Of a DNA stretch of 56,583 nt, positions 1 through 56,583 are shown in pieces. This DNA comes from Candidatus Kuenenia stuttgartensis (lineage in GTDB: Bacteria; Planctomycetota; Planctomycetia; Planctomycetales; Planctomycetaceae). The translations under genes were made by a program, and so were the position numbers. The notes below the pieces were generated by a model, which saw only the letters and a program-made list of their open reading frames with translations, did not search any database and was not told the origin of the DNA. The stretch spans positions 1-56,583 of the forward strand of contig CAMAWN010000012.1 in the NCBI GenBank assembly GCA_945861865.1, given 5' to 3'. How positions within the stretch are numbered: position 1 is the stretch's first letter; each line of letters opens with the position of its first letter.

Positions 1-2616
1 TACAAAGTGCTCGCCAGCGTCGGGCACATTCGCGATCTGCCGGCCGGAGCGGCGCAGGTTCCTGCGGCCCTCAAAAAAGAAGCCTGGGCCAAGATCGGCG
101 TTGATGTCGAGCACGGATTTCAGCCGCTGTACGTCATCCCGCCCGAAAAAAAGAAGGTCGTCGCCGAGCTGAAGGCGGCTCTGAAAGACGCCGACGAGCT
201 CATCCTCGCGACCGACTTTGACCGCGAAGGCGAATCCATCGGCTGGCATCTGTCGGAGGTGCTCAACCCGAAAGTTCCCGTGAAGCGGATGGTCTTCGAG
301 GAGATCACCAAAGAGGCGATTCAAGAGGCGATCAATTCGACGCGAGACATCGACGTCAACCTCGTGTCGGCCCAGGAAACGCGGCGAGTGCTCGACCGGT
401 TGTACGGCTACCGGCTCAGTCCGTTGCTCTGGAAAAAGATCGCCCCGAAGCTCTCGGCAGGCCGAGTGCAGTCGGTTGCTGTGCGGCTGATCGTGACCCG
501 CGAACTCGAACGGATGGCGTTCCGCAGTGCGACCTATTGGGACTTAAAGGCGGAACTCGCGACCGACACGTCTGCCAAATTCACCGCAGAACTCGCGACG
601 GTCGGTGGGCGCCGAGTCGCCAGCGGCCGAGACTTCGACGAGACGACTGGCAAGCTCAAGCCCAGCGCGGACGTGTTGCTGCTCGACCAGCCCAACGTCG
701 AGGCGTTGCGGAACCGGCTGAACGGTGCGAGTTGGCAAGTCAGCAATGTGAAGGACCGCTCCGAAATCCGCCGGCCGTACCCGCCGTTCACAACCAGCAC
801 GCTGCAACAAGAATCCAATCGCAAGCTCGGCCTGTCGTCCAAGGAGACGATGCAGATCGCTCAGCGGTTGTACGAGGACGGACTCATCACCTACATGCGA
901 ACCGACAGCGTCAACCTGTCGGGCGAGGCGATCGGTGCCGCACGGCGACGCATCGAAGAAAAATACGGTCAGGAATATCTCAGCCCGACGCCGCGACAAT
1001 TCACGACGAAGGCCAAGGGAGCGCAAGAGGCTCACGAGGCGATCCGCCCCGCCGGCAAGATGATGCCGACCGCCGACGAGCACAATCTTTCCGGCCAATC
1101 GGCCCGGCTCTACACGCTGATCTGGATGCGGACGATGGCCACGCAGATGGCCGATGCGCGATTGACGTTCATCACCGCGACGATTGCCGCCGCCGATGCC
1201 GAGTTCCGCGCGACCGGCCGGCACGTCGATTTCCCCGGCTTCTTCCGAGCCTACGTCGAAGGAGTCGATGACCCGGAAGCCGCACTCGACGATCAAGAAG
1301 CCGCGCTGCCACCGCTGCGCGAGTCGCAACCACTGTCGCTCGGACAACTCGATTCGCTCAAGCATGAAACGAAGCCACCCGCGCGGTTCACCGAAGCGAC
1401 GCTCGTCCGCGAACTTGAATCGGACGGCATCGGACGGCCTTCGACTTATGCCAGCATCATCAGCACGATCCAGGATCGCGGCTACGTTCGCAAAGTCAGC
1501 AACCAACTGATCCCGACTTTCACCGCGATCGCGGTCACGCGGTTGCTCGAACAGAACTTTCCGAACCTGGTCGATGTGAAATTTACCGCCCAGATGGAAG
1601 AGCAACTTGACGAGGTTGCGGCCGGCACGTCAGAGCGGCTGCCGTATCTGCAAAAGTTTTATTGCGGCGGCGAGGGACTCGACGAACAAGTGAAGTCGCA
1701 CGAAGAGTTGATCGACCCGCGCATCGCCTGCACGATCGACTTGGACGGCGTCGAGGCGAAAGTCCGCGTCGGCCGCTACGGCCCGTTCCTGCAAAAAACG
1801 GGCACCGGTCCAGAACCCGAAACCGCGTCAATCCCCGATGACATCGCTCCCGCCGACATCACGAACGAATTGGCCGAGAAGTGGCTGGAACTGAAGCGGC
1901 AAGGCCCGCAGTCGATCGGCAGTCACCCGGAACACGGCTTGCCGGTGTTCTTGCTCAGCGGCCGGTTCGGGCCGTATCTGCAAGTCGGAGAAATGTCTCA
2001 AGATCCCGAAGCTCCGAAACCAAAGCGGCAGAGCGTCCCAAAGAACATCGACCCCTCGACGATGTCATTCGACACGGCGCTCAAGCTGTTGTCTCTCCCG
2101 CGCGAACTCGGCCCACACCCGGACGATGGCAAGCTGGTTTACGCGAGCATCGGTCCGTATGGCCCGTATGTGAAACACGACAAGTCGTTCCGCTCGATTC
2201 CGAAAACAGGCGACGTGCTGACGATCGACCTCGCCGCCGCCGTCGAACTCATCAAGCAACCGAAGGGCAAGCGAGCGGCCCCGACGGCTCTGCGCGATCT
2301 CGGCAAGCATCCCGATGACGACGCGCTGATCCAGATTTTTGAAGGCCGCTTCGGTCCCTACGTTCGACACGGCGACGTCTTCGCCTCGCTGCCGAAGGAT
2401 CGCACGATTGAATCGGTGCAACTTGATGAAGCCCTGATCTGGATCGCCGAACGTGCCGCGCAAGGACCCTCGAAAAAGAAGGGGCGCGGCCGAGGCGGCT
2501 TCCGCAAGAAAGCGGCGGCTCCCAAGGGTGAGACGACGACCGCCGCTCTCAAGCCTGCGAAAAAGAAAGCGGCCAAGAAGAAGACGGCCAAGAAAACGCC
2601 TCCAGAGTCTGAATAG
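1..2616 (+). CDS. topA: DNA topoisomerase I (type IA), 5'-truncated by window edge
   Basis: Type IA topoisomerase that relaxes negative supercoils by a transient 5'-phosphotyrosine break. The window opens inside the Toprim domain: the first codons read YKVLASVGHIRDLP, which in this family lies some 20-30 residues after the start, so only a short N-terminus is missing. The acidic Toprim motif DFDREGE is at codons 72-78 and the active-site tyrosine lies in LITYMRTDS (Tyr codon 298, bases 892-894). The C-terminus carries four Cys-free repeats, each centred on G-x-[YF]-G-P-[YF] (codons about 591, 654, 718 and 782), instead of the zinc ribbons of the E. coli enzyme, then a Lys/Arg/Ala-rich tail of about 50 residues that probably binds DNA. 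The stop codon is 5 bp before plsY. Identity is certain; only the true start is out of view. Confidence 0.97.
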   Translation, partial: YKVLASVGHIRDLPAGAAQVPAALKKEAWAKIGVDVEHGFQPLYVIPPEKKKVVAELKAALKDADELILATDFDREGESIGWHLSEVLNPKVPVKRMVFEEITKEAIQEAINSTRDIDVNLVSAQETRRVLDRLYGYRLSPLLWKKIAPKLSAGRVQSVAVRLIVTRELERMAFRSATYWDLKAELATDTSAKFTAELATVGGRRVASGRDFDETTGKLKPSADVLLLDQPNVEALRNRLNGASWQVSNVKDRSEIRRPYPPFTTSTLQQESNRKLGLSSKETMQIAQRLYEDGLITYMRTDSVNLSGEAIGAARRRIEEKYGQEYLSPTPRQFTTKAKGAQEAHEAIRPAGKMMPTADEHNLSGQSARLYTLIWMRTMATQMADARLTFITATIAAADAEFRATGRHVDFPGFFRAYVEGVDDPEAALDDQEAALPPLRESQPLSLGQLDSLKHETKPPARFTEATLVRELESDGIGRPSTYASIISTIQDRGYVRKVSNQLIPTFTAIAVTRLLEQNFPNLVDVKFTAQMEEQLDEVAAGTSERLPYLQKFYCGGEGLDEQVKSHEELIDPRIACTIDLDGVEAKVRVGRYGPFLQKTGTGPEPETASIPDDIAPADITNELAEKWLELKRQGPQSIGSHPEHGLPVFLLSGRFGPYLQVGEMSQDPEAPKPKRQSVPKNIDPSTMSFDTALKLLSLPRELGPHPDDGKLVYASIGPYGPYVKHDKSFRSIPKTGDVLTIDLAAAVELIKQPKGKRAAPTALRDLGKHPDDDALIQIFEGRFGPYVRHGDVFASLPKDRTIESVQLDEALIWIAERAAQGPSKKKGRGRGGFRKKAAAPKGETTTAALKPAKKKAAKKKTAKKTPPESE

Positions 2617-2621
2617 CTGCG

Positions 2622-3260
2622 ATGACACCGTTGCTGATTCTTGTTGGCGCGTATCTCGCCGGCTCGCTGCCGTTCGGGCTGATCGTCGCGCGAGTCGCCA
2701 AAGGGATCGACATCCGCGAGCACGGCAGCAAGAACATCGGAGCCACGAACGTCACGCGCGTTCTCGGAGCCAAATGGGGCGCGTTGTGCTTCGTTCTTGA
2801 CGTGCTCAAAGGAGCGTTGCCAGTCGCGCTGCCCAAGTGGCTGTTCGCGTTGGATGATCCGAATCGCGGCCATTGGCTTGTTGCCGCCGGATTGCTGGCG
2901 ATCCTCGGACACATGTTCCCGATCTGGCTCGGCTTTCACGGCGGCAAGGGAGTCGCAACGGCCTTGGGAGTCGTCGTCGTGTTGGCGAATCCGATCTCGA
3001 CGGTGATCACATTCGGAGCATTCGTCGTCTGCTTTGCTGCGACGAAGATTGTGTCGATCAGCTCGATCACTGCCGCGGTGACGTTCGTCGTGGCCCAGAT
3101 GTACTTTCTATGGCCGCAACCATTCCGCGCGGAGACTTGGAGCATCGCCAGCTTCAGCCTGGCGGTGCCGACGCTCATCATCGTCAAGCACCGCAGCAAC
3201 ATTGTGCGCCTGCTGCGTGGCGAAGAACTTCGTTTTGGCCGCAAGCCACCGCAGTTGTAG
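2622..3260 (+). CDS. plsY: Glycerol-3-phosphate acyltransferase PlsY
   Basis: Integral membrane enzyme that transfers the acyl group of acyl-phosphate to sn-glycerol-3-phosphate, giving lysophosphatidic acid, the first step of phospholipid synthesis. At 212 aa it matches the family. The conserved loops are visible: GSLPFG near the N-terminus, GSKNIGATNVTR around residues 35-46, and GFHGGKGVATALG around residues 105-117. Several hydrophobic segments span the chain. The ATG is 5 bp after the topA stop, so the two genes are probably co-transcribed. Its TAG stop (3258-3260) is part of the palindromic repeat that begins at 3257, so the repeat supplies the stop codon. Confidence 0.96.
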   Translation: MTPLLILVGAYLAGSLPFGLIVARVAKGIDIREHGSKNIGATNVTRVLGAKWGALCFVLDVLKGALPVALPKWLFALDDPNRGHWLVAAGLLAILGHMFPIWLGFHGGKGVATALGVVVVLANPISTVITFGAFVVCFAATKIVSISSITAAVTFVVAQMYFLWPQPFRAETWSIASFSLAVPTLIIVKHRSNIVRLLRGEELRFGRKPPQL

Positions 3261-3283
3261 GTTGGGACTCCATCCCAACCTAC
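3257..3283. repeat. GTAG-headed palindrome at the plsY stop codon
   Basis: Perfect inverted repeat with 11-base arms, GTAGGTTGGGA (3257-3267) and TCCCAACCTAC (3273-3283), around the loop CTCCA. The TAG of the first arm is the plsY stop codon. It lies between two convergent transcription units and could fold in either transcript, although no T-tract follows. The GTAG head resembles that of REP elements. Confidence 0.85.
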
Positions 3284-3287
3284 GGAC

Positions 3288-3563
3288 TCAGCGGACTTCG
3301 ACCTCGTTGGTCAGCGACGGCTCGCTGGCGGCATCGAGAGCAGCGTGAGTGGCAAGCTGCTTGTTGTCGTACGTCGAAGTATGCCCGAGGAGGATGACTT
3401 CACCTGCGGACACCTCGACGTGCGGGCTGCGAATCGTGCCGCCAGTGAGTCCCGATCGACAGGGTGTTGGTTCGGGATGTGCCGCGATCTTGCGCCAGAG
3501 TTCGCAGATCGTCTCGGTGTTGACCACCGTGGTATTGGTCACGGCCACCTGCGTGCGCGTCAC
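3288..3563 (-). CDS. Small hypothetical protein coupled to comF
   Basis: Unknown 91-residue protein. I place the start at a GTG (3561-3563) that overlaps the comF stop as GTGA, a typical translational-coupling arrangement. The reading frame is also open upstream, but that part overlaps comF and looks like a shadow with low-complexity Arg/Gly. From the GTG the product reads as an ordinary soluble protein, with VTNTTVVNTETICELWRKI near the start, no signal peptide and no membrane segment. No family is recognised. It ends 5 bp from the palindrome at 3257-3283. A longer start at 3641 or a non-coding shadow are the alternatives. Confidence 0.5.
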   Translation of the reverse strand: MTRTQVAVTNTTVVNTETICELWRKIAAHPEPTPCRSGLTGGTIRSPHVEVSAGEVILLGHTSTYDNKQLATHAALDAASEPSLTNEVEVR

Positions 3564-4363
3564 CGCGAGTTCGGCGGCACGACAGCGACCACGGCCACGA
3601 TCACCTTCGCGACCCCCGCGTGGAGCAACGCTCGCGTGCATTCGTTGGCGGTGGTCCCGGTCGTCAGGATGTCATCGACCAACAGCACTGTCTTGCCAAC
3701 CAGCAACCGAGGACGCGATCGAACGGCAAAGGCCTCTTTCAAATTGAGCTTGCGATGCGCCGCCGTCAAATCGGATTGATCCGGCGTCCATTTGATTTTG
3801 CGGAGCAGTCCGCGGCCGTGAGGCTTTCCCAACCGCCGAGCCAACACGCGCGAAATGGTCTCAGCCGCGTGATGCGGTTTCACCAGTCGCCGAGTCCAAT
3901 GTCGAGGAACCGGAACGATCACATCAATTCGTTCCGCGTCTAGTTCCTCCTGCTCCTGCAACCACATCAAATTGGCGAGAGCTGCGGCCAACGGAGATTG
4001 GGTGGTTCCCTTCGCTCGAATGCACGCGGTCCTCAACAGGTTGTCATACAGACCCACGCGGATGACTCGGCGAAAGCGAAACTTCTGAGACCGACAATGC
4101 GGACAGCCGTCATCGATCAGTGCGTGGGGGCCGACCAGCAACCCGCAACGCAAGCAACAGCGACTCGGCGGAGGCAGCATGTCGGCCGAGCAGAGGTCAC
4201 ACAGCACCGGAGCAATCGACCGGCCGAGGTCAACCCGCTCGTGGAGTTCAACATCTCGATGACACAGCGGACACGACGGCGGAAAAACAAAACGAAAGGC
4301 CGCTCGACCCAGTTGGGTGAGCGGCCAGATGCTTCGACGGATGAGCCGCTGTGTGTCGCTCAT
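3560..4363 (-). CDS. comF: ComF-family phosphoribosyltransferase-like protein
   Basis: Member of the ComF/GntX family, linked to natural transformation in other bacteria and built on a type I phosphoribosyltransferase fold. At 267 aa, the N-terminal part holds four Cys pairs (CPLC, CDLC, CCLRC, CPHC) that look like a zinc-binding module. The C-terminal part has the PRPP-loop motif VLLVDDILTTGTTANEC. The ATG overlaps the stop of the upstream SMP-30-like gene as ATGA, and its own stop overlaps the start of the following small gene, so it sits in a coupled operon. The substrate is unknown for this family in planctomycetes. Confidence 0.9.
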   Translation of the reverse strand: MSDTQRLIRRSIWPLTQLGRAAFRFVFPPSCPLCHRDVELHERVDLGRSIAPVLCDLCSADMLPPPSRCCLRCGLLVGPHALIDDGCPHCRSQKFRFRRVIRVGLYDNLLRTACIRAKGTTQSPLAAALANLMWLQEQEELDAERIDVIVPVPRHWTRRLVKPHHAAETISRVLARRLGKPHGRGLLRKIKWTPDQSDLTAAHRKLNLKEAFAVRSRPRLLVGKTVLLVDDILTTGTTANECTRALLHAGVAKVIVAVVAVVPPNSR

Positions 4364-5418
4364 TTCTTGGCGAACTGCACGTGAAAGCCTTTGACCTTCA
4401 GCGCGATGCGGGACAGGCTCGTGTCGATCGTCACGTACAAGACATTCGCTTCGTCACCAATCCCGAACTCGACGTTGCTGGGCTTGCCGACCGCCGAGTC
4501 GTCCGGCTGATTCGGAGCACCCGTCGGAATGAACGCGACTTCTTTGCCGCTGGGATCAATGACCAACACGCCCGGCCGCTTGATGCCGCGAGACGTCAAA
4601 TAGACGTTCCCCTTCTCGTCCACCGTCATGCCGTCGCAGCCCGCTTGATCTCCGAAGTCGTAGATCGTCTTGCGAGCGCCGCCAACCTTGCCGTCGGCAT
4701 CCAGCGGGAAAGCGTAAATCTTCATCGCTCCCGGTTTCGCCTTCTCGTCCGAGCCGATGCGATCCGTGCCGTTATCGTGATCGGCGAGATACATCGTCTT
4801 GCCATCGGGGCTGAGCGCGATCCCGTTCGGCTTGCCGACGTTGTGAGTGATCTCCAGGACCGTGCCGTCGCGGTCGATGCGGTACACAGAACGATGTTCG
4901 AGTTCGCGCGGTTCGGCCCCGACATATTTCGGATCGGTGAAATAAATTCGACCGAGCCGATCGACACAGATGTCATTCGGTGCGTTAAATTTATTCCCTT
5001 GGAATCGATCCACCAGCACGGTTCGCTTGCCGGTCTTCAAATCCCAGCGAGACACACCGCGGCCTCCGAAGTCGGAGCCTTCCGCCGCCAGTAATCGTCC
5101 TTCCGAGTCGCAAATCAGCCCGTTGGACTTGTGGCTATCCTCGGCAAACACGGTCGTCTTTTTCGTCTTCGGATCGAACCGCAGGATCATCCCGTTGTCC
5201 TTGCCCATCGGAATGTCCGAGAAATAAATCGACCCATCCGGCGCGACGGCCGGCCCCTCGGTCAGCCCGCCTTCGATCTTCGCGGTGCGAGTGAAAAGGT
5301 GTTCGAGCTTCGCATCGGGCGAGACAATCGCCTCGCCGGTCGGCTTCGGAAAATCCGCCGCGCTGGCGACGGCCAGTTGGATCGAACACAGACCGATCGC
5401 CCACAGCCAACGATTCAT
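4360..5418 (-). CDS. SMP-30/gluconolactonase-like secreted beta-propeller
   Basis: Probable secreted lactonase or related beta-propeller of the SMP-30/gluconolaconase/LRE-like family. The first 20 residues (MNRWLWAIGL then hydrophobic, ending ASAA) form a Sec signal peptide. Propeller hallmarks follow: EGPAVAPDGSIYFSD around residue 55, SNGLICDSEGRLL, NAPNDICVDRLGRIYFTD, and KPNGIALSPDGKTMYLAD. These Glu, Asn and Asp positions form the metal site in characterised members. The start has an excellent ribosome binding site (GGGAGGC, 4 bases before ATG). It ends as an ATGA overlap with comF. The sugar lactone substrate cannot be told from sequence. Confidence 0.9.
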   Translation of the reverse strand: MNRWLWAIGLCSIQLAVASAADFPKPTGEAIVSPDAKLEHLFTRTAKIEGGLTEGPAVAPDGSIYFSDIPMGKDNGMILRFDPKTKKTTVFAEDSHKSNGLICDSEGRLLAAEGSDFGGRGVSRWDLKTGKRTVLVDRFQGNKFNAPNDICVDRLGRIYFTDPKYVGAEPRELEHRSVYRIDRDGTVLEITHNVGKPNGIALSPDGKTMYLADHDNGTDRIGSDEKAKPGAMKIYAFPLDADGKVGGARKTIYDFGDQAGCDGMTVDEKGNVYLTSRGIKRPGVLVIDPSGKEVAFIPTGAPNQPDDSAVGKPSNVEFGIGDEANVLYVTIDTSLSRIALKVKGFHVQFAKK

Positions 5419-5479
5419 GATTGCCTCCCAAGTTCATGCGGAATCCGGAAACAAAGCCGGACAGCAAGCTATCGCCGAT

Positions 5480-6790
5480 TCAACGCCCCGACAATGAACC
5501 GCCAGCGACGGCCAGCAACCGAATCGGTCGATCAGAAACACCCCGCTGATTGGCCAAGTGATGCAGCCACACCACGAAACCGGTTTGCGGATGGAAGTGC
5601 AACTCGTGCAAAGCACGTTGCGTTCGATTGCCGAGCTTCATCGCGTCGTGTTCGGTGGGAAGTTGGAAAAAAGTGTGCAGTTGAAAACTCGTCGCGCCGC
5701 GCAGGAGGTATTCAACCGCCATGCGTCCGGTCGTGATATTCCCGGTCGCCGACCACGGCAGCGGCCCACCAGCACGACGCGCCAGCGAGTGGTCGGATTC
5801 GGACGCGGCGCTCAACCCCTCGCTAGCGCGTCGGGCTAAGGCTCGCCATTGATCGAGCACTCGCAGATTGCGATCGCTCAAGTCTGGTCCACCGAACGCA
5901 ACGCCGCGCTGGCCATCGAATTCACGGTTTGGATCAAATAGCCGATTCGCGTAGATGAAAAAGTCCGGCCGATCAGCAGCCGTCCCGTGAATCGCCTCGA
6001 GCATCTCCAACTGAAAGCGGTCGTCGAATAGGGCGTTGAACAGCTTCATGCCGACGCGAACTTGACCGAGACCACTCCGCGCCGCCGAGTCACGCACGAG
6101 CTTCGGGACGACTCGCAGCCATTCGAGAATCTTCGCCTGCGTCGCCGCTCGGTCGCTACCCGCCAGAGTCGGGCTGAAATCTTTTTCGAGCGGCATTGGA
6201 CTCGCGTCCGGCTGCCAAGCCTCCAACATCTTCGCAGTGGTGAAGTCATATTCGCCGACTCGCCACTCAGCTTCATTGGGCGACGGCAAATGATATTTGC
6301 ACGACGGGACGATCAGTGTGCCGGTGCCGTCGGCGATCCGCCGCGCATCGCGGATCAACTGCAAGTACGCCTCGAACGGCTGCCACCAGCCGCGGCCCTT
6401 CCAAGTGATCGTCCAGCCCGGCTCGCCCGATTGTCCGACAATCGGCTCCGCAACCATGCGAGCTTCGGGGATCGCCCACGCGGCCATCGACTGGCCACCC
6501 TGCTCGTCCTGCGCGATCACCGTTTTGAGCACGACAAAACCGAGTCCGGCGGCAACGTCCTCTTCGACTTGCCGAGTCGTCATCGACAACTGACCAGACG
6601 CCTTGCCCCACGGGTTCTTGATCAGAAACCCCGCGTACTCCGCCGTCACGTCGAGGTCGTATTCGTCCAGCAGATACTGCTCGGGCGACGTCGGCCACCC
6701 TTCCGTCCTGAAGCGTTCGTAGTCGCGTTGGACTCGTTGACGCACCGAGTCAGGCGCGGCGAGCGGTTCCGTGGTGTCGAGACGCGACAT
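5480..6790 (-). CDS. Dihydroorotate-dehydrogenase-like protein with an embedded palindrome
   Basis: TIM-barrel flavoprotein related to dihydroorotate dehydrogenase. From the chosen ATG (6788-6790) it is 436 aa. Visible motifs are FLIKNPWGKASGQLSM near residue 55, VVLKTVIAQDEQGG, KLFNALFDD, IYANRLFD, and the C-terminal ATGNITTGRMAVEYLLRGA, which fits the phosphate-binding end of such barrels. It is longer than typical dihydroorotate dehydrogenases, partly because residues about 318-340 (ARRASEGLSAASESDHSLARR) are encoded by a palindromic repeat at 5772-5835. The frame is open further upstream, but that would overlap the fur-like gene; the chosen start leaves a 22-bp gap. A true pyrimidine role is unproven: it could act on another substrate. 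Confidence 0.82.
   Translation of the reverse strand: MSRLDTTEPLAAPDSVRQRVQRDYERFRTEGWPTSPEQYLLDEYDLDVTAEYAGFLIKNPWGKASGQLSMTTRQVEEDVAAGLGFVVLKTVIAQDEQGGQSMAAWAIPEARMVAEPIVGQSGEPGWTITWKGRGWWQPFEAYLQLIRDARRIADGTGTLIVPSCKYHLPSPNEAEWRVGEYDFTTAKMLEAWQPDASPMPLEKDFSPTLAGSDRAATQAKILEWLRVVPKLVRDSAARSGLGQVRVGMKLFNALFDDRFQLEMLEAIHGTAADRPDFFIYANRLFDPNREFDGQRGVAFGGPDLSDRNLRVLDQWRALARRASEGLSAASESDHSLARRAGGPLPWSATGNITTGRMAVEYLLRGATSFQLHTFFQLPTEHDAMKLGNRTQRALHELHFHPQTGFVVWLHHLANQRGVSDRPIRLLAVAGGSLSGR
5772..5835. repeat. Palindromic repeat embedded in the DHOD-like gene
   Basis: Imperfect inverted repeat with arms of about 21 bases, 18 matching: GCACGACGCGCCAGCGAGTGG (5772-5792, shown only for pairing) and the reverse complement of the stretch ending CGCGTCGGGC near 5835. 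The sequence between the arms keeps the reading frame open. On the minus strand it opens TTAGCCCGACGCG. Confidence 0.75.
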
Positions 6791-6812
6791 GATCAGCTCT
6801 CGGCCGGAGAGG

Positions 6813-7289
6813 TCAGACCAAATCCAATTTGCGATGGCGACGATTCGGCGGAGCGTTGCACTTCGCACAGGTGCCGTACACTTCCAGCCGATGGCCACTT
6901 TTGATGAAGCCGTGCTGGTTGCAGACTTTGTCCACGAGTGCAGAGATCGCTTCGTTGGTGAACTCGATCAGTGTGCCGCACTTCGCACAAATCAGGTGGT
7001 CGTGCTGAGGGTAGCCGTAGTCGTGCTCGTAGACTTCGCTGCCATTGGGCCGCGCGACTTTGCGGAGCAAACCCGCCTCTTCCAGCAACTTGAGCGCGCG
7101 ATACACGGTCGCTCGACTGACGCGCCGGCCGGACTTGTCGCGAGCGACCTTCGCGATCAGATCCTCGGCATCGAAGTGTTCGTGCTGAGCAAACACCTCT
7201 TCGATGATGATCGACCGCTCACGAGTCAGCCGCTCCCCCTTCGTCAGCAGAAACTCGCGAAACTTTTCGATGGGAGTCAATTCACCCAC
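6813..7289 (-). CDS. Fur-family metal-responsive transcriptional regulator
   Basis: DNA-binding repressor of the Fur superfamily. From the GTG at 7287-7289 it is 158 aa, the usual length. That start has a good ribosome binding site (GAGGTG, 6 bases upstream); an ATG further upstream would extend the protein through repeat DNA. The winged helix is at residues about 15-85 (LTRERSIIIEEVFAQHEHFD, then RVSRATVYRALKLLEEAGLL). The dimerisation part has HDHLICAKCG and a second CAKC pair near the end, giving the structural zinc site. The C-terminus is basic (RRHRKLDLV). Iron, zinc or peroxide sensing cannot be separated by eye. It is transcribed towards the DHOD-like gene. Confidence 0.93.
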   Translation of the reverse strand: MGELTPIEKFREFLLTKGERLTRERSIIIEEVFAQHEHFDAEDLIAKVARDKSGRRVSRATVYRALKLLEEAGLLRKVARPNGSEVYEHDYGYPQHDHLICAKCGTLIEFTNEAISALVDKVCNQHGFIKSGHRLEVYGTCAKCNAPPNRRHRKLDLV

Positions 7290-7318
7290 AAAACACCTCG
7301 ACGTTGAAGCCAGCCAAT

Positions 7319-7343
7319 TCGCCTCGCAGAGCGAGGCGACTAC
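7319..7343. repeat. GTAG-type palindrome upstream of the fur-like gene
   Basis: Perfect 9-base arms TCGCCTCGC (7319-7327) and GCGAGGCGA (7331-7339) around AGA, followed by CTAC. On the minus strand it therefore reads GTAG plus hairpin, the REP layout. It lies 30 bp upstream of the fur-like start, inside its leader. Confidence 0.8.
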
Positions 7344-7358
7344 GTTCGCCAAAAGATA

Positions 7359-7415
7359 GCGGGCCGTGGAACTTGGCAACATCGACCGGCGATGATGCCA
7401 AGTTTCACGGCCCGC
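7359..7415. repeat. Second palindrome in the flgM-fur spacer
   Basis: Inverted repeat with 20-base arms and one mismatch: GCGGGCCGTGGAACTTGGCA (7359-7378) and TGCCAAGTTTCACGGCCCGC (7396-7415), separated by 17 bases. Its sequence is unrelated to its two palindromic neighbours. Confidence 0.85.
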
Positions 7416-7421
7416 GAATTC

Positions 7422-7480
7422 GTGGGGCAGGTTTTCAACCTGCCAGCCGATTTGTCAGTCAGGTTGAAAACCTGCCCCAC
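7422..7480. repeat. Third palindrome, just after the flgM-like stop
   Basis: Perfect inverted repeat with 21-base arms (7422-7442 and 7460-7480); the core of each arm, GGCAGGTTTTCAACCTGCC, is itself palindromic. It begins two bases after the flgM-like TAA stop (7483-7485), so it would fold at the 3' end of that transcript. There is no T-run, so a factor-independent terminator is not proven. A second copy of the same family is at 17795-17852. Confidence 0.9.
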
Positions 7481-7482
7481 GG

Positions 7483-7785
7483 TTACGCTTCCAAATCGAT
7501 TCCATTGCTGTCGAACATCTTCAGCAGCGCGGCTTCGAGTTTGGCGTCGGTGTCGTAGGTACCGGCGTCGATCTCGGCCTTGATGCGAGCCAACCGTTCG
7601 GCGCGTTGAGCGGCTTCGGTTCCTTCGGTCAGCTTGCCTATCAATTGGCCGGCGGCGGAGAGTTCGACTTCGTCTTGCGGCACTTCCAACGGTGACTTGC
7701 TGGCGGCAGCCGTCGGGCCGGTTGCCGGACGGGCTCCTTGGAGGGGGGTCGCATTGGGGACGAATCCAGGGCCTCGGACTTCCAT
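7483..7785 (-). CDS. flgM: FlgM-like flagellar anti-sigma factor
   Basis: Likely anti-sigma-28 factor that holds the flagellar sigma factor until hook completion. The 100-aa product starts MEVRGPGF, has a flexible Pro/Ala/Thr stretch, then the family's C-terminal half: DEVELSAAGQLIGKL, RAERLARIKAEIDAGTYDTD, and KLEAALLKMF. The internal ATG at 7783-7785 has a textbook ribosome binding site (AAGGAGG, 6 bases away) and gives the length normal for planctomycete FlgM. The frame stays open to an ATG at 7984-7986 that also has a GAGGA site, giving a 167-aa form; I prefer the short form. No other flagellar gene lies in the window. Confidence 0.8.
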   Translation of the reverse strand: MEVRGPGFVPNATPLQGARPATGPTAAASKSPLEVPQDEVELSAAGQLIGKLTEGTEAAQRAERLARIKAEIDAGTYDTDAKLEAALLKMFDSNGIDLEA

Positions 7786-8185
7786 CTCGATCCTCCTTGC
7801 CGGACTGGCATCTGGAGATTGATTGCGGCGGCGACGGCGAGAACGGGCATCATCCTTCTCAGGCTGATCCGTCCGCAGGGTGTCGTCACCGTGGGGAGAA
7901 TGGGCGGCATGGTATCGCAGATTGGAAAAACGGTTCAACGGGGCTTCTGGGATCCCCGGCTCAATTGGCTCCGACTCGAATGACATGTTGAATCCTCAAA
8001 GATTGCGGAGACCAACGATCGGGACCGGTCTCGGTCGTAACGTTCCTTGCGAATCGTTCCGTATCCGACGGACGTGGCCCGGTCGCGGCCTCACACGAGG
8101 TATCGTCTGCGGCAAAATCCGCCGATGAGCCGGCTATGGCCGATCCTGTCAAACTTTGAGGGCGCGCGGTTCGTCACGCAGTTTC

Positions 8186-8214
8186 TGCCGGTTACGCCGC
8201 AACCGGCATTTTTT
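8186..8214 (+). terminator. Rho-independent terminator-like hairpin in the tolC leader
   Basis: Perfect stem TGCCGGTT (8186-8193) with AACCGGCA (8201-8208) around ACGCCGC, followed at once by TTTTTT (8209-8214). It points along the plus strand, yet no plus-strand gene lies upstream. It could end antisense transcription from the flgM side or act as an attenuator in the leader of the tolC-like gene. Confidence 0.65.
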
Positions 8215-8311
8215 CTCCGCTCGCCCCTCGTCCCTCACTCCTCTCCCCTCGCCCCTTTGGCAGACTAGCCAAAGATTGCGGATTGCGTCGCCGATACCAC
8301 TTGTGAGGGTC

Positions 8312-8333
8312 GTAGCGCCGGTCTGCGCCGGCG
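8312..8333 (+). repeat. GTAG-headed hairpin before the tolC-like gene
   Basis: GTAG (8312-8315) followed by CGCCGG, a 6-base loop and CCGGCG. It has the REP-like layout and lies 41 bp before the tolC-like start. Confidence 0.55.
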
Positions 8334-8374
8334 TTGTCCCAGCCGCGAGAGCGTTCTCGAATAAGGTGGCCGGC

Positions 8375-10441
8375 ATGTCAATTTCCAATTCTCAGGCGAC
8401 ACGACTTCGCCGGTTCGGCAGTGCGAGCCGGCGACTTTTGCAGCGTCTCGCCGTTGGCTCGGTTCTGGGAACGTCGTTGTTGGGCTGTGCGACCGATCCG
8501 AAACTGAAATATCTCGGCGATGACAAAGAGCTGAGCTACTACAAGACCGCCGCTACGACAATCGACTACCCGGCCGTCGACACGCAGACCTCCCAAGAAG
8601 CCGCCTACGCCAAACGTCCGCGCACCGTGTTCGATCGCGAAAAGGAAGAGGTCTGGGAAATCTCGCTGAGCCAAGCGATTCAACTGGCGATCCAAAACAA
8701 CAGCATCATCCGCTCGCGAACCGTTGCGGGTGCGCCCTCGACGATTCTTAGCAGCGCGGATCGAGCGCCATCGTCATACGATCCGGCGATCCAAGAAACC
8801 GGCGTGCTGTTCGGAGGACGAGGCATCTCTGGAGCACTGGCAGCGTTCGACGCTCAGTTTCAGACGTCGATGACATTCGGCCAGTCCAAGCTTCCCGTCA
8901 ACCTGGGGGCTACACCGGTTCGCCGAGACACGGACTCTGGGCTACTCGATACCAGCTTGTCCAAGACGTTCGGCTACGGCGGGTCGATCGCGCTGAGCCA
9001 CTCGATGAGTTACGCGGGCGTCGATCCGAATACGGCATTGGCGATTGGCAACTCGTACTCCGGCAACGTCCGGGCGGAGTATCGCCAACCATTGTGGGCC
9101 GGTGCGGGCGCGGAGTTCACACGCATCGCGGGACCGATCTCGCAGAGCTTCGGTGGACTGAGCGGCGTTAATCAGGGCGTCGTGATTGCACGAATCAACC
9201 AGGACATCACGCTGGCGGACTTCGAGGCGAGCGTCCTGTTGATGCTCAAAGATGTCGAAGATTTGTACTGGGAGCTGTACCTTCGGTATCGCGAATACGA
9301 CACGGCGGTGACGAATCGGAACAGTGCTTTGCAGTCGTGGCGCGAGGCTCATCGGATTCTCGAAGCGGGAGGCAAGCCAGGCTTCAAACCTTCCGACGAG
9401 GCGCAGGCGCGAGACTTTTATTTCCAGAGCCGCTCGCTGGCCGAGACAGCGCTGTCAAACATTTACTCTGCGGAGATTGCTTTGCGGCGCATCGTCGGTT
9501 TGTCGGTCAATGACGGCCGCATGATGCGTCCCAGCGATGAGCCGACCACGGCCGCGTTCCATCCAAGCTGGGAAATATCACTGACCGAAGCCCTGACACA
9601 ACGCGTCGAACTGCGCCGTCAGAAATGGAACATCAAAAGCCTGGAGTTGCAGTTGTGCGCGGCCGAGAGCCTCACGAATCCACGGCTCGATTTCGTTTCA
9701 GGCGCTCAAGCCGACGGTCTCGGTCACGGCCTGTTTGGAGATGGAACTGGACCGTTGCCCGGCGCTTTTAGGACCGCCTATGGTTCGATCGCGAGCGGCA
9801 ATTTCCCCGGCTGGGACTTGGGACTCGAGTTCACAATGCCTCTGGGATTTCGAGCCGCTCATGCTCAGGTCCGCAACGTCGAATTGCGATTGGCGAAGGC
9901 TCGCGACATGTTGCAGGCTCAGGAGATCGACATCAGCCATGAGGTCGCTCAGGACTTCCAGAACATCGCGGTGCAGTACACGACCGCGCAGTCGAACTTC
10001 AATCGCTTCCGCGCCGCTCGAGAGCGCGTGCAACTCTTCCGTGCCGAAGTCGAAGCGGGAACGAAGACCTTCGACGTGCTACTGCGAGCGCTCGGCAGTC
10101 AGGCCGAAGCCGAAGTCGCCTACTACCGCAGCTTGACCGAATACAACAAGGCCATCGTCGCGTTGCACTACCACAAGGGAACGCTGCTGCCTTACGACGA
10201 CGTCTGGCTCGGCGAAAGCGACTGGACGCCGGAAGCGTACCGCGACTCGTTACGTCAGGCGTGGGCGAGAACTCACGGCCGTGACGCGCCGCATCTTGAC
10301 ACCAAACCGGCCGAGTTCGTCGCTCAACCTAGCTGGCACGCTCAGGAGTACGCGGCTCCGAACAGCACGCCGCCGGAACCCACCGCGCCCTACGAAACCG
10401 AAGTCGAGTTGCCGCCGCGACCAGTCCCGGCCGCGAAGTAG
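8375..10441 (+). CDS. TolC/OprM-type outer-membrane efflux lipoprotein
   Basis: Outer-membrane channel of the outer-membrane-factor family, the exit duct of tripartite efflux or type I secretion. From the ATG at 8375 it is 688 aa. The first 40 residues form a basic then hydrophobic signal ending in a lipobox (SLLGC), so it is probably lipidated as in OprM. Long amphipathic helical stretches typical of outer-membrane efflux proteins follow, for example ISLSQAIQLAIQNNS near residue 95 and AQARDFYFQSRSLAET, with the second half containing EVEAGTKTFDVLLRALGSQ. The C-terminus ends in a Pro-rich tail. The start has AAGGTGG about 6 bases upstream. No inner-membrane pump or adaptor lies next to it. 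Its TAG stop is part of the repeat at 10438. Confidence 0.88.
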   Translation: MSISNSQATRLRRFGSASRRLLQRLAVGSVLGTSLLGCATDPKLKYLGDDKELSYYKTAATTIDYPAVDTQTSQEAAYAKRPRTVFDREKEEVWEISLSQAIQLAIQNNSIIRSRTVAGAPSTILSSADRAPSSYDPAIQETGVLFGGRGISGALAAFDAQFQTSMTFGQSKLPVNLGATPVRRDTDSGLLDTSLSKTFGYGGSIALSHSMSYAGVDPNTALAIGNSYSGNVRAEYRQPLWAGAGAEFTRIAGPISQSFGGLSGVNQGVVIARINQDITLADFEASVLLMLKDVEDLYWELYLRYREYDTAVTNRNSALQSWREAHRILEAGGKPGFKPSDEAQARDFYFQSRSLAETALSNIYSAEIALRRIVGLSVNDGRMMRPSDEPTTAAFHPSWEISLTEALTQRVELRRQKWNIKSLELQLCAAESLTNPRLDFVSGAQADGLGHGLFGDGTGPLPGAFRTAYGSIASGNFPGWDLGLEFTMPLGFRAAHAQVRNVELRLAKARDMLQAQEIDISHEVAQDFQNIAVQYTTAQSNFNRFRAARERVQLFRAEVEAGTKTFDVLLRALGSQAEAEVAYYRSLTEYNKAIVALHYHKGTLLPYDDVWLGESDWTPEAYRDSLRQAWARTHGRDAPHLDTKPAEFVAQPSWHAQEYAAPNSTPPEPTAPYETEVELPPRPVPAAK

Positions 10442-10515
10442 CCCAAGCCCTTGTGGCCTGGGTGATTTCACTGCGATGCAACAAGAATCGACCGACCCAC
10501 AAGGGGTTGGGCTAC
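10438..10515. repeat. GTAG-headed palindrome at the tolC-like stop codon
   Basis: Inverted repeat with 19-base arms and one mismatch: GTAGCCCAAGCCCTTGTGG (10438-10456) and CCACAAGGGGTTGGGCTAC (10497-10515). The TAG at 10439-10441 is the stop codon of the upstream gene. It lies between convergent genes. A related copy is at 38849-38915. Confidence 0.85.
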
Positions 10516-10542
10516 AGTGCGAGATCGTTGTGCCGCGTCCGA

Positions 10543-11994
10543 TCACGCCAGGATTTCTCGGACCACTCGGCACTCGCGTTTGGCCGTCAGCGTTTGTTCT
10601 TGCCCGTTGTGGATGTAGGCCAGCTTGGAATGATCCAGGCCGAATTGATGCAGCAGTGTGGCTTGAAAGTCATTCGCAGTGACGATGTCTTTGACCGCGC
10701 GGTGTCCGAACTCGTCGGTCTCGCCGAAGGTCGTTCCGGGCTTGATGCCTCCGCCCGCGAGCCACGTTGAAAAGCCTTGGCCGTTGTGGTCTCGGCCGCA
10801 GGTCGCGGGATCGCCTTCGGTCACTGGAAGCCGTCCGATCTCTCCGCCCCAATGCACGATTGTGCTGTCGAGCAGACCGCGTCGCTTGAGGTCCGTGACC
10901 AGTGCGGCAGCCGGCTGATCGGTCCTTTTGCAGATCGCTGGCAGCGCGGTGCGGATACCGGTGTGAGTGTCCCACGGCTGACCACCGAGGAACAACTGAA
11001 CGAAGCGCACGCCGCGCTCCACCAGCCGTCGAGCGATCAAGCAGCGTGCGCCGTACTCGCGTGTTTCGTCCTTGTCCAAACCGTAGAGCTTTTGTGTTTC
11101 TTCCGTTTCTTGCGACAGATCAAGAGCCTCCTTCGCCTCCGTCTGCATCCGCGCGGCCAACTCATACGATTGGATGCGAGCTTCGAGGTCCGCTTCGCCA
11201 GGATGCAGTTCGAGATGCCGACGATTCAAGACTCGCAGCAAGTCGAGATTCTGAGCTTGCAACGTTCCCTTCAGATGCGGCGGCGGGTCGAGATTGAGGA
11301 TCCGCGGCTCTTGAGCACGCAGCACCGTCCCTTGAAACAACGGCGGCATGAACCCGTTCGACCAGTTCAGCACGCCGTCCACCGGATGCCCGGCGGGATC
11401 GCTGAGCACCATGTACGCCGGCAGGCTCTGGCTTTCGCTGCCGAGCGCGTACGTCAGCCACGCGCCCAGCGTCGGCCGCCCGGTCACGGCCGGGATGCCC
11501 GCTTGCCAGTAGCGGATCGAAACCTCGTGTCCGTTGTGCCCGGAGTGCATCGAGCGAATCACGCACAAGTCATCGACGACCTGCGCCGTGTGAGGCAGTA
11601 GCTCCGAGACCTCGGTCCCGCAGTCGCCGTGCTTCGCGAAACTCCACGGCGAGCCGAACAACTTTTTGCTGGCTCGATTCACGAAGCTGTAAATGACCTC
11701 ACCGGGGTAATCGGTCCCGTTGAACTTGGTCAGCTCCGGCTTCGGATCGAGTAAATCCATGTGCGCCGGCCCGCCGTGCATGAACAGCGAGATCATCGCC
11801 CGAGCCTTCGCCTCGCCCGCCGACTGCTTTGGTTTCAAGTCGAACGACTGCGGCTTGAGCTTCACCGTCGGCGGCACGGCCAAGAGTTCTTCTTGCTTCA
11901 ACAGCCACGCCAACGCGACAGAACCGATGCCGAGCGTGGTGCGGGCTAGCAGCTCGCGTCGAGTGGGTCGGAGACAGTCGAAATTGTCGGGCAT
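10543..11994 (-). CDS. DUF1501 family protein (exported, partner of DUF1549/DUF1553)
   Basis: Member of DUF1501, a planctomycete-rich family distantly related to sulfatases and alkaline phosphatases, without a proven reaction. The 483-aa chain begins with a Tat-type signal: RPTRRELLARTTLGIGSVAL. Characteristic segments are ISLFMHGGPAHMDLLDPKP (about residue 70), VIRSMHSGHNGHE, GARCLIARRLVERGVRFVQL, and VHWGGEIGRLP plus CGRDHNGQGFSTWLAGGG near the C-terminus. It starts 13 bp downstream of the DUF1549/DUF1553 gene, so the two form a unit. Confidence 0.93.
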   Translation of the reverse strand: MPDNFDCLRPTRRELLARTTLGIGSVALAWLLKQEELLAVPPTVKLKPQSFDLKPKQSAGEAKARAMISLFMHGGPAHMDLLDPKPELTKFNGTDYPGEVIYSFVNRASKKLFGSPWSFAKHGDCGTEVSELLPHTAQVVDDLCVIRSMHSGHNGHEVSIRYWQAGIPAVTGRPTLGAWLTYALGSESQSLPAYMVLSDPAGHPVDGVLNWSNGFMPPLFQGTVLRAQEPRILNLDPPPHLKGTLQAQNLDLLRVLNRRHLELHPGEADLEARIQSYELAARMQTEAKEALDLSQETEETQKLYGLDKDETREYGARCLIARRLVERGVRFVQLFLGGQPWDTHTGIRTALPAICKRTDQPAAALVTDLKRRGLLDSTIVHWGGEIGRLPVTEGDPATCGRDHNGQGFSTWLAGGGIKPGTTFGETDEFGHRAVKDIVTANDFQATLLHQFGLDHSKLAYIHNGQEQTLTAKRECRVVREILA

Positions 11995-12006
11995 CGTGGA
12001 TTTTCC

Positions 12007-15000
12007 TCAATCGACGTACAAGAACTCATTCGAGGTGAGCAGAGCCTGGCAGAGATCCGTCAGAGCCTGCAATTCAGGATCGGCATTGGCAGGGGTTTCA
12101 GACAACGTCGCGAATTGCTGCCGGAAGAATCCGCACACGGCGGCGAACTCGGTGGGCGTGATCGGGCGGTGATACGCGATCTGCCACGCGGCAGCGATTT
12201 GATTCGCCAACGGCGGCGGAGTTGGGCCAGGGAAACCTTTGTCGGCAGTCCACGCGACCTCTTTGCTGTCGGCAGCTTTCAGTTTGATCGTGATCGACCA
12301 GGCGAACGAATCGGACGTAACCGACTCGCGGCAGTCGGTGATGAAGTCGAGCGTGTCCCCCACCTGCACCTCGATCGCGGCGACATTGGCATCGACCGCT
12401 TTGTGCTGGGCGATCCATTCTCCCGCGAGGCCGCTGCGGCTGGAGACGACCCGGCTGCGCACGCCATCACCGTTCTCACTCGGATGATGCACACTGCCGT
12501 AGATCGAAACCGTTCCGCCGATTGGCGCGGTCCAGCGACGGATCGGAGAGTGCTGTTGATCGTTGCCGGTGTGACCTCCGGCAGCATTCAAAAACGAGAA
12601 GCCAATCGCGGGATCGGGAACGACCGGTCCTCCTTGCCATTGCGAGCCGGTCCAGTGCGTGAACTTGGTGAACGACTTTGTGCGTTTCGTCGAGTCCTCG
12701 AATTCGCCGTAGCCGATCTGCCAGAGATCGCCGGGACGCAGTGGCAACAAGCTGGGATCAGGCTCAAACGGCAGCGGCTTCGAGGTCATCGCTGCTGCTT
12801 CCTGACGAACTCGCACGGCCAACGAACCAGCTTGCTTCAATGCGAACTCGCTGTTCATCAGCATCAGCGACTGCGTCGCGACGGTCGAAGCCGGGCGTTT
12901 GTCGCAATTGCATTCCATCACCGGAGCATCAAACGCGCGCATCAGTGTTTCCGGTTTGCTGCGTTTCTGTTGGACGTAGACACTGCGGCGCGACATGTCG
13001 TTGACGATGACCTGACCGACGAAGTCTTCGGCCACCGCGATCGGCTTCCCGAACATCGCATTCGACAACGACCCGCTGGCGGCGAGCACTCGGTCACGCA
13101 TGACCTCCGCCTCCAACCGCCGCACGCTCATCCGGCCGAGCAGCAAGTTGCTTGGATCAACCGCATCAAGTTCCGGTCGCCGTGCCGTCGATTGCCGATA
13201 GACGGCCGATGTCATCAGCAGGCGATGCAGCCGCTTGAAACTTCCGAGGCGAACAGAGGACGTCAGTCCTCCGAATGTCTGGGACACTTCCGCCGCCAGC
13301 CAATCGAGCAACTCCGGATGTGTCGGGCGTTCGCCGAGCTGACCAACATCACCGGGTGTGCCGACGAGACCGCGGCCGAAGTGGTGCATCCAAAGTCGAT
13401 TGGCCAGCGCTCGCGGCAGCAACGGATCGCGGCCGCTGACGAGATGCTTCGCGAATGCCAAGCGGCGGCCAGTCGAATTGATCGACGGATCGTTGATCGG
13501 GAATTCGATGAGCTGACCGGGCGGAGTTGCAATCTCCAACATCGCGGCCTTGATGGCCTCTTTCGGCTGGCGATGATCGCCGCGATGGAAGAGATGCGTC
13601 GGCGGTGGTTCGCCGTCTTCCTCGGCGAGACAATGCAAAAACTCTTCGACCGGCTTCTTGGCACGCATCTCACCCATGCGCGTGTCGAAGGCTTTCAATT
13701 CGTCGGCCTCTTTCGGCAAGTATTGGTACAGCACGCCGGGAGAGATGTTGACGCTGGGCCGCTCCTTCAAAAGCTGCTGCTGCTCCGGCGAGCGTTTGTC
13801 GCCGGGCGTGTTGTAGGCGTCACGTAGTTTGCCGCGCAGTTCTTCGGGATGCTTGGCAAGTTCCAACTCGAGAGCCTTCGCCATGTACTCGGTTTGTTTC
13901 GAGTTCTTCTCGGCGGCGACTTTCGCGACCTCGGCTTCGATCGCGGCTGAGGCCGTGCGATCGGCGTCGGTGTACAGCGTCTTCAACCGACCCTGCCAGC
14001 GCTTCCAATTCAGCGACGGCTCGAAGATCGCCCGCATCCGGTAGTAATCGACCTGCGAGATCGGGTCGTAGCGATGATCGTGACACTGAGCACATCCGAC
14101 CGTCAGGCCCAACAGCGAGGAACTGACCATCTTCAGCGTTTCAGCCATCACCGCGTTCTTCGCCAAGTCCTGATCGACGGAGCCGTCGCCAGTGCCATCG
14201 GACACCATGCGAAGAAACCCAGTCGCGGTCAGCCGGTCGATGTCGGTCGGCGACAGATTCGCGAACTTGCCATTGAGAAATTCGTCGCCAGCCAATTGCT
14301 CGACGATGAACTCGTCGATCGGTTTGTCGTCGTTGAGTGCGCGAATGACCCAGTCGCGATACTTGTACGCCCACGGCCGATCGACATCCGCGTTCGAGTA
14401 ACCATCCGAATCAGCGTACCCCGCCGCGTCCAACCAGTGCCGTCCCCAACGCTCGCCATAATGCGGCGACGCCAGCAAGCGGTCGATCACGCGCTCGTAG
14501 GCGTCGGGTTCGGTGTCGTTGACGAACTCTGCCACTTCGTCGCGTGACGGCGGCAGGCCGAGCAGGTCGAAATACGCTCGCTTGAGCAATGTCCCCTTGT
14601 CTGCTTCCGAGCCGAACGAAAGGTTGAGTTCCTGCAATTTCGCAAGCACCAGCGCATCGATCGCGCTTCGGGTTTCCGAATGCGAATTCGGAGTTTTTGG
14701 AATCGCCGGCCGCACCACCGGTCGAAACGCCCAGAACGAGCGTTCCTCGTCGGTGATTCCCAGTCCCTTGCCGATCTCGGCGGGTTCGGCGCGAGCGGTC
14801 TTCGCACCGGCAGCAATCCACTTTTCGAGCACCTCGATCTCGCGTGCCGAGACCTTCACCTGACCCGGAGGCATCTCGCCGGCTTTGATACGTCGCAAAA
14901 ACAGACTCGCGTCCGGCTTGCCCGGCTCAATCGCTGTGCCCGACTCACCGCCCTTGACGATCAATCGAACGAGCCGCAAGTCGAGCTTCCCCTTCAGCTC

Positions 15001-15153
15001 CTCTTCCGCGCCGTGACAGTCAAAACAATGCGCCTTCAAGATCGGCCGCACATGCGTTTCGAACGTCAGTTCCTGGCCGCGACTCGACTGGCCCGCGAGC
15101 AACATCGCGGCGATCACGAAACTCCAGCGAAACACGGAGCGCAAAGCACGCAT
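12007..15153 (-). CDS. PSCyt1-DUF1549-DUF1553 cytochrome-like protein
   Basis: Large exported protein of the planctomycete cytochrome-like type; function unknown, haem binding inferred. From the ATG at 15151-15153 (GAGG upstream) it is 1,048 aa with a signal peptide in the first 27 residues. The first CxxCH motif, CFDCH, lies in the PSCyt1 module at residues about 43-47 and a second, CAQCH, follows in the DUF1549 module (CAQCHDHRYDPISQ). DUF1549 covers roughly residues 130-350 (GLPPSRDEVAEFV, SPHYGERWGRHWLDAAGYAD). DUF1553 follows (LARALANRLWMHHFGRG, RRLEAEVMRDRVLA). A beta-rich stretch of about 190 residues is inserted late in DUF1553, before AAAWQIAYHRPITPTEF. The next gene downstream is its DUF1501 partner. 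Confidence 0.92.
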   Translation of the reverse strand: MRALRSVFRWSFVIAAMLLAGQSSRGQELTFETHVRPILKAHCFDCHGAEEELKGKLDLRLVRLIVKGGESGTAIEPGKPDASLFLRRIKAGEMPPGQVKVSAREIEVLEKWIAAGAKTARAEPAEIGKGLGITDEERSFWAFRPVVRPAIPKTPNSHSETRSAIDALVLAKLQELNLSFGSEADKGTLLKRAYFDLLGLPPSRDEVAEFVNDTEPDAYERVIDRLLASPHYGERWGRHWLDAAGYADSDGYSNADVDRPWAYKYRDWVIRALNDDKPIDEFIVEQLAGDEFLNGKFANLSPTDIDRLTATGFLRMVSDGTGDGSVDQDLAKNAVMAETLKMVSSSLLGLTVGCAQCHDHRYDPISQVDYYRMRAIFEPSLNWKRWQGRLKTLYTDADRTASAAIEAEVAKVAAEKNSKQTEYMAKALELELAKHPEELRGKLRDAYNTPGDKRSPEQQQLLKERPSVNISPGVLYQYLPKEADELKAFDTRMGEMRAKKPVEEFLHCLAEEDGEPPPTHLFHRGDHRQPKEAIKAAMLEIATPPGQLIEFPINDPSINSTGRRLAFAKHLVSGRDPLLPRALANRLWMHHFGRGLVGTPGDVGQLGERPTHPELLDWLAAEVSQTFGGLTSSVRLGSFKRLHRLLMTSAVYRQSTARRPELDAVDPSNLLLGRMSVRRLEAEVMRDRVLAASGSLSNAMFGKPIAVAEDFVGQVIVNDMSRRSVYVQQKRSKPETLMRAFDAPVMECNCDKRPASTVATQSLMLMNSEFALKQAGSLAVRVRQEAAAMTSKPLPFEPDPSLLPLRPGDLWQIGYGEFEDSTKRTKSFTKFTHWTGSQWQGGPVVPDPAIGFSFLNAAGGHTGNDQQHSPIRRWTAPIGGTVSIYGSVHHPSENGDGVRSRVVSSRSGLAGEWIAQHKAVDANVAAIEVQVGDTLDFITDCRESVTSDSFAWSITIKLKAADSKEVAWTADKGFPGPTPPPLANQIAAAWQIAYHRPITPTEFAAVCGFFRQQFATLSETPANADPELQALTDLCQALLTSNEFLYVD

Positions 15154-15278
15154 GAGGGCAACCTCGAACAGCGTTTCGGTGGGAGTCGAAAAAACGACCA
15201 GTGGCGGGAGACGTCTTGCAACGTCGTGACCATTCTGCACGAGTCAGCGTCCCAACTCAACCGCGAATTGCCAAGCCA

Positions 15279-16067
15279 TCAGCTCGGAATCGGCCACGCC
15301 ATACCCGCCGAGAAGCCGCCATCGACGCGCACGACTTGGCCGGTCATGAACGCAGAGGCGTCCGAGGCCAGAAAGATCGCGGCTCCGACCATGTCTTCGA
15401 CTTCACCCAGCCGACCGAGCGGTGTGTTGGCTTGGCCCCAGGCGTGCATCGTTGGATCGGACCAGAGCTTGCGAGTCAGATCGGTCAGAATGAAACCCGG
15501 CGCGAGTGCGTTGACTCGCACGCCGCGCGGTCCCCATTCGGTCGCGAGGCCGCGCGACATCGCCGAGATGCCGAACTTGGTCATCGCGTACGGCGTCACG
15601 TTCTTCAGCGGCGAGAACGTGTTGAGCGAGTCGATGTGAATCTGCGATCCGGATTTTTGGTTGAGCATCACCTTACCGACTTCAACCGCCATCCAGAACG
15701 CTCCACGCAAGTTGACGTCGATGATGAAATCGAACTCTTCTTCCGTGTAGGTCTCGGCCGGTTTGCGCTTGTTGACTCCGGCGACATTCAGCAGCACGTC
15801 GATGCGGCCGAATTGATCGACCACTTCGCGAATGCAACGCTCGATGTCGGATTTCTTGGCAGCGTCGCAGACGACGGGCACGACCGAATTCGACGTCGAA
15901 CCAATCTCAGCGGAGGTCGCTGCGAGCGTGCTGGCTTCTCGGCCGGTGATGATGACCTTGGCTCCACGCGCGGCGAAGCCGGCGGCCAACGCTTTGCCGA
16001 TTCCGCGGCTGCCTCCGGAAACGAGCGTGACTTTGTCGGTGACGGAAAAGAGATTATCGGCGGTCAT
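15279..16067 (-). CDS. Short-chain dehydrogenase/reductase (SDR)
   Basis: Classical SDR oxidoreductase of 262 aa using NAD(P)H. The nucleotide-binding motif GGSRGIGKA is at residues about 18-26, NVAG near 94, the catalytic serine in HIDSLN near 145, and the catalytic tyrosine-lysine pair in YAMTK near 160. The end, MTGQVVRVDGGFSAG, is typical of the gluconate 5-dehydrogenase/3-oxoacyl reductase-like group. The Arg in GREAST after the second strand suggests NADPH use, an inference. The ATG has GGAGAG upstream. It lies between the MscS gene and the DUF1549/DUF1553 gene; the substrate is unknown. Confidence 0.92.
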   Translation of the reverse strand: MTADNLFSVTDKVTLVSGGSRGIGKALAAGFAARGAKVIITGREASTLAATSAEIGSTSNSVVPVVCDAAKKSDIERCIREVVDQFGRIDVLLNVAGVNKRKPAETYTEEEFDFIIDVNLRGAFWMAVEVGKVMLNQKSGSQIHIDSLNTFSPLKNVTPYAMTKFGISAMSRGLATEWGPRGVRVNALAPGFILTDLTRKLWSDPTMHAWGQANTPLGRLGEVEDMVGAAIFLASDASAFMTGQVVRVDGGFSAGMAWPIPS

Positions 16068-16109
16068 GGGAGTTCTCTCTCCATTCTTGAATTTGGCGAG
16101 CCGGGAGGA

Positions 16110-17774
16110 TCACGTTTTCGGCGGTGTCGGAATGGATCGGATCGTGTTGTAGGCGAAGTCGATGTTTTCAGACTTCTGGATCGCTTGCAGAATCAGGGTG
16201 TTGAGTCGGTCTTGGATCGTCGGTCTCCGGCGCGGGTGAATCAAAAAACGGAGCGTCAAGTCGATGCCGCTGGCCGCCGCCCAAGTGCGGACGACCGGAT
16301 CGGTCGAGTCGGCTTGAATCGACAGCTCCGACGACATCCGCTGGATTTGTGAGAACGCGAGCGCGGCGGTCTGTTTGATCTCCGGCTCATCGAGCGCAAT
16401 GTTGTGCAACAGGTCGCGTGCCTTCTCCCAGTCGCTTTCGTAGGTCACGGTGTAGACCATCGAGCACCAGATATACGGATATCCGCGCGTGTAGTTGACC
16501 AACGGTTGCTTGAAGACTTGGTTGTTCAACAGCACCACGAGTCCGCCGGTCAGACTGCCGCTGATCGTGGCGTGATCGGACAGCGGAACGCACTGTTGCA
16601 GCGTGGTGTGCGTGAAGGTGATGTCCACGACCTCACCCTGATAATCGCCGATGTCCACCCAATCGCCGTTGCGATAGCCGCGTGCTCCCTTGATGAAGAA
16701 CCAAGCGGCCATGCTGGCGATCAGTTCTTGCAGAGCGATCGCCAGTCCAGCAACCGACAGGCCGAGCAGCGTCAGCAGGTTCTGGTACTGGTCAGCGAAG
16801 ACAAAGGCCAATCCGATGACTGCGGCGAGCGCGGTCAATAACGACAGAACTTTGTTGAGGTAATACCGTCGCTGCGGATCGCTGACGCGGCGATTGACGA
16901 CGACTCGCAGCACCAGCATCGCCAGCAGGACGGCCGCAAAGGTGACAACCAATCTCAGCACATAATGCCACCAACGGCCAAGTTCGCGCTCCTCGTTCAG
17001 AGCCTGCGACTCCTTGACCTTGGCGGTCGCTTCGGCCATCAGCATCTCTTCACGAGTCGCGAGAATCTGATCCGACAGTTTGCGGCTTTCGTCCGTGAGC
17101 TGTTGACGTTCGGACCACAGGTTCTTTTTCAATTCTTCCGACAAGCCGCCGTGCATCGACAGCTTCTTCTGAACGTCATCGCTGTCCTTGCGGACCCGGT
17201 TGAGTTGAGCTTGGAGCAACCCGACTTCCTTGCGGAGCGACGCGGCAATTTGTTTGGCGAGATTCGCTTCCTCGCGAGCGTTTTTGGCCTGCTCAAGTTT
17301 TTTGAAGACCGTGTCGAACGGAAGCCCCGCGTCTTTGTCGGATGACTCGGCGGCATCGCGTTGCCGGAATTCCTCTTCGCGCTGCGCGAGGTCCAGCGCC
17401 TCCTGGGCCTGTTCGGCGAGCTGCTTGGTTGAAGCCAATTCCATTTTCGCGTCGGCCAACTCATCGGTCACCGCGTTGATGGCCGCTTCCGCTTTTTCTT
17501 TGGCCTTGTCGTCATCCGCAGCGACGGCTTCCGCGAGTTGGCCCTTCGCTTCTTCCAGCGATTTGGCGGCGGCCTCTTCGGCTTCCTCGGCTTTTTCGCG
17601 TTCGAGCAGCCGACGTGTGAGTTCTCGTTCCGCTTTGAGCAATGGCGTCTCGGCTTTCGCCGAAGCGACTTCGGTCTTCGCGGACGCTGGCTCAGGAGTC
17701 TCTCGCTCTTGCGCGGCGAGCGACGATGCGGCGATCAACCACAAACCGAGACCAACCCAACTTCGTCGCCACAT
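16110..17774 (-). CDS. MscS-type mechanosensitive channel with long coiled coil
   Basis: Inner-membrane mechanosensitive channel of small conductance that opens on hypo-osmotic shock. The 554-aa chain has a Sec signal (ending SSLAAQ), then about 220 residues of Glu/Ala/Lys-rich coiled coil (residues about 45-265) expected in the periplasm, three membrane segments (about 270-375), and the pore helix with GLSVAGLAIALQELIASMAAWFF. The beta domain follows as YRNGDWVDIGDYQGEVVDITFTHTTL, with the cytoplasmic part to the end. The periplasmic region recalls the larger MscK/YbdG-like relatives. The ATG has a strong GGAGG. Downstream of gltA across a palindrome. Confidence 0.92.
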   Translation of the reverse strand: MWRRSWVGLGLWLIAASSLAAQERETPEPASAKTEVASAKAETPLLKAERELTRRLLEREKAEEAEEAAAKSLEEAKGQLAEAVAADDDKAKEKAEAAINAVTDELADAKMELASTKQLAEQAQEALDLAQREEEFRQRDAAESSDKDAGLPFDTVFKKLEQAKNAREEANLAKQIAASLRKEVGLLQAQLNRVRKDSDDVQKKLSMHGGLSEELKKNLWSERQQLTDESRKLSDQILATREEMLMAEATAKVKESQALNEERELGRWWHYVLRLVVTFAAVLLAMLVLRVVVNRRVSDPQRRYYLNKVLSLLTALAAVIGLAFVFADQYQNLLTLLGLSVAGLAIALQELIASMAAWFFIKGARGYRNGDWVDIGDYQGEVVDITFTHTTLQQCVPLSDHATISGSLTGGLVVLLNNQVFKQPLVNYTRGYPYIWCSMVYTVTYESDWEKARDLLHNIALDEPEIKQTAALAFSQIQRMSSELSIQADSTDPVVRTWAAASGIDLTLRFLIHPRRRPTIQDRLNTLILQAIQKSENIDFAYNTIRSIPTPPKT

Positions 17775-17794
17775 CGAGACCTCCGTGCTCTGAC

Positions 17795-17852
17795 GTGGGG
17801 CAGGTTTTCAACCTGCCCGCCTTGAAACGGCCGATTGAAAACCTGCCCCGCG
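17795..17852. repeat. Palindrome between gltA and the MscS gene
   Basis: Same family as 7422-7480: left arm GTGGGGCAGGTTTTCAA (17795-17811), right arm TTGAAAACCTGCCCCGC (17836-17852), one mismatch. It begins one base after the gltA TAG stop (17854-17856, minus strand). Confidence 0.85.
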
Positions 17853-17853
17853 C

Positions 17854-19128
17854 CTAGCCGCGTTTCTCCAACGGCGCAAATGCTCGCAGTGTCGCGCCGG
17901 TGTAGATTTGCCGGGGACGATTGATGCGACTCGTCGTGTCTGCGTTTTGCTCGCGCCAGTGAGCGATCCAGCCGGGCAGGCGGCCGATCGCGAACATGAC
18001 CGTGAACATGTTCGTGGGAATGCCCATCGCGCGGTAAATGATGCCGCTGTAGAAATCGACGTTCGGGTACAGCTTGCGCGCGATGAAGAACTCATCGTGC
18101 AGAGCGACCTCTTCCAGCTTCTTGGCGATGTCCAACAGTGGATCGTTGATGCCGAGCTGTCCGAGCACTTCGTCGCAGGTCTTCTTCAGGATGATAGCTC
18201 GCGGATCGAAGTTCTTGTAAACGCGATGGCCGAAGCCCATCAGCTTGAAGCCGCTGTTCTTGTTCTTGGCAAGATCGACGTACTTCTTGTAGTCGGAGCC
18301 GTCTTGGCGAATCTGCTCCAGCATTTCGAGCACGCTCTGATTGGCTCCGCCGTGCAGCGGTCCCCACAGCGCGCAGATGCCGGCCGAAATCGAGGCGTAC
18401 AAATTCGCCTGGCTGCTGCCGACGATCCGCACGGTCGAGGTGCTGCAATTCTGCTCGTGATCGGCGTGCAGGATCAGCAGCTTGTTGAGCGCTCGCACCC
18501 AGACGTCGTTGACTTGGTAGTCCTCGCACGGGATCGCAAACATCATGCGCAGAAAGTTCGCGCAGTACGACAGCTCATTTTGCGGATAGATCGTCGGCTG
18601 ACCGGCCGACTTCTTGTAGGCGTAGGCCGCAATCGTCTTGGTCTTGGCGAGCAGACGGATGATGTCCTGATCGGGATCATCGGGATCGACGTTCGGGTAA
18701 AAGGTCGAGAGCGAAGCCACCATCGACGACAGCACCGCCATTGGGTGTGCGGTTGGCGGGAAGCCCTCGTAGAACTTCTTCATGTCCTCGTGCAACATGC
18801 TGTGGCGCGTCAGCTTCTCACGGAAGACGCCGAGCTGCTGCGGATTCGGCAGCTCGCCGTAGATCAGCAGGTGCGCGACTTCGACGAACGAGGCGTGCTC
18901 GGCCAGATCGGCGATGTCGTAGCCGCGATACCTCAAGATGCCCTCTTCGCCGTCGATGAAGCAGATCGAGCTTTTGCACGCTCCGGTGTTGCCGTAGCCG
19001 GAATCGAGCGTGATCGCCCCGCTCTTGGCCCGCAGAGTCGTAATGTCGATGCCAACCTCGCCCTCGCTGCCGACGACGACGGGCAGGTCGTATTCTTTCC
19101 CGTTCAAATTCAACTTCGCGGTGTCCAT
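17854..19128 (-). CDS. gltA: Citrate synthase
   Basis: Condenses acetyl-CoA with oxaloacetate at the entry of the TCA cycle. The 424-aa length and the short N-terminal beta domain (NLNGKEYDLPVVVGSEG) fit the hexameric, NADH-sensitive bacterial type. Catalytic histidines are seen in CALWGPLHGGANQ (about residue 255) and GFGHRVYKNFDPR (about residue 300); the catalytic Asp is in VDFYSGIIYRAMGIP (about 360). The C-terminus reads GRLPGWIAHWREQ, ending ASINRPRQIYTGA-like. It is the first gene of a minus-strand run and diverges from the ABC-F gene. Confidence 0.97.
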   Translation of the reverse strand: MDTAKLNLNGKEYDLPVVVGSEGEVGIDITTLRAKSGAITLDSGYGNTGACKSSICFIDGEEGILRYRGYDIADLAEHASFVEVAHLLIYGELPNPQQLGVFREKLTRHSMLHEDMKKFYEGFPPTAHPMAVLSSMVASLSTFYPNVDPDDPDQDIIRLLAKTKTIAAYAYKKSAGQPTIYPQNELSYCANFLRMMFAIPCEDYQVNDVWVRALNKLLILHADHEQNCSTSTVRIVGSSQANLYASISAGICALWGPLHGGANQSVLEMLEQIRQDGSDYKKYVDLAKNKNSGFKLMGFGHRVYKNFDPRAIILKKTCDEVLGQLGINDPLLDIAKKLEEVALHDEFFIARKLYPNVDFYSGIIYRAMGIPTNMFTVMFAIGRLPGWIAHWREQNADTTSRINRPRQIYTGATLRAFAPLEKRG

Positions 19129-19432
19129 GAGTCTTCCGAATTCTTTCTCGTTGGGCTAGTCAGGCGAGCGCGGCGTGTGAGCGGAACGGTTCCAATCAGC
19201 GGCATTGTTATGCCCCGGACTCGATTTTTCCAACCCGCGCCGCGGAGGAGTTCATCGATGTGGCGCACGCGGCTCGCGTGCGGTTCCCTGCTGTTCGACC
19301 GGCGATTCCAGCACTGGGGAATCATCGCACGCGAGCCGCGCGCATCACGAAAGCCCCTCCGAATCCACAACTGAGCAGCACCCCGCTACAGTTCCGCACT
19401 TTCCGATCATTCTTGGCGAGGGCTCGTGGCTG
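19129..19432. other. Divergent gltA / ABC-F intergenic region
   Basis: About 304 bp holding the promoters of both genes by position. The one structure I can support is the long inverted repeat at 19265-19343. No clear -10/-35 could be assigned. Confidence 0.6.
19265..19343. repeat. Long-stem inverted repeat in the ABC-F leader
   Basis: 18-base arms with one mismatch, GCACGCGGCTCGCGTGCG (19265-19282) and CGCACGCGAGCCGCGCGC (19326-19343), about 43 bases apart. It ends 90 bp before the ABC-F start. It could be another dispersed palindrome or a leader structure; there is no T-run. Confidence 0.7.
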
Positions 19433-21217
19433 ATGGCCGTGTTGATGCAGATACTGAAGGCGTGCAAGAGTTACGGCGAACAAGTGCTGCTGGACGGGGC
19501 CGAGGCGACGTTGTCCGACGACGTGAAGGTCGGCTTCATCGGCCGCAACGGGGCGGGAAAGAGCACGCTGCTCCGAATCCTGCTGGGGGACGAGGAACTC
19601 GACAGCGGCGAGGTGACTCGGCATCCGAATTTGCAGATCGGCTATCTGCGGCAGCACGACCCGTTTCTGCCCGGCGAGTCGGCTCACGACTTTCTGATTC
19701 GCGACAGCGGGCAACCCGAATGGAAGTGCGGCGAGGTCGCCGGCCAGTTCGAGTTGAAAGGGGACTACCTCGAAGGCCCGGTCTCTCGACTATCGGGCGG
19801 TTGGCAGACGCGCGTCAAATTGGCGGCGCTGTTGCTGCACGAGCCAAACCTGCTGCTGCTCGACGAGCCGACAAACTTCCTCGACTTGCGCACCCAGATT
19901 CTGCTCGAACACTTCCTGCGACACTTCAAGGAGGCCTGTCTGATTGTCTCGCACGATCGAGCATTCCTCAACGCGACGTGCGATCACACGCTCGACCTGT
20001 CACGCGGCAAGTTGACGATGTATCCCGGTAAGATCGACGCCTTCCTGAACTATCAGCGTGACCAGAACGAGCACCTCGCCCGCTCGAACGTGGCGATCCA
20101 AGCCAAGCGGCGTGACCTCGAAGTCTTCATCGCGAAAAACAAAGCGCGAGCCAGCACCGCGACGCAAGCTCGGTCCAAATCGAAGCAGCTCGAACGTCTG
20201 GAACTCGCCGACATTGCGAGTGACGAACCAACCGCGTGCATTCGCGCGCCGCTCGTTGAACCGCGACAAGGTCCGGCGGTGCGGTGCAAGGATCTGACGA
20301 TCGGATATCCCGAACGCCAAGTCGCCAGCGGTATCGACGTGGAAATCGATCACGGCTCGCGAGCAGTCATCGTCGGCGACAACGGCCAAGGCAAGACGAC
20401 GTTCCTGCGAACAGTGGTCGATTCGCTCAAGCCGCTCGCCGGTGAGGTCCGCTGGGGCTTTGGATGCCAGATCGGTGTCTATGCTCAGCACGTCTACACC
20501 AGCCTGCCGGAGAAGGACACGGTGCTGGAATACCTCCAATACAACGCCGCGTTCGGAACGACGACGCAGAAAATTCTGAGCGTTGCCGGAGCGATGCTCT
20601 TCCGTGGCGATGCCGTGCAGAAGCGGGTCTCGGTTCTGTCAGGCGGCGAACGCGCGCGAGTCTGTCTCGCGGGACTGTTACTCTCTCCCTACAACGTGCT
20701 GGTCCTCGACGAACCGGGCAACCATCTCGATGTCGACACGGTCGAGGCACTCGCTCAAGCGATGATCGACTACAAGGGGACGGTCATCTTCACGACGCAC
20801 GACCGGCACTTCATGAAGCGCGTCGCGACGTGCGTGATCGAAGTTCGCGACGGCCACGTGACCAACTACGGCGGCGGCTACGACGCCTATCTCTACTCCG
20901 TCAACAAAGAGATCGACGACGGCGAACGTGAACTCGCCACCCGCCTCAGTAAAGCCCCACCCACCGTTCGCAGCGCCCCCGCCGTTCGTGCCCCGCGCCG
21001 CGACGATCGCGCGGTTCGCAAAGAGATCGCGACCATCGAGAAAATGATCGCCCGCCTCGACGAGCAGAAAAAGAAGGCCGCCGGTCAACTCTTGGAAACC
21101 TGCGACGCCGCCGAATCGTTGCGACTGCACAACGAAGTGACCGCCTTGACCACTCAACTCGCAGAGTCCGAAGAACGCTGGTGCCAATTACAGGTCGAGC
21201 TGGAAGAGTCCGAATGA
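19433..21217 (+). CDS. ABC-F family ATPase
   Basis: Soluble ABC protein with two fused ATPase domains and no membrane segment, acting on ribosomes (translation factor or antibiotic-resistance type). From the ATG at 19433 it is 594 aa. Domain 1 has Walker A GRNGAGKST, signature LSGGW and Walker B LLLLDEPTNFLD. The Arg/Lys-rich inter-domain linker follows (FIAKNKARASTATQARSKSK). Domain 2 has GDNGQGKTT, LSGGERARV and VLVLDEPGNHLD, where Gly replaces the usual Thr of DEPTNHLD. A C-terminal coiled coil (about residues 530-594) ends the chain. The start is ambiguous: a second ATG lies 12 bp later. Confidence 0.92.
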   Translation: MAVLMQILKACKSYGEQVLLDGAEATLSDDVKVGFIGRNGAGKSTLLRILLGDEELDSGEVTRHPNLQIGYLRQHDPFLPGESAHDFLIRDSGQPEWKCGEVAGQFELKGDYLEGPVSRLSGGWQTRVKLAALLLHEPNLLLLDEPTNFLDLRTQILLEHFLRHFKEACLIVSHDRAFLNATCDHTLDLSRGKLTMYPGKIDAFLNYQRDQNEHLARSNVAIQAKRRDLEVFIAKNKARASTATQARSKSKQLERLELADIASDEPTACIRAPLVEPRQGPAVRCKDLTIGYPERQVASGIDVEIDHGSRAVIVGDNGQGKTTFLRTVVDSLKPLAGEVRWGFGCQIGVYAQHVYTSLPEKDTVLEYLQYNAAFGTTTQKILSVAGAMLFRGDAVQKRVSVLSGGERARVCLAGLLLSPYNVLVLDEPGNHLDVDTVEALAQAMIDYKGTVIFTTHDRHFMKRVATCVIEVRDGHVTNYGGGYDAYLYSVNKEIDDGERELATRLSKAPPTVRSAPAVRAPRRDDRAVRKEIATIEKMIARLDEQKKKAAGQLLETCDAAESLRLHNEVTALTTQLAESEERWCQLQVELEESE

Positions 21218-21340
21218 CCAACCGGTTCCGTCGCCGGACGCTTACCGGTCTTTGGGAAGTGCTCTGTTGGGTTGACAGTCCGCTGAGCGGTTGGAAACTG
21301 ACCGGTCACTCATTCGTGATCGAATTCCGGAGCGACGGCC

Positions 21341-24300
21341 ATGCAACGAGTAACCTGCCTTGGCGTGATGCTGGTGGGGCACCTGCTGGTGACAACCAGC
21401 GGCGGGTTACATGCAGACGATCACGAAGATTTCTTTGAGACGAAGATTCGGCCAGTGTTGGTGGAGGTGTGTTTCCGCTGCCACGGTGACTCGAAGACAT
21501 CCGGTGAATTGCGAATCGATTCGCGTGAGATGCTGCTCAAGGGAGGTGCCTCCGGTGCGGCGATTGTTCCGGGCAAGCCGGAAGAGAGTTTGTTGATCCG
21601 CGCGATCCAACGGCAGAAAGATGTCTCCGCGATGCCGCCGGAGAAAGACAAAGCTCTGCGTCCGGAGCAAGTGGCGGACTTCGTGGCCTGGATCAAAGCG
21701 GGGGCTGTCTGGCCCGCGAAAACGGCAAAGTTCGAAACCGCGAAGCACTGGGCCTTCGAGCCAATCCGCTCGGACGCGCCGCCCAACATTCGAGTCGATG
21801 CGTGGGTGATGAACGACATCGATGCCTTCATTCGAGCCAAGCAGGAAGCTGCGGGAGTGATTTCCGCTCCGCCCGCTGACAAACGCTCGCTGCTCCGCAG
21901 GATCACCTTTAATCTGACGGGCCTGCCTCCATCGCCGGATGAGCTGCGAGAGTTTCTGAATAACGATTCGCCCGACGCCTTCGCAAAGGTGGTTGATCGG
22001 TTACTGGCCTCGCCCCAATACGGTGAGCGGTGGGGTCGGCACTGGCTGGACGTCGTCCGCTACGCCGACGCGCGAGATCTGATTCAGTTGCCGATCGAGA
22101 GCGACTTCCGCGAAGCCTGGCGGTATCGCGATTGGGTGGTTGCCTCGTTCAACCGTGATCTGCCGTACAACGAATTCATCACACGGCAACTGGCCGGTGA
22201 TCTGATGCAGCCAACCGACACGACGAAGATCGATGCCGAAGCGCTCGTTGCGACTGGGATGCTGGCGATTGCCGATTTCGTTCCCGGCGACGTCGATAAA
22301 CAGCAGATGATTGCCGATTACGTCAACGATGAAATCGACGTGGTGGGGCGAGCGTTTCTCGGACTCACGCTGGCGTGTGCTCGCTGTCACGATCACAAGT
22401 TCGATCCGATCTCGACCGAAGACTATTACGCGCTGGCCGGAATCTTTTTCAGCACGCGAGTCATTCCCAGTCCGGTGCTGGGCAACACGCCGCTGGTCCG
22501 CGTGCCGCTCCTTCCGGCCGCCGAGATTCAGGCGATCAACACTCAAACGCAACTCGACAAGCAGCGGCTGACAGAACTGTCGCAGCTCGTTCAAGTCGCC
22601 GCCGATCAGGAGTTCTTGTCGCATCTCGAACGGCAAGTGGTCGCCGCAACGCCTCGCGACTTGCCGGCGGCGGTCGAGTTCTTCCATGCGAAACCGCAGG
22701 TGCTGGCGGACTTCGCCGCAGCTCGCAAGCTCGATGCTTCCGTGTTGGAGCGGTGGGTGAAATTGCTCAAGAACGAAAGTCGCCGAACTCGTGAGAATCC
22801 GGACCGAAGCCTCACGACTTCGGCTACGGAACGTTTATTGGCCGAGACCGATCGTACGGCCCGCGCGCGACTGGCAGAGGAGATGGCAAAGAACCTGTCG
22901 ATGATCGCCGCGGAACGTCGTGAGCGGACAACGCGCGACGCGGTGTCCCGGTCGCTCGCGACGTCTGAGGTTTTGCAATTCCGCTCTGACGATTGGCACA
23001 TCGCAACCAACGCTGCTCGACAAATCACGCTGTGGCCCGATCGTGCGGCGATCGCTGACGATGCCGCACCACCTCCCGATTCGCACGGGCCTGTGTTGGC
23101 GACGGAAATGATTCACGGACAATCGCGCCCCGTGATCCGCTTTGATGGCGAGTCGGTGTTGCAGTCGCCGCGCACAGTTCCCGTCACCGGAGCGTTGTTC
23201 GCCGTCTTTCGTCCGCAGGCGGCTGTCAGTGCGGGGACACGCATCATCGGTTGGGAAGACTCGGCGGTGGGACAACACGGACTTGGTTTGATGCCCAACG
23301 CGGCGGGCGGTCTCCATGCGATCTTGCGTCGAGCGGGAGCCAGCGGCGACATCGTCGCACCGGCTCCGGCCAATTCGGATTTCCAGTTGATCAGCCTCAC
23401 TTGGGGTTCCGGCGGAGTCGCTCTGTTCCGCAACGGCGAGGCGATCGGCACGAACAAGTCGATTGATGCGGTCTCGTCCGATCCGTCGATCGCGGCCCTG
23501 CGGATCGGAGGACCAGGCTCAGGAACCGGTCAGCGATTTCGCGGCGACTTGTGCGAGTTGCGAGTTTATGGAAACCCGCTCGACGAAGCGGCCCGCACGC
23601 GAGTTGAGGCCGAGCTGCGGACTCATTGGTTCGCGCCTTCCGACAAACAGACGGCGAGCGGCGATGACGTCGCTGATCTCTACGACGAGTTGTTGTCTTC
23701 GCGCAGTCCTTATTGGATCGCTGCGGCCGATCGATCGCAGTTGCTCCCTCAGGACGTGCGCGAACGGCTTGCGGCGCAGCGCGACGAATTGGAATTGCTC
23801 AAGAAGAAACCAGCCGTCGTGATTCCTCAGGCGGTCGTCGTCCAAGACGGCGGCCCGCTCGGAACCAAGCACGAGGGGTTTCACGATGCCCCGGTTTTTC
23901 TCCGCGGCAATCCCGCGACTCCCGGCAAGATGGTTCCGCGCGGCTTTCCTCAGGTGCTGGCCGGACCCAACCCGCCAAGAATTTCGGAAGGAAGCGGCCG
24001 ACGCGAACTGGCTGACTGGCTGACGCGCCCCGATTCCGCCGCAGGCGGACTCACGGCGCGCGTCATGGTCAATCGCATCTGGCAGCATCATTTCGGTGAG
24101 GGTCTCGTTCGGACCTCGACAAACTTCGGAGTCCGCGGCGAGCGGCCCAGTCATCCAGAATTGCTCGATCACTTGGCGCGCCGCTTCATCGAATCGGGCT
24201 GGTCGATCAAGTCGCTGCACCGGCTGATCGTGTTGTCGAGCGTTTATCAGCAGAGCACGTTCGCGTCCGACGCCACACGCACGGCCGATCCCGAAAACCG

Positions 24301-24805
24301 CTGGTTGGCACGCATGCCCCGCCGACGTTTGGAAGCCGAGGCGATTCGCGATTCTCTTTTGGCGGTGTCCGGCCGGCTCGACGCGACACTCGGTGGTCCG
24401 GGCTTTCTGGAAGTCGCCGTGCCACGACGCACGCTCTATCTGATGACGTCGCGCACCGGTGCGAAAACGGCTGACTTCAATTCGCTGTTCGACGGCCCCG
24501 ATGGCGGCGGCATTCTTGAACGTCGGAATCCGTCGATTGTCGCTCCGCAGGCGTTGTATCTGCTCAACGATCCGTTGCTCGATGACGTCTCGGCGGCACT
24601 CGCGGCGCGAGTCGCTCGCGATGTCCCCTTCGGTCGCGACGACGAACGCATCTCACGCTTGTACGAGCTGGCCTTCGGACGCGCGCCGACGCCAACAGAA
24701 ATCAACATCGGCCGGCAACTCGTCGCCGATCCCACTGTCAAAGAGGCTTGGGCTCGTTACTGTCGCGTCATCCTTTGCACGAATGAGTTCATTTATGTCG
24801 ATTGA
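21341..24805 (+). CDS. PSCyt1-DUF1549-LamG-DUF1553 cytochrome-like protein
   Basis: Exported 1,154-aa planctomycete protein with a signal peptide (first 25 residues, ending LHAD). CFRCHGD near residue 45 marks PSCyt1; DUF1549 covers about residues 150-370 (GLPPSPDELREFL, SPQYGERWGRHWLDVVRYAD, second motif CARCHDHKFDPIS). A LamG/concanavalin-like domain at about 550-765 carries VIRFDGESVL and GDLCELRVYGNPLDEAAR. DUF1553 closes the chain (MVNRIWQHHFGEGLVRTSTNFG, RRRLEAEAIRDSLLAVSG). Residues about 488-496 (PDRSLTTSA) are encoded by an embedded palindrome. It overlaps the DUF1501 gene by 11 bp, implying coupling. The reaction is unknown; carbohydrate binding by LamG is inference. Confidence 0.92.
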   Translation: MQRVTCLGVMLVGHLLVTTSGGLHADDHEDFFETKIRPVLVEVCFRCHGDSKTSGELRIDSREMLLKGGASGAAIVPGKPEESLLIRAIQRQKDVSAMPPEKDKALRPEQVADFVAWIKAGAVWPAKTAKFETAKHWAFEPIRSDAPPNIRVDAWVMNDIDAFIRAKQEAAGVISAPPADKRSLLRRITFNLTGLPPSPDELREFLNNDSPDAFAKVVDRLLASPQYGERWGRHWLDVVRYADARDLIQLPIESDFREAWRYRDWVVASFNRDLPYNEFITRQLAGDLMQPTDTTKIDAEALVATGMLAIADFVPGDVDKQQMIADYVNDEIDVVGRAFLGLTLACARCHDHKFDPISTEDYYALAGIFFSTRVIPSPVLGNTPLVRVPLLPAAEIQAINTQTQLDKQRLTELSQLVQVAADQEFLSHLERQVVAATPRDLPAAVEFFHAKPQVLADFAAARKLDASVLERWVKLLKNESRRTRENPDRSLTTSATERLLAETDRTARARLAEEMAKNLSMIAAERRERTTRDAVSRSLATSEVLQFRSDDWHIATNAARQITLWPDRAAIADDAAPPPDSHGPVLATEMIHGQSRPVIRFDGESVLQSPRTVPVTGALFAVFRPQAAVSAGTRIIGWEDSAVGQHGLGLMPNAAGGLHAILRRAGASGDIVAPAPANSDFQLISLTWGSGGVALFRNGEAIGTNKSIDAVSSDPSIAALRIGGPGSGTGQRFRGDLCELRVYGNPLDEAARTRVEAELRTHWFAPSDKQTASGDDVADLYDELLSSRSPYWIAAADRSQLLPQDVRERLAAQRDELELLKKKPAVVIPQAVVVQDGGPLGTKHEGFHDAPVFLRGNPATPGKMVPRGFPQVLAGPNPPRISEGSGRRELADWLTRPDSAAGGLTARVMVNRIWQHHFGEGLVRTSTNFGVRGERPSHPELLDHLARRFIESGWSIKSLHRLIVLSSVYQQSTFASDATRTADPENRWLARMPRRRLEAEAIRDSLLAVSGRLDATLGGPGFLEVAVPRRTLYLMTSRTGAKTADFNSLFDGPDGGGILERRNPSIVAPQALYLLNDPLLDDVSAALAARVARDVPFGRDDERISRLYELAFGRAPTPTEINIGRQLVADPTVKEAWARYCRVILCTNEFIYVD
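22803..22827. repeat. GTAG-type palindrome embedded in the DUF1549/DUF1553 gene
   Basis: CCGAAG (22804-22809), an 8-base loop and CTTCGG (22818-22823), followed by CTAC. On the minus strand this is GTAG plus hairpin. It is translated in frame as part of NPDRSLTTSATER. Confidence 0.7.
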
Positions 24806-26171
24806 CTTGAACCGTCGCGAAATGCTGAGCCGAACCGGAGCGGGCTTCGGTGCGCTCGCTTTGTCCGCGCTGCTTGCCGACGAGTCATCCGCCGCCGAGT
24901 ACCCATTGGCCGCGCGGCGTCCCCATTTCACCGCGCGCGCCAAGCGAGTCATCTTTCTTTTTATGCCCGGTGGTCCTTCGCAAGTCGACACCTACGATCC
25001 AAAACCGCGACTGACTCAAGACGATGGCCAGCCGTCGCCGAAGCTGTATCTCGGCCAGCAACGCAAACTGCTCGCCTCACCGTGGAAGTTTCAGAAGTAC
25101 GGACAGTCGGGCCTGGAGGTCAGCGAACTCTTTCCGCGCACGGCAACCTGCATCGACGACATCTGCGTCGTGCGTTCGATGGTCACCGACGATCCGAACC
25201 ATCCCGGCGGCTGCCTGCTGATGAACACCGGCGAGCGTGTCTTCTCACGACCCAGCCTCGGTGCTTGGGTGACGTACGGACTGGGCACCGAGAATCAAAA
25301 CCTGCCCGGTTTCGTTGCCATCGGACCTGGGCCGATCATCGAAGGGGCGCGGCAATATGGTTCGAGCTTTCTCCCGGCCAGCTATCAAGGGACGTTCGTC
25401 TCGAACCTCGCACAACCACTCCGCAATCTCCGCAGTCTGCAAGTTCCTCGTGATCGACAACGCCGCGAACTCGACGCGCTCGCTCGCTTGAACGCACTGC
25501 ACCGCGAGCCACGCGCGGACGACGACCGCCTCAGCGCCCGCATCGAAGCCTTCGAGCTCGCGTTTCGGATGCAGACCGAAGCCCCCGAAGCGTTCGATCT
25601 GTCCGGTGAGACACCCGCAACCGCCACGCTGTACGGACTCGATCAGCCGAAGACGGAAATGTTCGGCCGACAATGTCTCTTGGCCCGGCGCTTGGTTGAG
25701 CGGGGCGTGCGCTTCGTGCAGCTCTATCACACGACGGGAGGCTTCCAACCCTGGGATCAACACAGCGGTCTCAAAGCCGGTCACGAGAACAACGCGCTCG
25801 CCACCGATCAGCCGATCGCGGGCTTGCTCCAGGATCTGAAATCGCGCGGGTTGCTCGACGAGACGCTGGTGATCTGGGGCGGCGAATTCGGTCGCACGCC
25901 AACCGCCGAAGGGAAGGACGGCCGCGATCATCATCCATTCGGATTCTCGATGTGGCTGGCCGGCGGCGGCATTCGCGGAGGCATGGCCCACGGTGCCACC
26001 GACGAATTCGGCTGGGACGCCATCGAAAATCCGGTCCACGTTCACGACCTGCACGCCACGATTCTGCACCTTCTGGGATTGGACCACGAACGCCTGACCT
26101 ACCACTTCGCCGGCCGCGACTTCCGGCTCACCGACGTGTCTGGCCACGTCGTTCGCGAAGTGCTGGCCTAA
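24795..26171 (+). CDS. DUF1501 family protein (second copy)
   Basis: 458-aa DUF1501 protein starting MSIDLNRREMLSRTGAGFGA, a Tat-type signal. The family segments are VIFLFMPGGPSQVDTYDPKP (about residue 53), CVVRSMVTDDPNHPGG, GRQCLLARRLVERGVRFVQL and VIWGGEFGRTP, then GRDHHPFGFSMWLAGGG. The ATG lies within the last codons of the upstream gene (11-bp overlap); another ATG 12 bp earlier would also work. The gene order, DUF1549/DUF1553 before DUF1501, is the same as in the pair at 10543-15153. Confidence 0.93.
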   Translation: MSIDLNRREMLSRTGAGFGALALSALLADESSAAEYPLAARRPHFTARAKRVIFLFMPGGPSQVDTYDPKPRLTQDDGQPSPKLYLGQQRKLLASPWKFQKYGQSGLEVSELFPRTATCIDDICVVRSMVTDDPNHPGGCLLMNTGERVFSRPSLGAWVTYGLGTENQNLPGFVAIGPGPIIEGARQYGSSFLPASYQGTFVSNLAQPLRNLRSLQVPRDRQRRELDALARLNALHREPRADDDRLSARIEAFELAFRMQTEAPEAFDLSGETPATATLYGLDQPKTEMFGRQCLLARRLVERGVRFVQLYHTTGGFQPWDQHSGLKAGHENNALATDQPIAGLLQDLKSRGLLDETLVIWGGEFGRTPTAEGKDGRDHHPFGFSMWLAGGGIRGGMAHGATDEFGWDAIENPVHVHDLHATILHLLGLDHERLTYHFAGRDFRLTDVSGHVVREVLA

Positions 26172-26200
26172 ATCAGGGGACCAATTTCTGCGAGCGTTGA

Positions 26201-26420
26201 TGGTGATGTTCGTCGCGCAGGGCAGCCGCTTTTTGTTGGCTGCCGATCCGACACGAATGGACGATTGGTGACGTGAAACGCGAGGCGGATGTGTTCGCGC
26301 CGAGCAAAGCGTCGAGCGATCCGCCGCCGCTGGTCTTTGGCTTTCATGGGCATAGCGGGAACATGCGGAATGCGGCTCGCAGCTTTCGGCGACACGAACT
26401 GTGGCCTGAAGCGGCCGGCA
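26201..26420 (+). pseudogene. N-terminal remnant of a PHB-depolymerase-like esterase
   Basis: In the frame through 26273 the DNA encodes EWTIGDVKREADVFAP, then PPPLVFGFHGHSGNMRNAAR and ELWPEA. This is the N-terminal part of alpha/beta-hydrolase esterases of the polyhydroxybutyrate-depolymerase/LpqC type, including the HG oxyanion-hole strand. The match stops near 26410; no catalytic Ser (GxSxG), Asp or His follows. Upstream, a different frame reads MVMFVAQGSRFLLAADPTR, like a signal peptide end, suggesting a frameshift near 26255-26270. The fragment sits between the second DUF1501 gene and the RidA-like gene. Confidence 0.6.
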
Positions 26421-26475
26421 ACAATTTGGCAACGCTCATGGCGTTTGATACGGTGCCGGCGAGAAAGGACTTTCA

Positions 26476-27231
26476 ATGCCGCTCACCGATCATCCTTCGG
26501 GCAACTATCGCTTCCTGCCGGGCATCGCGCCGTACTCGTGCGGCGTCGTTTCCAGTCCCGGCTTCGAGATTGTGCATGTCACGCTTCAGCGGCCGGTTGC
26601 CTATCGCGAAGGGTTCGAGGCTATCGCCACATACCTCGCAGCGGAAAGCCGTCCGAAGTCCGCACTCTGTGCGGTTGAACTGCGGTCGCCTCGACCGTTC
26701 AGTTTTCAAGGCTTTGCCGAATTCAATGCCGAGTACGCCGCCATCCTGCAACGCTGGGGCATCTTCGTGGATGGAGTCAATCCGGTGGCTCGGACGAATG
26801 TCGCTCCGGTCGTCAACCCACCCGCTGAGCCGGTGTTGTCTGGCTTCTCGTTCACACGGCTGAGTTGCAGCGATTCGCCGCCGACGTTTGTCGTCGCCGG
26901 TGCCGGAGAACTTCCCGAAGGAATTCTGTCGCGGGAGGGAATCGTTGCTCTCGGCGACATCTCGCCCGCAGGTCTGTTGATCAAAGCCCGCTTCGTGATG
27001 GACTTGATGGAGACTCGGCTGCGAGGACTCGGCGCGGACTGGCGGCTGGTCACCACCGTCAATGTTTACACGGCGCACTCACTGACGCCGTTGTTGCCGG
27101 AAATCCTCTTGGGCCGCATTGGTCCCGCAAGCATGCACGGCACCACCTGGCACTTCAGCCGACCGCCGATCGCTGAGATCGAATACGAAATGGACGTGCG
27201 CGGAACACGCACCGAACTCCACCACGATTGA
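26476..27231 (+). CDS. Hypothetical protein, possibly RidA/YjgF-like
   Basis: 251-aa soluble protein. Weak resemblance to the RidA/YjgF/chorismatase-like fold comes from ARTNVAPVVNPP, FSFTRLSCSDSPPTFVVAGAG, LIKARFVMDLMETRLRGLG and VTTVNVYTAHSLTPLLPE, an arrangement like the RidA strand-helix-strand with a conserved NVYT-type strand. The expected RidA Arg and its neighbours could not be confirmed by eye. It has no signal peptide or membrane segment. It follows the esterase remnant and converges on the LRR gene. The function remains open. Confidence 0.72.
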   Translation: MPLTDHPSGNYRFLPGIAPYSCGVVSSPGFEIVHVTLQRPVAYREGFEAIATYLAAESRPKSALCAVELRSPRPFSFQGFAEFNAEYAAILQRWGIFVDGVNPVARTNVAPVVNPPAEPVLSGFSFTRLSCSDSPPTFVVAGAGELPEGILSREGIVALGDISPAGLLIKARFVMDLMETRLRGLGADWRLVTTVNVYTAHSLTPLLPEILLGRIGPASMHGTTWHFSRPPIAEIEYEMDVRGTRTELHHD

Positions 27232-27305
27232 GCAACTTCGAACTTCGGTCAAGAGTGCAGTTTGGAAGGCGTGAGGGAGCGGAGTACTCGACGCTGGTGG
27301 CCAGA

Positions 27306-28925
27306 TCACTCGGCCGTGTAATCCGTGACTTTCAAGCCGGGCAACTGCTGCTTGAGCCGATCGACGGCCGCCGGTTTGAATTTGAGATCCGTGATGTACA
27401 GCGTTTTCAACTTCTTCAGTCCCATCAGATGCTCCAGTCCTGCGCTCGTGATTTGGGTGCCGTAGATGTTGAGCACTCGCAATTCGGGCAGGCTCTTGAC
27501 GTGAGCGAAACCGGCGTCGCTGATGGAGCATTTCGCGATGAACAGTCGTTCGAGGCTCGTCAGCCCTTTGAGCTGCGCCATCCCCACGTCGGTCACTTTC
27601 GTTGCGGTGAGGTGCAGTTCCTTGAGTGTCGTGACGCCTTGAAGCTGCATCATCTCCGCGTCGCCGAACGACGTTCCCGCGACGTTGATCGCAAGCGCGT
27701 TCCCCATGTCGTCAACGACGGCAGCGTCCAGCGCGACCAGTGCTGCGGCGAGCGGTCGTTTCTGTTCGCTCGTGAAAAGACGCACGATTCCACTCAGCGT
27801 GATTTGCGATCCGGCGATCGACATCGTGCGCAGGCGAGTCAGGCGTTTCAGGTGCGACAACCCCGCGTCGCTCACGGCGGTCCCGGTCAGATTCAGTTCT
27901 TCGAGATCGGTGAGTTCGGCGAAGTGTGCGAGACCGGCATCCGAGATCGACGCCCCGTTGAGGTCCAGGCGAACAAGCTTCCGGAAGACCGCCACATGAG
28001 CAAGCCCCGCGTTGTCGAGCCGTGAGTCGCACGCGATCAACGTCTGCAACTGGGCCAACGGTTGCAAACAAGCCAGCGCTGCCGCAGTCGCTCCGGCCGG
28101 CAGCGTCAGTGATCGCAGTCGTGTCAGCTTTCCAAGTTCAACGAGCTGCTCGTCCGCGATCGACGTCAGTTCGAGGTCGAGCAGTTCCAAGTTCGGCAAC
28201 GCCGCGAGGTGCTTCAAGCCAGGGCCACGAACGCTCGTTTCCGAGAGCCGCAGAGTCCGCAGTTGTTTGAGTGCTGCAAGGTGCTCCAAGCTGGCATCGG
28301 TTACGGCACAGCGGCTCAGCGTGAGACTGCGAAGACCACGCAACGATGCGAGTCGCTCAATTCCTTGATCCGTGAATCGATGACAACCGGTCAGGTCCAG
28401 GACTTCCAGATCGGACAACTCGGCAATGGCAGTCAGGCCGTCGTCGGTGATCTGGCGGCAATGCGACAGCTCGAGTTGCCGGAGACTTTTCATGCGAGCC
28501 AGACTCCGCAGCCCGACATCGCTGATCTGCGGCGGAAGGGCCAGAGTTTTCAGATGCGGCAGCCGAGCCACGTGTGCCAAACCGGCATCGGTGATCGAGC
28601 GATAGCCCCGCAGGTCCAGCCGAGCCAAGTTGGTCAATTCACCAATCGAGTTCAGCCCGACATCGTCAACAACCGGCGGCAGTGCCAACTTCGAGACATG
28701 TGGCAAGTGCCGCACTTGCTCCAGTCCCGCATTCGCCGCGACACAGGCGGATAAATCCACGGACACGATCCGGTTCTCAGAGTCCCGTTCCAATCTGGCA
28801 CCGAGACGATCCAGTTGAGCGACGGACTCGGCCAACCGATCGGATGCAAGGCAGCGCTCGCCGCAAGCCGTCGGCAACGCCAATAACACAATCGCAGTCC
28901 AGGCCCATGTCGAATGTTGTCGCAT
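27306..28925 (-). CDS. Exported leucine-rich-repeat protein
   Basis: 539-aa protein from the ATG at 28923-28925. A signal peptide (first 26 residues, with C-containing LPTACGERCLAS near the end) precedes about 18 leucine-rich repeats of 22-24 residues. The repeats follow the pattern L..L..L.L..t.I.DAGL.hL, for example TDAGLAHVARLPHLKTLAL and SDAGLSHLKRLTRLRTMSI, resembling the RI-like/F-box-associated cysteine-containing class. Such arcs bind proteins. The start lies 7 bp after the stop of the DUF1501 gene, so it is probably the last gene of the 31979-27306 operon. Confidence 0.9.
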   Translation of the reverse strand: MRQHSTWAWTAIVLLALPTACGERCLASDRLAESVAQLDRLGARLERDSENRIVSVDLSACVAANAGLEQVRHLPHVSKLALPPVVDDVGLNSIGELTNLARLDLRGYRSITDAGLAHVARLPHLKTLALPPQISDVGLRSLARMKSLRQLELSHCRQITDDGLTAIAELSDLEVLDLTGCHRFTDQGIERLASLRGLRSLTLSRCAVTDASLEHLAALKQLRTLRLSETSVRGPGLKHLAALPNLELLDLELTSIADEQLVELGKLTRLRSLTLPAGATAAALACLQPLAQLQTLIACDSRLDNAGLAHVAVFRKLVRLDLNGASISDAGLAHFAELTDLEELNLTGTAVSDAGLSHLKRLTRLRTMSIAGSQITLSGIVRLFTSEQKRPLAAALVALDAAVVDDMGNALAINVAGTSFGDAEMMQLQGVTTLKELHLTATKVTDVGMAQLKGLTSLERLFIAKCSISDAGFAHVKSLPELRVLNIYGTQITSAGLEHLMGLKKLKTLYITDLKFKPAAVDRLKQQLPGLKVTDYTAE

Positions 28926-28932
28926 CGTGATT

Positions 28933-30417
28933 TCAGACCCGCGCGAGTTCCCGAATGACTTCGCCTTTCGGCAAGATCGGGACCGGCCGCCCGACACTAT
29001 TCACAAACGTGTGTGCGAAGTTGATCCCCAGGCTGTGATAGATGGTGGCCAACAGAGATTGATATTCCAGCGGTCGATCAAGCGGCTGCTCTCCCTTGTC
29101 GTTCGTCGAACCGACGACCTGGCCCATGTTGAGTCCGCCGCCGAAGACCAACGCACAGCCCGCCGGACCCCAGTGTTCTCGGCCTGGGCAACCCTTGTGG
29201 ACGTGGACTCGCGGCGTGCGTCCGAATTCACCCGCGACGACGACGAGCACCTCGTCTTCGAGTCCGCGATCCGAGAGATCTTCGATCAACGCGCTCACCG
29301 ACTGATCGAACTGCGGCCCGCGCTGTCGCATGATCTCGAAGATGTTGCCATGCACGGCGTGGTCGTCCCAGCCAATCATCGTTTTCTCGTAGTCGCCCCG
29401 CCCGTCCGGACAGAAACGGACGGCGACGATATTGACGCCCGCTTCCACCAGCCGGCGAGCTAGCAAGCATTGCTGCCCCGAGGTGTGCAAGCCGTAACGC
29501 TGCCGAACTCGTTCCGGCTCGCGCGACAAGTCGAAGGCTCGGGCCGCTCCCGATCCCGTCAGCAGGTCGAGGGCCTGTCCGCGAAAGACGTCCGTGGCTT
29601 GCATCTGCTCCGCGAAGTCCACGCCTGTCTGTCCCCGATCGGATTGACCGAACCGATCCAAATCCTGAAGCATTCTCAGCCGAGCATTCAATTGCGTCGG
29701 CGAGCCTTTCATTCGCAAATTTTGCACGACAAAATCTGGCTTCGAGGGATCACCCGCGACGGCGAACGGAGCATGAATCGGCCCCAGAAACGCCGGCCCG
29801 CCCCGATGTAGTCCGCTGCTGATGTCGACATAGCGCGGCAATTCCTGGCGAGCAGCGCCGGCATCCCGCTTGGCTCCGGTCCTTTTCAAACCCATCGCCA
29901 GTCGCGGGTCGGTCGACTCACCGATCTGCGCGCCCCCTTCGGCTTCTTCGGCTCGCTTGCGACTGATGATCGAGGCGAGGTCGGGATACCGGGACTTGGA
30001 ACCTTCGGTCTCGCCGTCCCAGCCGGTGAGCACATTGTGCGAGCCGACCACATGATCAGACGACGGTTGATGCAGCGAGCGAATCACACTGAACCGGTGG
30101 GCGAGATGAGCCAGTCGCGGCAGCACTTCGCAGAACTGCACGCCCGGAAGCGTCGTCGGAATGGCTCCCAGTTCTCCACGAAACTCGACCGGCGCTTCAG
30201 GCTTGGGATCGAACGTCTCGAAGTGACTCGGCCCACCATCTTGCCAGAGCAGAATCAGGGAACGCTTTCGCGCTCCGGATGCGATCGTGGCTTCAGCCCG
30301 CAGCCGCAAGACATTCGGCAGACTCAGAACCCCGATGCCCGCTAGCACCTGCCGCACGAAGGCGCGACGACTCAAGTCGTGACCCAACATCGAAGAACAT
30401 GTTGTGCTGATCAGCAT
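28933..30417 (-). CDS. DUF1501 family protein (third copy)
   Basis: From the ATG at 30415-30417 (GAGG 6 bases upstream) it is 494 aa; a TTG at 30447 overlapping the upstream stop is an alternative. The Tat-type signal reads LSRRAFVRQVLAGIGVLSL. Family segments are LILLWQDGGPSHFETFDPKP, VIRSLHQPSSDH, GQQCLLARRLVEAGVNIVAV and VVVAGEFGRTPRVH. It is longer than the other two copies in its middle part. Unlike them it has no DUF1549/DUF1553 partner next to it; its neighbours are a glycosidase-like and an LRR gene. Confidence 0.92.
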   Translation of the reverse strand: MLISTTCSSMLGHDLSRRAFVRQVLAGIGVLSLPNVLRLRAEATIASGARKRSLILLWQDGGPSHFETFDPKPEAPVEFRGELGAIPTTLPGVQFCEVLPRLAHLAHRFSVIRSLHQPSSDHVVGSHNVLTGWDGETEGSKSRYPDLASIISRKRAEEAEGGAQIGESTDPRLAMGLKRTGAKRDAGAARQELPRYVDISSGLHRGGPAFLGPIHAPFAVAGDPSKPDFVVQNLRMKGSPTQLNARLRMLQDLDRFGQSDRGQTGVDFAEQMQATDVFRGQALDLLTGSGAARAFDLSREPERVRQRYGLHTSGQQCLLARRLVEAGVNIVAVRFCPDGRGDYEKTMIGWDDHAVHGNIFEIMRQRGPQFDQSVSALIEDLSDRGLEDEVLVVVAGEFGRTPRVHVHKGCPGREHWGPAGCALVFGGGLNMGQVVGSTNDKGEQPLDRPLEYQSLLATIYHSLGINFAHTFVNSVGRPVPILPKGEVIRELARV

Positions 30418-30443
30418 CCTCGACCTCAGTTCGTTGTCAGGAT

Positions 30444-31979
30444 TCAATCAGCGAATTTGAACGAAAACAAGTCGCCGTCGCGAAGTACGAAGTGGAGTCG
30501 CACGTCTTGGCCGGCGAGAGAGCTGACATCGGTGGCATTTTTCCACGCAGCTTTTTGATCGATGGAGTCCCCGAACAACTCATCCGCGTCGGCGAGCGAG
30601 AAACCGGGGATCGGCTTGCCGGCGGAGTCTTGAAGTTCGACTCGGAGGTTGCCGGCCGCGGACGTGGCGTAGTTCAATGAAAGGCGTCGGCCGGTGAACT
30701 TCAGCGGCTTCGTCGTCAGTTCGCCGCCGGACAGCGGCGCGTGCAGTGAAACGAAGCCGTCGAGCCGAATGGTGTAGCGTCGCAGTCGGTGCATTTCGTC
30801 TCGCCACGAGCCTTCGTTGAAATGCAGCGAGATTTCGTTGGGCAGTCCGGACACGTCAGCCTTTGTCTCGAACAGGCCATAGCTTTGGTAATTGTCGCCG
30901 TAGATCCACCGTCCTTCCGCTTGCGGACCCGGACGCAGGAACGCCTCGTCCCAACGACGAAACGTCTGGCCATCTCGGCTGGCGATGAGCAAACCGTCCG
31001 TCACTTCGGCACCCGTGTAGGCATCGATCCCTTTCACCGAGGCCACGAATTGAGCCCGCGTTTCGACCGGTTCCAGACGCTTCGCATGCTCGGTCAGCGG
31101 ACGAGCCACGAAGCGAGTCGGAAAGCCGAGCAACAGTTGCGGTGCGCGGTAGTACGGCGCGATTTGATTTGTATACATCTGCTGAGGCGGCGAATTCGGA
31201 TACGTCAGCCCGACTGGTTCGGACCAAGTCATGAAGTCCGTCGAATGCGACTTACCGATGGAACGCAGTCCTTTGAAGTCTGCTTCGCTGAAGTACCGGA
31301 CATACATCGCATAGCGTTGGCGATCCGGATCCCAGAAGACCGTGTTGTGCGAATCGAACGCCCCCTTCGTGACGACCGGCCCGTCGCTGAGCTTGGACCA
31401 GCGAATGCCGTCGGCCGACTTAAACGTGAGCAATCCTTTGCTGCTGGTCGTTCCGCCGACTGCCTTGTAACGCTGGTCAGGTGCGCAAGCCGGATTCGTG
31501 TCTTTGAACGGAGCAAAGTTGTGAGTCTCGTAACCGCCGCGCCACAGGATATTGTTTTCTTTCGCACCGGTGTTGTTCATGGTCGGCGGCCAATCGAACA
31601 ATCCGAGATCCGGCTTCACCCAGTGAATGCCATCGCGGCTCTCGGCGTAACAGACCACTTCCGATTGAGCCTGCCGTAGCGGAGGCGGATCAATAATGTA
31701 GCGATGACCTCGGTAGTACATCCGATAGAGGTCGCCGTCCTGAAACACAGTCGCATACCCGCTCGCATTTCCCTCCCAGGGCTTCTCGAAGGTGATGGCG
31801 ATTTCTCGCGGAGTGGGATGATGCAATTTGAACTCGGCTCGTCCTTCCAGGCGCTCGAGCAACGCCTGATCGACGAACAGCTCCCTCCGCGAACCGATTT
31901 CGATCGATTCGGCGGCCACACAGAATGCGGCCCAAGGCGAAATCGCAAGAACGCAAAATCGAATCAGTAGCATGCGCAT
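30444..31979 (-). CDS. Exported glycosyl-hydrolase-like five-bladed beta-propeller protein
   Basis: 511-aa protein from the ATG at 31977-31979, with a signal peptide ending AAFCVAAES. The body carries short propeller motifs seen in GH32/GH43/DUF-type glycosidases: RELFVDQALLERL, DLYRMYYRGHRYI, CYAESRDGIHWVKPDL, DQRYKAVGG, FKSADGIRWSKL, NTVFWDPDRQRYAMYVRYF. The C-terminal part (from about residue 385) looks like a beta sandwich (SGGELTTKPLKFTGRRLSLNY-like). Catalytic acids cannot be assigned by eye. First gene of the operon with DUF1501 and LRR. The substrate is unknown, probably a polysaccharide. Confidence 0.78.
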   Translation of the reverse strand: MRMLLIRFCVLAISPWAAFCVAAESIEIGSRRELFVDQALLERLEGRAEFKLHHPTPREIAITFEKPWEGNASGYATVFQDGDLYRMYYRGHRYIIDPPPLRQAQSEVVCYAESRDGIHWVKPDLGLFDWPPTMNNTGAKENNILWRGGYETHNFAPFKDTNPACAPDQRYKAVGGTTSSKGLLTFKSADGIRWSKLSDGPVVTKGAFDSHNTVFWDPDRQRYAMYVRYFSEADFKGLRSIGKSHSTDFMTWSEPVGLTYPNSPPQQMYTNQIAPYYRAPQLLLGFPTRFVARPLTEHAKRLEPVETRAQFVASVKGIDAYTGAEVTDGLLIASRDGQTFRRWDEAFLRPGPQAEGRWIYGDNYQSYGLFETKADVSGLPNEISLHFNEGSWRDEMHRLRRYTIRLDGFVSLHAPLSGGELTTKPLKFTGRRLSLNYATSAAGNLRVELQDSAGKPIPGFSLADADELFGDSIDQKAAWKNATDVSSLAGQDVRLHFVLRDGDLFSFKFAD

Positions 31980-32564
31980 GTTGTGTTTTTTCCGATGCGA
32001 GGATTCAAAATGGACCGCAACACTTGCCGACGGAACCGCACGGCTCGGACGAGTTGCCAACTCATCCACAACGCCGTACCAGCCAGCCGATCAGTAAAAT
32101 CGACCGGACATCAGTAGTTCAATCCAGACTTCTTTTTTGTCGAAGAGACCGAAGAACCGCCGCCGAACCCGACCGGAAACCAGCCTCCCACGGGATCTTT
32201 CCGAGAGCCTCGCGGGCAATGGGTTCGAGGCGCTCCCGGCAACAGCATTTCGTCTTGCGTCCAACTCCAGAGCACATCGCCAAGTCGTCATTGGTCACCA
32301 TGATTTTGTTCGTCGAAACTCCGTCATGGTAGGCCGCGTCTCGCGGTTCGTCGAACAAGCGAATTCGAGTGATTGGCAAATCATCTGGCAAAGTTGAGCA
32401 TCACCGACGTCCTCCGGTAAGCTGCGCGGCAAGATCGTGGGAAGTGGATTCGGTTTCTCCGTGGCAGAAACAAGTTGAGATTGCTTTGCTGGTGGGGATG
32501 CTCGCCGCAGGTCGCTGAGATTCATCGGCTGAGCCACAGAAGATTGCGACGGCGGAGGAGCTTT
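31980..32564. other. Divergent spacer, with a possible broken small gene
   Basis: 585 bp between divergent genes, so both promoters must lie here; none could be assigned. It holds the possible broken minus-strand gene at 32091-32391. A short AAGTTGAG direct repeat occurs near 32391 and 32472. Confidence 0.5.
32091..32391 (-). pseudogene. Possible frameshifted small hypothetical gene
   Basis: One frame reads MPDDLPITRIRLFDEPRDAA, continuing through KTKCCCRERLEPIAREALGK to PWEAGF. Near 32175 it turns into low-quality sequence, whereas the frame one base over then reads RRRFFGLFDKKEVWIELLMS and stops at 32091-32093. The two pieces together look like one protein split by a frameshift. No family is recognised. 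A non-coding origin cannot be excluded. Confidence 0.3.
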
Positions 32565-34013
32565 GTGTCGAACGCGGCGACCAACATTGGCATTTGGCAG
32601 ACTGGTGTGCTCCTGTTGCTCGCAGGTTGTGCGAACGAACCACCAACGAGTTCCGCCATCGACTTCCACAAGGAGGTTGCACCGATCTTCAAGGCTCGCT
32701 GTTGGCGGTGTCACGGCCCGCAACAACAGCAAGGCGGATTGCGACTGGATGAAAAAACGTTCGCGCTCCAGGGAGGCTTGTCCGGCAAAAAACTTGTCGA
32801 GCCGCCGACCGACGAGAGCGAACTGCTGCGTCGCGCGACCAGTGACGATCCGACGATCGCCATGCCCAAAGAAAGTGGACGGCTGACAGAACAAGAAGTT
32901 GATGTGCTCCGCCGCTGGGTCGTGGCGAAAGCTCCCTGGCCGGAAAAACTTCCGCCGTCGGGTCGAGACGAATTCCTGACTCGATATGGTCATGACTTGT
33001 GGAAGCGGCTCGGCGATTTTGGAAGCGAGCCGAAGATTTGGGTTTTGCTCGTCTTCGCCATTTTCGTCGGAATGGCGGAACGCATTCGGCAAGTGCCGGC
33101 CGATTCTCCGCGTTGGTCGAGCGGTGTGCTGCAACGAGTGCGCTCGTGCTGCCCGCGTGTTTCGGCGGCTGGTTTTGCTGTCGTCGTGCTCGGCACGATC
33201 CTGTGGGACGTCGTCGGATTTTCGATGCGCCTGTCAGCCGAATTCGCCAGCGTGAACCAAAAACTGGTCGACGCCGAATCGGCCGGAGCAATGCGACCTG
33301 GCGCGATGAACGGCGCGCCGCCGAGACCGCTGCGTCCGCGCGGCGCGACGGGACTCGGCGGAACGTATTATCGCGGCAACGATGAGCGCAGCGAGAAGCT
33401 TTTCAACGGCGGGTACTATCGGACTGCGACGATGCGGCTCACATTGATCGATGAAACCGATCAGCCGTTGGCACTGGGCCAAAAAATCACCGGTTCGCAA
33501 CTTTTCGTGCGGCTGGAAATCGAACGCGCGCTGCAAGCGACACCCTCGCTGTTCACTGATCAGATGATGAATGACGTGCTGCTCACTCGCCGCACGAACG
33601 ATCGCAAGACGCCATTCCCGAACGATGAGCCGGTCAAGTTGGATGTGTTGCAATCGGGCGATCGCTGGTCGGCAAAGTATCGACTCGTAGACTTCACCGG
33701 GCAGTCGGATATTGCACTCAATGACATCGTCTACGTTGTTACGAGTGCGACACGGTCGGCGGAGGCGGTTCAAGGTCTGGTGCAATACGGCATCGTCTTC
33801 GCGCTGCGAATTCGCGAACGAACCCTGCAAGAGAACTCGGAGCTGTGGCTTGGCCCGATTCTCGTCCCCGGTAATTTCCAATACCCCAGCGATGGAAAGA
33901 TCACGCTGGCAGAGTGGCTCAACACCAATCCCATTCCGGAGATCACCAGCGACCCGAAACTTCTCGGCATCCCCGAACACTTGGAAAAGGGAACACGGCC
34001 AGCGAAAGAGTGA
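32565..34013 (+). CDS. Membrane lipoprotein with a single PSCyt1-type haem motif
   Basis: 482-aa protein from GTG at 32565, chosen because GGAGGAG lies just upstream. The first 25 residues end LLLLAGC, a lipobox. The PSCyt1-like part has KARCWRCHGPQQQQGGLRLD near residue 47, with one CxxCH. Two membrane segments follow (IWVLLVFAIFVGMAERI about 165-181 and GFAVVVLGTILWDVVGF about 210-226), then a Gly/Pro/Arg-rich linker and a periplasmic domain of about 220 residues without recognised motifs. It has no DUF1549/DUF1553 module, unlike the two large relatives here. Probably an electron-transfer or haem-associated envelope protein; this is inference. Confidence 0.8.
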   Translation: MSNAATNIGIWQTGVLLLLAGCANEPPTSSAIDFHKEVAPIFKARCWRCHGPQQQQGGLRLDEKTFALQGGLSGKKLVEPPTDESELLRRATSDDPTIAMPKESGRLTEQEVDVLRRWVVAKAPWPEKLPPSGRDEFLTRYGHDLWKRLGDFGSEPKIWVLLVFAIFVGMAERIRQVPADSPRWSSGVLQRVRSCCPRVSAAGFAVVVLGTILWDVVGFSMRLSAEFASVNQKLVDAESAGAMRPGAMNGAPPRPLRPRGATGLGGTYYRGNDERSEKLFNGGYYRTATMRLTLIDETDQPLALGQKITGSQLFVRLEIERALQATPSLFTDQMMNDVLLTRRTNDRKTPFPNDEPVKLDVLQSGDRWSAKYRLVDFTGQSDIALNDIVYVVTSATRSAEAVQGLVQYGIVFALRIRERTLQENSELWLGPILVPGNFQYPSDGKITLAEWLNTNPIPEITSDPKLLGIPEHLEKGTRPAKE

Positions 34014-34015
34014 AC

Positions 34016-34234
34016 TCAAAACAGCGGGTAGATGAACGGGGCCGCCACGCTGCCGAACAGGAAAACCAGCGCGCCGATCAACAACAACACGAAGATGATC
34101 GGCGTCAGCCACCACTTCTTGCTGTTCTTCAGGAAGTCAATGAACTCGGCGATCAGTCCCGGCGAAGCTTCTTCGGCTTGACGCTCAAAGTCACTCGGCG
34201 AGGTGTTGGTCGGAGGCGAAGATTTGTCGGCCAT
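34016..34234 (-). CDS. DUF5989 small membrane protein (SxtK-like)
   Basis: 72-aa protein with a charged N-terminus, the signature LIAEFIDFLKNSKKWWLTPI (about residues 27-46) and one membrane helix ending APFIYPLF. This is the DUF5989 family, found next to SxtJ in saxitoxin-type and many other clusters. The start has GAGG about 8 bases upstream. It follows the SxtJ-like gene by 8 bp and its stop lies 2 bp from the end of the convergent haem-motif gene. Confidence 0.88.
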   Translation of the reverse strand: MADKSSPPTNTSPSDFERQAEEASPGLIAEFIDFLKNSKKWWLTPIIFVLLLIGALVFLFGSVAAPFIYPLF

Positions 34235-34242
34235 GAGCTGCC

Positions 34243-34662
34243 TCAGAATTGTCGGAAGTAGCGTTGCGAATCAGTCGGCTCGGTCGGCCGAGCAATCCAG
34301 TACGTCGAAGCCGACCGGTCGAACGACTTCCGCATCGGGTCACGGCCAAGCACTCGCAGGATCAAGCCGATGGGCATGATGACCCCGAAAAAGATCGCCG
34401 CCAAGAGGAGGTGTGAGATGACCCAGCCAATCGGGAAGGCGGCCACCATCCAGCCGACATAGACCCAGCGAATCGCCTGCGGAGCCGCGAGTCCCAGCAG
34501 CCCGATCGTCGAGGTCACTCCAACCAAAATCGCCGGTCCCGACATTTGTCCTGATTTGAACTTCCAGATTCCGGCGACAACCGCGAAGAACACGATCAAC
34601 AAACCAGCGAACCAGCGCAGCTCGCGCGAACTCGGCTTCCAGTTGATCGAGATCACCGCCAT
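34243..34662 (-). CDS. SxtJ family membrane protein
   Basis: 139-aa protein with about three membrane segments: RWFAGLLIVFFAVVAGIWKF, GPAILVGVTSTIGLLGLAAP and HLLLAAIFFGVIMPIGLILR. The motif VYVGWMVAAFPIGWVIS and the C-terminus DPMRKSFDRSASTYW match the SxtJ family. The ATG (34660-34662) overlaps the start codon of the divergent DUF456 gene, so both upstream regions are coding. Its usual partner, a carbamoyltransferase (SxtI-type), is absent here. Function unknown; the frame is also open upstream, but that part is antisense to DUF456. Confidence 0.85.
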   Translation of the reverse strand: MAVISINWKPSSRELRWFAGLLIVFFAVVAGIWKFKSGQMSGPAILVGVTSTIGLLGLAAPQAIRWVYVGWMVAAFPIGWVISHLLLAAIFFGVIMPIGLILRVLGRDPMRKSFDRSASTYWIARPTEPTDSQRYFRQF

Positions 34663-35209
34663 GAATCCGCACATCCTTCCGTTCGTCGGAGCCGTCTCGC
34701 TGGTGCTGGGCAGTTTGCTCGCGTGGTTCTTGACCGTGCTGCAATTACCCGGCAACTGGTTGATCGTGTTGCTGACCGCTCTGACCGCGTGGCTAATGCC
34801 GGATGAGCAACGCTTCAGCGTCGGCTGGCTGACGGTCAGCATTGTGTTCGGCTTGGCGGTCGTCGGGGAAGTCTTGGAACTCGCCACGGGAGCGGTCGCC
34901 GCGAAAAAACAAGGTGCCAGTCGTCGAGCCGTTTGTCTCTCGCTGGTGGGTGGCATCGCAGGTGCGTTGTTCGGAGCCGGCGGTGGTTCGGTCGTGCCGG
35001 TGCTCGGCACGTTGATCGGCATTTTGGCGGGCGGTGCGGGCGGTGCATTCCTCGGTGCGTACCTCGGCGAAACTTGGAAAGGTCGCAGCGAGGAACAAGC
35101 CGTCGCCGTCGGCCGCGCGGTGGCGATCGGTCGCACGCTGGGAGTGCTCGGCAAGATGAGCGTCGGCGTCGTGATGGTACTGGTCGTGGCGTGGGATGCG
35201 TTTTTCTGA
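34661..35209 (+). CDS. DUF456 family membrane protein
   Basis: 182-aa membrane protein. N-terminal helices PFVGAVSLVLGSLLAWFL and NWLIVLLTALTAWLMPDEQ are followed by the Gly-rich hydrophobic segment of DUF456 (SLVGGIAGALFGAGGG, GTLIGILAGGAGGAFLGAYLGE). A last helix, LGKMSVGVVMVLVVAWDAFF, ends the chain. The ATG at 34661 overlaps the SxtJ start on the other strand. The function of the family is unknown. Confidence 0.87.
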   Translation: MNPHILPFVGAVSLVLGSLLAWFLTVLQLPGNWLIVLLTALTAWLMPDEQRFSVGWLTVSIVFGLAVVGEVLELATGAVAAKKQGASRRAVCLSLVGGIAGALFGAGGGSVVPVLGTLIGILAGGAGGAFLGAYLGETWKGRSEEQAVAVGRAVAIGRTLGVLGKMSVGVVMVLVVAWDAFF

Positions 35210-35302
35210 CCGCGACCCCTTCGCACTCACCGCTCACCCGCTACGATCTCGCCCCTCAAAACTGCACCGCCTGAAGGCGGAACGACAAACGGCGAGGACA
35301 CC

Positions 35303-35845
35303 ATGAAGCTGCCTGTGATTTTTGCGTTGCTGACCGCGTTGTTCTGGGGCTTGTACGGACCGGTCTTGGGACTGGCTCGCGCCGCCGAACAGAACCCGTT
35401 CAAGCCGTACTTGCTGATTGGCGTGGCTTACCTGGTGTGGGCGATCCTCGGTGGAGCGATCGGCATGAAGTACACCAACGTGCCGTTCGCCTTCAGCGGA
35501 GACGGACTGAAATGGGGCTTGATCTCCGGCAGCTTGGGAGCATTCGGAGCACTGACGCTGACGCTCGCGATGTTCAGCTTTCCAACGGGCATGAAGCCGC
35601 GTCCGGAAATCGTGATGCCGATCGTCTTCGGTGGAGCAGTCACGGTCACGGCTCTGACGAACCTCCTGATGACGCGCGGCCAAGCGGGAGCACATGCTCC
35701 TAGCCCGTGGTTATGGGTCGGCATGGTGGGCATGGCCGCGTGCATCGTGGTTGTCGCCTACAACACACCGCACGCGGCTCCGCCGAAGAAGCCTCAAGCT
35801 CCGGCTCCCGCGACACCCGCCGAGACACCGAAAAGCCAAAGCTGA
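35303..35845 (+). CDS. Membrane protein with DMT/EamA-like helices
   Basis: 180-aa protein with four or five hydrophobic helices, starting MKLPVIFALLTALFWGLYGP, where LFWGLYG resembles the first helix of drug/metabolite transporters. It is half the usual DMT length, so it would have to act as a dimer or is only distantly related. The middle holds FAFSGDGLKWGLISGSLGAF and the last 30 residues are Pro/Ala/Lys-rich and soluble. The ATG has GAGGACACC upstream. No substrate can be given. Confidence 0.72.
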   Translation: MKLPVIFALLTALFWGLYGPVLGLARAAEQNPFKPYLLIGVAYLVWAILGGAIGMKYTNVPFAFSGDGLKWGLISGSLGAFGALTLTLAMFSFPTGMKPRPEIVMPIVFGGAVTVTALTNLLMTRGQAGAHAPSPWLWVGMVGMAACIVVVAYNTPHAAPPKKPQAPAPATPAETPKSQS

Positions 35846-35860
35846 TTCGCGGTCATCGGC

Positions 35861-36853
35861 TCACGGCATCCGTTGGCCGGATGCGGGTTCGACGCGCGAT
35901 TCGTTTTTGATCTGCTCGCCGCTGGCGGGAATGGCTCCCTCTTTCACGGCCGCTCCGTCTTGAGCAGCTTTGCGGAGCACGGCCATCACTTCGTCGAGCG
36001 ACAGCTCGCGGTTGCCGGCTTGGCGTTGCAGTTCGCGTTTGCGAGCGGCGATGTTCGTCTGCAACGCCAGCTTCAGCAGTTGGCCGCGGCGGACTTCCAA
36101 CACGCCGTCCATCTTGCCGGCCAGTTGCTCGATCCAGCCGGGTTGCTGGATCATCCCGACGTTCATCATCGCAACCCACAAACTGACTTCGCGAAAGTTG
36201 CGATCCGCCATCGCGTGGCTGACTGGCGAGATCAGCTTCGCCGTGATGTCCACGGGTTGCGATGGAAACGAGACGAACATGTCGAGTGAATGTGTCACCG
36301 TCGTTTGGCCATCTGCGGCTTTCTGAAACGTCGGTTGCAGGTGCAGCAGTGTTCGTGCCTTGATTGGCTTGAGCAGCAGCGGACTCTTGAACGAGCCTTC
36401 GCACATCACAAGCTGTCGCTCGGCGGACGAGTGCAACACTTCGATCGTGCCGCTCGAACCGTCATGCGAGTCCGCTTCGTAACCAGTCGGCCCGGTCTGC
36501 CACATTTCAAACGTCGAGATGTCCATCACTCGCCACAAGCTGACGGCGATGTCGGGATGTGCGAGAAAGAAATTGTAGACCTCTGGCTCTGAAACAAATT
36601 TCAGCGTCGGCATGTGCCGGAAGAGGCTGACGTTTTTGGTGATCTCGTCCACTTTGGGACGCCAGTCCGCCGTGACTTTGTCGAGCGGCAAATCCGCCAG
36701 TGCTTTCTTGCGAACCGCGGCCACGGAACTGCCGGACGAAACGACCTCGACGTCGATCATGGGCTTGGCGTCTTCGGCCGCGCAAGGCTTCGTGCCGAAT
36801 AGCCACAACGCGGCCAGCACGACGATCCCTCCGACCCAATTTCGTCGCGGCAT
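35861..36853 (-). CDS. Hypothetical exported protein
   Basis: 330-aa protein of unknown family. The signal peptide covers the first 26 residues (GGIVVLAALWLFGTKPCAA). The mature part reads as mixed alpha/beta with FRHMPTLKFVSEPEVYNFFL, SLWRVMDISTFEMWQTGPTG and EVLHSSAERQLVMCEGSFKS. The C-terminal 80 residues are helical and charged (AARKRELQRQAGNRELSLDE). The length and composition suggest a periplasmic protein. It converges on the upstream small membrane-protein gene. No active site or motif is recognised. Confidence 0.8.
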   Translation of the reverse strand: MPRRNWVGGIVVLAALWLFGTKPCAAEDAKPMIDVEVVSSGSSVAAVRKKALADLPLDKVTADWRPKVDEITKNVSLFRHMPTLKFVSEPEVYNFFLAHPDIAVSLWRVMDISTFEMWQTGPTGYEADSHDGSSGTIEVLHSSAERQLVMCEGSFKSPLLLKPIKARTLLHLQPTFQKAADGQTTVTHSLDMFVSFPSQPVDITAKLISPVSHAMADRNFREVSLWVAMMNVGMIQQPGWIEQLAGKMDGVLEVRRGQLLKLALQTNIAARKRELQRQAGNRELSLDEVMAVLRKAAQDGAAVKEGAIPASGEQIKNESRVEPASGQRMP

Positions 36854-37010
36854 GTGCTCGAACCTTCCTTGGCCAACTTGCCCGGCTTGCCTCGGCGCGC
36901 CACTGGCGGCAGAGACTCAGCCGACACCGATACCACCTTCTTGATCGGCAAGCTCTTCCCAGCATCCGCATGGAAACTCGGCGGCGAAATCTGCGCGAGG
37001 CATAAGCAGG

Positions 37011-37033
37011 ACGGGCAAGAGTGCCCATCCTAC
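37011..37033. repeat. Half-copy of the GTAG palindrome at a stop codon
   Basis: A single arm of the repeat seen in full at 43974-44041: ACGGGCAAGAGTGCCCATCC followed by TAC. Its minus-strand TAG (37030-37032) is the stop codon of the 37030-37734 gene. The second arm is absent here. Confidence 0.75.
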
Positions 37034-37734
37034 TTGCGTTTGCCGAAGTTCGGCCGGTCCAGGATCAGGTTCAGCACGAAAGCCTCTTTGAGGCTCGCGG
37101 GATCGCGCATCATTTTGGCGACGCTTAACGCGGTCGCGGTCTGACGAGCGGAAGTCACCGTGGCAGCCGTGCCGGCCGGATTGACACCCGTCAATGATCC
37201 GAAATCCTGCTGAACCTTCTCGGACACGCCATGCGCCAGGTGATTCTGAGCTTGTTGCAGGACGCGGCCCTCCTGCATGTGCTCGGCGAGGTGCTCCCGC
37301 ATGCCAGAACCAAGATTCGTCGTACCCGGTCCTTTCCGCTGCGCGATGCGGCCACCGGGACGAACGTCGCCGGGGCCTTCGGATTCTTCCAACTTGGGAG
37401 CAGCGGCCGCGCGCTTGCGCTTGGCCACCTCGGCTTTCGATCGAGGTGTTTGCCGGCGACGAGGCTTCTCATTCTCATCCTCGACGACGAGCACTTCCAA
37501 CTCTTCCTGTGAACCCTGCTTCTGACCCATCACATTTTTGAGGAAGCGGTTGATCTCGGCTTGCAGTTCATTCTCGATCTTTTTGCCGCCCACCTGAGGT
37601 TGCGGTCGGCCAGCACCCGGTAGGTTTTGATTGCCGTTGAAGACATTCCACAGCCAACTGATGATCGCAATCACCATAAACAGCAGCGAGATCGTCCCCC
37701 CTACTGCCGCCAGGACGGGGTTCCGATTGAACAT
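37030..37734 (-). CDS. Hypothetical membrane-anchored protein
   Basis: 234-aa protein from the ATG at 37732-37734. One N-terminal membrane segment (AAVGGTISLLFMVIAIISWLW) is followed by a low-complexity, highly charged region with RRRQTPRSKAEVAKRKRAAA and then a helical part, LAEHMQEGRVLQQAQNHLAH, ending RDPASLKEAFVLNLILDRP. The C-terminal piece is the only region that looks conserved. Downstream of floA, separated from it by a palindrome, so co-transcription with floA-nfeD is possible. No family is recognised. Its TAG stop belongs to the repeat arm at 37011-37033. Confidence 0.75.
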   Translation of the reverse strand: MFNRNPVLAAVGGTISLLFMVIAIISWLWNVFNGNQNLPGAGRPQPQVGGKKIENELQAEINRFLKNVMGQKQGSQEELEVLVVEDENEKPRRRQTPRSKAEVAKRKRAAAAPKLEESEGPGDVRPGGRIAQRKGPGTTNLGSGMREHLAEHMQEGRVLQQAQNHLAHGVSEKVQQDFGSLTGVNPAGTAATVTSARQTATALSVAKMMRDPASLKEAFVLNLILDRPNFGKRK

Positions 37735-37761
37735 GACGATCCGCCTTTCGACGTTCACTGG

Positions 37762-37786
37762 TGCCACGGCTGACACAGCCGTGGCG
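37762..37786. repeat. Short palindrome after floA
   Basis: TGCCACGGCTG (37762-37772), ACA, and CAGCCGTGGCG (37776-37786): ten pairs plus one mismatch. It lies between floA and the next gene, 4 bp from the floA TAG stop (37791-37793). Confidence 0.75.
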
Positions 37787-37790
37787 CTCG

Positions 37791-38834
37791 CTATTTCGTG
37801 GTCGGCTCTCCGCCGGAGATCGAGTCGCGCATCTTGGTATCGGCTTGGATGTTTCTGAGTTCGTAATAATCCAACAGGCCGAGCTTGCCGCTGGCCAAAG
37901 CTTGCGAGATTGCCAACGGTATTGCCGCCTCGGCCATGACGACCTTCGCACGGTTCTCTTGGATCAGAGCGACCATTTCTTGTTCGGCAGCCGTGTAGGC
38001 GGCGCGCTGTTCTTCCGCCTTAGCCTGAGCGACTCGGACCTGAGCTTCTGCCTGATCAGCCTGCAACCGGGCACCAATGTTTTCGCCCACGTCCACGTCG
38101 GCGATGTCGATCGAGACGATCTCGAACGCGGTCTGCGCCTCGAGTCCTTCGCTGAGCACCGTCCGTGAAATCGAATCGGGATTCGCCAAGACCAACTTGT
38201 ACGACGCGGTCGAGCCAATCGCCTGCACGATTCCCTGACCCACGCGAGCAATGACCGTCTCTTCCGTCGCACCGCCGACCAATTGCTTGATGTTGGTCCG
38301 CACGGTCACTCTGGCTCGCACCTTCAACTCGATGCCGTCCTTGGCGACGGCGCTCAACGTGCTGCCACGCTTCGGGTCCGGACAGTCGATGACTTTCGGA
38401 TAGACGCTGGTGCGGATGGCATCGAGCAGATCGCGGCCGGCCAGATCAATCGCTGCGGCGGTTTGCCAATCCAGATCGGTCAAGCCGGCGCGCTGTGCGG
38501 CGATCAACGCGCGAATCACGTTGGGCACGTTGCCACCGGCCAGATAGTGAGCCTCCAAGGCCTTTGTGGTAATCGGGTACGACCGCGTCAACCCAGCCTG
38601 CACCGCCATGATCTTGCAACGGACGATGATCGTCGGGCTGACCTTTCGCAGCGACATCATCAACAAGCTCGGCAGCGAGATGTTGGCTCGCGTTGTCACG
38701 CACTGAATCCACAGGCCGAAGTACCGAAAGAAGACCAGCAGAAAGATCAGCGCGAAAAACGCGACCAAGACAGACATGCCCAACCACACCGCGTTCGAGT
38801 TGTTCGCAGCCAGCAGAGACAGGTGATTCAGCAT
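37791..38834 (-). CDS. floA: Flotillin-like protein FloA
   Basis: Membrane-microdomain scaffold of the FloA (YqfA) family. From the ATG at 38832-38834 (GGAAG upstream) it is 347 aa, the family length. An N-terminal membrane segment ([21 protein letters not shown]) is followed by the SPFH-like domain ([60 protein letters not shown]) and an Ala/Glu-rich coiled coil (about residues 240-310), ending with [20 protein letters not shown]. Paired with nfeD, as in many bacteria. A longer frame upstream is made of repeat DNA and is not used. Confidence 0.95.
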
Positions 38835-38848
38835 GATGGCTTCCAACG

Positions 38849-38915
38849 GTAGCCCGAACCCTTGTGGCTCGGAGGATTTGGTTTTCAATCACCCAAGCCA
38901 CAAGAGCCTAGGCTA
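38849..38915. repeat. GTAG-headed palindrome between nfeD and floA
   Basis: Imperfect inverted repeat of the family at 10438: GTAGCCCGAACCCTTGTGG (38849-38867) and CCACAAGAGCCTAGGCTA (38898-38915). It lies in the floA leader, 15 bp before its start. Confidence 0.7.
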
Positions 38916-38935
38916 TGGGACGAATTGCCGCCGGT

Positions 38936-39526
38936 TTAGCTCTGTCCGAAATCATCGTCAAGCGGCGTGCGTTCGTGCTCGGCGAGTGACTCCTCAGTGG
39001 GTGCCGGTTCCGGCACCGCACTCTCACGCACTTGCCGGACCAACAGACGATTGCCTTTGAGCGCCAGTACGCGCACCGAAGTGTCGGTCAAAATGAACAT
39101 TCCTTCGCTCTCGGCGTGCATCCGCTCACCTTCGACTAGCACCATGCCACCGGGGCCTAGACGAGTCAGCGTGGTCCCGGTTTTGCCGATCAATCGCGTG
39201 AGCCGTTCGGTCTCGGCGACGAACGGTTCCATTTCATCCAAGCTGGGCGGATTCATCAGCCGTCGGCCGTATTCCGTGCGCGGGAAAACGTAAAACGCTC
39301 CTCCCAACACCGACGGAAATAACACGACCAGCGCGGCGATGTAGATCAAAAACAGCGTCAGTTCGCCGGTCTTGAACCAGGCTTGCCACGCGCTCCAGAC
39401 GGAGATCACAAAGATGATGCCGGCCGCCGTCATGATGACGCCGCCGGACGGAATGAAGACCTCGGCAGCCAGCAGCGCCAGACCCAGAGCCAACGTCAGC
39501 ACTGCCATCAACGCGTAACTGTCCAT
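38936..39526 (-). CDS. NfeD-like membrane protein
   Basis: NfeD-family protein, the usual neighbour of floA. From the ATG at 39524-39526 it is 196 aa. N-terminal membrane helices are LMAVLTLALGLALLAAEVFI, SGGVIMTAAGIIFVISVWSA and LIYIAALVVLFPSVLGGAFY. The soluble OB-fold of NfeD lies near residues 105-160 (GKTGTTLTRLGPGGMVLVEG, then RVLALKGNRLLV), followed by an acidic tail. It is 102 bp upstream of floA with a palindrome between. A TTG four codons earlier is an alternative start. Confidence 0.92.
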   Translation of the reverse strand: MDSYALMAVLTLALGLALLAAEVFIPSGGVIMTAAGIIFVISVWSAWQAWFKTGELTLFLIYIAALVVLFPSVLGGAFYVFPRTEYGRRLMNPPSLDEMEPFVAETERLTRLIGKTGTTLTRLGPGGMVLVEGERMHAESEGMFILTDTSVRVLALKGNRLLVRQVRESAVPEPAPTEESLAEHERTPLDDDFGQS

Positions 39527-39635
39527 GACCGACCACAACCTTCACGAGGACACTCATCAGAGACGCGGCGCAGTTTACCGGACCGTGGTGGTCAGACAAG
39601 CTGGCGAGCAAATTCGAGATTGACGACGCTTGTGC

Positions 39636-40298
39636 CTATCGGAGTTTGCCGCGAACAACGCAATCGGTTTCATCCACTTCCACCTCAAAATCACCGTTCA
39701 GCAACCAGTGCCCTTTCGAGGACCGGGAATGTGTCGTCGCATCACGATCCGCTTGTTGCGGCCATAACAGATCACAAACCACCCGCCAGACTTCATCGGC
39801 GTCGGAAGCAGAGTTGATTTTCACCTGTTGTTGCGCGAGCAAAGTTCCCACTTCCTCAAAGTTTCCTTCATCCCGAATCATCAGAGTGTCACCGCTAAGT
39901 CCATCAATCGCCGCCAAATACTTGCGTTGAACGTTGGTCGTGGAATGCCCCGCAGAAATTAGCCTGAATCGCTGACGATGAAACCACGGCACGCGGAAGA
40001 AACGATGGTTCGGGAAAAGGCGTATCAGTCTCGGCGTCGAGATTTCGCGATACGCTTGCGGGGCCGGTTCGACGTACCACCAGAACTCGTCCCGCTCAAA
40101 CGAACTCATCACGCGACGTAACGAAGAGCGTGTTGGCTCCGTCAAATGCAAATGGGCGAGAGGATCGGTCCATCGTCGCCACGTTTGTGCAAGATTTGGT
40201 TGGATTTCCCAAATCAAGAATGCCACTCCAACGGCGAGTATGGGCCATCGTCTTCGGAGTTGGTTCCGCATTCCTTCGTTGAGCCGGCGCCTGCTCAT
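39636..40298 (-). CDS. Hypothetical membrane-anchored protein
   Basis: 220-aa protein whose ATG (40296-40298) overlaps the stop of the FadJ-like gene as ATGA, so it is translationally coupled to it. After an Arg-rich start, one membrane helix (RWPILAVGVAFLIWEIQPN) anchors it. The soluble part includes EFWWYVEPAPQAYREISTPR, FRVPWFHRQRFRLISAGHST and LAAIDGLSGDTLMIRDEGNF, and ends GHWLLNGDFEVEVDETDCVV. No family is recognised. The frame is open far upstream as a shadow of the FadJ-like gene; that part is not used. Confidence 0.7.
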   Translation of the reverse strand: MSRRRLNEGMRNQLRRRWPILAVGVAFLIWEIQPNLAQTWRRWTDPLAHLHLTEPTRSSLRRVMSSFERDEFWWYVEPAPQAYREISTPRLIRLFPNHRFFRVPWFHRQRFRLISAGHSTTNVQRKYLAAIDGLSGDTLMIRDEGNFEEVGTLLAQQQVKINSASDADEVWRVVCDLLWPQQADRDATTHSRSSKGHWLLNGDFEVEVDETDCVVRGKLR

Positions 40299-42433
40299 TG
40301 CTTCGCTCGCGGAAAGAACACTCGCTTCGACGTGATCGATTCCGTCGGTCCGAATCGCTTGCCAAGGTTCGCGTACTTGCCGAGCCGATCGGCGATCGCG
40401 GACGCCCCTTCGGTGTCGCACCAGTGCAGGATGCCGCCGCGGAACGGCGGGAAACCGATCCCCAGGATCAGACCCATGTCGACATGATGCGGTTCGGCGA
40501 CGATCCCTTCTTCGAGCACGCGCGTCGCTTCGAGCAGCATCGGCAGGAACAATCGGTCGGTCAGTTCGTCGAGCGTGAACAGACGGTTGTCCGTGCGGTG
40601 CTGTTCGAGGAACGGCGCGAAGTCCGGATCGGCTTCCGGCTTGCCCTTCTTGTTGAGCTTGCGAAAGCCAGCGCCGCTCTTGTTGCCGAGCCGACCGGCT
40701 TTCACGAGTTCTCCGAGAATCGGCGTCGGCTTCGCGCGATCGGCATACGCCGTCGAGACCACTTGGCCGGCGTAGTACGCGGTGTCCAAGCCGACGAGAT
40801 CGCTGAGCGTGATCGGCCCCATCGGCATACCAAATTTGGTCGCGGCCTTGTCGATGTCGTCCATCGAGGCCCCTTCTTGCAGCAGCAGCACCGCCTCGTT
40901 CATGTACGGCAGCAGCACGCGATTGACCAGGAAGCCGGGGCAGTCCTGCATCACGATCGGCGTTTTGCCGATTCGCTTGGCGAGCGCCACGATCGTCGCG
41001 ACGGTGTCGTCGTCGGTCTTCGCTCCGCGAATGACTTCGACCAATTCCATCCGATCGACCGGATAAAAGAAGTGCATCCCGACGAAGCATTCGGGATGCG
41101 GCGCGGCTTCGGCCATGCGCGTGATCGAGATCGTCGAGGTGTTGCTGCACAGGATCGCGTCGTCGCGGAGCAGCGACTTCAGTTCGCCGTACGCCTGCTT
41201 TTTGAGAGACTCGTTTTCGGTGATCGCCTCGACGACGACATCGGCATCGGAGAAGACCGCTCGCGACGTGGACGTGCTCAATCGCGTGAGCATCTCCTGC
41301 ATGTCTTGCGGAGTCGCTCGTCCGATCTTGATGCGGCCTTCGACGACTTGGCACGCCCGCTTCAAGCCGTCGGCGAGCCGATCCTGTCCGACATCGACCA
41401 TCACCGCCGGCACTCCGCGCCGCGCGTGCGCCGTCGCGATGCCGGCTCCCATCAATCCGCTGCCGAGCACGCCGACACTTTTCACATCGCGCGCCTTCGC
41501 GGTCGCCGGCAAAAATCCCGGATCGCGGCCGAGCGCGTTGTTCATGAAAAAGACCGAGATCAAATTCGACGAGATCGGCGTGCCGGTGACTTCCAGCGCG
41601 ACCTCTTGTTCGATCTTCAAGCCCTCGTCGAGCGGGCGGTTGATCCCCAGCTTGATCGCCTTCAGTGCCGCGAGCGGAGCCGGATACTGCCCCTTCGTTT
41701 TGCCTTTGATCGCTCCCTCGGCGCACGCAAATGCGAAGTTCAATTCGGTTTCGCTGAGCCCCAGCGGCTGTGAGCGACGTTGCCGATTCGACTTCCAATC
41801 GCCAGTCGATTGCACGCGTTCAATCAGCGCCGTGCCGACTTCGATCAGCTTGTCGGAAGGAACCACATCGAAGCAGAGTCCGATCTGCACGGCCTTCGTC
41901 GCCGAGACCGGCTCGCCGCCGCAGATGATTTCAATCGCGTGCTGCACGCCGACCAGCCGAGTCATCCGCTGCGTGCCGCCCCAGCCGGGAATCAAGCCGA
42001 TCTTCGTTTCCGGCAAGGCGATCTTCGTCGCGGGATTCGTCGAAGCGACGCGATAATCCATCGACAGAATCAACTCGGTGCCGCCCCCCATCGAGTTGCC
42101 ATCGACCAGCGCGACCGTCGGAAACGGCAACTGGCTGGCGCGGCTGAACAGCGCGTGCCCCGCGACGATCGCCTGCTGACACTGCTCGCGCGTCGCGTCG
42201 ATCAGCGCGCCGAGTTCATTGAGGTCCGCTCCGGCAATGAACTGCCCTGGCTTGCCACTGCAAAACAGCAAGCCCTTGAGATCCGTCCGCTTCTCAAGTT
42301 GCTCAATCTGCGAGGCTAATTCTGTCAGCACCGCCTGCGACAGTGTGTTGACCTTTTTGTTCGGCACGTCAAACGTCAGCAGTCCGATTGGGCCGGAAGC
42401 GGATGACAACTCTTCAAATCGGAAGAAGCCCAT
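40295..42433 (-). CDS. fadJ: Fused enoyl-CoA hydratase / 3-hydroxyacyl-CoA dehydrogenase
   Basis: Beta-oxidation multifunctional enzyme alpha subunit (FadB/FadJ type) that hydrates enoyl-CoA and oxidises the 3-hydroxyacyl-CoA. The 712-aa chain has a crotonase domain (residues about 1-200: GADLNELGALID, MGGGTELILSMDYRVAS with its Glu, LPETKIGLIPGWGG with the second Glu), then the NAD-binding domain with GSGLMGAGIATAHARRG (about 316) and GMHFFYPVDRMELVEVIRG (catalytic His), and two C-terminal dehydrogenase domains (QDCPGFLVNRVLLPYMNE; LFLPMLLEATRVLEEG). No thiolase partner lies alongside. It is coupled to the next gene. FadB versus FadJ cannot be decided. Confidence 0.93.
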   Translation of the reverse strand: MGFFRFEELSSASGPIGLLTFDVPNKKVNTLSQAVLTELASQIEQLEKRTDLKGLLFCSGKPGQFIAGADLNELGALIDATREQCQQAIVAGHALFSRASQLPFPTVALVDGNSMGGGTELILSMDYRVASTNPATKIALPETKIGLIPGWGGTQRMTRLVGVQHAIEIICGGEPVSATKAVQIGLCFDVVPSDKLIEVGTALIERVQSTGDWKSNRQRRSQPLGLSETELNFAFACAEGAIKGKTKGQYPAPLAALKAIKLGINRPLDEGLKIEQEVALEVTGTPISSNLISVFFMNNALGRDPGFLPATAKARDVKSVGVLGSGLMGAGIATAHARRGVPAVMVDVGQDRLADGLKRACQVVEGRIKIGRATPQDMQEMLTRLSTSTSRAVFSDADVVVEAITENESLKKQAYGELKSLLRDDAILCSNTSTISITRMAEAAPHPECFVGMHFFYPVDRMELVEVIRGAKTDDDTVATIVALAKRIGKTPIVMQDCPGFLVNRVLLPYMNEAVLLLQEGASMDDIDKAATKFGMPMGPITLSDLVGLDTAYYAGQVVSTAYADRAKPTPILGELVKAGRLGNKSGAGFRKLNKKGKPEADPDFAPFLEQHRTDNRLFTLDELTDRLFLPMLLEATRVLEEGIVAEPHHVDMGLILGIGFPPFRGGILHWCDTEGASAIADRLGKYANLGKRFGPTESITSKRVFFPRAKQ

Positions 42434-42594
42434 CGTGAGTCCTGTCGCGAAGCAGAGGCAGTGGGGAGAACTGATTCCAGACGGGGTTGTAGCAAACCCG
42501 TTGTTTGCCAGGGAGCGGATGTTTGTCCTACAAGATCGAGGAGGCCGCGACGAATCCTGGAATCAACGACCGACAACCTCACGGGAGCTTGCTG

Positions 42595-43977
42595 ATGTCC
42601 TCCGAACCGCTGGATGATTTGCGTTCTGATGCTTCCGACGGAGGAGCATCGCGAGTCGGGTCTTGGATCGTGTTCCTGTGTCAGCCGAAGTTTGCGATCC
42701 CGGTGATCGTGATCTTGTTGTTGATCTCCGCTCCGTTGGTCTTTCGCGCCATCCGGTTGTCGCGCGTGCCGCCGGCGGATGAGCCGTTCGACACCAAGTC
42801 CGTGCTGGCGTTCGTGGTCCCCGACGCCGACAACGCTTTCGTCGAATACCGGGCGGCGAGCACCATGTTGGTGTCGCGCGACCCCAAGGCGAATTACGAA
42901 GTGTTTGAAAAAACGCAGTCCGACGGCTGGGAGCACGCAACTGAGCCAGTGCGAAACTGGCTCGACGCAAACCGGCCGTACATGGAACTCGTGCGAAAGG
43001 GAACGGCCAAGTCGGATGCTCAGTCTGTCCGGGCCAGCGAACTTCGCGCTGACACATCGCTGACGTCGGAATTGCAAAACGCGAGAGAATTCTCTCGGCT
43101 CGTGCGGCTGGAGGTGTTGCAGTTGCTCGCCGAAGGCAAGACCGAGGAAGCGTGGAGTTGGCTACTGACCAGCTTTCGCATGAGCCGGCAATTCGGTCGT
43201 CACGGCCCGATGATCGAGCGGCTTGTGGGAATCGGGACGCACGCGGCCACGGCTGAAGGCATGGTGAAATGGGCGAATGACCCGCAAGTGACGACCGAAT
43301 TGTTGCGTCGCGCAATGCGGGACTTGCAACTCGAACAGAAACGGACGCCGCCGCTCTCCGCCTGCTTGCAGACGGAATACCTCTCAGTGATAGCGTCGTG
43401 GAAATCTCTTTGGCCTAGCGGTGTCGAAACGGTGCTGTTCAACGTGACTGGCGAATCGGAACTCAACGAGCGGATCTATCGGCATCTCTTCGCCAACTGG
43501 CTCGCTCAAGCCGATAAGCCTCGGCAACAGCGCACGAAGATTTTGTCTGGACTGTTTGTGTTTGAGTCGGACCCGGCGAGTGCCAAAAGACAACCCTCCG
43601 CCAGCGACGTGAGCGGCTACATTCACCAGTCGGTGATGGCGGCATTGCTCGTTCCGTCCGGTCAACAGTTTTTCATCGCCACCGACCGCGAGGCTGCGCG
43701 AGACACAGTGCTGCTCACCGTGCTGGCACTGGAACTCTTCGCGCGGGAGCACGGGCATTACCCGGAGAAGCTCGATGAGTTGGTCCCCGATTTCTTGCCA
43801 ACCGTTCTCGAAGACACGCATGCGCCGCCGAAGACACCGCTGCGGTATCGGAGAGATGGCGACGAAGCGTTGATCTACGGCGTCGGCGAAAACGGCACGG
43901 ACGATGGCGGCTTATTCGAGAAGGCCGAGGACATCGGCTACCGAATCGGCAAGCCGCGTGTGAAATCGCCGGAGTAG
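42595..43977 (+). CDS. Hypothetical membrane-anchored protein
   Basis: 460-aa protein from the ATG at 42595 (GGGAGC upstream). It has a short cytoplasmic N-terminus, a membrane helix (FAIPVIVILLLISAPLVFRA), a long helical soluble part (VRLEVLQLLAEGKTEEAWSW, AMRDLQLEQKRTPPLSACLQ) and a C-terminal segment like that of planctomycete pseudopilin-type proteins: LALELFAREHGHYPEKLDEL followed by PDFLP and RYRRDGDEALIYGVGENGTD. No catalytic motif is seen. Its TAG stop (43975-43977) lies in the palindrome at 43974. The frame is open upstream, but that part does not look coding. Confidence 0.75.
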   Translation: MSSEPLDDLRSDASDGGASRVGSWIVFLCQPKFAIPVIVILLLISAPLVFRAIRLSRVPPADEPFDTKSVLAFVVPDADNAFVEYRAASTMLVSRDPKANYEVFEKTQSDGWEHATEPVRNWLDANRPYMELVRKGTAKSDAQSVRASELRADTSLTSELQNAREFSRLVRLEVLQLLAEGKTEEAWSWLLTSFRMSRQFGRHGPMIERLVGIGTHAATAEGMVKWANDPQVTTELLRRAMRDLQLEQKRTPPLSACLQTEYLSVIASWKSLWPSGVETVLFNVTGESELNERIYRHLFANWLAQADKPRQQRTKILSGLFVFESDPASAKRQPSASDVSGYIHQSVMAALLVPSGQQFFIATDREAARDTVLLTVLALELFAREHGHYPEKLDELVPDFLPTVLEDTHAPPKTPLRYRRDGDEALIYGVGENGTDDGGLFEKAEDIGYRIGKPRVKSPE

Positions 43978-44041
43978 GATGGGCACTCTTGCCCGTCTCC
44001 TTTTTCACAAGAAGCAAAACGGGCAAGAGTGCCCATCCTAC
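43974..44041. repeat. Perfect GTAG-headed palindrome shared by two convergent stop codons
   Basis: Perfect inverted repeat with 23-base arms (43974-43996 and 44019-44041) around a 22-base A/T-richer loop. Each arm opens GTAGGATGGGC reading inward. The TAG of the left arm (43975-43977) stops the upstream plus-strand gene; the TAG of the right arm on the minus strand (44038-44040) stops yggS. A half-copy is at 37011-37033. Confidence 0.95.
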
Positions 44042-44754
44042 AAACCCTCGAACAATCGGCTGCCGATGCGGATCAGTGTCGCGCCTTCTTCGATCGCCAC
44101 CACAAAATCGCCGCTCATCCCCATTGAGAGTTCCGTCAGTTTGACGTGCGGTGCCGCTTGCGTCGCGAGTTCGTCTCGCAGTTGACGCAGTGCTCGAAAC
44201 ACCGGCCGAGCGGCTTCGGGGTCGGCGGCGAGCGGGGCCATCGTCATCAAGCCCACGATGTCCACCTGCGGCACCGCTTGGAAGGCATCCCACTGCGACA
44301 TCAACTCGGCGAACGGCAGACCGTCCTTCGCAGCTTCGCCAGCGACGTTGACCTCCAAGAGCACTCGCGGTCGCAGCGACTGTTCGGCGGCGACCCCGGA
44401 GATGCGTTCCAACAGTCGCAGGCTATCGACCGAGTGAATCAATTCTGTCCGCCGCAAGACCGATTTGACCTTGTTCCGCTGCAAATGGCCGATGAGGTGC
44501 CAGCGGATTTCTGAGGGAAGTGTCTCTGCCCGCTCAACCAATTGCTGGGGTCGGCTCTCCGCGAGGTCACGGACGCCCAGCTCGACCAATCGCCGGACCC
44601 AAGCCAGCTCGGCGTACTTGGTGACGGCGACCAGCGTGACGTCGCTCGGCAAGCGGCCGACGTGAGCGCAAGCGGCCGCGATTTCCGCGGTGATACGCTG
44701 CAAGTTGTCGGCCATGCGGTCATCCATGCGGAGCATTCTGAGGCGGTCGGTCAT
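44038..44754 (-). CDS. yggS: YggS-family PLP homeostasis protein
   Basis: PLP-binding protein of the YggS/PLPHP family, which buffers pyridoxal phosphate and influences amino-acid pools. The family's fold-type III barrel is complete: LVAVTKYAELAWVRRLVELG with the PLP lysine (VTK, near residue 48), ESRPQQLVERAE, HLIGHLQRNKVK (about 90), HSVDSLRLLERI, VLLEVNVAGEAAKDGL, GLMTMAP and LSMGMSGDFVVAIEEGATLI, then RIGSRLF at the end. The start is uncertain among several in-frame ATGs; I use 44754 (238 aa). Confidence 0.93.
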   Translation of the reverse strand: MTDRLRMLRMDDRMADNLQRITAEIAAACAHVGRLPSDVTLVAVTKYAELAWVRRLVELGVRDLAESRPQQLVERAETLPSEIRWHLIGHLQRNKVKSVLRRTELIHSVDSLRLLERISGVAAEQSLRPRVLLEVNVAGEAAKDGLPFAELMSQWDAFQAVPQVDIVGLMTMAPLAADPEAARPVFRALRQLRDELATQAAPHVKLTELSMGMSGDFVVAIEEGATLIRIGSRLFEGL

Positions 44755-44856
44755 CCCCGACAACGTATTGACCCTTCGGCGACGTCACGAATAGAGTCCA
44801 AACCGTCTGCCGGCGGCTCCGGCGGAACGGAATCTCACTTCGCAGGATGGCGACAC

Positions 44857-45939
44857 ATGCCACGAATCATTGCTTGCGTCTGTCTGTTGGCAGCGGGTTG
44901 GGCCGGTCTGGCCGAGTCTCTCGGCCAAGCTCAAGAGAAAGACTACGGCTTCAAAGTTGTGGCTCCGTCTCAGACCACCGGCGACGAACGAGCCAGCCAG
45001 TCCAATCTGTGGGTCTTGGAAGTCCAATTCAAGTCGCTGCGACAAGTGCAACTCGAACTGCCCGATCCGAAGACCGGCGAGAAGCGGAAAGAGATCGTTC
45101 TGTATTTGATCTACCGCGTCGTGAACCGTGGACTGGGCGAAGTCAAAGAGGAAACCGAAGCTCCATCGACGAATACCTTCGACCCCGAAGCCACTCCGCC
45201 ACTGTTTATCCCAGAGTTCTCGCTCATCACGCAGGACAACGGCCCGCAAAACATCTACGACGATCGGCTGCTCCCAGCCGCAGAAAAAGAGATTCGCAAA
45301 CGCGAACAAGAAGGCAAAACGTCACACTTGCCGCTGGGCGTCGTGCTGAAGAACAGCGTGAAGATCGCTGGAGCAATTCCGAAGGAAGCAGCTCCTGACA
45401 TGCCCCCGGCAATGCACTACGGCGTCGCCATGTGGCGCGGCGTTGATCCCGAGGCTGACCGATTCACGATTATGCTGTCGGGATTCTCGAACGGCTACAA
45501 ATTGGTGCGCGGACCGGTCACTTATCAGGAACTCGTGGACCGCGTGAAGGCCAACAAACTGACGTTCTCAGACCAAATCTGGGACGGCAAGTCCTCCTGG
45601 AAAGCCGCCTCCGAAACCTACAACCTCTTCGATGAAAAGAAACCCACACCGGCCGATCCCGAGGCCAACATCTGGTTTTACACGACCACCTACGACCGAG
45701 TGACCGACAATGAAGAGAAGCCGATCATCTGGCGCAAGACGCTGATCCAACGTTTCTGGCGACCTGGCGATGAGCTTAATCGGCAAGAAAAAGAATACCG
45801 CTTTGAGGGCGAACCCGAATGGATTTTCCAGCCGGACGACATCCGCGTTCCGGTTGTGAAGCGAGTTCCCAAAATTGCAGCGGCAACAAAGCCGGCGAAC
45901 ATCGCAGCTGAGAAACCCGCGGCCGAAGAGAACAAGTAG
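44857..45939 (+). CDS. Hypothetical secreted protein
   Basis: 360-aa protein from the ATG at 44857 (AGGATGG upstream), with a signal peptide (MPRIIACVCLLAAGWAGLAE) likely cleaved near residue 23. The mature part has beta-rich segments, SNLWVLEVQFKSLRQVQLEL, VLYLIYRVVNRGLGEVKEET, PPLFIPEFSLITQDNG, and YGVAMWRGVDPEADRFTIML, then NIWFYTTTYDRVTDNEEKP and QRFWRPGDELNRQEKEYRFE. A Lys/Ala-rich tail ends it. No recognised family. It diverges from yggS and is 29 bp upstream of the aminotransferase gene, which may be co-transcribed. Confidence 0.8.
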   Translation: MPRIIACVCLLAAGWAGLAESLGQAQEKDYGFKVVAPSQTTGDERASQSNLWVLEVQFKSLRQVQLELPDPKTGEKRKEIVLYLIYRVVNRGLGEVKEETEAPSTNTFDPEATPPLFIPEFSLITQDNGPQNIYDDRLLPAAEKEIRKREQEGKTSHLPLGVVLKNSVKIAGAIPKEAAPDMPPAMHYGVAMWRGVDPEADRFTIMLSGFSNGYKLVRGPVTYQELVDRVKANKLTFSDQIWDGKSSWKAASETYNLFDEKKPTPADPEANIWFYTTTYDRVTDNEEKPIIWRKTLIQRFWRPGDELNRQEKEYRFEGEPEWIFQPDDIRVPVVKRVPKIAAATKPANIAAEKPAAEENK

Positions 45940-45968
45940 CGCGGCAGTCCGCAGAGTCTTTGACGCTC

Positions 45969-46889
45969 ATGCACCAGAAATTCAATCCGCTGAATCGTGA
46001 TCTGATCGTCAACCTCAACGGACGGCTGGTGCATCGCGACCAAGCAGGAGTCAGCCCTTTCGATTCGGTTGTGCAAGGGGGCGACGCCGTCTGGGAAGGC
46101 TTGCGGTTGTACTCCGGCCGCATCTTCAAATTGCATGAGCACCTTGCCCGGCTGCGTGGTTCCGCGAAAGCACTCGCGTTCGCGCAGATTCCGACCGACG
46201 GCGAGCTCATCGAACAGATTCGTCGGACGCTCGAAGCCAACCAGATGTTCGACGGCGTCCACATCCGACTGACGCTGACTCGCGGAGTGAAGTACACATC
46301 GGGCATGGACCCTCGGCTCAACACGATGGGTCCGACGCTGATCGTGCTCGCCGAACACAAACCGCCGGTCTACGACAAAGCGGGCTTGAAGCTCATCACC
46401 AGCAGCGTCCGTCGTTTTCCGCCCGACTGCCTCGACCCGAAAATTCACCACAACAATTTGATCCAGTCGATTCTCGCGAAGCTCGAAGCCAATCGCGCCG
46501 GGGCCGATGACGCTTTGATGCTCGACATGCGGGGCTTCGTCGCCGAAACCAACGCCACGCACGTCTTCCTCGTCGATCACGGCGAGGTCATCACCAGCCG
46601 GCTGGTGGCCTGCCCGGAAGGAATCACGCGCACGACCGTGCTGGATCTTTGCCACACGCACGGCATCCCGCACGCCGAACGCGATCTCTCGCTGACCGAG
46701 GTCTATCGCACCGACGAGATGTTCTGCACCGGCACGATGGGCGAACTGGCTGCCGTCATTGACGTCGATGGCCGCACAATCGGAACCGGCCAACTCGGTC
46801 CGATGACCCAACGTCTGAGCGAACTGTTTGCCGAGCTGACTCGTACCGCAGGGGTTCGGCTGATGTCTCCGCCAACAGTGATCGTGTGA
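45969..46889 (+). CDS. Class IV PLP aminotransferase (branched-chain type)
   Basis: Aminotransferase of fold-type IV, as in IlvE, D-amino-acid aminotransferase or aminodeoxychorismate lyase. From the ATG at 45969 it is 306 aa (a TTG three codons earlier is possible). Motifs are GDAVWEGLRLYSGRIFKLHE (about residue 38), RLTLTRG (about 97), DCLDPKIHHNNLIQSILAKL with the PLP lysine (about residue 158), ADDALMLDMRGFVAETNATH and the phosphate-cup segment CPEGITRTTVLDL. GTMGELAAVIDVDGRTIGTG near the end is typical of branched-chain aminotransferases. I incline to an IlvE-like role. Confidence 0.9.
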   Translation: MHQKFNPLNRDLIVNLNGRLVHRDQAGVSPFDSVVQGGDAVWEGLRLYSGRIFKLHEHLARLRGSAKALAFAQIPTDGELIEQIRRTLEANQMFDGVHIRLTLTRGVKYTSGMDPRLNTMGPTLIVLAEHKPPVYDKAGLKLITSSVRRFPPDCLDPKIHHNNLIQSILAKLEANRAGADDALMLDMRGFVAETNATHVFLVDHGEVITSRLVACPEGITRTTVLDLCHTHGIPHAERDLSLTEVYRTDEMFCTGTMGELAAVIDVDGRTIGTGQLGPMTQRLSELFAELTRTAGVRLMSPPTVIV

Positions 46890-47280
46890 TTTCAAGTTCG
46901 TTTGTGTCGGGATTGTTCCGAACGCTGGCGGATCGATCGTCACGGGACGAAGCGCCGGTGCGACCGATTCACGACTGGTAATCGACAGGGGGGTTCTAGC
47001 CGATTCCGCCGAAGACATCTGCGACAGACCGCCGTCCTTCACTGATTCGGACAAACGGCCAAGTCGCACGACGTCCGAATTTGACTTCGGCTCTCCGTGT
47101 CTTCGGACTCGGGAGATCGTTTTGTTGCGAACCATTGAGAACAGTCGAGGGTTGTAGGACCGCGATTTTCCGTACGGCCATTGCCAGCGCTTTGACCGGC
47201 AAAGTATCGTGTCCAGACTCACGCCATTTTCTCGGCGGTATCGCAGCGGGCCCAACTCTTCTTCAAGAGGCTGTGATCCA
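46890..47280. other. Leader region of the giant protein gene
   Basis: 391 bp without a gene I can support. A weak hairpin is possible (GTCCGAA 47073-47079 with TTCGGAC 47102-47108). AAGAGG, about 9 bases before 47281, is the candidate ribosome binding site. No promoter consensus or terminator could be assigned. Confidence 0.5.
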
Positions 47281-50200
47281 ATGTTTTTTACTCCTTGGTT
47301 GCGCTCATTTTCTCGCCGAATCCGCTCCTCGAAACGCCGCCTGAAACGACTCAGCCCGCAACAGCACCAGAAGATGCTGCGCGGCCCAATCGTCGTCGGC
47401 GCTCACGCTGAACCGCTGGAAGAGCGCTGCGTGATGACCGTCGGACCCGGTTTGGTTTCCGTGGCCCCGAACGTCGGAGCGTTTTTGAACAACAACGACA
47501 TTCGCACAGAGTCCCCGCGCGAGTTCGTTTTTCAATTCAGCCCTGGCCATATCATCAATATCAACTCGCTCGCCGCGATTGAAATTGTTCGCAGCGGTGG
47601 CGACGGCATCTTTGGCGCCGGAGGGACAGCCGCTGACGTCGCAGTGCCTGCGGCCTACGTCGACCAACTCAATTCTGCGGAACCGAACAAGATTGTTTAT
47701 CGTTTCGCATCCACGCCGGTGAACGATCACTATCGCATCGTGATCCATGGGACTGGACCCGGACCGGTCCTCATGAGCGACAAGGGAGTCTTCGGTGACA
47801 CGATTAATGACGCCCAGCAAATCGGAGCTGATGAAACTCTGGATTTCCGGTTGGATTTGGGTGCTCAAGTGGTGTCGGTGGTGCCACAGCCAATCACACG
47901 TGATGGAACCGGTGCCCTGGTCCAAGCCGACAAACAAATCCATGTCTTCTTCAACAATGACGATCTGGTTGACACACCCGCCGTCGCTGAAAATCCGGCC
48001 TTCTACCAATTGATCGATACCAAAGGGACCTCTGCGACCACCGACGACACGATCAGTTTGCCAACGAGTGTGACTTACGATCAGACCCTCGACCGGGCGG
48101 TTTTGACCTTCGCCTCGATTCCCACAGGCACTTACAAGCTGAAGATCGGTAGTTCCCAAGAAGGAGATGACACAACGACGACAGCGGTCAATCTGGGGAC
48201 GCTGTTTTCCGGTTCGGGATTCACAACAACGGCAAATCTTGGCGACAAGAGTTCAGGAGGCATAGCTGACCCGGCGAACGCGGACTTGTACCGATTCGAG
48301 ATTCCCGCTGGCGGCGGCATCGTCACAGTGAAAACAACACCCAGCAGTACACTCAACACGTTCATTGATCTACTTGGTGGTACCGGAACGTCTCTTGGAA
48401 TCCCATTCACTGATAACAACACGAACGGTGGAATCGACACTTTGACCAGTGGAGTATTGGCGGAGGGAACCTACTTCGCACGTATCACTAGCAGCGGCGC
48501 GGCAACGGTTGGCTCATATCTTATCGACATTACCGTTTCGAACGCGCTCGCGATCAGCGATGACAACAGCAGCTATTTGACGGCCACTGACCTGGGTGTG
48601 TTGGGAGCAGCCGGGAAGACTTTATCCGCGACGATCCACGCTCAGGATGGAACGGCAGACGCATTGGGCGTCACCTCGGCGACGGTTTCGATTCCCGACA
48701 TGCCTGGTGCGTCGGATGAACCCGGGCACCGAGACACTCCGGTTGAAGGTTCCCATGGCATCGGGGCTTTGGGAGCACCCGCCACACCATCCGCCATCTC
48801 TGTTTTCAATTACAACTTTGATGCCGACTACGGCAGTCCTGTGTTCGGACAGGTGTTGAAGAATCAAATTACGGAAGGCCAAAAAGCCCGTATTCGAGAA
48901 CTCTTTGAAGTGTGGAGTCGAGACTTCGGCATTCAGTTCGTGGAGACTGCCAAAGCGATCGGCAACAGCCTGCAGATCGTCGTGGGCGATCCGCGTGCCG
49001 TGGATAAGACACTGCCGATCGGAATTAGCGTCAGCGCGGGAAGTCTGCTCGTGCTCAACACGACGACCGATGAATCCTACGGCGGCGGGTTCATGGGAGT
49101 GGCGATGCATGAAATCGGCCACTCGGTGGGCTTGGGCCATGCCGGTGAACTGCATGCCTTTATGAATGGCGGCGGCGGCAGTCCCAACGGCGAGACGCTC
49201 TATGTCGAGCATGACGCCGTCCACATGCGGAACATTTATCCGCTCTTGTCGACCGATATCGATCTCTACAAATTCAACGTCACCCAGACGGGGACGTTTA
49301 CGGCGGGCGTCACTGCGGAACTCAAATCGTCCGCCAGTCTGCTGGATAGCGCATTGACGCTGTTTCGCGACCCGTTTGCCACCATATCGTCCGACTTCGG
49401 CTCTAGCGGGAATGTGACTGTCACGTTCACGTCCGATTCTGCGGGCGTGGTCGGCAACGACATTCGGTTGATCATCAACACGTCGCCGTTCCCAGCCGCG
49501 AATGTTGGTGTCCCGACGGTCTCCGTCAGCGGGCACACCATCACGGTGACGCTCGACACGACGACGCCTACAACGGCGACGCAACTGGAAACAGCGCTCA
49601 ATAACAATGCGGCAGCCGCGCTCTTGATTAACACGTCCATCGCCGGGCCAGGGGGCGGGGGAGCCTCGGTCGCTGGGATCGCAACGGGCACAACGCTCGC
49701 CTTGGGTGGTGGCAATCGAGAAGTCGTCGCGAGAAATGACGACTACAACAGCAACGACGCCTTCCTCAGCACTCTTCTGGAACCTGGAACGTACTACGTC
49801 GGTGTGACCAGTACCGGAAACACGAATTACGATCCCACGATTTCCAACAGCGGCTTTGGCGGAAACACGGATGGGGCGTACGACTTGCAGTTGTCGTTCT
49901 CGACACCGGTCTCCGCCTCGTTGGCGACTCTGGCCTCTCCGATCACAACGACAATTCAGACCAGTTTCCAAGTGGAAGATGCGAGTTTTCTGCCGAGTGT
50001 CGATAGCGATCGTCTTTCGGAAGATTTCGTGATTCAGATCGGTTCCGAGCAGATGAAGGTCACGCACGTTGCGGGAAAGACCGTGACCGTCGTTCGTGGG
50101 ACGTCGCCGGGGACTTATCCGGCCGGTACGGCGATCACCAGCACTTCAGGGTTGACGTTAACGGATACCGACAACGAGCTCACCGCGTCAGCTTCAGCAA

Positions 50201-53200
50201 CCGCTCAATTGACATCGCTCGATGGTGATGCCGATGGCATCGCCGGAGGCGATTTCAACTTCTGGTTCCAGTCCGGCACCACCATCTTTGTCGACAAGAC
50301 CTACGTCGGGACCGAGACGGGAGAACGTCTCACACCGTTCAACGATATTGGATCCGCATTGTCGCGAGCGGCGTCTCGAATCGTCGCGCCGATCAACGGT
50401 GCGGCAGGGATTTTGGACGGCGATTTCTTCACCATCAATGACGGCACGAATCTCACTCGTGTCTTTGAATTCAACCGCACGGATGTTGGCGGTGGAGTCA
50501 ATGGCTCCAACATCGCGATCAGCATTGATCCGACCGACCTCCCCTCGGACATCGCAACGGAGATTGCGGCCGTGATCGAAACACAGTGGGGGCTAGGCAA
50601 TATCCTCACTAGAGCCACTGCCACGGGTGATCATGTTGACCTGAGTAATCTCACCACGCTGGATGTGCAGCACTCGAACGGGTTGCTCAACGCGCCGAAC
50701 CTCGTGCGGATCGTCGGCAACAATGGCGCCGACCTGAGTTTGGCGAACGAGGGGGATGCGGTTCCCTACGTGATTGGCGTGGATAACTTTGGTGTGACCT
50801 TGGTTGATGGCCGGACATTCGACGTGCCTCAAGGTGTCACGGTGATGATCGATGCGGGGACCGTCATCAAGTTGCAAAACGCGAATATCGACGTGGGGAC
50901 TGACCCCAACGTGATTGGGGCCAACCGACAAGACGGCGCGTTGCAGATTTTCGGCACTCCCAAACAGTCCGGTACGCAAAACAACGCGGTGTATCTGACG
51001 TCGTTCCGCAATGATTCGATCGGCGGCGATTCGGATTCTGCGTCGGCCGGTCCGGTGGCCGGGCAATGGGGCGGAGTCATCTTCCGCCGCGATTCCGATA
51101 TGAACGACGCCGTTTTCGGTGACCAGGATGGTGCCAACGTCTTCCTGAACAGCATTTACCAAGCGGATCTCAGCTACGGCGGCGGAGCTGCCCCGACCGT
51201 CTTTTCGACGATTCATATCGTCAATGAGCGGCCGACGATTGCGTTCAGTCAGATCACTCATAGCGCGGACGCGGCGATCTCCGCCAATCCGAACAGCTTC
51301 GACGATTCGCTCGGTCGCATCGGCCCGGATATTCACGGGAATTCGCTCGCGTTCAACACGGTCAACGGCCTGCTGGTTCGCATCGACGCAACGGTCAATA
51401 GCCCGGCCGATCAGCTCGACGTCCGCGGTCGCTTCAACGATACCGACCTCACCCACGTCATCAGCAACCAACTGCTCATCACAGGGAATGCCGGCGGAGC
51501 GACCATCGTCAACGAAGTCCAGCAGCTCGATGTGCAGGGTTCGCCGGTCAGCGGCTTCTTCACGCTCACCTCCAGCGTCAGTGCCGTCACACCAATAAAC
51601 AGTACCACGCTGAATACGCCGATCACGGCAGTCCAAACGACCTTCTCAGTCGCCAATGCCACCGTGCTGCCGGGAGGATCTGTCTTTGTCGCCCCGTTCA
51701 ACATTCGAATTGACGGCGAAGAGATGCTGGTCACCAACAAGAACGGAAATGTTCTGACGGTCGTGCGCGGAGTGAACGGTACGGGTCCCAGCGTGGCACA
51801 TAACACAGGAGCAACCGTCGCTCGCTCGCGAATCACCACCGCACTGCCCCACGCCGCCTCGGCGGCTCAGATTCAATTGGCTTTGGAGTACATCGACGGG
51901 ATCGGTGAAGGAAAGGTTCGAGTCACCGGCGGCTCGATGACTCAAGCCCCCGCCAATATCGAATTCATTAGCTCATTAGGCAGCGCGAATCAGTTGAATC
52001 GGCTGTCGGTTCAGAACAGCCCGCCAGGCCAAATTGCGATCAGCGGCGGCAACGTGACCTTGACCAGAATCACTGCCGGTGGTGTGCAAACGGCGCGACC
52101 CGGTGGCCGATTGCAAATTGATCCGGGAGTCGTGGTCAAACTCAGCAAGGCTCGTATCGAAGGGGAACGTGGCTCGGCGCAATTGATCGCGGAAGGAACG
52201 TCGTCGCTGCCGGTCATCTTCACGTCATTGCAAGACGATCGCTTCGGCGGAGCCAGCGGCACATTCGATTCGTCCAACAACGGCGCTGTCGCCGCCAGCA
52301 GAGCCGATTGGGGCGGACTGTTCTTCGGTCAAGGAGGCCGCATCAACGTCGATCACGCCTACATCGCGTACGGTGGTGGTGAAGTTCCCATTGCTGGTGA
52401 CGATGCCAGTTTCGCCGCCATCGAAGTCCACGAAGCCGACCTCCGTCTGACGAACACGCTGTTCGAATTCAACGCGAACGGCGCGGATGGCAGCGCGAGA
52501 AACTTCCGGACGGGAAATGATGGTTCGGTGGTGTTCGTCAAAGGCGCGCAGCCCATCATCATCAACAACACGTTCCACAACAACGACGGCAGCGTCATCA
52601 GCATCGACGCCAACGCCATGAAGGCGCTCAACATCAAGGACACCGGCCGCACGACAGGTGAGGCAGACGTCTTCGATGAATTCGCCAACAACCAAGGACC
52701 GCTCGTCCGCTTGAACCGCATGGCCAACGACATTGCCGGCTTCAGCGGCGTGTTGGGGATGGAAGTCCGGGCGGCCGAGATCACTTCCGAGTCGGTCTGG
52801 GATGACACCGACATCGTGCATGTGGTCGAATCGGGCATCTTCTCGATCGACAACGTTCACACCGCTGGCGGATTGCGGCTGCAAAGCGCTCCGGATGCAA
52901 GTTTGGTGGTGAAGTTGGGTGCGGGGGCCGGGTTCGACATCGGCAATGCTGACAAGAACAACAACAACCAGCTCGATCTTCCCGATGATGGACCGCTGGA
53001 GATCAACGACCGCATCGGCGGCACGATGCAAATTGTCGGGGCACCTGGATTCCCAGTGGTGCTCACTTCGTTGCGCGATGATTCCGTAGGCGCGAGTCTG
53101 GACACGCGAGGCTTCCCGCAAACGGACACCAACGGCGACGGGATCGACGTCATCACCAATGCGACCGGTGCGCGGACGCCAGACGGAATTGATGACAAGA

Positions 53201-56200
53201 CCGGGTTGGCCTTTGCGGGGACGCAACCGGCGGCGGGCAATTGGGGCGAGATCGCCTTCGATAAGTACGCTCACGATCGCAACGTGATCGTCGTCAACGA
53301 ACTCGAAAAACCGCTCACCGGTGGTATCGACACCAACAACCGGCTGGTCAGCATTCTGGACAATACGGCAGAGTATTTGGGAAACCTCGCGCTGGATAAC
53401 AAGAGCGCAAATGAGAATCGCCGCGCGGGCTTCGAGCTGCATGGGCACATCGCGCAGGACGATCCGACGGATGTGGACATCTACAAATTCGTGGCGGATG
53501 GTGCCACGGAAATCTGGCTGGACATCGACTTTACCGATCCCGCGCTCGACACGATCATCGAGTTTGTTTCCGCGAATGGCACAATGTTGGCCCGCTCGCA
53601 GGACAACACCAATCTCACCTCCACTGCCAGCTTGACGCCATTGCCATTGCTGAAGAGTGCGAATCTGGGGAACGACTATTACACCACGACCGTTCGCGAT
53701 GCCGGCATGAGGCTGGTCACGCCGGGTGCCCAGGGATCGACGAACACCTATTTCATTCGAGTCCGCAGCAACACGGCGAACCTACTAAACATCAGCGACC
53801 TGAAAGGCGGCTTGACCAGCGGCGAATACCAATTGCAAGTCCGACTCGGTCAACGCGATGAGACTCCCGGTGTCTCGGTGAAGTTCGCCGATATCCGTTA
53901 TGCGACCAACGGCATTCATGTGAAGGGGTTGCCCTACCACAGTCCGCTCTTGGGGGAATCCTCCGAGACTGGAACGAACGACGCCACCAACAATACCGCT
54001 TCCGCGACAAACGCGATCAATCTCGGAAATCTGCTGTATTCTGATCGGGGTTCGCTCAGTGCCGGCGGCAATCTCCTCGATGAAGGCGACATTGACTTCT
54101 ATCGGTTCTCCATCGACATCAAGAAAATTCAGGAGATTGTCGGGATCAATGGTGGGCCACAGACTTGGGCGACCATCATCGACCTGGATTGGGCCGACGG
54201 TCTCACTCGGCCAGACACGACCATCGCGATCTTCCGGCACAATGGTCAGTTGGTTTACATGGGCCGCGAATCCAACGTGGCCGACGATCAGCCGGCTGCC
54301 GGACAGAACCAGGATCTGGATGATTTGACGCGAGGTTCGGTCGGCAAGTTCGACCCGTTCATCGGGACGGCGATGTTCGAGGAAGACTCCAATCAGGACA
54401 ATGTCAACGAGTACTATTACCTCGCGGTCGTGAACAATCAGCAGCAGCCGACGGCGCTGAACGCGAACTTCTTTAGCGGGTCCGCCAATGCCACGCGCAC
54501 CCGACTCGAACCGGTCACGTCGCTCAGACGACTCGCGGAAGACCACATCGGTTTCCAGGGCTACACATCCAACGGCACGAAGGTTGATCCGAGAAGCTTC
54601 GAGGACGTGAACAACAATGGACAGTACGACGCCGGCGTTGACCTGAACTACGACGGCAGCAATTCACTGACGATCAAGCCGCTGTTGGATATCACCAACG
54701 AAACCACGCTCGCTGCAAACGTTACGGACTTCGATTTGAGCGACGTCGTGTTGTTCGTGTCGCAGAACGACCAACTGCGGATGGTGAATCCGCTCACTGG
54801 GGCCAGCGTCGTTGTCTACGACACGCAACTCTCCGGCGGCAATTTCCCGACACGCGACATCGCGATGAGTTCGGACGGCATCCTGTTCGGCTATCAAAGC
54901 GTCGTGAATACCACCAACACCGTGGGCCGGCTGGTGCGACTCAACACCGGGACCGGGGCCGCCGTTTCGATTGGCAACGACGGCATCGCTGGCGAAAACC
55001 CGACGCAGACCAGCCAAGATCCCGCCGATACATCGGGCACTGCGGGTGGCAACGATTTCGACGACATCACGACCTCCAATAGCGTCGACGCGATGACCGT
55101 CGAACGAACAGGCGTGCCCAATGACCTGCCAACCTACATCGGTTGGTATTCGGTCAACGAAAACGGTTTGGATGCTTCCGACGCGCCGAGCGTGAACTCC
55201 AAGTTGTATCGCGCGAGCTTGACCACCGGAGCCGTCGCCAACGGCGGCAACGACAGCGGGTTTGGAGACATTCAATATGCGGGTGTCGGCTATGCCAGTG
55301 GCCTTGCCTCAGTGTCAAGTTCTTCGAACACGGGCTTCATTTATTTTCAATCCAAAGCGCCGGGGTTGGCTGGCGACGGAATGATGCTCGACCTGCAATT
55401 CTCCGCACCTGGACCAGACGACGCACGCGTCAACATTACGACTGCCACTGGAGTTGTGTCGGTTGAAATTGGTCGTAGCACGACCGCACAGGCGATCGTT
55501 AACGCGATTAACCAACACCCCACGGCGAGTCAGATGATGACCGCGTCGATTCGGAGTGCTGCTGGTTCCGGCGGGACTGCACCGGGAACAACCGGATCGG
55601 TCTCCGATGGGACAGCGACGGGCGGCGTTGGTGTTCCCCTGCGTGGGAACGTCACGGGCTTGTCGTTCAACACCGCCGAGCCAAATAACTTGGCAGCAAA
55701 CCGTCTCTACGGAGTTACGAGTGCTGGCGAATTGATTTGGATTGATCGGCTCACACCTGATTCATCATCTTCAACGATTGCGACCGCGACGCTCGTCACC
55801 GACTTCCTGAATTCCGTGGATGCCGACATTGTGACGGCACGGGGAGCAGGGTTCACCGGCTTCTCCGCTCTGACGCTGGGACCGCAGAATCTGCACGACG
55901 GATTGTTCCGTCAGACGCTGTTTGCGACCACGAACAATACTGTTGCTGGCGTCACGACGTCGCGGCTCATCGCGTTTGATATTGGTGGCGCGGACGACGG
56001 TGTCACGCTCGTCAACGCCTTCGGCAGCGACAACGAAACACAGACGATTACTTCAGATCGGACAAGCGGCACGTTCACGCTGGACTACACCTACCCGTTG
56101 ACCGGCGAAGTGCTCAAGACCGCACCGTTGAACTTCGACGCGACGGCCGCCCAAGTGAGAACTGCACTCTTGGGGATGGTGACCTCCGGAGGATTGTTCC

Positions 56201-56583
56201 CGTTTTTGGCAACGGACCTCCCGGTCGCCAACGTGACGGGCGGGCCGCTGAACACCACCCCCATCAACATCACGTTCCAAGGTTTCTACACCGACAAGGA
56301 CGTGGCACCGCTCACGCTCACGTCAATCGATCTGGCGGGTGGCACTGCGGCGAGTGTCGGCACCACCATCATCGGCGGCAACGGAGTGCGGGAATTTTCG
56401 TTCCGCGCTCTTGCAGGAGGAGCGGTCACCGGCCTGGCGTTCTCGAATCTCGACTTCAACCTCTGGCATCCGACGATGCGCAGGGGCGATTCCAATGTGG
56501 ATACTGTCGCCGGGTTAGACACCGGTCACGGTATCAACATCGCGTTCGACAATTCCCGAGCGCCACAGGACGAAGCTCAGACC
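47281..56583 (+). CDS. Giant secreted protein with metzincin protease, pre-peptidase and beta-helix regions (3' end outside window)
   Basis: One reading frame of 3,101 codons without a stop, running off the window. A basic N-terminus (residues 1-35, RRIRSSKRRLKRLSPQQHQK) is followed by PLEERCVMTVG (45-55), the LEPR-XLL-like motif of planctomycete giant exported proteins. A first pre-peptidase-type (PPC) domain is at about 330-420 (DLYRFEIPAGGG). The metzincin zinc site HEIGHSVGLGH is at 610-620, with AFMN as the Met-turn at 626-629. A second PPC-like domain (IDLYKFNVTQTGTF) is split by a beta domain at about 710-812. Beta-helix-like stretches lie at about 1160-1430 and 1600-1850 (VVVKLSKARIEGERG, VIFTSLQDDRFGG, DWGGLFFG), with more PPC-like units after (DVDIYKFVADG; DIDFYRFSIDIKK). 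Probably an exported, calcium-rich adhesin or protease. Confidence 0.9.
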   Translation, partial: MFFTPWLRSFSRRIRSSKRRLKRLSPQQHQKMLRGPIVVGAHAEPLEERCVMTVGPGLVSVAPNVGAFLNNNDIRTESPREFVFQFSPGHIININSLAAIEIVRSGGDGIFGAGGTAADVAVPAAYVDQLNSAEPNKIVYRFASTPVNDHYRIVIHGTGPGPVLMSDKGVFGDTINDAQQIGADETLDFRLDLGAQVVSVVPQPITRDGTGALVQADKQIHVFFNNDDLVDTPAVAENPAFYQLIDTKGTSATTDDTISLPTSVTYDQTLDRAVLTFASIPTGTYKLKIGSSQEGDDTTTTAVNLGTLFSGSGFTTTANLGDKSSGGIADPANADLYRFEIPAGGGIVTVKTTPSSTLNTFIDLLGGTGTSLGIPFTDNNTNGGIDTLTSGVLAEGTYFARITSSGAATVGSYLIDITVSNALAISDDNSSYLTATDLGVLGAAGKTLSATIHAQDGTADALGVTSATVSIPDMPGASDEPGHRDTPVEGSHGIGALGAPATPSAISVFNYNFDADYGSPVFGQVLKNQITEGQKARIRELFEVWSRDFGIQFVETAKAIGNSLQIVVGDPRAVDKTLPIGISVSAGSLLVLNTTTDESYGGGFMGVAMHEIGHSVGLGHAGELHAFMNGGGGSPNGETLYVEHDAVHMRNIYPLLSTDIDLYKFNVTQTGTFTAGVTAELKSSASLLDSALTLFRDPFATISSDFGSSGNVTVTFTSDSAGVVGNDIRLIINTSPFPAANVGVPTVSVSGHTITVTLDTTTPTTATQLETALNNNAAAALLINTSIAGPGGGGASVAGIATGTTLALGGGNREVVARNDDYNSNDAFLSTLLEPGTYYVGVTSTGNTNYDPTISNSGFGGNTDGAYDLQLSFSTPVSASLATLASPITTTIQTSFQVEDASFLPSVDSDRLSEDFVIQIGSEQMKVTHVAGKTVTVVRGTSPGTYPAGTAITSTSGLTLTDTDNELTASASATAQLTSLDGDADGIAGGDFNFWFQSGTTIFVDKTYVGTETGERLTPFNDIGSALSRAASRIVAPINGAAGILDGDFFTINDGTNLTRVFEFNRTDVGGGVNGSNIAISIDPTDLPSDIATEIAAVIETQWGLGNILTRATATGDHVDLSNLTTLDVQHSNGLLNAPNLVRIVGNNGADLSLANEGDAVPYVIGVDNFGVTLVDGRTFDVPQGVTVMIDAGTVIKLQNANIDVGTDPNVIGANRQDGALQIFGTPKQSGTQNNAVYLTSFRNDSIGGDSDSASAGPVAGQWGGVIFRRDSDMNDAVFGDQDGANVFLNSIYQADLSYGGGAAPTVFSTIHIVNERPTIAFSQITHSADAAISANPNSFDDSLGRIGPDIHGNSLAFNTVNGLLVRIDATVNSPADQLDVRGRFNDTDLTHVISNQLLITGNAGGATIVNEVQQLDVQGSPVSGFFTLTSSVSAVTPINSTTLNTPITAVQTTFSVANATVLPGGSVFVAPFNIRIDGEEMLVTNKNGNVLTVVRGVNGTGPSVAHNTGATVARSRITTALPHAASAAQIQLALEYIDGIGEGKVRVTGGSMTQAPANIEFISSLGSANQLNRLSVQNSPPGQIAISGGNVTLTRITAGGVQTARPGGRLQIDPGVVVKLSKARIEGERGSAQLIAEGTSSLPVIFTSLQDDRFGGASGTFDSSNNGAVAASRADWGGLFFGQGGRINVDHAYIAYGGGEVPIAGDDASFAAIEVHEADLRLTNTLFEFNANGADGSARNFRTGNDGSVVFVKGAQPIIINNTFHNNDGSVISIDANAMKALNIKDTGRTTGEADVFDEFANNQGPLVRLNRMANDIAGFSGVLGMEVRAAEITSESVWDDTDIVHVVESGIFSIDNVHTAGGLRLQSAPDASLVVKLGAGAGFDIGNADKNNNNQLDLPDDGPLEINDRIGGTMQIVGAPGFPVVLTSLRDDSVGASLDTRGFPQTDTNGDGIDVITNATGARTPDGIDDKTGLAFAGTQPAAGNWGEIAFDKYAHDRNVIVVNELEKPLTGGIDTNNRLVSILDNTAEYLGNLALDNKSANENRRAGFELHGHIAQDDPTDVDIYKFVADGATEIWLDIDFTDPALDTIIEFVSANGTMLARSQDNTNLTSTASLTPLPLLKSANLGNDYYTTTVRDAGMRLVTPGAQGSTNTYFIRVRSNTANLLNISDLKGGLTSGEYQLQVRLGQRDETPGVSVKFADIRYATNGIHVKGLPYHSPLLGESSETGTNDATNNTASATNAINLGNLLYSDRGSLSAGGNLLDEGDIDFYRFSIDIKKIQEIVGINGGPQTWATIIDLDWADGLTRPDTTIAIFRHNGQLVYMGRESNVADDQPAAGQNQDLDDLTRGSVGKFDPFIGTAMFEEDSNQDNVNEYYYLAVVNNQQQPTALNANFFSGSANATRTRLEPVTSLRRLAEDHIGFQGYTSNGTKVDPRSFEDVNNNGQYDAGVDLNYDGSNSLTIKPLLDITNETTLAANVTDFDLSDVVLFVSQNDQLRMVNPLTGASVVVYDTQLSGGNFPTRDIAMSSDGILFGYQSVVNTTNTVGRLVRLNTGTGAAVSIGNDGIAGENPTQTSQDPADTSGTAGGNDFDDITTSNSVDAMTVERTGVPNDLPTYIGWYSVNENGLDASDAPSVNSKLYRASLTTGAVANGGNDSGFGDIQYAGVGYASGLASVSSSSNTGFIYFQSKAPGLAGDGMMLDLQFSAPGPDDARVNITTATGVVSVEIGRSTTAQAIVNAINQHPTASQMMTASIRSAAGSGGTAPGTTGSVSDGTATGGVGVPLRGNVTGLSFNTAEPNNLAANRLYGVTSAGELIWIDRLTPDSSSSTIATATLVTDFLNSVDADIVTARGAGFTGFSALTLGPQNLHDGLFRQTLFATTNNTVAGVTTSRLIAFDIGGADDGVTLVNAFGSDNETQTITSDRTSGTFTLDYTYPLTGEVLKTAPLNFDATAAQVRTALLGMVTSGGLFPFLATDLPVANVTGGPLNTTPINITFQGFYTDKDVAPLTLTSIDLAGGTAASVGTTIIGGNGVREFSFRALAGGAVTGLAFSNLDFNLWHPTMRRGDSNVDTVAGLDTGHGINIAFDNSRAPQDEAQT

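Follow-up and report, generated by a model that had tools for sequence, protein, structure and literature searches.

In Candidatus Kuenenia stuttgartensis, palindromic hairpins with the tetranucleotide GTAG at their foot supply the stop codons of the preceding genes far above chance. These palindromes are GTAG-tagged REPs and REPINs, of which several families coexist in one genome. Stop donation by REP or REPIN insertion, filtered by reading frame, is in our view the best explanation (probability roughly two in three). This reading draws on the coincidence of feet with stops, the lack of read-through at gene ends, the contrast with GTGG-footed elements, a stop swap, the displacement of gene ends, and the occupation of one codon by different families.

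Stop-Donating Palindromes in the Window

The window is the whole stretch of DNA analyzed, 56,583 nucleotides long. Its open reading frame list and palindrome coordinates place the TAG stops of five genes in the feet of GTAG-tagged palindromes (table 1), confirming what the initial annotation had claimed for plsY, the TolC-like gene, gene 37030, and the convergent pair ending at 43977 and 44038. The element at gene 37030 is a single 28-nt hairpin, a half rather than a long palindrome (predicted fold of 37007-37034, -18.0 kcal/mol, z -5.1). The REPIN at 43974-44041 makes up the entire intergenic space of the convergent pair and gives both genes their stops; the minus-strand partner, 44038..44763, is presumably YggS-like. 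Pfam profiles assigned no family to genes 37030 and 42505. By eye, on the gene strand, no U run, the mark of an intrinsic terminator, stands behind the four stop-donating window elements. The stops of gltA, floA, and flgM had also been placed within 5 bp of a palindrome: the proximity stands (1-5 bases), but the palindromes are of other kinds, with GCGG/GTGG feet for gltA and flgM and a plain hairpin for floA.

Table 1. Genes, Stops, and Palindromes of the Window
Feature	Position	Strand	Description
plsY	2622..3260	+	ORF; Pfam G3P_acyltransf 4.6e-55
plsY TAG stop	3258-3260		Within GTAG 3257-3260, foot of hairpin 3257-3283
GTAG-footed single hairpin GTAGGTTGGGACTCC...	3257..3283	.	Perfect 11-bp arms; -17.5 kcal/mol, z -5.2
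GTGG-footed palindrome	7421..7481	.	1 base from flgM stop 7485-7483 (TAA)
Outer membrane efflux (TolC-like) gene	8156..10441	+	ORF; Pfam OEP 1e-21
TolC-like TAG stop	10439-10441		In foot of palindrome 10438-10515
REPIN, GTAGCCCAAGCCCTTGTGG family	10438..10515	.	-43.8 kcal/mol, z -6.9
Palindrome, feet GTGG (left) / GCGG (right)	17794..17852	.	1 base from gltA stop 17856-17854 (TAG)
Single 28-nt REP hairpin GTAGGATGGGCACTCTTGCCCGTCCTGC	37006..37033	-	One half; no inverted pair or long palindrome
Unknown-function gene	37030..37776	-	ORF; TAG stop 37032-37030 in GTAG 37033-37030
Plain 10-bp hairpin	37763-37785		Near floA stop
Degenerate GTAG REPIN	38849..38916	.	Right foot CTAT; between NfeD-domain gene and floA; not at stop
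Unknown-function gene	42505..43977	+	ORF; TAG stop 43975-43977 in left foot of 43974-44041
68-bp REPIN GTAGGATGGGCACTCTTGCCC...	43974..44041	.	Perfect 23-bp arms; -49.5 and -52.9 kcal/mol
Ala_racemase_N gene	44038..44763	-	Pfam 3.6e-18; TAG stop 44040-44038 in right foot

Identity of the Elements

REPINs consist of two REPs in inverted order, occur in many copies, and are presumed to be nonautonomous mobile elements. They are reportedly the subject of a 2011 paper by Bertels and Rainey. The present palindromes likewise form inverted REP pairs in many copies. A stem-loop of 20-40 nt carries GTAG at its foot, as in GTAG REPs and REPINs, and 35 GTAG..CTAC palindromes occur in our own-genome sample (1.257 Mb, 20% of the genome); 33 of them exceed 50 bases and are read as inverted pairs with a spacer, the two single short hairpins being 3257-3283 and L156 9099-9126. 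One GTAG family counts 52 arms genome-wide with up to one mismatch, the GTGG family 168, and the reversed-pattern control yielded 0 for each. Under a laxer first rule GTAG is not the commonest foot (GTCG 57, GACG 46, GCAG 36, GTAG 34), and with longer arms it comes first (48), followed by CGTG (33) and CGTA (22). The initial annotation had recognized several unrelated families whose donor members open with GTAG, and had named them as GTAG REPs; both points were right, the families being unrelated in sequence with GTAG alone in common by eye. At orthologous gene ends, the presence, absence, and family of the element vary among sister species; among the flank comparisons listed there is no clean empty-site junction, and relics, replacements, and short divergent spacers are seen instead.

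The genome contains three matches to Y1 transposases, two above the Pfam cut-off; for REP_Tyr_transpos one scores 87.7 bits (cut-off 80), and two fall below it (60.2 and 44). A RAYT gene, expected of a REPtron, is thus present in the genome, but flanking of that gene by the same REPs, also expected, is not seen here, with no GTAG palindrome in the fetched flanks of L002, L003, and L004 (3/3 loci, one with less than 200 bases on one side). The search for RAYT genes that had been proposed as a check found transposases, none with these palindromes beside it. A RAYT match occurs in 16 of 17 genomes, a strong one in sister G003 (187.9 bits) among them, and also in G018 and G024; since the samples of these two hold no palindrome, RAYT presence fails to predict the elements.

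Coincidence with Stops and Reading Frame

Distance d runs from the stop's first base to the T within the foot; d=0 denotes a foot that is itself the stop, and d-4 gives the gap. Genes were called with our own simple gene caller. In the own-genome sample, 20 of the 70 feet of GTAG..CTAC palindromes lie at d=0, an undercount by at least one because the caller missed window gene 44038, its one known window miss; 120 shifts gave a mean of 0.11 and a maximum of 2. In this comparison with random positions, a check set beforehand, feet overlap stops about 180 times as often as shifted positions do. Similar coincidence is found in sister-species stretches (12/50 feet; shifted mean 0.09, maximum 3) and in other Planctomycetota (16/129; shifted mean 0.275, maximum 4), where a same-strand gene lies upstream of 96 of the 129 feet. 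A small hold-out, with one family, has 4/16 feet on a stop and 8/16 within 200 bases of one. Both feet are stops in 5 of the 35 palindromes (six counting gene 44038). G033 goes against this pattern: 0.2 Mb of it yield eight hits to GTAG palindromes, none of them on a stop.

Reading frame sharpens the pattern. Within 300 bases of a gene end, read-through into a GTAG element was seen 0 times, against 48 stops on a foot (20, 12, and 16 in the three sets); were one-third of blind tail insertions in frame, the binomial probabilities would be 2.9e-10 in the own genome, 1.9e-6 in sisters, and 2.3e-8 in other Planctomycetota. GTGG feet, with no stop inside, never lie at d=0 (0/53; 13 at d=3-8, and one read-through near a gene end), and the hold-out for this foot agrees (0/21 at d=0, five at d=5-8, one read-through). 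The GTGG-foot family adjoins the stop rather than forming it.

Comparison with Sister Species

At L168_5124, all six sisters fetched (6/6) end in ISKT followed by TGA without the element, whereas the own genome has ISKT followed by TAG with the element, at the same codon. For plsY, sisters G009 and G006 have the identical end codon with the GTAGGATGGGCAC element. Orthologues of gene 37030 carry other families at most one codon away in G006, G003, and G005, and the identical element in G009, whereas those of gene 44038 share the end codon, with GTAG and element sequence in G006, G007, and G005 and TGA in G004. At L168_18394, as at gene 44038, sisters differ in which of three families occupies the one end codon, and at least two families are found across sisters at the aldolase and DUF1501 ends. 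Gene ends also move: in most element-free sisters the end codon is unmoved for 40 of 44 control genes but for just 5 of 12 donor genes (p 0.0008; the filters of this test let through 12 of the 20 donors). "Element-free" here refers to ends at which a full GTAG..CTAC palindrome went undetected; some such ends carry a fragment or degenerate element (e.g. plsY of G009 and G006). The stop swap, the frame data, and the end displacement support the initial proposal that the element's TAG replaces the stop of the gene.

The same TAG in orthologues lacking the element, the outcome that would have told against this proposal, is not general. Among 82 sister ends without a full element, 29 end in GTAG, 20 of those at the same codon and several with an element fragment, and 53 have another stop or context. 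A preexisting stop that was always TAG was rejected at several loci, L168_5124 for example, and 20 of 41 same-codon element-free ends are TGA or TAA. Donor ends fall on the sister's codon in 25 of 52 pairs; this proportion, about half, is more exact than blind tail insertion predicts. Among same-codon element-free ends other than GTAG, G precedes the stop in 14 of 21, six of the 14 representing one locus, and third codon positions have G in 36%.

Origin of the Shared Stops

Under stop donation filtered by frame, REPs and REPINs, probably inserted by a RAYT, would land close to gene 3' ends. An insertion on the stop or in the last few codons, in the TAG frame, would end the gene in a new stop directly adjoining a strong hairpin, because GTAG reads outwards at both REPIN ends; insertions in either remaining frame would let the ribosome run into the element. 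Selection would purge read-through insertions and keep immediate stops, with the C-terminus almost intact, and the survivors would therefore be stop donors. As elements decay, the TAG may often be left behind, and the hairpin itself might have some role. In this genus, 42 feet lie at d=0 versus just 7 directly after the stop, at d=4-10; since blind insertion plus a filter predicts more of the latter, the model may have to include a degree of targeting or subsequent adjustment.

Targeting as the whole explanation, with a REP transposase that pairs sites with its GTAG guide, prefers GTAG, GTGA, and GTAA stop contexts, and lets new families land on old GTAG, seems unlikely to us. It would suit the codons held by several families and the G before element-free stops, and GTAG has been proposed as a cleavage-site guide in TnpAREP; yet the cleavage sites reported in the available part of the same paper (PMC8266576) are CT or CA, not GTAG, ends are displaced in 7 of the 12 donor genes, and a single target site accounts for one foot, not for palindromes with stops at both. 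Still less probable is that the hairpin is kept as an mRNA stabilizer, ribosome pause, or attenuator, its flush position being selected and stop donation a by-product. Against it, elements differ or are absent between sisters, so that most ends seen lack a conserved hairpin; in its favor, GTGG elements, unable to donate a stop, adjoin it too (13/53 feet with a gap no larger than 4 bases), predicted folds are strong, and ribosome stalling is reported, in the part of the RepRanger paper available, for Escherichia coli REPs within 15 nt of the stop (PMC12306157). A gene-calling artefact or chance, which our simple caller with its window miss might suggest, is refuted by the shift control, the conserved orthologues, and stops set by reading frame independently of the called start.

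Stop donation through frame-filtered insertion might also have marked whole genomes. In the own-genome sample, G precedes the stop in 137/212 TAG, 164/460 TGA, and 60/129 TAA genes, and this would imply scar stops in about 95 of 801 genes. However, G also precedes TAG in a same-family relative nearly without elements; the count in G012, with one GTAG palindrome in 0.2 Mb, is 23/37 genes (TAA 18/23, TGA 20/62). Elsewhere the counts are 2/14 in G033 (eight hits), 6/11 in G018 and 3/17 in G024 (none found), and 8/25 in G015 (one). Because these control genomes give no clean support, we do not claim genome-wide scar stops. The wider idea, that gene ends in this genus are reusable docking slots where unrelated GTAG families swap at one stop between sister species and GTAG scars shift genome-wide usage to TAG, is less likely than not.

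Relation to Known Systems

Stop donation by GTAG REPs has been in print since 2013; the present data allow its traces to be followed across sister species. In the parts available, Di Nocera, De Gregorio, and Rocco (2013; PMC3733652) state that GTAG REP termini often supply TAG stops and that GTAG REPs occur in Planctomycetes too; the likeness extends to the terminal GTAG, the stem-loop, dimers in opposite orientation, and a location mostly downstream of genes and between convergent ones. Unlike here, the genome-distribution section of that paper neither counts stop donation nor offers a control, a test of frame, or a comparison of orthologues for it, and the text covered does not name the families of this genus. 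The initial annotation suspected "a rule and not an accident": overlap exceeds that of shifted positions in the own-genome, sister, and other Planctomycetota sets, and the rule was already stated in that paper. The frame filter, the GTGG contrast, and the reuse of one codon by different families were not found in the literature searched. The term "stop codon" is absent from the available text of a REPIN paper (Genetics 2021; PMC8049555). According to the available part of the RepRanger paper, 446 of 4,072 E. coli REP hairpins lie within 15 nt of stops (PMC12306157), but in those cases the stop precedes the REP, whereas in the present genome it is formed by the REP foot itself. In TnpAREP/RAYT systems, as far as the available text goes, GTAG plus hairpin is the recognized substrate, as would fit here (PMC8266576, PMC2817692); they differ in that no REP-flanked RAYT was found at the three loci of this genome.

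Overall, the recognition tag of a presumed mobile element doubles as a stop codon, and the element can therefore take up residence where genes are densely packed and leave them intact. GTAG and GTGG families within one genome constitute a natural experiment in which the effect of the TAG can be tested, and with single codons held by different families, the way REPs choose their targets can be tested purely by comparison.

GTAG Elements in the Window

The initial annotation described five genes in the window, which is the entire contig C12 of a 6.24 Mb draft genome, whose terminal TAG lies in the GTAG foot of a palindrome, and all five donations are present in the sequence where it placed them. 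The four elements concerned (see table) fold far more strongly than shuffled sequence, and one hairpin head has exact copies at at least 114 loci, in records titled Planctomycetota. Ten TAG genes are known in the window (nine called, plus the missed gene ending at 44038); the context is GTAG in six, and an element is present at five of these. The stops of gltA, flgM and floA, likewise said to lie near other palindromes, do so with gaps of one base, one base and 5 bases, respectively; at gltA and flgM the palindrome is of a second kind, whose foot reads GCGG or GTGG; at floA it is a plain hairpin. The elements fit the GTAG REPs described by Di Nocera et al. (PMC3733652) in foot, stem-loop structure, pairing in inverted order, number of copies and location; given this match, stop donation by GTAG REP termini is already known. 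The same paper names the stop opal; TAG is amber. In the open-licence literature, as far as its accessible text goes, no study was found that counts stop donation or tests it by frame or against orthologues.

Features of the window
Feature	Position	Remark
Single perfect hairpin	3257-3283	
GTGG palindrome (CGTGGGGCAGGTTTTCAACCTGCC)	7421-7481	
Inverted-pair element	10438-10515	two-REP arrangement
GTGG palindrome (CGTGGGGCAGGTTTTCAACCTGCC)	17794-17852	
Half element, 28-nt hairpin	37006-37033	sequence nearly that of the 43974-44041 arm
Inverted-pair element	43974-44041	two-REP arrangement
Gene with the sixth GTAG stop	44542-45939	
Open frame, >9 kb	47374-56583	runs past contig end

Coincidence of Feet and Stops

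Our own-genome sample comprised 60 stretches of 20 kb plus the window (1.257 Mb in total), in which a purpose-written caller placed 885 genes (coding fraction 0.88), with feet located at a slightly looser threshold. It holds 35 GTAG..CTAC palindromes, of about eight families by eye. With d measured from the opening base of the same-strand stop as far as the foot's T (foot and stop coincide at d = 0; gap = d − 4), 20 of the 70 feet fall at d = 0, 3 at 1-10, 10 at 11-50, 2 at 51-200 and 27 farther, and 8 have no same-strand gene. When feet were moved 1-60 bases in each direction, the mean at d = 0 was 0.11 (maximum 2). Going by the called genes, five of the 35 palindromes supply a stop at each end; the 44038 gene makes it six. 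An inverted repeat begins exactly one base ahead of the stop at 18/137 GTAG, 2/23 CTAG and 1/164 GTGA stops, and at none of the 477 stops in the remaining nine contexts. In sister species of the genus (326 kb, 50 feet), 12 feet lie at d = 0, 2 at 1-10, 9 at 11-50, 1 at 51-200 and 20 farther, while three lie within a gene, 338-679 bases short of its end. In other Planctomycetota, a same-strand gene is present for 96 of 129 GTAGGATGGGCACTCTTGCCC feet (d = 0, 16; 1-10, 15; 11-50, 17; 51-200, 12; farther, 29; shifted mean at d = 0, 0.275). A hold-out of one family, beyond the sampled stretches, gave d = 0 in 4/16 feet, with 8/16 within 200 bases of a stop. One GTAG family is off the pattern: in genome G033 (L292-L295, L300), GTAGGGGCAATTCATGAATTGCCCCTAC-like palindromes gave eight hits in 0.2 Mb, two overlapping, none on a stop.

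Blind landing in the last codons would be read through in two thirds of cases. No read-through was seen within 300 bases of gene ends, against 20, 12 and 16 foot stops in our genome, the sisters and other Planctomycetota, nor within 400 bases for the 70 own-genome feet. Element read-through is not always excluded, since seven of the 96 feet in other Planctomycetota lie deep in genes (at least 341 bases before the end) with an open frame across the element; such elements are also recorded by Di Nocera et al. (PMC3733652). In two MAGs (L047, L058), the same element head is read through in open frame inside apparently the same gene, more than 700 bases ahead of its end. The GTGG-footed family CGTGGGGCAGGTTTTCAACCTGCC (168 arms in our genome, at most two mismatches), which occurs in these same genomes and whose foot holds no stop, provides a contrast: none of 53 feet is at d = 0, with 13 at 3-8, 1 at 21-50, 2 at 51-200, 27 farther, 6 more than 100 bases inside a gene, 1 read through with 61 bases of the gene still to come and 3 without a same-strand gene; in the single case at d = 3, the TAG stop shares the foot's first G. 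Its hold-out (21 feet) gave none at d = 0, 5 at 5-8, 1 at 11, 3 at 51-200 and one read-through. The same looser search placed 195 GTAG feet: 42 at d = 0, 7 at 4-10, 7 at 11-20, 12 at 21-50, 4 at 51-200, 93 farther and 7 more than 100 bases inside a gene. GTGG palindromes often adjoin stops at d 3-8, where GTAG elements are very rare.

Orthologous Gene Ends

Eleven further genomes of the genus were searched, and 22 donor genes were compared; the loci fetched included no orthologue of one of them, L016_1338. Among 106 sister ends, a full GTAG palindrome sits on the stop in 17 and within 60 bases downstream of it in 7; the other 82 have none. Half of these 82 (41) end at our codon, in the contexts GTAG (20), GTGA (10), GTAA (4), ATGA (2), CTGA (2), TTAA, CTAA and CTAG (one each). 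Element-free sister ends often have another stop; most clearly, L168_5124 reads ISKT then TGA, element-free, in all six sisters fetched, and ISKT then TAG plus a REPIN in our genome. Different families also occupy one codon in different species: at the L168_18394 stop, GTAGGATGGGCAC (G006), GTAGGTC.GCC (G005, G002) and GTAGGTTGGGACTCC (G004 and ours); at the 44038 gene, GTAGGATGGGCAC (ours, with a near copy in G006), GTAGTGACCCG (G007), GTAGCCCTGTCGC (G005, full pair not detected) and TGA (G004). The same is seen at the aldolase and DUF1501 ends, and for each of them one sister or more has a TGA stop that carries no element. Gene ends are also displaced: for the 12 of 20 caller-known donors that passed filters, the end stays at the same codon in the majority of element-free sisters in 5/12 genes, against 40/44 controls (p 0.0008); same-codon pairs, which are not independent, number 25/52 against 102/118. 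Where ends differ, ours is shorter in 15 pairs versus 7 (control, 6 versus 10). Judged by this comparison of sequences, it is the element that brings the TAG in a good share of cases; the 383-aa gene of L209 stands apart, as GTAG occurs in all five species compared and an old and a donated stop look the same there.

Proposed Mobilization and Route to the Stop

We infer that a RAYT mobilizes these elements. Our genome has three Y1 transposases, one above the REP_Tyr_transpos cut-off, and their fetched flanks hold none of the stop-donating elements. The best match is flanked by another repeat, GGGTGGCACGCCC (L003, ~1100-1200 and 1900-1990). RAYT-like matches occur in 16 of 17 genomes tried, above cut-off in 13. 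The exception, G011 (91% complete), is the only genus member without one; several of its gene ends bear remnants of elements, deleted or mutated (L181, L216, L221), as if elements decay after transposase loss, and it also has full palindromes (L211, L216). That element scars raised TAG use across the genome is suggested by G preceding TAG in 137/212 sampled genes, a suggestion weakened by G012 (same family, other genus; L282-L291), which has the same bias almost without elements (G ahead of TAA in 18/23 and of TAG in 23/37 genes; one GTAG palindrome found).

The simplest account of the coincidence is that elements would insert near gene ends and a filter would then retain insertions giving in-frame stops. 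The counts in the wider Planctomycetota (roughly two feet for each base of d 4-10 versus 16 at d = 0) fit insertion with such a filter, as though elements landing in roughly the final eight codons had collapsed onto the foot. Those in the window's genus (42 feet at d = 0 versus one per base beyond) do not fit it well, and there GTAG-guided site choice, a model put forward for TnpAREP in PMC8266576, re-use of old scars, or spacer loss after insertion could contribute to the excess.
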